A stretch of DNA of 25,979 nucleotides from a virus. Shown piece by piece: positions 1 to 25,979 of the stretch; positions within the stretch are counted from its first letter, which is position 1, and each line of letters begins with the position of its first letter. The notes below the pieces were generated by a model. The model was not told the origin of the DNA. It did no database searches and saw nothing but the letters and a program-made list of their open reading frames with translations. A program made the translations under genes and the position numbers. The DNA lies in the IMG/VR virus record IMGVR_UViG_3300020595_000173, positions 1 through 25,979 of that record; one strand, given 5' to 3'.

Positions 1-2812
1 GATTAATAGTAACTGTATTGATTAAATCTTTTACTGTTCTATTATTAGTATCAAAGTTACCTATAGCAATATTACTATTACCTCCGTGTATTGTTAAATC
101 CTGGCCTATAGCGACTGACTTATTTGAACCACTGATACGGGTGTTTTCACCACCGATAATGGTTGATAACGCGGTATCTTCGCTGATAGACGATGTAGTT
201 GATTGCTGTATAGCACTATTACTTACACCTTGTTCTATAGTGTTTTCAGTACCAGTAACTGTAACAAACTTAGCATTATTTTGAACTAAGTTATTACTAC
301 CTTCTACACGTGCTATTTGTACATTATTTCTAACAATATTATTGTCACCTCTTGTATCAACTGTTTCTGCTGAAATATCTACTTCATTTAAACCTATATT
401 TGTTTGTGAAGTAAACCTTGCATCTGTTGGTTTTAAAGTATTCCATACAACAGTATTATCAGCACCAAACACACTAAATCCATCACGTGAAGCTGCTTGT
501 GGGACTGCTGAACCACTATAATCAGCACCTGTTTCAAAGTCTTCATATACCACAAAACCACTTTCACTAAATCCAGCATCATCAACTGTAATATCAACTA
601 CTGTATCATCTATTGTGATTCGTCTTCTTGGGTATTTTAGTTTACGAGGTAATGATTTAATAAGTTCTACTTCAACACTATCCTCTTTAGTTACGTTAGC
701 ACCTTTAATCTTGTTGATTCTGTAGTAATGACCATCTATAAAAATCTTATCATTAAGTTCAATATCTGGAATCTCGTTAGGTGATAAGAAAATATTTAGT
801 GTAACTAATCTACTATCTACATCGTATAACTCGTTAATATAGAAAGACCAATATTCTTCGAATGCTGTTCTTTTTGTTCTACCATTAAACTGTGATTGAT
901 GATAGTTATAATGTCCTGGAGAATAAGTATTACCAAAATGTAAATCTATTGTATCACTAAAATCAGCAGGTGTAGCTTGTAAGTGTGATGCTAAACCATA
1001 ATCTGATTCTGTATGTACAACATTATTTTCATCTTCAAAGTAATATCTGCTTAATGATGTAAGACCACTTTGTAAAGTTCCTACAACACCATTAGCATCA
1101 AATCTACCATTATGGAATAATAAACGAGGTGCAAACTTAGTTCTTTTAAATCCTTGTGTTGAATCATCTTTTTCTGCTAATACAGGTAAAACAGTAAATG
1201 GTGCACCATCTATACCCTTTAAAGGGGTTGGGGCAAAATATTTACCTATTACTTTTTCACCATCTGCTAAGTCAGATTCTGAAACATAATCAAACTCTCC
1301 ATATATTTTTTCTCGAGTTCTTTTATGGTATTGTATTAATGCTGTATTGTCTTCTACATCTGTAAACTTAATATCTTTAGGTTGGTTTTGTAATGGATGT
1401 GTTATTTGCCATTTCTGGTTATAATCAACTTTACCACTCCAATCAACTATATTTCCAGCATCTATCCAATCATTAAATGTCTCTATTTTAAGTACATTTC
1501 TTTGGTTTTTAACTGGTTCAATAACTAAGTTAAACTTTTCAATCAGACCTTGTAAAAAATCTGTTACACTAACATCTCTGTAAATAGGTGCTAAGTTAAC
1601 ATTACCACCTAAACTTGTAGTTGGTCCTTGTACAAGTTCAAATCTTGTAGATGATGTTGCTAATAATCTTAATGTTTGTGTTCCTGAAGCTGTTTCTGTA
1701 TAAACAACATATACTTCTATATCATCACCTGATGCTAAAGCATAGTTATTAGTTACTATATTCATTAAACCACTTACAGCACCTGTTGAATCAAAAGTAA
1801 ATGAATCAAACTGACTACCATTTTTATAAATGATTATATTGATTTGTCTTGCATCAGCAACAACATTATAGTTTAGGATTTCGTATTTAAACTGAACCTT
1901 AAACTGATAGTTACCATCTATATCAGCTGTAAATGTTGAAGTTGTATTATCGTATTGACCAGCATTATCAAATAACTCTGTTGGGAAGTTTACTTTAGCT
2001 ACTGCTTGTGTATCTGTGTAATCTTGATTTGCATTAGTATATGCTAAGAATGATTGTGATACTGGTGAATCTGATGTAATACCTTTTTTATCATCCTCTG
2101 TAGCTAATAAATAAATATCATCTGTATAACTACCTGAAGTAAATAATGATGAAGTATACTCGTATCCTAAGTTATCAAAAATAACATCTAAACAACTTCT
2201 TACTCTAATAGCAGGTTTAAAATCATCTACTCTAATGGGTGTATTGTAGTTAGAGAATGTCCTTGATTCACCACCACCTTTTATTTGTGTATCTGAAGCT
2301 GTATCAACATCAAATCCATAGTTTACTAAAGGATAAAATACAGCACCATCTAATAATGTCTTATCCCAACTACCAGTAATATTACCATACGTGTAATCGT
2401 GGTCGAGAGACGAGAAATCTAAATCACCAAATGTTACATCTTGAATAAGTGTACCAAAATCTACTGTCTCGTTTACAACAACAACATTGTATAAATCATT
2501 ACCCTGATTATCAGTAATAACACTATCTAAATAAAGTTTACCACTAAATACTTCAGCACCATCTTGTAATATTTGACAAGGTACTGTTTTAGTAAATGAA
2601 GTAGAAGGTGTAGCACCTACATCATACAAGTTACCAAAGAACTCGTTATTGGTTTTAGATGGAGGTAAAGTAAGTTTTTGTGAAGAAACACCAAATACAG
2701 TCCCAATATTACCTGATTCAATAGCTGATATATCAAGTTTAAATGGGGTTGATTCGAGTAAGTCTAAATCATACTTTACTCCATTATCATTTATCGCCCT
2801 TATTATAGTCAT
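1..2812 (-). CDS. Large tail/baseplate structural protein, 3' end beyond left edge
   Basis: The frame is open from an ATG at 2812 to the edge (937 codons). The N-terminal third begins MTIIRAINDNGVKYDL and has the 'LPPSKTNNEFF...' and 'PCQILQDGAEVFSGKLYLDS' type stretches that I associate with a conserved tail/baseplate protein of Bacteroidota phages. The middle is beta-rich. From about residue 800 it turns into short Asn/Gly/Ser repeats of the type SNxAIGxxxxxxGxN, like the beta-roll head of YadA-type adhesins, so the distal part may be a trimeric fibre. Its ATG shares one base with the stop of the preceding gene (TAATG), so translation is probably coupled. The frame continues exactly into the partial gene at the right edge (25765-25979), giving 1008 codons if the window is circular. 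A virion role is well supported; the exact baseplate position is inferred. Confidence 0.85.
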   Translation of the reverse strand, partial: MTIIRAINDNGVKYDLDLLESTPFKLDISAIESGNIGTVFGVSSQKLTLPPSKTNNEFFGNLYDVGATPSTSFTKTVPCQILQDGAEVFSGKLYLDSVITDNQGNDLYNVVVVNETVDFGTLIQDVTFGDLDFSSLDHDYTYGNITGSWDKTLLDGAVFYPLVNYGFDVDTASDTQIKGGGESRTFSNYNTPIRVDDFKPAIRVRSCLDVIFDNLGYEYTSSLFTSGSYTDDIYLLATEDDKKGITSDSPVSQSFLAYTNANQDYTDTQAVAKVNFPTELFDNAGQYDNTTSTFTADIDGNYQFKVQFKYEILNYNVVADARQINIIIYKNGSQFDSFTFDSTGAVSGLMNIVTNNYALASGDDIEVYVVYTETASGTQTLRLLATSSTRFELVQGPTTSLGGNVNLAPIYRDVSVTDFLQGLIEKFNLVIEPVKNQRNVLKIETFNDWIDAGNIVDWSGKVDYNQKWQITHPLQNQPKDIKFTDVEDNTALIQYHKRTREKIYGEFDYVSESDLADGEKVIGKYFAPTPLKGIDGAPFTVLPVLAEKDDSTQGFKRTKFAPRLLFHNGRFDANGVVGTLQSGLTSLSRYYFEDENNVVHTESDYGLASHLQATPADFSDTIDLHFGNTYSPGHYNYHQSQFNGRTKRTAFEEYWSFYINELYDVDSRLVTLNIFLSPNEIPDIELNDKIFIDGHYYRINKIKGANVTKEDSVEVELIKSLPRKLKYPRRRITIDDTVVDITVDDAGFSESGFVVYEDFETGADYSGSAVPQAASRDGFSVFGADNTVVWNTLKPTDARFTSQTNIGLNEVDISAETVDTRGDNNIVRNNVQIARVEGSNNLVQNNAKFVTVTGTENTIEQGVSNSAIQQSTTSSISEDTALSTIIGGENTRISGSNKSVAIGQDLTIHGGNSNIAIGNFDTNNRTVKDLINTVTIN

Positions 2813-4167
2813 TATCTTCTACTTCTTTCACCATTAGCGTATTGATATTGTACTTCATATCTAAATAGCTTTTGGCTACGTGGGTTAGTTTTTTCTGTAA
2901 TACTTGCATTGTTGATTACCACGGGTAAAAACGTTGAACCATCTTGAACATATACGTCCGTGGAAAAGAATAGTTCGCGTAAAATATCCGCGTCTACTTG
3001 CGTTAAATAATCACTATTTGCCGTATGTTGTTTAGTGATACTGTTGTAGTAGTTATTTCTACCTCTACTTGATTTATCATACGCAACACTATTTGTGGTT
3101 GTAGAATAATCTACAAATGCTTCTTTATATTCTTGTCTTTCAACATTTGATGTAGTTGAATCTGCTAATGTGAAGTTAAAGTAATCCCAAACACCATATT
3201 CGTTTTTCCAAGCAAATCTTACTCCTGGGAAATCACAAGCACCAGTATCAATATTAAATGTGTATTCACCCCATACTCCATCAGCATTAACAAATGTATC
3301 AGTAGCTTGGGAGTTAAATGTTAATGTATAATAAGATGTATCTGCTAAAATAGGTACACCTACATCCTCTAAGTTTTGTGGACCAGCTGGATAATGAACT
3401 AAACGTGTAGATTCATCTTGTGAAGTATAAACATCACTCCAAAACTGTGTTTGTGCTGTTCTTAGTCCTGTAAATGTATCGTATAAAATATCTGTATCTA
3501 AAAGTGTACCTGATGAATCGTATTGTCTATAAGTAGCAGCAAATACATCTTGTGCACTATTTGGATTATCACCATTACCTTGTAGATTACCTCTTAAAAT
3601 AGAGATAGTACCATAATCACCTATTTGTACTTTTTGTGTAGTAAAATCTGTTAAACCAAACTGATGATTAAATGTAACATCATCTAATGGGTCTTCTTCA
3701 TTGTATTTTGAACCACTATTCCAGTTCCAATCTATTAAATCATTAGGATTAGCAAATCCATCTAATAAAAAGTTAATCTGTGTAGGAATAGTTACAGCTG
3801 GGTCTCCAACATTAGATGCTACACCAGTATACAATGTAACAGATGATGAAACACTTGTACCATATTCTTCACCAAAGTAAATATTAAAATCACCTCCACT
3901 AAAACTATTTGCTTGTGGGGTAGTTGTTTTCCAAGCTTCATCTGTAGGTCCTAACTGCGAAGGTAAGATTTGCCCTATATCAAATACACCTTTAGATGAT
4001 GGGTTTGGTTGTTGTTTTATTCTTTGGATTAATGTATCACTTTCGTCCTTAATATCTACTACGAACTGAAACTGCGGTTGGGTTACCTCTGTTGAAGTAA
4101 CCTCGTAAACCAAGTTATTGTTCACCATATTGGGACTTGTAGGGTATTGTTGTAATGATGTTGCCAT
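2812..4167 (-). CDS. Tail/baseplate structural protein (451 aa)
   Basis: This is a beta-rich, Thr/Ser/Asn-rich protein with no signal peptide or membrane segment. The C-terminal third carries the pattern RFAWKNEYGVWDYFNF, then RQEYKEAF, then a segment ending in VYVQDGSTFLPVVINNAS and YEVQYQYANGERSRR. I recognise this arrangement from structural proteins that accompany tail completion genes in marine Bacteroidota phages. It sits between an HK97 gp10-like protein and the very large tail protein, with one-base TAATG overlaps on both sides, so the four genes from 5798 downstream form one coupled tail operon. The specific role (baseplate hub, distal tail or adaptor) cannot be settled from sequence alone. 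Confidence 0.8.
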   Translation of the reverse strand: MATSLQQYPTSPNMVNNNLVYEVTSTEVTQPQFQFVVDIKDESDTLIQRIKQQPNPSSKGVFDIGQILPSQLGPTDEAWKTTTPQANSFSGGDFNIYFGEEYGTSVSSSVTLYTGVASNVGDPAVTIPTQINFLLDGFANPNDLIDWNWNSGSKYNEEDPLDDVTFNHQFGLTDFTTQKVQIGDYGTISILRGNLQGNGDNPNSAQDVFAATYRQYDSSGTLLDTDILYDTFTGLRTAQTQFWSDVYTSQDESTRLVHYPAGPQNLEDVGVPILADTSYYTLTFNSQATDTFVNADGVWGEYTFNIDTGACDFPGVRFAWKNEYGVWDYFNFTLADSTTSNVERQEYKEAFVDYSTTTNSVAYDKSSRGRNNYYNSITKQHTANSDYLTQVDADILRELFFSTDVYVQDGSTFLPVVINNASITEKTNPRSQKLFRYEVQYQYANGERSRR

Positions 4168-4514
4168 TATAGTTGTATTGTTAAGTCTACCTCTTTAGGT
4201 AGTGATTTTGCCAAGTCTGCTGATACATCTTCTGCTGCAGCTAATGCTATATCGTTTATTTCTTTTCCTATAACATTTGTTTGTGCACGTTCAATGAACT
4301 TTTGTGCTGTTTGAAACTTAGTACCTAAATCTGGAAATATATAGTAGTTTAGTAATGAAATAGGTGCTTCAATACCTTCAGGTGATTCAGTAGCGGATTG
4401 TGCTTTAACACTACGTTTTAATCTACCAGTATCAACAGGAGATAGCTTACGTATCTCTGCTGCTAACTCTTTATTTACTTTATTTATTTCGTTTTCTAAG
4501 TTATTAAACTCCAT
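4167..4514 (-). CDS. HK97 gp10-like tail completion / head-tail joining protein
   Basis: The 115 residues begin with an amphipathic helix (ENEINKVNKELAAEIRKL) followed by SPVDTGRLKRSVKAQ. The 'PVDTGRLRxS' motif is the hallmark of the HK97 gp10 family, which joins or finishes the tail at the neck. A later 'YYIFPDLGTKFQTAQKFIERA' segment matches the usual 'xxExGTxxxxAxPFlxpA' part of that family. Length is normal. The gene lies between a tail-terminator-like gene and a larger tail protein, the expected place, and both junctions are TAATG overlaps. Confidence 0.8.
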   Translation of the reverse strand: MEFNNLENEINKVNKELAAEIRKLSPVDTGRLKRSVKAQSATESPEGIEAPISLLNYYIFPDLGTKFQTAQKFIERAQTNVIGKEINDIALAAAEDVSADLAKSLPKEVDLTIQL

Positions 4515-4957
4515 TATTGTGGGAAGTTACAATAGTTGTAAACTGCGTCTTCTGTTATTGTTATATTTGCTGCCCAACCAAAAGCCCTATCGTTAAATGC
4601 TTCGTTAACTGGAATAATATTACTTAATGTAAAATCTATACCATAAGGTGTTTGTGCATTATTAAATCGCATATAACCTAAAACATCATAAATGTATAGT
4701 TCTGTATTTGATTTAACTTCTACTGCAGGTGCATTGCTTAGTTTTGGTACATCTAAACTATAAAGTTCAAATGCTAATGTTCTAATATTACCACTTAAAC
4801 CAGGAGAGGTTAATGGGCGTAAGAACATAAATGGGTATTTAATGTTTTGGCTATTTGAATCTAAGTACGACAATGGACCTTCAGCAAATGATTGTATTGC
4901 TAAATGTGCTGTTGTTGCTTCTTCAAAATAACCAACTATGTCTTTATAAGTATTCAT
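4514..4957 (-). CDS. Tail terminator / tail completion-like protein
   Basis: The 147-residue protein starts MNTYKDIVGYFEEATTAHLA. It then has a KYPFMFLRPL strand, a central 'FELYSLDVPKL' strand, and a C-terminal 'NDRAFGWAANITI...YNYCNFP' segment. This is the fold order and motif set of the tail-terminator-like protein found next to gp10 homologues in many Bacteroidota phages. It would cap the tail tube during assembly. The ATG at 4957 overlaps the stop of the -1 reading frame of the upstream chaperone gene as TAATG, the same junction used between the next three genes, which argues that the -1 frame is the functional upstream end. Family assignment is by pattern only. Confidence 0.7.
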   Translation of the reverse strand: MNTYKDIVGYFEEATTAHLAIQSFAEGPLSYLDSNSQNIKYPFMFLRPLTSPGLSGNIRTLAFELYSLDVPKLSNAPAVEVKSNTELYIYDVLGYMRFNNAQTPYGIDFTLSNIIPVNEAFNDRAFGWAANITITEDAVYNYCNFPQ

Positions 4958-5798
4958 TATTTTATTCTATATTGACGTTCTGTCTGTTTTCTAATCTGTT
5001 CATCCCTCTTGTTCTTATCTTGTTCGTAAGCGAGGAAGTTAAATACGAAGACGATATTGCAGTCCAAGATACTTCTTTCTCCATTGATTGATAAGATGGA
5101 TGTTGAAGCCAGGTAATGAAGCGTAGCAAACCATCCCCAGTGTTCACTGTAGCCATCTGTTTGTTCATCTTCTCCACTTCCATCATCTGTTGTTTGGGTG
5201 GGAGAGAAGAGAGATTCGAACTTGCGGAGAAGTAAGCTGCGAGAACTAAAAAAAAACTTAACGCACCTAATCCAATAGAGGCTGGAATGTTAGATAATGT
5301 TTTAGCTTGTGCTTCTCTTTTACTATTATCGTACTTTTCTACTTCATAGTACTTAAATAGATTTTCTGCTTCACCTAATGCTACCTTATATGTTGATTTA
5401 AAAGCCCATTTGATACCGCTAAACTTATTTTTTACAATAGGGCGATATAGTATAGCCATTATTTCCTCGAGGTTTTCATTCGGATTTTTCGCAAGCCTCT
5501 CTAAGTCAATATACTCGCCTGTAGTCATACTTGTAAGCGATTTAAACCCATATTTTACACCATCTAAATCAAATATAGGATAGAACTGCGGTGTTAAATC
5601 TTCAAACGAAGATAATAATGTAGCATACACTTGTTGTAATGCTGTTGGTGTATACTCTTTTACTTCATCAATGTCCTTACCTCCCATTTTAGAGATTAAA
5701 GATACCATTTTCTCGCTTTCATTTAAATGTTCAAGCGAGTTAAAGTATTTCCAATCTGCGATTGAAAGGTATTCTGGTATTTGTATTTGTATCTTCAT
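4957..5798 (-). CDS. Tail assembly chaperone, predicted -1 frameshift fusion (280 aa)
   Basis: A shift of -1 at U UUU UUA (5253-5247) joins the 183 N-terminal residues to 96 residues in the -1 frame, ending at TAA 4959-4957. The -1 extension contains GYSEHWGWFATLHYLAS and FNFLAYEQDKNKRDEQIRKQ, which looks like a folded helical domain and resembles the 'GWxxxLxxLA...LxYLxxxKD' tail of this family. The extension has no ATG or GTG and an in-frame TAA lies 12 codons before the slip run, so it cannot be made except by frameshifting. Its stop overlaps the next gene as TAATG. By analogy with lambda gpG-GT, the fusion would load on the tape measure. A missing or extra T in the run is the alternative explanation. 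Confidence 0.7.
4962..5798 (-). CDS. Tail assembly chaperone, zero-frame product (278 aa)
   Basis: The N-terminal 180 residues (MKIQIQIPEYLSIADWKYF..., VKYGFKSLTSMTTGEYIDLERL, MAILYRPIV) match a widespread Bacteroidota phage protein that fits a tail assembly chaperone (lambda gpG-like). A run of nine T on the coding strand (5256-5248) encodes part of SFFLVL. In frame zero the protein continues 94 more residues, including NTGDGLLRFITWLQ, a segment resembling the usual end of short family members. The last 95 codons overlap an equally long open -1 frame (see the fused product at 4957-5798). Base use in the overlap is less AT-rich than in neighbours, as expected when two frames are constrained. 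Start ATG 5798 follows 113 bases without a gene. Confidence 0.75.
   Translation of the reverse strand: MKIQIQIPEYLSIADWKYFNSLEHLNESEKMVSLISKMGGKDIDEVKEYTPTALQQVYATLLSSFEDLTPQFYPIFDLDGVKYGFKSLTSMTTGEYIDLERLAKNPNENLEEIMAILYRPIVKNKFSGIKWAFKSTYKVALGEAENLFKYYEVEKYDNSKREAQAKTLSNIPASIGLGALSFFLVLAAYFSASSNLSSLPPKQQMMEVEKMNKQMATVNTGDGLLRFITWLQHPSYQSMEKEVSWTAISSSYLTSSLTNKIRTRGMNRLENRQNVNIE
5247..5256 (-). other. Programmed -1 frameshift slippery site (T9, U UUU UUA)
   Basis: The coding strand reads AAG, nine T, then AGT. Zero-frame codons are AGT TTT TTT TTA GTT, giving the X XXY YYZ heptamer U UUU UUA at 5253-5247, the same heptamer used by HIV-1 gag-pol. Tandem slippage leaves both tRNAs fully or nearly paired with UUU UUU. 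I saw no convincing downstream stem-loop or pseudoknot within about 50 bases. Confidence 0.65.
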
Positions 5799-5911
5799 AC
5801 GATAATAAATATGTATATGTTATGTTTTAGCCTCGGTAATAACTATTAGTGTTTTTCTGTAGAATAAGGAAACCCGCATAAGCGGGCAACCTAAATCTTA
5901 GACGTCTAAAT
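5799..5911 (-). terminator. Short intergenic region with a weak terminator-like hairpin
   Basis: A perfect CCCGC-TTAT-GCGGG hairpin (5873-5877 with 5882-5886) lies just after the stop of the 66-residue gene on the minus strand and is followed by only three T. It may be a weak terminator for the small-gene cluster. A TTG (5889-5887) and TATTCTAC (5866-5859) separated by exactly 20 bases straddle this hairpin. The spacing equals that of the other promoters here, but the -7 element is poor, so it is only a possible promoter for the tail operon at 5798. Confidence 0.4.
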
Positions 5912-6112
5912 CTATTTTATTTCCCAGAGGTTTCTAACTGCTTTTCTGGATTTATTAAATGCTAAATAATCTTTAATGATTACTTCTCCAATACCATTAC
6001 TTACTTTTTTTGTTTTATTAAACATTGAAATATAAGCGTTAATGGTTGTTGTTTTACATTCGTGTGTTGTTTCAAACACTTCTCCTGTTGGGATATAAAC
6101 TAACTTTTTCAT
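5912..6112 (-). CDS. Small hypothetical protein (66 aa)
   Basis: MKKLVYIPTGEVFETTHECKT... is a basic protein of 66 residues with a beta-hairpin-like start ('YIPTGEVFET') and an aromatic, charged C-terminus (RNLWEIK). It has no signal peptide or membrane segment. I do not recognise a family. Phage proteins of the 'V(Y/F)xPTGEVFxTxxEA' kind, often transcription or DNA-binding accessories, begin similarly, but that is a loose resemblance. It starts two bases after the stop of the 58-residue gene and shares the promoter at 6314-6344 with it. It is the last of five tiny genes between the large terminase and the tail operon. Confidence 0.6.
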   Translation of the reverse strand: MKKLVYIPTGEVFETTHECKTTTINAYISMFNKTKKVSNGIGEVIIKDYLAFNKSRKAVRNLWEIK

Positions 6113-6113
6113 A

Positions 6114-6290
6114 TTATTTTTCTACTTGTTCTACAATAACATTAAATGAACCCATAACCATAAAGTTATTTTTGTCATCATTGCTTCTGATTTCTACTCC
6201 TTCACTACCAAATCTGGTAGATGGTCTTGAACTCGAGATGAATGTTTTTATTACATCTCCTTTACTCGTAACTAACTGTGTCTTAAACAT
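6114..6290 (-). CDS. Small hypothetical protein (58 aa)
   Basis: The frame starts at ATG 6290 (MFKTQLVTSKGDVIKTF) and ends at TAA 6116-6114, directly before the next small gene. The sequence is beta-strand-like with a Ser/Arg loop (ISSSRPSTRFGSEGVEI) and ends NVIVEQVEK. No membrane segment is seen and I recognise no family. Support for its being real is positional: a TTG-N20-TATATTCA promoter lies 24 bases upstream, the leader ends in AAATAGTTATG much like the leaders of two neighbouring small genes, and the gene abuts its neighbour. Confidence 0.6.
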   Translation of the reverse strand: MFKTQLVTSKGDVIKTFISSSRPSTRFGSEGVEIRSNDDKNNFMVMGSFNVIVEQVEK

Positions 6291-6313
6291 AACTATTTAT
6301 TTATTATTATACT

Positions 6314-6344
6314 TGAATATACGAAACTTATTTTGCTTATCCAA
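6314..6344 (-). promoter_or_regulatory. Promoter P1, TTG-N20-TATATTCA
   Basis: On the minus strand TTG (6344-6342) is followed by exactly 20 bases and TATATTCA (6321-6314), with TTCG just before the -7 element. It overlaps the stop codon of the 55-residue gene and drives the 58- and 66-residue genes. The core GGATAAGCAAAATAAG resembles that of promoter P2. Confidence 0.65.
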
Positions 6345-6504
6345 ATATTTCGTTGATTTCTTCAACATCATTATCGTAAAAATCTTCAATAAAATCATTT
6401 AGGATTTCATTAGTGATTTCATTGATTGGTAAATCACAACCACCATTGATTTCTTCTTTTAGATTTGAAATAACTACTTCTGATAACTGACTTAATACTG
6501 ACAT
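6337..6504 (-). CDS. Small acidic hypothetical protein (55 aa)
   Basis: ATG 6504 to TAA 6339-6337 encodes MSVLSQLSEVVISNLKEEI..., ending in a strongly acidic helix (DFIEDFYDNDVEEINEIFG). There is a single Cys in the middle. No family is recognised. Small, highly acidic phage proteins can be DNA mimics or inhibitors of host enzymes, but nothing here proves that. It has its own promoter (6553-6583) and a leader ending AAATAAAAGTTATG, identical over 14 bases to the leader of the 66-residue gene starting at 6882. Its 3' end doubles as the -33 region of promoter P1. Confidence 0.6.
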   Translation of the reverse strand: MSVLSQLSEVVISNLKEEINGGCDLPINEITNEILNDFIEDFYDNDVEEINEIFG

Positions 6505-6552
6505 AACTTTTATTTATTTATTTTTGGCATTATTGCCGTTCTTATTAATACG

Positions 6553-6583
6553 TGAATATACGAACTTATTTTTGCTTCTCCAA
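6553..6583 (-). promoter_or_regulatory. Promoter P2, TTG-N20-TATATTCA
   Basis: TTG (6583-6581), exactly 20 bases, then TATATTCA (6560-6553) on the minus strand, with TTCG directly before it. The spacer GAGAAGCAAAAATAAG is nearly the same as in P1, so the two are probably duplicates. A small GGCA-ATAA-TGCC hairpin (6526-6537) lies between this promoter and ATG 6504. Confidence 0.65.
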
Positions 6584-6676
6584 GCCTTCACGCAGGCCTG
6601 TTAAAAAACCTTTTGTTGCTATTTTTGGATTGTAAATAAACAAACCAACTAAAATCAAACTAACTATAATATCCAT
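6566..6676 (-). CDS. Tiny single-pass membrane protein (36 aa)
   Basis: ATG 6676 (MDIIVSLILVGLFIYNP) to TAA 6568-6566. Residues 2-15 form a hydrophobic helix, followed by a basic tail rich in Gly, Lys and Glu (FLTGLREGLEKQK). It starts five bases after the stop of the 66-residue gene and so would be cotranscribed from P3. Its stop overlaps promoter P2. The length and composition fit a small phage membrane protein (lysis accessory or superinfection factor), but no family can be named. The small size makes a chance frame possible. Confidence 0.45.
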   Translation of the reverse strand: MDIIVSLILVGLFIYNPKIATKGFLTGLREGLEKQK

Positions 6677-6681
6677 AGCGA

Positions 6682-6882
6682 TTATTTTTCTAACTCTTCT
6701 TGTGCTATTGTCCACATATCAAAATCTTCAACATTAAAACGAAACCTACCACATAATAGGTTTTCGAGGTAGTTAATGTAATCTTTACTACTAAAACCAT
6801 TAAAACTGATTGGGTGTTCTGCTTCAGGTAGATTAATCATTTTCTGTGCATAATCTCTGATTTCTTGTTCTGTAACTTTCAT
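6682..6882 (-). CDS. Small hypothetical protein (66 aa)
   Basis: I chose ATG 6882 (MKVTEQEIRDYAQKMINLPEAEH). An in-frame GTG at 6924 lies at the predicted transcription start of promoter P3 and codes for an unlikely N-terminus, so it is rejected. The protein is mostly helical and acidic, with an aromatic C-terminal helix (DFDMWTIAQEELEK) and one Cys. No family is recognised. The leader ends AAATAAAAGTTATG, identical to that of the 55-residue gene, suggesting a conserved translation signal in place of a Shine-Dalgarno sequence. It is the first gene of the small cluster after the large terminase. Confidence 0.65.
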   Translation of the reverse strand: MKVTEQEIRDYAQKMINLPEAEHPISFNGFSSKDYINYLENLLCGRFRFNVEDFDMWTIAQEELEK

Positions 6883-6926
6883 AACTTTTATTTTTGTTCG
6901 TCCGGCACCCGCCTTATTCAACACGT

Positions 6927-6957
6927 TGAATATACGAACAATATTTCAGGTAACCAA
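6927..6957 (-). promoter_or_regulatory. Promoter P3, TTG-N20-TATATTCA
   Basis: TTG (6957-6955), 20 bases, then TATATTCA (6934-6927) on the minus strand, with TTCG before the -7 element and ATATTTGG around the -33 element as in P1. It lies between hairpins after the large terminase and the 66-residue gene at 6882, whose leader contains a GC-rich segment (GGCGGGTGCC). Confidence 0.65.
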
Positions 6958-6970
6958 ATATTTGCACAAG

Positions 6971-7039
6971 GGAAGTCCCGCAGATACGCGAGACTTCCTA
7001 ACGGAGGGAAAAAGAGATAAAAAATAGAAAACCTCCGTT
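6971..7039 (-). terminator. Two hairpins after the large terminase gene
   Basis: First on the transcript comes AACGGAGG pairing with CCTCCGTT (7039-7032 with 7007-7000) around a U-rich 24-base loop. Next comes a long stem GGAAGTC-T-CGC / GCG-G-GACTTCC (6998-6971). Its one non-Watson-Crick position is a G.U pair in minus-strand RNA but a C.A mismatch in plus-strand RNA, indicating selection on the minus transcript. Neither is followed by a long T run, so this may be a terminator or an RNA-processing or stabilising element. Confidence 0.5.
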
Positions 7040-7042
7040 GTA

Positions 7043-8284
7043 TTAATATGCTTTAACACTACCACCAATATATAACTTATTTTTTGCACCTCCAAGCATA
7101 TTATTTCTTGCTTGATTAGCTAACCACAATGAATCAACACAATCGTCTTTAAATCCATTAGGGTGGCTAAATGATAGTTTACCATTAGCACTCGTTTTAT
7201 AAGTATAGGCTGATAGTTCGTTATATAAATGTGGGAATAAATCTTTACTTGGTAACTCTAATATTTGATTTTCAATATCCTGAATCAATGCCCTAACTGC
7301 TGTTAGTTTTGTATCTTGTGTCGTTATGAATGGGCTACACTTAACACCACTTTTCCTGACTTGTTCAAAGATAGCCTTACCGATTCCATTAGTTTCAATA
7401 TTTCCTCCTCTGACATTGTATCGTCTGCAATGATTGATGATAATGTTTCCAGCTTCTTCAAATGATTTCCCATTAAATCTATCAATGAACGCTGTTCGTC
7501 CAGATTCGTCAAGGATTGTAAGCACGGTATAATCATCAGAGAGTCCAATGTCAAGTCCAAAATAATATTTTGTGCTTCTTCTCGGTTGTTCATAGTTATT
7601 TATATTACAAACTAAATCTATTCCCCTAAACACATCATTAGTTGCTTCTGAAAACTGTGCTAAGTATTCTTGTGCAAATATATCTGCAGGAAGTGATTTG
7701 GCTTGTTCGTTAATAAAATCGACATCAATATACGGGTTATCCGTGGAAATACCTGCAAAACTAATGTAGTCACTACCTCCGTCGATGCCCTTAAGGTAAT
7801 ACGTATAAAACCAGTTTTTTGACTTAGGAGTAGATATAATAAGACATTTTTTTCCTAATGCTGATAATGTAGGGAATATTGCCTCGTTAACTGCATCCTC
7901 CTTAATAAATGCTGCTTCGTCAATCACTACATAGTTAAAACTAAAACCCCTGATACTATCATAACGTTCACTACCAAAGAACTGAATAGTAGAACCATTA
8001 ATAAATGTAATAGTTAAATCTGCTTTATTACTTGATTTAATGATTTTATTTGATGCTGCTTCAAGTTCATTAAATACCTTTTTTGCTTGGGTAAAAATGG
8101 GGCTAAAGAAACCTGCTTTTTGATTTGGTTTAGATAATAACCAATACAACATTAGGTTTTGTGCTAATAATGATTTACCAAACTGCCTACCACAAGATAC
8201 TATACCGAACTTATGTTCGCTATCAGCAAAACCATTAATGACTTTCTTTTGCCCTAAGTGTGGTGTGAATAAAGTTACGTTCAT
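7043..8284 (-). CDS. terL: Terminase large subunit
   Basis: This 413-residue protein is the ATPase and nuclease of the packaging motor that fills proheads through the portal. The Walker A motif is GRQFGKS (residues 32-38), Walker B is YVVIDEAAF (about 118-126) and the coupling motif is STPK (151-154). The nuclease domain follows, with acidic residues in FGLDIGLSDD (Asp245), NIETNG (Glu297) and GFKDDCVDSL (Asp380/381/384), the usual RNase H-like triad. Length is normal. ATG 8284 overlaps the upstream stop as ATGA. It is separated from the portal gene by about 10 kb, which is unusual. Hairpins follow its stop. Confidence 0.95.
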   Translation of the reverse strand: MNVTLFTPHLGQKKVINGFADSEHKFGIVSCGRQFGKSLLAQNLMLYWLLSKPNQKAGFFSPIFTQAKKVFNELEAASNKIIKSSNKADLTITFINGSTIQFFGSERYDSIRGFSFNYVVIDEAAFIKEDAVNEAIFPTLSALGKKCLIISTPKSKNWFYTYYLKGIDGGSDYISFAGISTDNPYIDVDFINEQAKSLPADIFAQEYLAQFSEATNDVFRGIDLVCNINNYEQPRRSTKYYFGLDIGLSDDYTVLTILDESGRTAFIDRFNGKSFEEAGNIIINHCRRYNVRGGNIETNGIGKAIFEQVRKSGVKCSPFITTQDTKLTAVRALIQDIENQILELPSKDLFPHLYNELSAYTYKTSANGKLSFSHPNGFKDDCVDSLWLANQARNNMLGGAKNKLYIGGSVKAY

Positions 8285-8928
8285 TTAATCCTCCATTGTT
8301 TATGGCTTTTTGTTCTACCTGTTGACATTTGATAAGCATTACCTAAGTCTAAACCAGGATATGCTTTAACAAGTTGGGTTGCTTTACCATAAAACTCCCC
8401 ATATTCAGGGTGTTCAAACCATTTAGCTTGTTCATTATATTTTGATGGGTGTTTTTTCTGGATGTAGGTTAAACATTCCTCTATATTTTCTCCATCATAC
8501 ATTTCTAATGCTTTATTATAGGCATTTTTAGTAGCACCAAATGCGGCTTTAGGTTTTATGTGTCTAACTTCCTTGATAAGGTATTTAGTTAGTTTTTTAT
8601 AGTAGGTAGTTGACATATGTAAATCAACTTGACCTTCTATTTTATTAATCACATTAGCACTTTGTTTAAGTATTTTTTCTTCCTGTTCTTTACTTATTTG
8701 TGGTGCTGCCTTAATGTCCATACTATCGTAAAATGTTGTATTATACGGCTTTATAACGCGTGTCGGTTCAATCACACCATACTCCGTGCTTAAAATAAAG
8801 TAATCATTATAAACGCGTGAAATAAAATCACGTTGTGCCCTATAAATCCAACTTTTAGAATACATTTCATCAGCTGGACATTCATAGTCTTGTTTTGATG
8901 CTTTACAGCCTAGTATTGCTATCTTCAT
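8281..8928 (-). CDS. DUF6884-like protein A (215 aa)
   Basis: The N-terminal 70 residues (MKIAILGCKASKQDY..., DYFILSTEYGVIEPTRVIKPYN) carry the pattern C-x-x-(S/A)-K, then (Y/F)ILSxxYGxxxPxxVIxPY, which I know from DUF6884 proteins of phages and bacteria. The rest is a longer helical and basic region ending KSHKQWRIK. A paralogue lies at 9340-9804 on the other side of the small-terminase gene. The biochemical function is unknown to me; the conserved Cys, Ser/Lys and Tyr-Gly residues suggest an active site, possibly in base or nucleotide chemistry, but this is inference. It overlaps both neighbours, so it is cotranscribed and coupled with packaging genes. Confidence 0.75.
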   Translation of the reverse strand: MKIAILGCKASKQDYECPADEMYSKSWIYRAQRDFISRVYNDYFILSTEYGVIEPTRVIKPYNTTFYDSMDIKAAPQISKEQEEKILKQSANVINKIEGQVDLHMSTTYYKKLTKYLIKEVRHIKPKAAFGATKNAYNKALEMYDGENIEECLTYIQKKHPSKYNEQAKWFEHPEYGEFYGKATQLVKAYPGLDLGNAYQMSTGRTKSHKQWRIK

Positions 8929-9298
8929 CTCCCCAGTTTAACTCTATATTACCTTCTATTTTCGCCTCTATTTTTTCGATATCGTTACCTGTGTACTTAA
9001 CAATCTGGTCTACAGCACGTTGACGTATTTTAGAGTCTTCATTAGCTAATAGGGATACAAGTTCATTCATGGCTGGATGAAGTAATGCATTTAGTTTAGT
9101 ACGCCATTTTTCATCGTATTGTTCCTTTGCTTTACTCCAATATGCTGAATATTGTTTTTCACTCTTATCATCATACTCCGTTTTACAATACTTTATCCAA
9201 TCCTTAAATAGGATAGGGTCAGCTGCATTATATCTTAGTTCAAGGCATTTATCTATCCTTGCGTCTGTTTCTGATTTTGAAAGCTTTTTACCTGCCAT
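8903..9298 (-). CDS. terS: Probable terminase small subunit
   Basis: The start MAGKKLSKSETDARIDKCLE at 9298 reads naturally. An upstream in-frame ATG at 9343, overlapping the previous stop as ATGA, would add 15 hydrophobic residues and is less likely. The protein is helical: a DNA-binding-like N-terminal half (ILFKDWIKYCKTEYDDKSEKQYSAYWSK...), then EDSKIRQRAVDQIVKYTGNDIEK and an acidic tail with ELNWGDEDS. This matches the layout of small terminases in marine phages, which recognise the packaging site and recruit the large subunit. Position just upstream of the large subunit, with only the DUF6884-like gene between them, supports the call. Length 131 residues is typical. Confidence 0.7.
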   Translation of the reverse strand: MAGKKLSKSETDARIDKCLELRYNAADPILFKDWIKYCKTEYDDKSEKQYSAYWSKAKEQYDEKWRTKLNALLHPAMNELVSLLANEDSKIRQRAVDQIVKYTGNDIEKIEAKIEGNIELNWGDEDSNTRL

Positions 9299-9339
9299 TC
9301 TTGTATGTTTTAAGTATATTACTCGTATGGTAATACATA

Positions 9340-9804
9340 TCATTCATATCTTAGCTTATACTTTTGTAGGTTTTTACCCCAAGGTATTTCAAATAGTATT
9401 TTATTATTTCTTGGGTGTGTAAAGTGTTCCTTAACATACTTCCAATAATAATGTCCTACATACCAATCTATCTGTTTATATTCCTCTTGGTTAAGTTGTT
9501 GATTTACCATTTCACCCCATTCTAACCTATCATTTTTAGGCATTACACTTGGTGGTTTTCTACCTTCTTTAATAGCTTTTTTTCTTGCAAAGTGTTGAAC
9601 AAACAACATTTTATCTTCATATGGTTCTATAACTTGATTTGGTGTCATAATACCATAATGTGCTGATAGGATATAATATTTAGGATAATGATATTCTACA
9701 TAGTTTCGCATTGTTCTAAAGAATATCCCATCTTCATACATTAACCTTGATTCTGTAGGATAATCTTTTTTATTTGACCCACAAGTGATTATCGCTATTT
9801 TCAT
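9340..9804 (-). CDS. DUF6884-like protein B (154 aa)
   Basis: The start MKIAIITCGSNKKDYPTESR aligns with protein A (8281-8928), as does YYILSAHYGIMTPNQVIEPYE. The downstream part differs: a basic linker (RKKAIKEGRKPPSVMPKNDR) and the segment IDWYVGHYYWKYVKEHF, which resembles the later conserved part of DUF6884 proteins. Length fits a single domain. The gene follows a 67-residue coiled-coil gene without a gap, and precedes the small terminase. The two paralogues flanking the small terminase suggest a role connected to DNA packaging or DNA modification, but no reaction can be assigned from sequence alone. Confidence 0.75.
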   Translation of the reverse strand: MKIAIITCGSNKKDYPTESRLMYEDGIFFRTMRNYVEYHYPKYYILSAHYGIMTPNQVIEPYEDKMLFVQHFARKKAIKEGRKPPSVMPKNDRLEWGEMVNQQLNQEEYKQIDWYVGHYYWKYVKEHFTHPRNNKILFEIPWGKNLQKYKLRYE

Positions 9805-10008
9805 TTATTCAGCTACCAATCGCTTGATTTGTTCTAACTTATTCTCTACCATATAGAGTTGTTGTTTTAGTTCAGTATTTTCATTGATTACCTCCCATAA
9901 ACGCTTAGTCATCTCTTCCGTCATTGGTACCTCTGCTGGTTCATCTATATACCCTGATGTACCCGATATTGGTTGTTCTACACCATCTACTTTAAACTTT
10001 AATCCCAT
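9805..10008 (-). CDS. Small coiled-coil protein (67 aa)
   Basis: The N-terminal half is a beta-like, Gly/Pro-containing stretch (MGLKFKVDGVEQPISGTSGY). The C-terminal half is a leucine-rich coiled coil (LWEVINENTELKQQLYMVENKLEQIKRLVAE). No family is recognised. It shares one base with the upstream 59-residue gene (TAATG) and its stop directly abuts ATG 9804, so it is translationally coupled to the DUF6884-like gene. It may be a small scaffold or partner protein; function is unknown. Confidence 0.65.
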   Translation of the reverse strand: MGLKFKVDGVEQPISGTSGYIDEPAEVPMTEEMTKRLWEVINENTELKQQLYMVENKLEQIKRLVAE

Positions 10009-10187
10009 TATGCTTCTTCGTTTAATAAATGTTCTAATCCATTTTCTGCAGCAAACTCTTTAGTCATTGCCATTCCCAATGCATTAATGATTAACCCCAT
10101 TTCCTCTAATGACTTACATTTTCTTGCATCAATAGGGAATACTGCTGGTTTGATTTCTTGTTCTGGTGTGAAGTTTATTTCTTCCAT
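10008..10187 (-). CDS. Small hypothetical protein (59 aa)
   Basis: ATG 10187 (MEEINFTPEQEIKPAVFPID) to TAA 10010-10008. The protein is helical and acidic, with a single Cys (ARKCKSLEEMGLIINALGM). The stop overlaps the next ATG as TAATG, the same junction used elsewhere in this genome, and it begins two bases after the GIY-YIG gene, so it is very likely a true gene. No family, membrane segment or motif is recognised. Confidence 0.65.
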   Translation of the reverse strand: MEEINFTPEQEIKPAVFPIDARKCKSLEEMGLIINALGMAMTKEFAAENGLEHLLNEEA

Positions 10188-10189
10188 GT

Positions 10190-10687
10190 TTATTTTACTT
10201 TATTATTATTTAAGTTTGGATTGATTATCTGAATGTATTTTGTCTCTAACTCGAACATTACTTCCTTATCGCAATATTCTAACACCCTAAAATCGAAGGC
10301 CTCCTTACCAAGTTCTTTTACTAACTTAGATAACTTCTTATTTTTACCATGACCTCGATTACTAAAGTGTTTCCACTTTCTATTTCTTAGGTTAGTAGAA
10401 CAACCTACATAACTATCATTGGTAAGGAGACAATCAACTATATAGACGCCGCATTCGGCAGGGATTTTCTTATTATAATGGTTTCCGGGATATTTTTCAG
10501 GATTTTCTTTATAGTAACGCTTCATATAGGACTGATATGCTAATGGGTCTTGTTCAATGAAAACTCTATTTCGTTTATAGCTACAGTCTTTACAGTATGA
10601 TTTTAATATACCCTTAGGTTTATCTGAATAATGGAACATATCTAATGATAGTTCCTTACCACAATCCTTGCATTCCTTCGTCTCCAT
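10190..10687 (-). CDS. GIY-YIG endonuclease with N-terminal zinc ribbon
   Basis: Residues 6-38 form a zinc ribbon of two CxxC pairs (CKDCGKE... and YCKDCSYKR). A GIY-YIG domain follows at about 80-160: GVYIVDCLLTNDSYVG gives the GVY/YVG core, NLRNRKWKH supplies the catalytic Arg, and ELETKYI the catalytic Glu. Phage proteins of this type are usually homing endonucleases that cut intron- or gene-less alleles. The gene is on the same strand as its neighbours and fits tightly between them, so it is either a freestanding homing enzyme or one recruited for phage DNA metabolism. A similar zinc ribbon opens the protein at 12500-13036. Confidence 0.85.
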   Translation of the reverse strand: METKECKDCGKELSLDMFHYSDKPKGILKSYCKDCSYKRNRVFIEQDPLAYQSYMKRYYKENPEKYPGNHYNKKIPAECGVYIVDCLLTNDSYVGCSTNLRNRKWKHFSNRGHGKNKKLSKLVKELGKEAFDFRVLEYCDKEVMFELETKYIQIINPNLNNNKVK

Positions 10688-10689
10688 TT

Positions 10690-10911
10690 TTATTTCTTTT
10701 TATGTTTCCATCTATTCGAGTTATCATCGTATTTATATAACTTTAAATCATCATAAAACTCGGTGATATCCAAATCGTTATTAATATACCAATCTATTTT
10801 GTCTTGGTCAAGGGTACGTTTTATTCTTGTTGTATCCCATTGATGGTGATTTCTATAGATGTCTAAACTTTGATTTGGTTTGTTTTTTCTATTTGGTTTT
10901 TTTGCTGGCAT
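10690..10911 (-). CDS. Small basic hypothetical protein (73 aa)
   Basis: The N-terminus is very basic and disordered (MPAKKPNRKNKPNQSLDIYR). The middle contains HHQWDTTRIKRTLDQDKIDWYI, followed by an acidic stretch and a Lys-rich end (RWKHKKK). No family or fold is recognised. The charge pattern fits nucleic-acid binding. The start lies within the end of the 86-residue gene (23-base overlap), and it ends three bases before the GIY-YIG gene. Confidence 0.6.
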   Translation of the reverse strand: MPAKKPNRKNKPNQSLDIYRNHHQWDTTRIKRTLDQDKIDWYINNDLDITEFYDDLKLYKYDDNSNRWKHKKK

Positions 10912-11149
10912 TCTTTTTGTTTGCTATTTTCTCTATTTCACTCTGGTATTGTTCAAACATGCTATTTGCCATAGCTGCTACACTCCTGCCTTCACACGAG
11001 AAACAACCTACTTTTCTATCTGCCCCTTTCATTAGGTTATATGCTTTTAGAAACATCCCAAATGTACTATTGTCTAATCTTCCACCTCTAATAGGTTGAA
11101 ATGTGTTTAGAAGCCATTGGGCCTCTGATTTACTTATCTTCGCTAACAT
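10889..11149 (-). CDS. Small hypothetical protein with CxxC-E motif (86 aa)
   Basis: MLAKISKSEAQWLLNTFQPIR is followed by a helical middle and a CFSCEGRSVAAMANSMFEQY segment with one CxxC pair. The C-terminus is Lys-rich. A single CxxC cannot make a four-Cys zinc site alone, so metal binding would need a dimer or another ligand. I recall similar proteins near terminase genes of Bacteroidota phages but cannot name a function. It overlaps both neighbours by about 20 bases, so it is part of the packed operon. Confidence 0.6.
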   Translation of the reverse strand: MLAKISKSEAQWLLNTFQPIRGGRLDNSTFGMFLKAYNLMKGADRKVGCFSCEGRSVAAMANSMFEQYQSEIEKIANKKNASKKTK

Positions 11150-11426
11150 ATTTAATAATATAGTTGATTAATAACGCGAGAATACTTGATATAATCGCAT
11201 AAATAAAGTTTTGCATATAGAGTAGTGTAGCTATAAAGGCCATGCATTTACTGCAGTTAAAAACAATAGCTATCTCTGCTGTTCTAAACATTTGTTTTCT
11301 AACAAAAAACGATACCCATTTATCTGTAATCCATTCTCTAATAGGGTTTAATGGTCTGTAGTATCCTGTTACAAATACACTAATCAATGATATCGAAATC
11401 AATGTCTGAAATGTCTGTTGTTCCAT
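11130..11426 (-). CDS. Small multi-pass membrane protein (98 aa)
   Basis: Three hydrophobic stretches are visible: about residues 8-22 (LISISLISVFVTGYY), 50-70 (TAEIAIVFNCSKCMAFIATLL) and 74-92 (IYAIISSILALLINYII). A basic loop separates the first two. This could be a holin-like protein or a superinfection-exclusion membrane protein. There is no family match by eye. It sits in a row with another membrane-anchored gene (11513-11800), about 4 kb from the second holin candidate at 15007-15168. It overlaps the 46-residue gene and the 86-residue gene. Confidence 0.65.
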   Translation of the reverse strand: MEQQTFQTLISISLISVFVTGYYRPLNPIREWITDKWVSFFVRKQMFRTAEIAIVFNCSKCMAFIATLLYMQNFIYAIISSILALLINYIIKYVSEDK

Positions 11427-11520
11427 TTTGTTTTGCTTTTAGTATTGCGGTTTCCCAAATAATATATTCCATTGCATAGTTATCATCAATAAACATCTGC
11501 ATTTTTTCACAATCAGTCAT
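11380..11520 (-). CDS. Tiny acidic hypothetical protein (46 aa)
   Basis: ATG 11520 (MTDCEKMQMFIDDNYAMEYII) to TAG 11382-11380. The sequence is helical, with one Cys and an acidic C-terminus (DISDIDFDIID). The start overlaps the end of the 95-residue gene by eight bases and the 3' end overlaps the membrane protein gene by 47 bases. It fills what would otherwise be an 86-base gap in a packed operon. No family is recognised and the small size leaves doubt. Confidence 0.5.
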   Translation of the reverse strand: MTDCEKMQMFIDDNYAMEYIIWETAILKAKQNGTTDISDIDFDIID

Positions 11521-11800
11521 TCTGTAACTCCTTTAAATATTCTCTAACATCTCTCCTGATGTTGTGTTTTCTATTTTTATCTCTGGTGTATTTAGCTTCT
11601 ACAACATTATTTATTTGTTCTTGTAAATCGTTGATTTGTTCAACTAATATATCCATATTATGGGTGTGGATGTTGTCTGCGGTTTGCTTGTGTTTTTTAG
11701 CGTGTTTAAACGCGTTGTACTTACTCTTCACATACGGCACCGCTAACGTAAAAGTATACGTTAAAACCGCTGTAGTAATAATAGTTAACAGTTGTTGCAT
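11513..11800 (-). CDS. Membrane-anchored coiled-coil protein (95 aa)
   Basis: One N-terminal hydrophobic helix (about residues 3-23, LLTIITTAVLTYTFTLAVPYV) is followed by a basic region and a long coiled coil (about 45-90, MDILVEQINDLQEQINNVVEA). This topology matches inner-membrane spanins (Rz-like) but also many other small phage proteins. No outer-membrane lipoprotein partner is seen next to it, which weakens the spanin idea. It overlaps the upstream HTH gene by 16 bases. Confidence 0.65.
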   Translation of the reverse strand: MQQLLTIITTAVLTYTFTLAVPYVKSKYNAFKHAKKHKQTADNIHTHNMDILVEQINDLQEQINNVVEAKYTRDKNRKHNIRRDVREYLKELQND

Positions 11801-12327
11801 TTTTCTCTTATTTGATTAATAGCTGTGTTCATATCTTTAACAAGGTGTCCCTTGGAAATGTTATAGTACTGGTGTACCTCCTCTAATGATTTACCTTCAT
11901 ACCAATACTTATTCATTATAGCCTGGAGGTACCAATGAAGGTTCTTGTATTCTTGCTGGAAACATTCCATTAGTGAATCATCATATACCTCCTCTGGGCG
12001 GTCAAATATACTATTGAATGAACCTGGTACTCCATCCTCTCTACTCCAACTCTTCTCTTGTCTGTAGATTCTGTAGAAGGGAGAGGTAGAGGAACGAAGT
12101 TGCTGGGAAGCACCTACTAACAACCACCATCCTAACTTATCATCATCCAGCATCTGAATAATCTTGTCTTCAGGCTGGGAGTATAATGTTTCAACCATGT
12201 GAATGGTTAAATCAGAAGCATGTTGTGCCATCTGTCCCTTAGCGATGTTAGTAGCAATCTGGTTATTTAACCACACATATCTCTCTCCTACCCAATCATC
12301 GATTCTATCTTTTGTTTCTTTGGTCAT
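11785..12327 (-). CDS. HTH protein, sigma-factor-like region (180 aa)
   Basis: The C-terminal 50 residues (about 130-176: LHWYLQAIMNKYWYEGKSLEEVHQYYNISKG...AINQIREKC) have the look of a sigma-70 region 4 type helix-turn-helix: a helix, 'GKSLEEVHQYYNIS' as turn and first helix, then a recognition helix. The N-terminal part is helical with no clear motif. Proteins of this layout in Bacteroidota phages are often predicted transcription regulators. It could be the late regulator that switches on the shared promoters, but this is inference. A purine-rich GGGGGAGAAAAG lies upstream of ATG 12327 at about 10 bases, one of few Shine-Dalgarno-like sequences here. Confidence 0.65.
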   Translation of the reverse strand: MTKETKDRIDDWVGERYVWLNNQIATNIAKGQMAQHASDLTIHMVETLYSQPEDKIIQMLDDDKLGWWLLVGASQQLRSSTSPFYRIYRQEKSWSREDGVPGSFNSIFDRPEEVYDDSLMECFQQEYKNLHWYLQAIMNKYWYEGKSLEEVHQYYNISKGHLVKDMNTAINQIREKCNNC

Positions 12328-12369
12328 ATTCTTATCTTTTCTCCCCCATATCCCAGGAAAATGTAAATA

Positions 12370-12558
12370 TTAAAGTGTAAAACTGGGCTTAATATAATGT
12401 TTTATCTGAACCAACAAGCTTCCATCTTTATTAGGTTCCTGAAGTTTAGTACCCTTTGTACGGTTATAACTATGGTAGGATTCTTCAAAAACGCATTCTT
12501 TAGAAAGGAGATTCAACTTGTTTTTTATTCTGTATTTTGTATGTAGTAGGTTTTTCAT
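12370..12558 (-). CDS. Possible small protein overlapping the zinc-ribbon gene (62 aa)
   Basis: ATG 12558 lies inside the 3' end of the zinc-ribbon gene, in its +1 frame, and the frame runs 62 codons to TAA at 12370. The first 20 residues overlap; the last 42 (VFEESYHSYNRTKGTKLQEP, then a basic, hydrophobic end) fill a gap that otherwise has no gene. Composition looks protein-like. It may be a small coupled gene, a chance frame, or the original C-terminus of the zinc-ribbon protein displaced by a frameshift near the A6 run at the overlap. Confidence 0.4.
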   Translation of the reverse strand: MKNLLHTKYRIKNKLNLLSKECVFEESYHSYNRTKGTKLQEPNKDGSLLVQIKHYIKPSFTL

Positions 12559-13036
12559 CCATTACCCATTGATACATTTTCTGAAGTCCATAATATTTAT
12601 TTCCTCCATATGGTCTTTTAACAACTACACACACATCACCTTCAATATACTGGTTAGGATATGTTTTATATTTTCTATAACTACCTTTATGTTTAAACCA
12701 AGCATCTTCCTTATTATTGGGTTCCATATACAGGTTAAGTGATTTATGTTTTATTTTAGTATCATCTCCTCTACCTGGAATCGCTACAGATATATTATTT
12801 TGTTTTTCTAATATACTTATTTTCTTAGATAGTTTACTAATAAGTTCATCTTTTTCTTCAAATCCCTTCTTAGCTACCTTTAACATATCAACAGCTTGTT
12901 TTTGGATTACATCCTCTATTTCACAATCCCAGCACAACTTTCTGGGTATTGTATTTTCAAAGTTCTTGTAATGAAAGTGCTTACGTTCCTTACTTAACCC
13001 ACAACCTCTACATTCATAACTTACTATCTTATTCAT
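12500..13036 (-). CDS. Zinc-ribbon protein with coiled coil (178 aa)
   Basis: The first 40 residues form a four-Cys zinc ribbon (ECRGCGLSKERKHFHY, then KLCWDCEIED) very like the ribbon of the GIY-YIG nuclease at 10190-10687. A coiled coil covers about 42-80 (VAKKGFEEKDELISKLSKKISILEKQ). The C-terminal 80 residues are Lys/Tyr-rich (GSYRKYKTYPNQYIEGD, RPYGGNKYYGLQ) and match nothing I know. It is the first gene after the strong promoter P4, so it may be expressed early. Nucleic-acid binding is likely. No GIY-YIG or HNH catalytic motif is visible, so nuclease activity is not supported. Confidence 0.7.
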   Translation of the reverse strand: MNKIVSYECRGCGLSKERKHFHYKNFENTIPRKLCWDCEIEDVIQKQAVDMLKVAKKGFEEKDELISKLSKKISILEKQNNISVAIPGRGDDTKIKHKSLNLYMEPNNKEDAWFKHKGSYRKYKTYPNQYIEGDVCVVVKRPYGGNKYYGLQKMYQWVMDEKPTTYKIQNKKQVESPF

Positions 13037-13068
13037 AACATTTTATTTAGTTAAACTTCCTGATGCCC

Positions 13069-13099
13069 TAATAATACAAAATAGAGGTGTGGGAGGCAA
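13069..13099 (-). promoter_or_regulatory. Promoter P4, TTG-N20-TATTATTA
   Basis: TTG (13099-13097), exactly 20 bases, then TATTATTA (13076-13069) on the minus strand, with TTTTG directly before the -7 element. It lies 33 bases upstream of ATG 13036 and just after the terminator at 13133-13157, so it probably starts the operon running through the terminase genes. Confidence 0.65.
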
Positions 13100-13375
13100 G
13101 TTTAAGTATGTATTTTACAAAAGAAAAGAAAAGACGTTGCGATTTCCCCACAACGTCCAATCTCTAACAAAAAAAATAAAATATAGTTTATGATAAAAAC
13201 CTAATCAGTGAACAGTTAATACAACCGATTAATAAACTTTTAACATGACATGAATGTAAGAATGGGCTTTCGCCCATCCTACTTACTTTCCCAAGTTTCT
13301 AAAATCTAAATGTTCTTACTCTCTAAAGTTTTCCACGGGGAAAGATATTTCCTAAGGTAGCACCCTAAGGGAATA
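13100..13375 (-). terminator. Intergenic region with terminator after the adhesin operon
   Basis: No gene is seen in 13037-13375. The best terminator is GACGTTG-11-base loop-CAACGTC (13157-13133 on the minus strand) followed by TTTTCTTTTCTTTT. A second hairpin, ATGGGC-GAAA-GCCCAT (13277-13262), has a stable GNRA tetraloop on the minus strand but no T run. Next to the 13376 stop there is a direct repeat of CCTAAGG (13351-13357 and 13364-13370) inside an imperfect inverted repeat. The rest is AT-rich with no further structure that I can see. Confidence 0.65.
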
Positions 13376-14209
13376 TTATTTACCAAACACTCCTTTAGTT
13401 TGATTATAGTATAATGCTATTTCTGCTGCTGTTAGTTTATCAGCTATTAACATAGATGTATTCCATTCAGCTTCACTTTTAAATGCAGTTGATGACCCAA
13501 ATGCTAAACCAGTAGTAGTATAATCTAATGTATGTGAACCTTCCCAAGTTTTATCTGTTGTACCTGATTTTACTAAGGCACCATCAATATACATTTCATA
13601 AGAGTTTCCACAATCCCATACTAATGAAAATAACCTCCATTCATTAGTTATAGTTGAAGGTGAAGCACCATAAACATAAGTAAAGCTATCTGCTTGTGCA
13701 TTTGTATCACCTTTATTACCTAATCTAACAGTAAAAGAATCATTTAATGAATATGCAGAAGCAGGAGTAGCTGTATATTCCATTACCCATGGTACTCTAC
13801 CTCCTTGGCCAATCTGTAACATTGCTTGTGGATAACCAGTAAAATAAGGTGGATTATTAGGGCTATGTCCTAACTTAGGTTTTATCCAATGTTGTACTGA
13901 TACTCCAGTAGAAGAAAAATCAGCATCTTCAACATTATTACCTGCACAACTGATATAACCAGCACCATTATAATCTGGAGTAGTTAAATATTTTTCTGTA
14001 CCATCTACACCATAAATAGTAGGTGCAATAACATTAGCATTTAACCCAGTAGGTGATAAATCAGTTACTGTAGTATCTCCTGATGTGTAGTTATTAGTTA
14101 GATTATAATAGAACATACTATCTGCTATAAAGTCAGAAGCAATACTTCTATCATTACCAGCACCATATACTCTATTATATCCTACAAATGCACTTCCTAT
14201 TATTCCCAT
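13376..14209 (-). CDS. LamG/concanavalin-like lectin, probable receptor-binding protein
   Basis: The 277-residue protein has the jelly-roll pattern of LamG/concanavalin-like domains at about 30-270: a start FYYNLTNNYTSGDTTVTDLS, SVQHWIKPK, EWRLFSLVWDCGNSYEMYIDGALV, and the closing LTAAEIALYYNQTKGVF. In LamG-like proteins the 'W...v.vwd......YvDG' block is the most conserved core. Such domains bind cell-surface glycans, so this is a likely adhesin on the tail or fibre. It is the last gene of the fibre operon, with a terminator about 220 bases downstream. Confidence 0.75.
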   Translation of the reverse strand: MGIIGSAFVGYNRVYGAGNDRSIASDFIADSMFYYNLTNNYTSGDTTVTDLSPTGLNANVIAPTIYGVDGTEKYLTTPDYNGAGYISCAGNNVEDADFSSTGVSVQHWIKPKLGHSPNNPPYFTGYPQAMLQIGQGGRVPWVMEYTATPASAYSLNDSFTVRLGNKGDTNAQADSFTYVYGASPSTITNEWRLFSLVWDCGNSYEMYIDGALVKSGTTDKTWEGSHTLDYTTTGLAFGSSTAFKSEAEWNTSMLIADKLTAAEIALYYNQTKGVFGK

Positions 14210-14210
14210 A

Positions 14211-14984
14211 TTATACTAAGTTATAAGTTGATGAATAGTAATCATAGATTGTTTGTATTTCAGCATCACTTAATAATCTGTTATAGAATAAGTTTACAGC
14301 ATAATAACCTGCTTGTCTGTAAGCTGTTAACTGACCTGCTTGACCAATAATCATCCTATCTGATGCTGTTGTAGTATAAGTTGTACTACCACCTCTACTT
14401 AGATTAAAATCACCAGAACCATATTGTGTTAAACCTGTAGCATTTGAATCACCATAGCTAATCTTTAATGTTCCTGTTGCTGGGTCAAAACCACTTTGTA
14501 ATCTTCTTGCTACAAACTGATTGTACCCTGTATTATATGCTTGTGTAGTTAAATAATATCCTGTATTACCACCAATCCAAGTCTCTATTCTACCTGTACC
14601 ACTAAGTTGGAAACCTGAAGGTTCAGCACCTGTTCCACCAATATCTAACCCCCAAGTAGACTTAAAACTTCCTAATGGGGTTGCTGTTCTAAGTATTTCA
14701 ATATGGGTTATTTCTGTTGTAGCACTCCAATCACTAACAGTATTGGAAGTTCCAGCACCTGTATTTAGAAAAACACTACCACCACCCATTGTAGAAGTAT
14801 CTTTAGAATAAGTACCTGATAATGTTATATCATTACCATTAACACTTTTATCTATCCAAGTAGTACCTGAAGTATAATCAGAAGCATCATACCAACCTAT
14901 TAACCCTGATGCAGGTGGTGGTGGTAATGCTGCATCCCCAACTACTAATCTACCTATTCTATTTGTTCCTACTCTAAATGGCAT
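14211..14984 (-). CDS. Concanavalin-like adhesin protein (257 aa)
   Basis: The N-terminal 20 residues (MPFRVGTNRIGRLVVGDAAL) form a short attachment-like segment and a Pro linker. A lectin-like domain then begins GLIGWYDASDYTSGTTWIDKSVNGNDI and ends FYNRLLSDAEIQTIYDYYSSTYN. The opening 'WyDasd...WiDkSgnGndat' and closing 'YNRxLSxxEixqxYxxyks' are typical of concanavalin-like domains in phage fibres. One base separates it from the next lectin gene, so the two may be cotranslated and act together at the fibre tip. Sequence similarity to the 13376-14209 protein is low apart from the fold pattern. Confidence 0.75.
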   Translation of the reverse strand: MPFRVGTNRIGRLVVGDAALPPPPASGLIGWYDASDYTSGTTWIDKSVNGNDITLSGTYSKDTSTMGGGSVFLNTGAGTSNTVSDWSATTEITHIEILRTATPLGSFKSTWGLDIGGTGAEPSGFQLSGTGRIETWIGGNTGYYLTTQAYNTGYNQFVARRLQSGFDPATGTLKISYGDSNATGLTQYGSGDFNLSRGGSTTYTTTASDRMIIGQAGQLTAYRQAGYYAVNLFYNRLLSDAEIQTIYDYYSSTYNLV

Positions 14985-15006
14985 TATTCTGTGTTTTTAA
15001 TGTGTT

Positions 15007-15168
15007 TTACTTGCTTTTCTTCCACCAAGCATATATTCTACCGACGTTAAGAACTAACGCGGTTATAAGCACTAAAATAGAAATCATAGATTGTATTTCC
15101 ATAAACGTTAATCCCATGCCTGCTGCTGAGGCTACATTTGCTACTGAATCTTTTGTCATTGAGTCCAT
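15007..15168 (-). CDS. Holin-like small membrane protein (53 aa)
   Basis: ATG 15168 (MDSMTKDSVANVASAAGMGL) to TAA 15009-15007. A single transmembrane helix spans about 23-43 (MEIQSMISILVLITALVLNVG), followed by a basic tail (RIYAWWKKSK). The same arrangement occurs in a small holin-like protein seen between fibre genes of Bacteroidota phages. If it is a holin it would time lysis by opening the inner membrane. No endolysin is next to it or elsewhere in the window. The gene fills the 191-base space between two adhesin genes. Confidence 0.7.
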   Translation of the reverse strand: MDSMTKDSVANVASAAGMGLTFMEIQSMISILVLITALVLNVGRIYAWWKKSK

Positions 15169-15175
15169 TATGATA

Positions 15176-16009
15176 TTATGCTTGTCTACTTAATGATGTG
15201 TTAAATGTTGTTAGTGCATCATACAAATCAGATGCTTCTGTAGCATCTAAATGGTCTCCTATTGTGTATGTAGCATTTCTTCTATTTGTATAACTCCCCC
15301 CATCAGGGTTAAAACCATCAGCTGTTCCACTTCTATTATCAGCAAATAATGCTATAGGATTATTCCAATCAGTTACAGTAGTATTACCACTATTAGCACT
15401 ACTACCATTTAAGTATAATATTGTACTTGGATTATTTGCACTATTATAAGTTCCTATAATAGAACCTTTCTTTGAAGTATTTGAAGTAGTAATAAATCCA
15501 CCCATCCCAACATAAGAAGTATTACTATTAAACTCTATAATCAAAACATTATTATTACCTACACCTGGGTTGTTAGCACCCATATCATAACCTGCACTAC
15601 CTGCTTGGTTACAATAAACACTTAAGTGTCTTGCTACCCCATTCCATTCAGTTAATGGATTATAATGTGTATTACCAGCAAAGTTACTACCATCACCTTG
15701 TACACCATTAGCACTAAATACTCCATTATTTGGATTATCCCAAGTTATTCTAAAGGCAGCATCTGTATCTTGTGGGTCTGATAAGTTCCATTTAGTAGAG
15801 GTAGCTGTACCACCTACAAATGGGTATATAACATTCATCTTAGACCAAATAGCTGCTGATTTTAAATCTAATACAAACTGGTTAGTTGCATCTTTCTCTG
15901 TAGTAGTTAGAGTATCACCTCCACCTTCTACTGCTGTAAAGAATGCTTGTGCATCAGCATCATAAGATGGTCCTGATGGTGCCATAAAGGCAAATGGTGT
16001 AATAATCAT
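15176..16009 (-). CDS. Fibre-associated structural protein (277 aa)
   Basis: After a short start (MIITPFAFMAPSGP) the sequence reads SYDADAQAFFTAVEGG, then IWSKMNVIYPFVGGTATSTK, and later ATYTIGDHLDATEASDLYDALTTFN. These are the signature pieces of a fibre or appendage protein common in marine Bacteroidota phages: a 'FDADAQAF' helix, an 'IWsKmkaiYPfvGGta' strand and a C-terminal 'iGdgLtdtEaxxfYxAvqxfnt' helix. It probably forms a beta-sandwich adhesin carried by the upstream fibre. ATG at residue 9 is an alternative start. Seven bases separate it from the 690-residue fibre gene. Confidence 0.75.
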   Translation of the reverse strand: MIITPFAFMAPSGPSYDADAQAFFTAVEGGGDTLTTTEKDATNQFVLDLKSAAIWSKMNVIYPFVGGTATSTKWNLSDPQDTDAAFRITWDNPNNGVFSANGVQGDGSNFAGNTHYNPLTEWNGVARHLSVYCNQAGSAGYDMGANNPGVGNNNVLIIEFNSNTSYVGMGGFITTSNTSKKGSIIGTYNSANNPSTILYLNGSSANSGNTTVTDWNNPIALFADNRSGTADGFNPDGGSYTNRRNATYTIGDHLDATEASDLYDALTTFNTSLSRQA

Positions 16010-16015
16010 AGTTTA

Positions 16016-18088
16016 TTAACTAAAGTTTGCTAATCCTGTTGCTTGCAATGTTGTACCATCAAATGATACTAATGTTAAGATATCTACTTCACCACTACCA
16101 GTTGAAATAGTAAATGCTGTTCCTCCTGGGAAATCTATTGTTGAAGCATATGTTAAAGTAGCTGCTGAAGCATTTTGTGTAATCTTAATATTGATTGTTT
16201 GACCAGCTGTAATATTTGAAGGTGTTAAAACTGTTGTTCCTCCTGCAGGCATTGCTAATGTAAAATAGTTACCTACTGAACAATCTAATGCTGTTGTACC
16301 ACCTGAATCACTTATTGTATTTACTGCACCTGTTAACTGACCATCTATCTCTGTATCACCTAATGTCTCTGCACCTTCAATAACATATAATGTATTTGCA
16401 TCTGGTGTTAAGGCATCATATTCTGCTTGTGTTAAGTGAATGACAGTATTTACTGCATCTTCTGATGAAACAGCTGATTGACCAACATTATTAAGTAGTG
16501 TACCTGTATTTGTACCATCATCAACTAATGTATCTCCATAGATTGATAGGTGTTTTACTACTACTTCATCTGCTTTAGTTGTAGCTAATCCTGTACCACC
16601 TATAATAGCACTTCTAGCATGTGATGTTGTATTACTACTACCACCTAATAAGGCATTATGACTACCTGCTGTTGAAGTATTACTTTCTCCTCCAATCATT
16701 GCCCTATAGTTTCCATCACCAGAAATCTGTAATCCATATCCAAAGATTACATTAGCACCAGTAAAGTTTCCATTTACACCATTATCTCTACCAATAACAA
16801 AGTTATCTTGTCCATTACCTAAAGTTCTGTTATTGTTGTTTCTACCAATACTAATAGAAGCACCTTTACCTGAAACATTATCTCTACCAATAATCACACT
16901 ACCAAAAGAGTTTCCATCTGTTGATGGTGTATTACTAAATCCAACATTAGCTATGTTAATAACTCTACTTGATACACCATCACCCACATGAAGCACACCA
17001 TTAAGTGTCATATCTTCTGTAGCTGTATTCCCATTATCTAAAACATCTTGTAAAGTTGGGGTTGTAGCAATACCTGTTAGTTGTGAACCATCACCTATAA
17101 ATGCTGAAGCACTAACATATCCTGAAGCACTTACATTAGCATCTATTGTAACTAATGTTCCATCATCACTAATGCTTGAATCTATAAGTTGGTGATGACC
17201 ACCACCTTTTTGTAATGTGTTTACTGTAGGTTCTACTTCACTACCTTTTGAACCAGTAGGACCTGTTAATACAACACCACTATTACCTGATTCTTCTACA
17301 ATAACCCAGTTATCACTTAAACCATCCCATTCAAATGAAGCAGTAGCTGGAGTACCTGAACCTGAATCATATACTACTAAACCAGCATATCTTGCTGTTG
17401 GTGTATCAGCATTTAGAATAATAAACTCGTCTCCAATGATTACTGCTGAACCTGTTACTGTTCTTAAACTTCCAATACTTGCTGAAGTAAATGAAGCAAA
17501 ACTTGCTGTAATGCTATTAATATTAATATTAGCATCACTTGGTAAATCTAAAGCTAATGAAGCTGTATCTGCATTTACTGCATGTGAAGCACTTGTAGCA
17601 TTGGCTACATTATCTACTACTAAGTCAAATGTTGAAGCATCACCTTTTGTGAATGTTAAAGTAGCATCTGTAGCACTACCTGTAACCATAAAGCTACCTG
17701 TATCAATAGGTACTACATTTAAAGCAAATGATGCTGTAGTAGCAAATGATGCTGTACCTTCAAAGTTAGGTGCAGTTAATGTTTCTGTAGATGGATTATA
17801 GTTTAAGCTATTATTAGCAAGTAAACTATTATATCCAACACCTCCAGCTGGATTAAATGTTGGAATAGTAAGGTCTAAGTTATCACTTGTACCCTGAATA
17901 TCAATCTTATCAGCATTTGAAGCTGTTGCAGCATAAGAAGCACTTAAAGCATTATCTGCGTATGATGCTGTTACATCTAATGATGATATTAAGCTACCGC
18001 TACCATCTGTTAGTTGGTTTGACCCACTAATCTGGACTAATCCTTCATAGCTGTCTTTAATATTTAATGGTCCTAAGTTTCTTCCCAT
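16016..18088 (-). CDS. Tail fibre protein (690 aa)
   Basis: The N-terminus (MGRNLGPLNIKDSYEGLVQIS) probably attaches to the baseplate. A repetitive Ala/Ser shaft follows, with 'TASYADNALSASYAATASNA' type repeats to about residue 205. At 328-340 is SAFIGDGSQLTGI, a motif of many marine phage fibres. Residues 395-500 are YadA-like beta-roll repeats (SVIIGRDN, SISIGRNN, NFVIGRDN, NALLGGSSN, SAIIGGTG). HLTQAEYDAL...NTLYVIEG (551-571) is another common fibre motif, and the last 85 residues form a beta-sandwich tip. The protein is almost certainly trimeric. It starts one base past the connector gene stop, so the fibre operon continues directly from the head genes. Confidence 0.85.
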   Translation of the reverse strand: MGRNLGPLNIKDSYEGLVQISGSNQLTDGSGSLISSLDVTASYADNALSASYAATASNADKIDIQGTSDNLDLTIPTFNPAGGVGYNSLLANNSLNYNPSTETLTAPNFEGTASFATTASFALNVVPIDTGSFMVTGSATDATLTFTKGDASTFDLVVDNVANATSASHAVNADTASLALDLPSDANININSITASFASFTSASIGSLRTVTGSAVIIGDEFIILNADTPTARYAGLVVYDSGSGTPATASFEWDGLSDNWVIVEESGNSGVVLTGPTGSKGSEVEPTVNTLQKGGGHHQLIDSSISDDGTLVTIDANVSASGYVSASAFIGDGSQLTGIATTPTLQDVLDNGNTATEDMTLNGVLHVGDGVSSRVINIANVGFSNTPSTDGNSFGSVIIGRDNVSGKGASISIGRNNNNRTLGNGQDNFVIGRDNGVNGNFTGANVIFGYGLQISGDGNYRAMIGGESNTSTAGSHNALLGGSSNTTSHARSAIIGGTGLATTKADEVVVKHLSIYGDTLVDDGTNTGTLLNNVGQSAVSSEDAVNTVIHLTQAEYDALTPDANTLYVIEGAETLGDTEIDGQLTGAVNTISDSGGTTALDCSVGNYFTLAMPAGGTTVLTPSNITAGQTINIKITQNASAATLTYASTIDFPGGTAFTISTGSGEVDILTLVSFDGTTLQATGLANFS

Positions 18089-18089
18089 C

Positions 18090-18707
18090 TTATTCTATGT
18101 TTGAACCCCAAGGGTATTGTGAATATGCACTATTTGTTACTCGTAAACCGTTTTCTTTAGCCCACTTAAAGTTACCTGCTTGTTTAGTTGATTTATTAAA
18201 TACAACAGGTGAACGATATTGTGTACTATAGTCTGGGTTTTGTTCGTATGCTTTATTGTTTTCACTTAGTTCTGGGAATGTGTTTTCATTCTCTGAAATA
18301 TATTGTGATAACTTTTCAGCATAAAACTCTTGTTTATTTTCTACGCTTTGTCTTTTTACATTAAATAAACTTCTATCTACTTCAATAGAGTTTTCGCCAC
18401 CAGTTGGTGTCAATAATCCGTTGTTTCGCGGGCGTATATAAATGGCCTCTAATGTTTCATAGTATGCCGCGTATAATAAGAAGTCTTGTATATAATCATT
18501 TACTAACGTTTCATAAGCACTACTTGTCCAACTATCAGCATCAATCTGTGATAGAATAGAGTTATATAGTTTTGTACCTATAATACGTTGTAAGTGAATA
18601 TCTTGTGCTTCGCGAATAGCATTTTTGATTAAAGCAGTATCCAACATATCATTTACGTCGGTAAACTGTCTAAACTTTGCTTCGCTTAAAATAAAGGTTG
18701 ATGTCAT
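18090..18707 (-). CDS. Head-tail connector protein (DUF6712-like)
   Basis: The 205-residue protein is helical at the start: FILSEAKFRQFTDVNDMLDTALIKNAIREAQDIHLQRIIGTKLYNSIL. The 'I..AQ..hlq..lG..Ly..i' pattern and the later YIQDFLLYAAYYETLEAIYIRP helix match the DUF6712 / head-tail connector group of Bacteroidota phages, gp6-like adaptors that sit below the portal ring. The tail (DRSLFNVKRQSVENKQEFYAEKLSQYI) also fits. The ATG overlaps the portal stop as ATGA, as expected for proteins that assemble together. Confidence 0.75.
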   Translation of the reverse strand: MTSTFILSEAKFRQFTDVNDMLDTALIKNAIREAQDIHLQRIIGTKLYNSILSQIDADSWTSSAYETLVNDYIQDFLLYAAYYETLEAIYIRPRNNGLLTPTGGENSIEVDRSLFNVKRQSVENKQEFYAEKLSQYISENENTFPELSENNKAYEQNPDYSTQYRSPVVFNKSTKQAGNFKWAKENGLRVTNSAYSQYPWGSNIE

Positions 18708-19948
18708 AATGTTGGAAGTTCTGTTATTGGTTCGTTTAAGTTGCCCTCTGCCTCTCTATCAGCTTCCTCTATTTCAGCCTCTAAAGTAGCATCATCACCT
18801 GCTTCCGCTTCTGTTGAAGTAACTACATCGTACTCTTCTTCTCCATCAGCAAATAACTTAAGTTGTTGAATACCTAATGTTATTTCTTCTGCGGGGAACA
18901 TTGCGTTTAACAGCGTTTCAAAACAATATAATATGTCCTGCTGATATGGTCTTATTACTGTGTTTAATAACAGTAAATACGCGTCTAACATTTCATCTCT
19001 ACCACCTAGTTGTCCTGATGTTTTAATACCAAGAATCATTGGAGAAGTAATCCTGTGTGCAGTTAATATCTTTTGTACTACCATTTCATTTACATTGTAA
19101 TAGTAGTCATCTGCCCCATTTTGTGGGATTGGTGTTATGTCTGGTTTGTTTTCTGGAGAATCAACATCCATGTATAATAAACTACCTGCATTATTTGAAC
19201 CTGCATATTGTAGTTGTAACATTCTTTCGATTGCTTCTCTTTCCTCTTCATCAGCGTTTGTATAAGTTGTAATCGCTAAAGAAGGTGCTAAACCATTTTT
19301 AATGTTGTTAATGTGGAAGTTATCTACCTCTGTATCTAAATCGATTACTCTTAATGCACCGACATAATCAGGTAATGGATAGTACTTCATACCAGGACGA
19401 TACGGATTATACACGTATATTTGGCGTGGTTCTGCCTCGTTGGTATTTGGGTTGTAAACAGGTAGGCATGGCAAATCTGCCACGGATTTTCCTGTGTATC
19501 TGTATTGGGTAGCCCATTCGTCACTAATGTAGTAACCTGGAATCTTACCTCTATAATCTTTTTCTTTTGCCCTTAGGAATGAATAGTCAATATGGTATAC
19601 TTCTGCTATGGCTGTTCTTGCTTTATTCCAAATAACTTCTAAACTGAAGCCACCATATAGCTTATAATCTTGTGCTACCTTTTTAAATATGTTATTCCAA
19701 GTCTCTCCGTCTCTATTTGCTTTCTCTAATACATAATCTGGTTCAGCTACTAAGCCTTCACCTACAATACCATCTACAATAGCGTTTACACACGTATTGT
19801 GGATAGAGGAGTTATTATATAGTTCGATTAGTTCTTCTGGGAAACTATTATGGAGACCAAACTTAACAAAATCCTTACCCTTTTCTTCCTGGATATAGAC
19901 TCTGTCTGTTGTTTGTTTTGCTATGCTTGAAAACTTAAGTTTATCCAT
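18704..19948 (-). CDS. Portal protein
   Basis: The 414-residue protein matches PBSX-like phage portals: KFGLHNSFPEELIELYNNSSIHNTCVNAIVDGIVGEGL (31-68) is the conserved opening of the portal fold, DYKLYGGFSLEVIWNKA lies in the clip/wing, and MVVQKILTAHRITSPMILGIKTSGQLGG gives the stem region. A helical, acidic C-terminus follows (EAEAGDDATLEAEIEEADREAEG). It forms the dodecameric ring through which DNA enters. Unusually, it lies after the capsid and tube genes and about 10 kb from the terminase. It overlaps the 148-residue gene by eight bases. Confidence 0.9.
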   Translation of the reverse strand: MDKLKFSSIAKQTTDRVYIQEEKGKDFVKFGLHNSFPEELIELYNNSSIHNTCVNAIVDGIVGEGLVAEPDYVLEKANRDGETWNNIFKKVAQDYKLYGGFSLEVIWNKARTAIAEVYHIDYSFLRAKEKDYRGKIPGYYISDEWATQYRYTGKSVADLPCLPVYNPNTNEAEPRQIYVYNPYRPGMKYYPLPDYVGALRVIDLDTEVDNFHINNIKNGLAPSLAITTYTNADEEEREAIERMLQLQYAGSNNAGSLLYMDVDSPENKPDITPIPQNGADDYYYNVNEMVVQKILTAHRITSPMILGIKTSGQLGGRDEMLDAYLLLLNTVIRPYQQDILYCFETLLNAMFPAEEITLGIQQLKLFADGEEEYDVVTSTEAEAGDDATLEAEIEEADREAEGNLNEPITELPTL

Positions 19949-20387
19949 TGTATGTTGTATAAGTACCGTTTTCGTTCGGTGATAAATATTGTGTAATGCT
20001 TACCTCGTTGCTACCTGAAACAAATGCCCTATCTGAATATATTAAATCAACAGGTTGTTCTTCTCCTGCTTCATCCCATATTTCATTATAAGAGTTCCAT
20101 GCTGTAGCTACTGTTTGCCAAGTTGCTGGAATAACAAGATTAGTCCAAATCCCTACTTCATATTGTCCTGAAGGTGAAGGAACTAATGCACCATCATTCT
20201 CTATTACCAACCAACTCCTATATTGATTAGGTACTGAAGTAGCAGTTACAACAAATGTTCCATTACTCTCGTCATATGACTGACTAAATACAGCAACTAA
20301 ACTATCATAATATCCAGAACCAGTATTAACTGTGTCTAAATAAATAGCATTTTTATTAGTTGTTTCTGATTTATTAAACTGTAGCAT
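19941..20387 (-). CDS. Small virion-associated protein (148 aa)
   Basis: I start at ATG 20387 (MLQFNKSETTNKNAIY). A TTG 12 bases upstream lies within the terminator's T run and is a poor start. The beta-rich protein has the pattern of a small protein common in Bacteroidota phages: a start 'LxFNKxxtTnkxxiyldT', central FVVTATSVPNQYRSWLVIEN, GQYEVGIWTN, and an end 'YLSPNENGTYTTYNG'. Its function is not known to me; head decoration or neck roles are possible. It lies between the terminator following the tube gene and the portal gene. Confidence 0.65.
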   Translation of the reverse strand: MLQFNKSETTNKNAIYLDTVNTGSGYYDSLVAVFSQSYDESNGTFVVTATSVPNQYRSWLVIENDGALVPSPSGQYEVGIWTNLVIPATWQTVATAWNSYNEIWDEAGEEQPVDLIYSDRAFVSGSNEVSITQYLSPNENGTYTTYNG

Positions 20388-20398
20388 AGAAGGTATCA

Positions 20399-20445
20399 AA
20401 AAAAGATTAAGGGGGCACGCTTAAATACGAAACCCCCTTAGTCTT
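20399..20445 (-). terminator. Intrinsic terminator after the tail tube gene
   Basis: On the minus strand a 13-base stem (AAGACTAAGGGGG with CCCCCTTAATCTT, 20445-20433 and 20415-20403, one mismatch) closes a 17-base loop and runs into seven T (20404-20398). It is the clearest terminator in the window. It probably limits expression of portal and fibre genes compared with the abundant capsid and tube proteins upstream. On the plus strand the mismatch is a U.G pair, so it could also stop antisense transcripts. Confidence 0.8.
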
Positions 20446-20455
20446 ATTGTTTTTA

Positions 20456-20995
20456 TTAACTTAAAGTAATGCCGCTTAGTGCATCACCTAAGCTTCCTGA
20501 TATTTCAGAAGCTGGTTCTGGTTCTTGACCAGTGAAGGTTAAAGAGTAGCCATTTAAATCGCCGAAAGCTGTTCCTGTGGCACCTGTGCCGCTTAACAAC
20601 TGTACGCCGTTTTCCTCGCCTAATAACCAGTATCTACCAACGCCGTCTTGCGAACCGTTGTTAGTTTCTACGATGATTTTTAAGTCTGGATTTTTAGCTA
20701 ATACTCTAACTTGGTTACGTGTAGAGGATTGTAGTTTGAAGAATACTGCGTTAACGCTTTGTTCGTAAAATACAGTTCCGTTTTCTGGTGTAGCTGAAAT
20801 AGCTTCACTGAAATCAGAAGTTTGACGGAACAACTCGTATTGGAAGAACTCTCCTGAACCTGTAATCCCACTGATTAACCCTTCACTTGCGTCTGTAACG
20901 CTGGTGATTGAACCAGATAGAATGTATAGGTTTTTAATACCGCCAGTGTTGTCTCTACAACCTAACGTAAATCCTGAAGTTATATCACATGACAT
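20456..20995 (-). CDS. Probable tail tube protein (179 aa)
   Basis: The protein begins MSCDITSGFTLGCRDNTGGIKNLYILSG, the 'CDxTxGxxxxCkDnxGGxkxxYi' opening I recognise from an abundant small virion protein of Bacteroidota phages. A beta-rich body follows (FQYELFRQTSDFSEAIS, GTVFYEQSVNAVFFKLQ) and a closing 'GTAFGDLNGYSLTFTGQEPEPA'. This order fits a tail tube subunit that polymerises around the tape measure. It follows the capsid gene and is followed by the strong terminator, consistent with high expression. Homology to tube proteins is inferred from pattern and position. Confidence 0.65.
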   Translation of the reverse strand: MSCDITSGFTLGCRDNTGGIKNLYILSGSITSVTDASEGLISGITGSGEFFQYELFRQTSDFSEAISATPENGTVFYEQSVNAVFFKLQSSTRNQVRVLAKNPDLKIIVETNNGSQDGVGRYWLLGEENGVQLLSGTGATGTAFGDLNGYSLTFTGQEPEPASEISGSLGDALSGITLS

Positions 20996-21061
20996 AGTTT
21001 ATCTGGTTTTATTTAATATTAGAGGGGAGTATTTCATCCCCTCCTCTATTAAGGGTTATTA
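20996..21061 (-). terminator. Hairpin between capsid and tube genes
   Basis: On the minus strand AGAGGAGGGG-ATGAAATAC-TCCCCTCT forms a GC-rich hairpin right after the capsid gene stop, followed by an AT-rich but not T-only stretch. It may act as a partial terminator or protect the capsid mRNA end. Confidence 0.45.
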
Positions 21062-21970
21062 TTATGCTACATCGTTACTTACCCAAAACTCTGGATAAGC
21101 GATGTTTACTCCTAACTTAGTAGCGATTCTGTGACGTAGTTGGTCTGTGTTAATGTCATACCAAAGTTGAAACTCTGAAAAATCTGACATTAAATCAGTA
21201 CCTGCAACGATTTGCTTAGCAGGCCCTACTACGATTCTACCTGAACCATTCAATCCTGAAGTACCTACAACTTTTACACCTGGTGCAAATGGGTAAGCGA
21301 TTTCCAAGATACCACCTCTGTTAGAGATAGAAGCTGGGTCAAAGTAATAGTTATTAGCTGTTCTAAGTGCAGCGATGAAAGTACGGAACTTAGAAACTGA
21401 CATGAAGAAAGTTAAATCTTCTCTATCTGCTACATCATCAGAAAGTGCAGCTAACATAGTGTCCATGTTTGCTAAAGTAGCGTCTGCAGTACCTGCAACA
21501 ACTACACCAGCAGTTGAACCTGAAATAGTTGCAATCAAACCAGTACCACCATCAGTACAACCAGCATCACCATTCCATAAAAATGAATCATTTGATTTTT
21601 GAAACTGATTTACTAATAGTTCAGAATATGCTTCTGCAGTTTTGAAAGTAGTATTGTAGCTACCTGGTTCGAGGTCTGCAATACCTAAGTAATACTTATC
21701 CATGTCTTTAAGGCATATGCCGTCAAAGCTGGTACGTGGACATACTGTGATGTTACGTTGTGAATAAGTTAATGAACCTGAAGGTGTAGATACACAAGTA
21801 CCATATTGTACTTGAAGGTCTACCTCCATAAGGTTGATTGGTTCTTGGTGCTTAACACCTTCTTTTACGGTTACATATTCCATAGTGGAACCTCCGTAAA
21901 CGATTTTTGGTAGCAATAAGCCGGCTACTTCGTTATTAAACGCCGACAGTGCTGATACATCTAAAGCCAT
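21062..21970 (-). CDS. Major capsid protein (HK97-fold)
   Basis: The 302-residue protein begins MALDVSALSAFNNEVAGLLLPKIVYGG. The central and C-terminal parts (SELLVNQFQKSNDSFLWNG, ADREDLTFFMSVSKFRTFIAAL, SGRIVVGPAKQIVAGTDLMSD, FQLWYDINTDQLRHRIATKLGVNIAYPEFWV) have the spine-helix, P-domain and final strand order of HK97-fold capsids in Bacteroidota phages. Four Cys residues (for example GTCVSTP, NITVCPR) are more than usual and could form disulfides that stiffen the shell. No N-terminal delta domain is seen; a separate scaffold gene lies directly upstream. Confidence 0.85.
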   Translation of the reverse strand: MALDVSALSAFNNEVAGLLLPKIVYGGSTMEYVTVKEGVKHQEPINLMEVDLQVQYGTCVSTPSGSLTYSQRNITVCPRTSFDGICLKDMDKYYLGIADLEPGSYNTTFKTAEAYSELLVNQFQKSNDSFLWNGDAGCTDGGTGLIATISGSTAGVVVAGTADATLANMDTMLAALSDDVADREDLTFFMSVSKFRTFIAALRTANNYYFDPASISNRGGILEIAYPFAPGVKVVGTSGLNGSGRIVVGPAKQIVAGTDLMSDFSEFQLWYDINTDQLRHRIATKLGVNIAYPEFWVSNDVA

Positions 21971-21975
21971 AATGT

Positions 21976-22734
21976 TTAGTTTTGTTTGTTTTTAAGTTGT
22001 TGAATAGCTAACTTGATTCTGTCAGCGTTAGCAGCTGATTCTATCGAGAACGATTGAATGTTGTTTTTAGGTTGGTATGAAGACATTTCTGATTTCACTG
22101 AAACAGAATCCATAGCAGGTGCATTTTCATACGATGCCATTTTTTCTTTAAGTGATTTCATTTCTTCCTTCATCTTACCTAACTCTTCTTTCATAGCTTC
22201 TGCGATTTCTGCAATGATAGCTTCAGTGTCAACTGCAGGCATTTCTACCTCCATATCTTCTTTAACTACTTCCGCAACAGCTTCTTTGATATCTTCAATA
22301 GCATCTTTCATGCCATCCTTGTACCCTTCTTCTTCAGCGTCAGTTCTTGCATCAAACTCTTCTGCCATCTCTGAATCTACATCTTTTTCTTCTTCGCCTG
22401 CCTCTACTTTAGAGATACTTTCAACGATTGAATCTTTAGTTTCGATAGTAATACCATCAGCAAGTTTGTGCATTCCATCCGGCGCATCCATTTCCTGATT
22501 ATCAGTAGTTACTACGCTTACTTTATCACCTACTTCAAGTTCATCACCTGGAAACTTAAGGACAAATGCAGAGTTTTCATCAGCGATTTCGCCAAATACC
22601 TCTGCTACTTCTTCAGTTACAGCTTCTTCACTAAAAGTTTGTGTAGATTCTTCGTTTACGATTTCTTCAGTAGCAGCAACCTCTACAAGTGAAAAATGTG
22701 ATTTCACGAGTTCTTTAAGTTCATTAGAAGTCAT
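21976..22734 (-). CDS. Capsid scaffold-like protein (252 aa)
   Basis: The protein is very acidic (Glu/Ala/Val-rich) with a small folded segment at 57-100 (FVLKFPGDELEVGDKVSVVT, GMHKLADGITIETKDS). A long acidic coil covers about 110-200, with KEELGKMKEEMKSLKEKMASYE as the clearest coiled coil. The C-terminus is basic and helical (ADRIKLAIQQLKNKQ), as expected for a scaffold that binds the capsid shell and is removed by the protease. It sits between the XkdF protease and the capsid protein, the normal place. An HNH gene on the other strand separates it from the protease. Confidence 0.7.
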   Translation of the reverse strand: MTSNELKELVKSHFSLVEVAATEEIVNEESTQTFSEEAVTEEVAEVFGEIADENSAFVLKFPGDELEVGDKVSVVTTDNQEMDAPDGMHKLADGITIETKDSIVESISKVEAGEEEKDVDSEMAEEFDARTDAEEEGYKDGMKDAIEDIKEAVAEVVKEDMEVEMPAVDTEAIIAEIAEAMKEELGKMKEEMKSLKEKMASYENAPAMDSVSVKSEMSSYQPKNNIQSFSIESAANADRIKLAIQQLKNKQN

Positions 22735-22839
22735 ATATTCTAAATATTTAATAGGTTAATACTTACATCCCTAAAGGGGTGCGTATATAAATATAAGGAA
22801 AGATTGCCTCGGTGAACTTTTTTTCGTATATTACACTAT
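22735..22839. promoter_or_regulatory. Divergent intergenic region with plus-strand promoter P5
   Basis: Promoter P5 is TTG (22804-22806), exactly 20 bases, then TATATTAC (22827-22834) on the plus strand, with TTCG before the -7 element. The HNH ATG starts five bases after the -7 element, so the predicted mRNA would have almost no leader. A short CCC-TAAA-GGG hairpin (22769-22778) lies on the scaffold side. No comparable promoter was found for the minus-strand scaffold gene. Confidence 0.6.
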
Positions 22840-23214
22840 ATGAAGCAGTTTAGAGATACACCATATTATATTACAGAAGAGGGTAAAGTGTTTAGATACT
22901 ATCCTGAACGTAAACATATTTACAATAAAGGTTATATAACCAAACCTGAAAAGTATAAAGAACTAAAACCAGGTACCCAATCAATGGGATATAAACAAGT
23001 TGTATTACACGAAGGATTCTCTAAACCTACATCTTGTAGAGTTCATAGATTAGTTGCTGAACTATATGTTCCTGGATATTTTGAAGGTGCACACGTAGAC
23101 CATATTGATTGTAATAAATCAAATAATCATCCTAATAATCTACAATGGTGTACTAAAGAATATAATAATAAAAAAGGTAATAATCCTAACTATCCTTTAT
23201 TCGTCCAGATTTGA
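22840..23214 (+). CDS. HNH homing endonuclease (NUMOD4-HNH)
   Basis: The 124-residue protein has an N-terminal NUMOD4-like segment (MKQFRDTPYYITEEGKVFRYY), then the HNH core: VHRLVAELYVPG (68-79), VDHIDCNKSNNHPNNLQW (86-103) and the EYNN end (107-110). Catalytic His residues lie at 69 and 88 and the Asn at 99-100. It is the only plus-strand gene, placed between the protease and scaffold genes with its own promoter P5, which fits a mobile freestanding homing enzyme. Its 3' end overlaps the 44-residue minus-strand gene by 25 bases, so the last residues are antisense-coded with that gene. Confidence 0.85.
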   Translation: MKQFRDTPYYITEEGKVFRYYPERKHIYNKGYITKPEKYKELKPGTQSMGYKQVVLHEGFSKPTSCRVHRLVAELYVPGYFEGAHVDHIDCNKSNNHPNNLQWCTKEYNNKKGNNPNYPLFVQI

Positions 23215-23324
23215 TAGCACACAGCAGTTGCTTGTGATTTATCCCGCCCTTCCTTTTCAATAAGTTCTGGGATGCATCTATTGATGAACTCTTCTTGTCT
23301 TTCATTTAGTAGTGGTGTAGGCAT
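23190..23324 (-). CDS. Small MPTP-motif virion-module protein (44 aa)
   Basis: ATG 23324 (MPTPLLNERQEEFINRCIP) to TAG 23192-23190, starting one base after the protease stop. The pattern 'MPTPxxNExxxxFixRCixxlixe...AvCyxiW' is well known as an N-terminal module of phage portal- or protease-associated proteins, usually fused to larger proteins. Here it stands alone after an XkdF-like protease that carries other modules of the same group (CATRVGKVRAQQLANRE and DACQPGYKAIGLK...PNCVP). The role is unknown. The end overlaps the HNH gene of the opposite strand, which may have trimmed it. Confidence 0.7.
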   Translation of the reverse strand: MPTPLLNERQEEFINRCIPELIEKEGRDKSQATAVCYQIWTNKG

Positions 23325-23325
23325 A

Positions 23326-24354
23326 TTATTTTACTTTTGATAACATCATTTCAGCGAATAGACCTTCAACACTTAGCCCTAATACTTTACCTGATTTAAT
23401 GTAGTTATTCCAAATATCTTTATTATCGATTTTGTATTTAGCAAACCAAGTTCCATCTGGTAAGTTGTAACCATAGTTTTTAGACTTATCATTGTCACTT
23501 TCTTTAGTCCAAGTTTCAACCATAAAAATATCATCAACTAAGTTACCATCGTGTTCAATATTTACTCTATGGATAACTTCATCTTTCATTGCTTTATGGG
23601 CAAGTTTTTCAATAGTTTCCTTTGTAAAGTAAACATAATATTCACCATCAGCATCTCTACGTTTGATTAACTTGTTAGGTATCATTAATGGAGAGATAAC
23701 TACTTGTTGTTCGTCCATAGCAGCAAATGATTCTTCAACTTCTTTTAGTTTAGACATTTCCTGCTTGATAAGTTCTTCAGTAATAGCTGCTTCAAAGTTC
23801 TGAATAGGAACGCAGTTAGGTACTTTTCTACCATTCTTAGTTTTTAGTCCTATTGCTTTATAGCCTGGCTGGCAAGCATCATCTAAATCGTTGTATTCTT
23901 CCTTTACAAACTCTTCACCTGCTTGTCTTAGTTTCTTTTCTGCCCAACTAAGTGCACTTGGACCTCCCCAAAGTAAATAGCTAATATAACCACAAGCATC
24001 GTAGTTTTTTCTATCACGTTGTAGTTCATAGTTGTCACGTTGTCTTATTAGGAAACTACGCATTCTTCGTACGGTATCAAGCGATATCGCTTCGCGGTTG
24101 GCAAGCTGTTGGGCCCTAACTTTACCTACGCGAGTAGCGCATTTATTTCCTGTTGCTTCATTTCTTTTGATTCCTTGTTTAGCTGCATTAACTGCTGCTT
24201 CTGGGTAATCAGTAAATGTTTCAGCAAATGATTCTGCATTTGGTTTAGCGAAGTATAGGAAATCTTCTTCTATTGCTGGTTGTTCTACTAATGCGACAGC
24301 ATCTATACCTGCTAATACGCTATTTTCATCTATGTCTAACTTTACAATCTTCAT
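23326..24354 (-). CDS. XkdF-like prohead protease with extra domains (342 aa)
   Basis: The N-terminus (MKIVKLDIDENSVLAGIDAVALVEQPAIEEDF) matches the start of Bacteroidota phage head proteases. Residues 66-148 hold a module with KCATRVGKVRAQQLANREAIS and ACGYISYLLWGGPSALSWAE, and 160-184 a second one (CQPGYKAIGLKTKNGRKVPN). The XkdF serine protease domain spans about 220-335: SPLMIPNKLIKR, FTKETIEKLAHKAM, VNIEHDGN, VETWTKESD, GTWFAKYKID, and VLGLSVEGLF. His268 and Ser328 are candidate catalytic residues. It should cleave scaffold and capsid proteins during maturation. Confidence 0.85.
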   Translation of the reverse strand: MKIVKLDIDENSVLAGIDAVALVEQPAIEEDFLYFAKPNAESFAETFTDYPEAAVNAAKQGIKRNEATGNKCATRVGKVRAQQLANREAISLDTVRRMRSFLIRQRDNYELQRDRKNYDACGYISYLLWGGPSALSWAEKKLRQAGEEFVKEEYNDLDDACQPGYKAIGLKTKNGRKVPNCVPIQNFEAAITEELIKQEMSKLKEVEESFAAMDEQQVVISPLMIPNKLIKRRDADGEYYVYFTKETIEKLAHKAMKDEVIHRVNIEHDGNLVDDIFMVETWTKESDNDKSKNYGYNLPDGTWFAKYKIDNKDIWNNYIKSGKVLGLSVEGLFAEMMLSKVK

Positions 24355-24366
24355 ACTAATAAATAT

Positions 24367-25761
24367 TTATGGGAACTGTCTTCTCGTTTGTAATAATGTT
24401 TCTGCTTCTAAACCATTTGATACATCACCTGCTAAAACATAAGCCCTTACAGGTTGTGATTGTGATAATGTAGGTGTTAATGTACCTGTTGCACCTCCTA
24501 TTGTTGTTGTTCCTATACCAAATGAAGTATTAGGAATACCTCCTCCTCTTGGAGTATTAGGGGCTGCTGTATCACCTGGTTCTGTACTGTTAATCTGTCT
24601 TAAAGAAGCTGCTGTTGTAGCTGCTAACAAAGCAAACTGCGTAGCCTGATAAGCAATAGCAAATGGACCTGTTGTTTGCGAGTTTTTAATAATACCAACA
24701 CCTGCTTGTGCTGCATCAATAAGTACGTTAGCTGATGCTATAGCTTTATTTTCTCCGAATAATGCACCTAATGCACCTTGTAGATTATCAATACCATCTG
24801 TAAGTAATAGTTCTTTATACTCTTGTTCGGCTTGATTTATTGCCCGTATCTTATCACTTTTAGCTTTTTCTATTTGAACCTCTGTAGCAGCTTGGGCTGT
24901 TTTAGCATCAATAAGTTTTAAACCACTATCAGCAAGTTCAGTATCTAATGTTATTTCCTTTTTCTTAAGGTCAAGTTTTTCTTCTTGGAACGTTTTATAC
25001 TTATTATCTTGTTCAAGTTGTTTTTGTGCTGTTTCATCTGCAATAATACCTGCCTGGATAACTTGATTTAATACATCTTTTGCTTGTTCTAAAGCTATTT
25101 TTCTTGCTTCAACACCTTCTTCATTTACTTTTAAGGCATTTTGTTCACGTGCTAATCTATCCTCTGCAAGCTTAATATCTGCTTCTGCTTGTTGTCTGGC
25201 TATTACAAGTTGTTCTTCTAATGTTCTATTATAAGCATCAGCTGTTGCTTGAATATTTTTTAATCTTGCTTCACCACCAGTAATAGCACGTTCAGTATTC
25301 TTGATTAACTCGAGTTGTTCAGTATATAACTCGTTTGTTGTTTTTATTTCTTCTTGGTTATTCTGTTGTCTTTTTCTTAGTATAAGAAATGCTGCAGATA
25401 AAGCAGCTACTGCTGTAACTACTAAACCAATAGGATTTGCCCTTAATACTGCATTATATATTCTCTGTGCTTTAGCTAATAAATCAGTCTCTGTAGCTAA
25501 TACTCTAAATCCTTCAAGTGCACGTTTAGAACCTTCTGCTAACGCAATAGCACCAACTGCTGCTGTCTGGAAACGTTCAGCTTGTTCCTCTGTAACAGCA
25601 CCTGTAATAGCTAATCCCCCAGCAAGTGTAGCAATACTACCACCCACTAAGTTAATAGCACCATCAAGGGTTTTAATGTTATTTTCTAACCTATTTACCT
25701 GCTGTTCCGCATCCTGCGTATTCGCATTTATGTCAATATTGACTGTTTGTGTTGTTGCCAT
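24367..25761 (-). CDS. Tape-measure-like tail protein (464 aa)
   Basis: The start MATTQTVNIDINANTQDAEQQVNRLENNIKTLDGA is the usual opening of tape measure proteins. A hydrophobic region follows (GGSIATLAGGLAI, ANPIGLVVTAVAALSAAFLIL, about 110-130), then a long coiled-coil section (about 140-330) and a Gly/Ala-rich end closing AYVLAGDVSNGLEAETLLQ. At 464 residues it is short for a siphovirus or myovirus tape measure, implying a short tail by the rule of about 1.5 angstrom per residue. It could instead be an internal virion protein. It starts three bases after the tail protein stop at 25765. Confidence 0.75.
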   Translation of the reverse strand: MATTQTVNIDINANTQDAEQQVNRLENNIKTLDGAINLVGGSIATLAGGLAITGAVTEEQAERFQTAAVGAIALAEGSKRALEGFRVLATETDLLAKAQRIYNAVLRANPIGLVVTAVAALSAAFLILRKRQQNNQEEIKTTNELYTEQLELIKNTERAITGGEARLKNIQATADAYNRTLEEQLVIARQQAEADIKLAEDRLAREQNALKVNEEGVEARKIALEQAKDVLNQVIQAGIIADETAQKQLEQDNKYKTFQEEKLDLKKKEITLDTELADSGLKLIDAKTAQAATEVQIEKAKSDKIRAINQAEQEYKELLLTDGIDNLQGALGALFGENKAIASANVLIDAAQAGVGIIKNSQTTGPFAIAYQATQFALLAATTAASLRQINSTEPGDTAAPNTPRGGGIPNTSFGIGTTTIGGATGTLTPTLSQSQPVRAYVLAGDVSNGLEAETLLQTRRQFP

Positions 25762-25764
25762 CTG

Positions 25765-25979
25765 TTATGCTTTTTTCTGTGTTATAAACCAAGAACCACT
25801 TGTTGGGGCGTATAGTGTAACACCTTCAAAGGCTTTATTAACTAAATAGTTACCTCCTAAGGCACCATCTATTGAATCTGTTGATTGTGCTGTTATCTCT
25901 ATTTTATCATTTGCGTTAACTGTATTATCACAAATAAATCTAAGTTCTCTTTTATATCCTTGTGAATCTCTACCTGTAA
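25765..25979 (-). CDS. C-terminal part of a tail protein, 5' end beyond right edge
   Basis: The 70 visible residues (TGRDSQGYKRELRFICDN...KIEITAQSTDSIDGALGG...GVTLYAPTSGSWFITQKKA) look like the beta-sandwich end of a tail or appendage protein. The upstream part is outside the window. If the window is circular, the frame continues exactly into the gene at 1-2812, whose last visible residues are KDLINTVTIN, and the two form one 1008-residue protein. The tape measure gene starts three bases after its stop. Confidence 0.75.
   Translation of the reverse strand, partial: TGRDSQGYKRELRFICDNTVNANDKIEITAQSTDSIDGALGGNYLVNKAFEGVTLYAPTSGSWFITQKKA

Follow-up and report, generated by a model that had tools for sequence, protein, structure and literature searches.

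Does a metagenomic viral contig whose two ends share a reading frame represent a complete circular genome? The question is raised by the window, i.e., the whole of record IMGVR_UViG_3300020595_000173 (25,979 bp, not excised from a longer record), for which the earlier note had proposed such a circle on the grounds that the minus-strand frame leaving base 1 continues in the one entering at base 25979. The arithmetic of this proposal holds: minus-strand bases 2812 to 1 followed by 25979 to 25765 amount to 3,027 bases, which is divisible by 3, and the sole stop is at the terminus; translation gives the claimed 1,008 residues, made up of 937 full codons on the base-1 side, the codon CTT formed at the join and 70 codons from the 25979 side. 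The operon spacing is likewise as described, with the minus-strand gene at 24367-25761 beginning three bases past the stop of the joined frame. At the junction itself, a direct join would read ...ACTATTAATC followed by TTACAGGTAGAG... (written also as ACTATTAATC-TTACAGG). A frame match of this kind is, by chance alone, a 1-in-3 event.

The gene content (Table 1) leaves the general nature of the window clear: it carries genes for a terminase large subunit, a portal protein, a head protease and a tail, as do Caudoviricetes, and it can be identified from these as a near-complete tailed phage genome. Between 9 and 16 kb no replication gene was recognized, and most genes in that region had no match to PHROG or, for the larger ones, Pfam profiles.

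Table 1. Features of the window, in order of position.
Feature	Coordinates	Strand	Evidence or remark
Tail-appendage (tail tip or fibre-like) gene, N-terminal 937 codons	1..2812	-	Open frame off base 1; PHROG 38559, E 5.2e-12; left end cuts the gene
Tail completion or Neck1 protein	4167..4514	-	PHROG 5, E 1.6e-7
Terminase large subunit	7043..8284	-	PHROG 2, E 8.7e-55; Pfam Terminase_6N and Terminase_6C above cut-off
Two DUF6884 genes	8281-8928 and 9340-9804		Adjoin the terminase gene
GIY-YIG endonuclease	10190-10687		N-terminal part like endonuclease VII/HNH profiles
690-aa tail protein with Phage_tail_C	16016..18088	-	Pfam PF24243, 35.6 bits (cut-off 23.7)
Portal protein	18704..19948	-	PHROG 11226, E 2.2e-41
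HNH endonuclease	22840-23214	+	In antisense orientation to the operon; flanked by the protease gene and the one next to it
Head maturation protease (Peptidase_S78_2)	23326..24354	-	Pfam PF14550, 53.7 bits (cut-off 24)
Probable tail tape measure protein, 464 aa	24367..25761	-	PHROG 3336, E 6.8e-6; profile match to the P12024S ORF at 30227, E 2e-13
Tail-appendage gene, C-terminal 70 codons	25765..25979	-	Right end cuts the gene; aligns with contig L002
Natural variant	25976		Four bases from the right end; window as in L010, different from L002 and L009

The window has no repeat at its termini: its first and last 1,000 bases have no exact word longer than 11 bases in common, and the one of that length lies away from the ends. 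In CheckV, a DTR complete genome is one whose contig starts and ends with the same direct repeat, 20 bp or longer; according to its authors, a repeat of k-mer length remains where the assembler opens a circular template, and replication via concatemers yields the same signal (PMC8116208). Lacking a direct repeat of 20 bp or more at its two ends, the window falls outside this definition of a closed genome.

What lies between the ends can be read from L002 (IMGVR_UViG_3300020185_000789), a 10,205-bp contig found by a search with the left-end protein. Its bases 1-3082 align with window 3082-1 at 99.58% identity, without any difference over the last 1,500 window bases at the left end, while its bases 3326-4297 (99.28%) and 4297-10205 (98.58%) align with the window from 25979 down to 19227. 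It crosses both window ends, and 243 bases (81 codons) separate its two matches, window base 1 corresponding to L002 3082 and the right-end piece beginning at L002 3326. The alignment to this contig, of the same species, shows the window ends flanking one gene and neighbouring each other. That gene is open throughout in L002 (1,089 codons), and both half-genes of the window belong to it. The window ends join in frame because the missing stretch is 243 = 81 x 3 bases, and the join itself is, on this alignment, a coincidence.

Two further contigs overrun the right end, both carrying there what L002 has: L009 (IMGVR_UViG_3300020187_000665), which matches window 16114-25979 (9.9 kb) at 99.52% and starts inside the 243-bp segment, by 181 bases, and L010 by 124 bases. 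Together with L002, these near-identical or module-identical contigs extend past the window ends with sequence absent from it, and the complete 25,979-bp circle falls with this; a longer contig continuing past either end with different sequence was what the earlier note itself had named as telling against closure. In the last 1,000 bases the sole mismatch between the window and L009 is base 25976, where the window agrees with L010's GTTACAGG. Since this base is shared with L010, whose flank beyond the right end is L002-type sequence, the right end of the window reads as a natural continuation of the 243-bp segment. We infer from these relatives that the window's own genome has the same 243 bases; with the L002 segment added it comes to 26,222 bp, within the size range of the family.

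Each of these contigs also differs from the window in its own way. L010 is 98.2% identical to the window over 25753-25979 (L010 1-351, the C-terminal part of the tail gene) as against about 72% elsewhere, with an abrupt fall in similarity where the tape-measure gene begins, and this end of its tail gene appears to be a recombined tail module. The tape-measure gene of L002 carries an extra 66-bp (22-residue) tandem copy at about 4297-4362 (window 25008-25074), giving 486 versus 464 residues, which, if real, would mean a slightly longer tail. This duplication shows that length variants occur in the species, and thus the true gap could differ from 243 bases. HNH-sized ORFs are found in the same place in L002 and L009, with none among the listed ORFs of L010.

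At its C-terminal end the L002 tail protein forms a single domain, some 135 residues long. This domain recurs intact in ten divergent homologues, picked up when the fetched loci were searched with an iterated profile; in each of them, 71-83 residues occupy the stretch that the window lacks, and 54-75 more, matching the window's tail piece, come next. The 81 residues absent from the window include about half of one such domain. A predicted structural model based on twelve sequences (pLDDT averaging 72, with weak values over the N-terminal 44 residues and high ones along most of the domain strands) has the domain extending across the gap, the missing block contributing four of the nine strands. 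Its best matches among solved structures are a tailspike depolymerase, a phage capsid spike, the T4 baseplate and the CBA120 tailspike 4, at modest TM-scores near 0.40-0.46; as these matches cover 119-182 aligned columns of the 164-residue model, they span both sides of the gap. Among 50,697 phage records the tail protein had no match. Given that the domain crosses the gap, a direct join would leave half a domain, and the native form of the protein is very probably not the joined one of 1,008 residues.

These observations bear on the possibility that the circle is exactly 25,979 bp, its tail gene having undergone a real in-frame 243-bp deletion relative to L002 such that the ends abut. The preserved frame and the sensible end of the protein would fit such a deletion, as would the existence of other length variants in the species, e.g., the 66-bp duplication. 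However, it would have taken about half of a domain that stays intact in all ten homologues, and its breakpoints have no bases in common at the joint, i.e., no microhomology; the shared base at 25976 beside an L002-type flank in L010 speaks against it as well, as does the lack of an end repeat where the relatives that close have 69-315 bp. Such a circle is therefore improbable, and it is just as doubtful that the truncated C-terminal domain would be a natural variant coexisting with the full-length form.

The circularity of the map itself can be approached through more distant relatives. Terminase relatives gave 62 loci, and eight long records of 22-29 kb were then read. All eight share 13-19 genes each with the window, on one strand, in what is a perfect rotation of its joined gene order; the relatives' orders are thus rotations of one another. 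Three of them have exact end overlaps, of 121 bp (circle of 26,275 bp), 69 bp (27,456 bp) and 114 bp (24,160 bp), while a fourth record (29,347 bp), which also opens in the tail gene, ends in repeats of 315 bp that are 99% identical. With L002 linking the two window ends across 243 bases, it is well supported by these alignments that the ends are neighbours on a circular map.

An ordinary linear fragment, whose ends would share a gene by chance or be the physical ends of a linear genome, would agree with the missing terminal repeat, but L002, almost identical on both sides, crosses the site of the ends, which contradicts this reading unless L002 is misassembled; moreover, several relatives run unbroken from the tail gene through the tape measure gene to the protease gene, with gene orders that are rotations. 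We consider it very unlikely. An integrated prophage or plasmid-like element, rather than a free tailed phage, is no less far-fetched, for although plasmids too have circular maps, the window encodes a terminase, portal, protease, tape measure protein and tail proteins, neither a host flank nor an integrase is seen in it, and no relative of its terminase or portal was found in 84,980 species genomes. Thus, of the circular genome first proposed, the circular map stands, borne out by the L002 bridge, the eight rotations and the four self-overlapping relatives, but the direct join and the 25,979-bp length do not in the face of L002, L009 and L010. Of the grounds given for it, the adjacency of two tail-gene halves beside the tape measure gene was sound, whereas the in-frame argument carried little weight.

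The reading we favour, with a probability of about 0.93, is that the window is a metagenome contig covering about 99% of an uncultured tailed phage's genome, the map of which is circular and about 26.2 kb long, with about 243 bases missing between its ends and the break lying in the tail-appendage gene. The assembler may be seen as having opened the circle within the variable C-terminal part of this gene and left it unclosed, the cause being possibly strain variation or a module shared among co-occurring strains. Probably, the contig broke at a tail module that is nearly identical among such strains but has different flanks, as the case of L010 would suggest. A hot spot of contig breaks in the tail gene was also considered: 12 of the 44 full contigs chosen by their terminase end in or just past its N-terminal part, but these ends are spread along it and the signal is not clear enough.

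The virion DNA of tailed phages is linear. The circular map would then most likely reflect circularly permuted, terminally redundant DNA or concatemers, and the virion DNA of this phage would be linear, circularly permuted and packaged by a headful mechanism rather than physically circular. The terminase is of the Terminase_6N/6C family, with P23-45-like and T4-like hits, and headful packaging would fit this kinship, the one argument for it. More generally, contig ends that join in frame are weak evidence that a genome is complete, because any gap of a multiple-of-three length looks alike; a bridging contig of the same species and relatives with rotated gene orders are far stronger tests of completeness.

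With respect to known viruses, the closest kin are themselves uncultured. L002 and L009 share the window's gene order at 98.6-99.6% DNA identity and, by this measure, all three are the same species; L009 derives from metagenome 3300020187, sampled at Kabeltonne in the North Sea (PMC10327091). L002 differs in its 243 more bases across the ends and its tandem copy in the tape-measure gene, and both are 10-kb fragments in contrast to the near-complete window. The four relatives with overlapping ends, G001, G004, G005 and G006 (behind L013, L042, L029 and L023; 24-29 kb; overlaps of 121, 69, 315 and 114 bp, respectively), have the cyclic gene order and similar size of the window, with terminases 59-67% and portals 60-75% identical to its own; these overlaps close the four, whereas the window ends do not overlap. 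In G004 and in a further relative, G002, a weak DUF6884-like match lies within or beside the protease reading frame.

A megablast of the window found no match among the 50,697 phage records, and profiles of its terminase and portal found no relative in the 84,980 species genomes, which is why no host is named. Among named phages, the closest in its structural genes is Nonlabens phage P12024S (genus Inhavirus, NC_018271), from which a flavobacterial host might at best be guessed. At 35.7 kb, it is larger than the window and has many replication genes without a match there; the window's terminase profile gave no hit in it, and the two terminases are not recognizably related. A place in this genus would call for shared terminase and replication genes, whereas only structural genes match here, the portals being only 29% identical. 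Nevertheless, profile or tblastn matches show that protease, p179, portal, p205, neck, tail gene and tape measure follow one another in P12024S in the same cyclic order. The window and its relatives can be seen as a small family of 24-29 kb tailed phages for which no cultured member was found, otherwise ordinary, with a circular map and with structural genes distantly like those of this flavobacterial phage.

Follow-up and report, generated by a model that had tools for sequence, protein, structure and literature searches.

We asked whether one structural gene of an uncultivated virus makes two proteins by a programmed −1 frameshift and, if so, whether the DNA after the shift is coding in both frames. 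The gene lies in the IMG/VR virus record IMGVR_UViG_3300020595_000173; the window, meaning the whole stretch of DNA analysed, is 25 979 bases long and carries its structural genes on the minus strand. A sequence-only reading had proposed here a tail assembly chaperone pair with about 285 bases of dual coding. The explanation that we hold with good confidence, on comparative sequence grounds, is a −1 shift by the ribosome that would yield two products with a common 183-aa domain; a role in tail assembly is our best guess.

Layout of the locus

A shared reading frame runs on the minus strand from 5798 down to nine T's at 5248–5256. Across this run the zero frame reads AGT TTT TTT TTA, which puts both U UUU UUU and U UUU UUA in register; the second heptamer had been recognised correctly in the sequence-only reading. 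The −1 frame is open for 96 codons (5247–4960), has no Met codon and has an in-frame stop upstream, again as described before. It ends in a TAA (4959–4957) that overlaps by one base the ATG at 4957 with which the next gene starts. The same kind of stop/start junction had been noted at 4514, 4167 and 2812; it is visible at the first two and implied by ORF coordinates at the third. After TTT TTT the zero frame continues for 95 further codons to a stop at 4962. Coordinates and supporting evidence are given in Table 1.

Table 1. Features of the frameshift gene and selected neighbours, in window coordinates
Feature	Coordinates	Strand	Evidence
Shared N-terminal domain, 183 aa, common to both products	5250..5798	−	Alignment with 22 diverse homologues; predicted fold mostly at pLDDT about 90
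T9 slippery run, zero frame T TTT TTT TTA	5248..5256	−	Sequence; invariant in 64 distinct homologues; T9 in 180/191 distinct loci
Dual-coded stretch: −1 codons 1–34, zero-frame residues 185 to about 218	5146..5247	−	Four-fold divergence 0.057 (−1) and 0.134 (zero frame) versus 0.318 in the N domain
Overlap with both frames open, constraint mainly on the −1 frame	5059..5145	−	−1 four-fold divergence 0.22–0.29 per bin, near background
Zero-frame extension past the usual family stop, probably incidental	4962..5058	−	Most relatives stop ~63 codons after the slip, the window after 95; model disordered from residue 216
−1 C-terminal extension, 96 aa plus TAA: acidic linker and WGW domain	4957..5247	−	Conserved family
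Next gene, 147 aa, ATG overlapping the −1 stop	4514..4957	−	Relatives conserved in synteny
HK97 gp10-like neck or tail completion gene	4167..4514	−	Pfam PF04883, phrog_5
Terminase large subunit, upstream	7043..8284	−	Pfam PF03237, PF17289
Short tape-measure candidate, same tail module	24367..25761	−	phrog_3336, E = 6.8e-6; follows the long tail gene in relatives

Conservation of the slippery run and the −1 domain

The T run was never used as a query: homologues were sought with the N-terminal domain or with the −1 domain. An initial aligned search supplied 80 viral-contig loci, a −1-domain search the best 80 of 184 relatives, and further searches the best 80 of 262, then 78 loci, and three from bacterial genome contigs; removal of duplicates left 191 distinct loci readable across the slip site. 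The run is T9 in 180 of these, T10 in seven and T7 in three (L161 and L212/L216), with no T8 anywhere; the one locus lacking a run (L155) has a G GGU UUU heptamer in its place (2470–2500) and keeps the same −1 domain. All 64 distinct homologues compared have T at each of the nine positions. Among the T9 loci the run falls in three codon registers, and every locus with a run has a slippery heptamer in register (U UUU UUU in the relatives). A chance T9 in the window is not improbable (2.2 are expected in shuffles), so that the run is notable because of its conservation across loci, not by itself.

Where a locus is long enough, the −1 frame can be followed for ~80–102 codons, mostly 91–102 in the window's clade and mostly 80–87 in a distant clade; the zero frame of the window's clade continues for about 49–102 codons past the slip. 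The −1 extension forms a conserved domain family with the motif WGW...TGD..DLNF..LNYL, and a 23-member alignment shows F14, G38, W39, L46, L52, G56 and N64 of the window's −1 extension to be invariant. Modelled alone, this domain gave a poor model (pLDDT 62.6), and a fold search with that model gave no useful match; tblastn searches of cultured phages with the fused protein and with two further members gave no matches. Comparison of both frames with homologues had been suggested as a check, and it finds the −1 family and the slippery run conserved and both frames open, which strongly supports the programmed −1 frameshift claimed from the single sequence.

Selection on the overlap

When the −1 codons were resampled, the zero frame came out as open as observed with a mean probability of 0.026 per sequence, and the openness seen in the window was reached in none of 500 resamplings. 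In nearly all pairs more than 50% identical, the zero-frame amino acid sequences were more similar than under a null with matched synonymous divergence. The main test used four-fold degenerate −1-frame sites with conserved first two bases in 28 disjoint pairs; four-fold sites were relied upon because a misaligned linker could flatten the codon-position test. Divergence at these sites was 0.057 over the first 38 alignment columns (34 codons, window 5247–5146) and 0.252 in the remaining overlap, compared with 0.403 in sequence open in the −1 frame alone and 0.318 in the shared N domain. Fisher p for the first value is 1.5e-19 against 0.318 and 4.6e-16 against 0.403, both only indicative since the pairs, although disjoint, carry no full phylogenetic correction. 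Finer bins place a sharp step at column 38, past which constraint is seen on the −1 frame, with little or none on the zero frame. In the reciprocal test, zero-frame four-fold sites gave 0.134 over 5247–5146, versus 0.318. Four-fold divergence is thus depressed in both frames over this stretch, which shows purifying selection on both over about 102 bases. Of the ~285 dual-coding bases first claimed, these 102 stand, and beyond 5146 the synonymous-site check shows no clear depression in both frames, the −1 constraint being near background.

At about 0.2 per site, overall divergence within the dual-coded stretch equals that found elsewhere. In the distant clade, whose zero-frame ending is shorter, the constraint is replicated but reaches correspondingly less far, to about codon 24. 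The control was the terminase of the same phages, where four-fold divergence is flat (0.27–0.45 in every bin). An 89-codon alternative-frame ORF within it (window 7324–7593, minus strand; open in 40 of 73 relatives) had seemed conserved in three loci but showed no constraint in the four-fold test, and it came to serve as the control; that ORF was rejected as coding and looks like a by-product.

The zero-frame ending

In the predicted structure of the zero-frame product, the N domain is mostly confident, a hydrophobic helix (residues 173–196) crosses the slip site, a second helix extends to 217 at lower confidence, and the chain is disordered from 216 on. The end of the zero-frame constraint agrees with this predicted end of the helix. 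Most relatives have their zero-frame stop near 5058 (residue ~246), about 63 codons after the slip. In the window phage that stop is lost, Cys-Asn standing in the −1 frame where relatives have Leu-Asn, and the last ~97 zero-frame bases are for this reason probably incidental. The long zero-frame continuation pointed out earlier is indeed open for 95 codons, but those last ~97 bases exist only through stop loss here and in a few relatives. Three other loci (L093, L017 and L095) have likewise lost the usual stop and read ~94–102 codons past the slip. The position of the stop was rejected as evidence of selection, since the conserved Leu-Asn in the −1 frame would tend to make a zero-frame TAA or TGA by itself and so largely dictate the stop near residue 246.

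Mechanism and alternatives

From the sequence comparisons, the most likely mechanism is a −1 shift of ribosomes at U UUU UUU/UUA, by which a gene of the tail module would yield a G/GT-like protein pair; slippage on the ribosome, its frequency and the chaperone role are what we infer. Zero-frame translation would add a helical ending of about 35 ordered residues, starting at the slip. A fraction of the ribosomes would slip back one base on U UUU UUU / U UUU UUA, add the linker and the conserved WGW domain, and terminate on the start codon of the next gene. Stimulatory structures downstream of the slip are common in programmed −1 frameshifting, but are not universal. Here 75 nt downstream of the slip, folded without pseudoknots in 32 sequences, showed no stable RNA structure (mean z +0.63), and neither the Rfam scan nor the tRNA scan of the window gave a hit.

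Two simpler accounts of the locus can be set against this. Homopolymers are error-prone, and an error of sequencing or assembly in the T run could have split one gene, a worry already raised over the count of T's. Homologous contigs show the same run, which occurs in many independent contigs, a cultured phage and a bacterial genome bin, and both frames are under selection; conservation of the run rules the error out for the family, and we give it practically no credence. The other account holds that only the −1 frame matters, the zero-frame continuation being accidental and the low synonymous divergence reflecting an RNA element that stimulates frameshifting. The constrained stretch does lie directly 3′ of the slip, where stimulators sit, but the absence of detected downstream structure argues against such an element, as does the difference between the two kinds of site: −1 four-fold sites, which are zero-frame second positions, are the more frozen, zero-frame four-fold sites the less so. 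Moreover, the zero frame is open in every locus despite the low chance of this, and the constrained stretch ends with the predicted zero-frame helix and covers less sequence in the clade whose ending is shorter. We therefore consider this account very unlikely.

RNA polymerase slippage on T9 is the more serious contender, although still rather unlikely: mRNAs with one extra U would be translated in the ordinary way into the −1 frame, alone or with ribosomal slippage as well. A run of nine A or T is a site of efficient slippage for bacterial RNA polymerase (review PMC5009743). The run length is nearly fixed at nine in three codon registers, with no T8, and the +1 frame is shut within 14 codons in all readable loci; mRNAs one U shorter would give a truncated protein of ~184–195 aa because that frame closes so soon after the run. 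The missing downstream structure also fits slippage by the polymerase, and a run of exactly nine exceeds what a heptamer needs. A homopolymer of nine or more (T9 or T10) is found in 187 of the 191 loci. Against polymerase slippage, the four without it, T7 or G GGU UUU, keep both frames open; a slippery heptamer is, in addition, in register wherever a run exists. Ribosomal slippage is favoured because these loci, three lineages (L161, L212/L216 and L155) without a run long enough for polymerase slippage, retain the same arrangement. The near-fixed run of nine keeps the polymerase alive as a contributor, and both mechanisms may act. A more elaborate proposal, which we think quite improbable, makes T9 a signal at two levels: overlapping ribosomal heptamers and polymerase slippage would together set the ratios of three products (helix, WGW and ~184-aa truncated), and the zero-frame ending would have evolved, within the −1 linker, into a second functional C terminus.

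Function and gene neighbourhood

Related contigs share a gene order of terminase, frameshift gene, 147-aa gene, gp10-like gene, ~451-aa gene, long tail gene, short tape-measure candidate, S78 protease, scaffold and major capsid. The frameshift gene thus sits between terminase and neck genes, with the tape-measure candidate several genes downstream, and not between a major tail protein and a tape measure, the location expected of a G/GT pair. Searches of Pfam, NCBIfam and annotated PHROG gave no chaperone family match for it, and a fold search gave no significant match to a known tail assembly chaperone; a weak match was to a protein named tail assembly chaperone (E = 0.22). Flavobacterium phage 6H carries a fold relative in which no clear −1 frame was seen.

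A G/GT-like role in tail assembly is our best guess because the gene has the architecture of lambda G/GT and opens the tail module. By that architecture it plausibly works like a G/GT pair and may belong to that class. The chaperone assignment made from the sequence is in this sense plausible from neighbourhood and −1 architecture, while family and significant fold matches are lacking and the gene adjoins terminase and neck genes. The products could instead be another structural or membrane-associated pair, an alternative that we rate as unlikely but the strongest of those considered; the adjoining genes, the missing chaperone family match and the hydrophobic helix spanning the slip speak for it. 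The opening position in the tail module and the weak fold match speak for tail assembly chaperones, as does the wide occurrence in long-tailed phages of low-level −1 shifting for the G/GT pair, despite little sequence similarity (PMC5009743).

Some other features of the window were noted. By eye, an opposite-strand gene between scaffold and protease (22840–23214, plus strand) resembles an HNH homing endonuclease, and a gene at 10190–10687 (minus strand), with a zinc-finger-like start and a GIY-YIG-like stretch, is possibly another homing endonuclease. Upstream of the terminase, 8281–8928 and 9340–9804 (both minus strand) lie close to each other and encode similar proteins, by eye, both starting MKIAI, possibly paralogues. 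The S78-type protease (window 23326–24354, and G007 11439–13277) has extra N-terminal regions; its homologue in one relative is 612 aa long, with weak similarity to a 215-aa protein of the window.

Known systems and cultured relatives

The gene resembles lambda G/GT in having a −1 shift where a shared domain ends, in the tail gene region (PMC5009743), and in a longer product with a second domain; a pair of one rare and one common product is expected here also. It differs in its slippery site (T7–T10 instead of the lambda heptamer), in the about 102 bases selected in both frames and in adjoining the terminase, and no sequence relationship with lambda G/GT was detected. In the frameshift genes of the SEA-PHAGES set the zero-frame stop follows the slip by 26 nt on average (PMC10885494), far less than the about 49–102 zero-frame codons that follow it in the window's clade. 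Transcriptional slippage of the Thermus thermophilus dnaX type likewise has a run of nine A or T in coding sequence and quick closure of another frame (PMC5009743), but the present family has ribosomal heptamers in register, and in some relatives the run is too short for slippage.

Cultured members of the family are Nonlabens phages P12024S (gp38/gp39) and P12024L (gp40/gp41) of Inhavirus, whose genes belong to phrog_32199, of unknown function. These phages, in the distant clade, have a homologous N domain and T9, and the WGW motif occurs in their −1 frame; their T9 is in another codon register and their zero-frame ending is shorter, about 23–25 codons. The shift is unannotated in both, the −1 part being annotated as a separate hypothetical gene. 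Because gp39 of P12024S starts inside the −1 frame after the T9 run of gp38 (L164 11137–11831), gp38 and gp39 are probably one frameshifted gene.

Implications

Tailed phages are known to make protein pairs by frame switching, and the present arrangement is an unusually overlapped version of that trick: alternative C termini are both selected over the same ~100 bases, where the zero frame would usually stop promptly. A large and uncharacterised family of phages, with known hosts that point mainly to Flavobacteriia, is thereby added to the users of frame switching in structural genes, the existing annotation of its cultured members having missed the shift. The natural exceptions to the near-fixed T9, presumably usable by ribosomes alone, offer a route to separating ribosomal from polymerase slippage.
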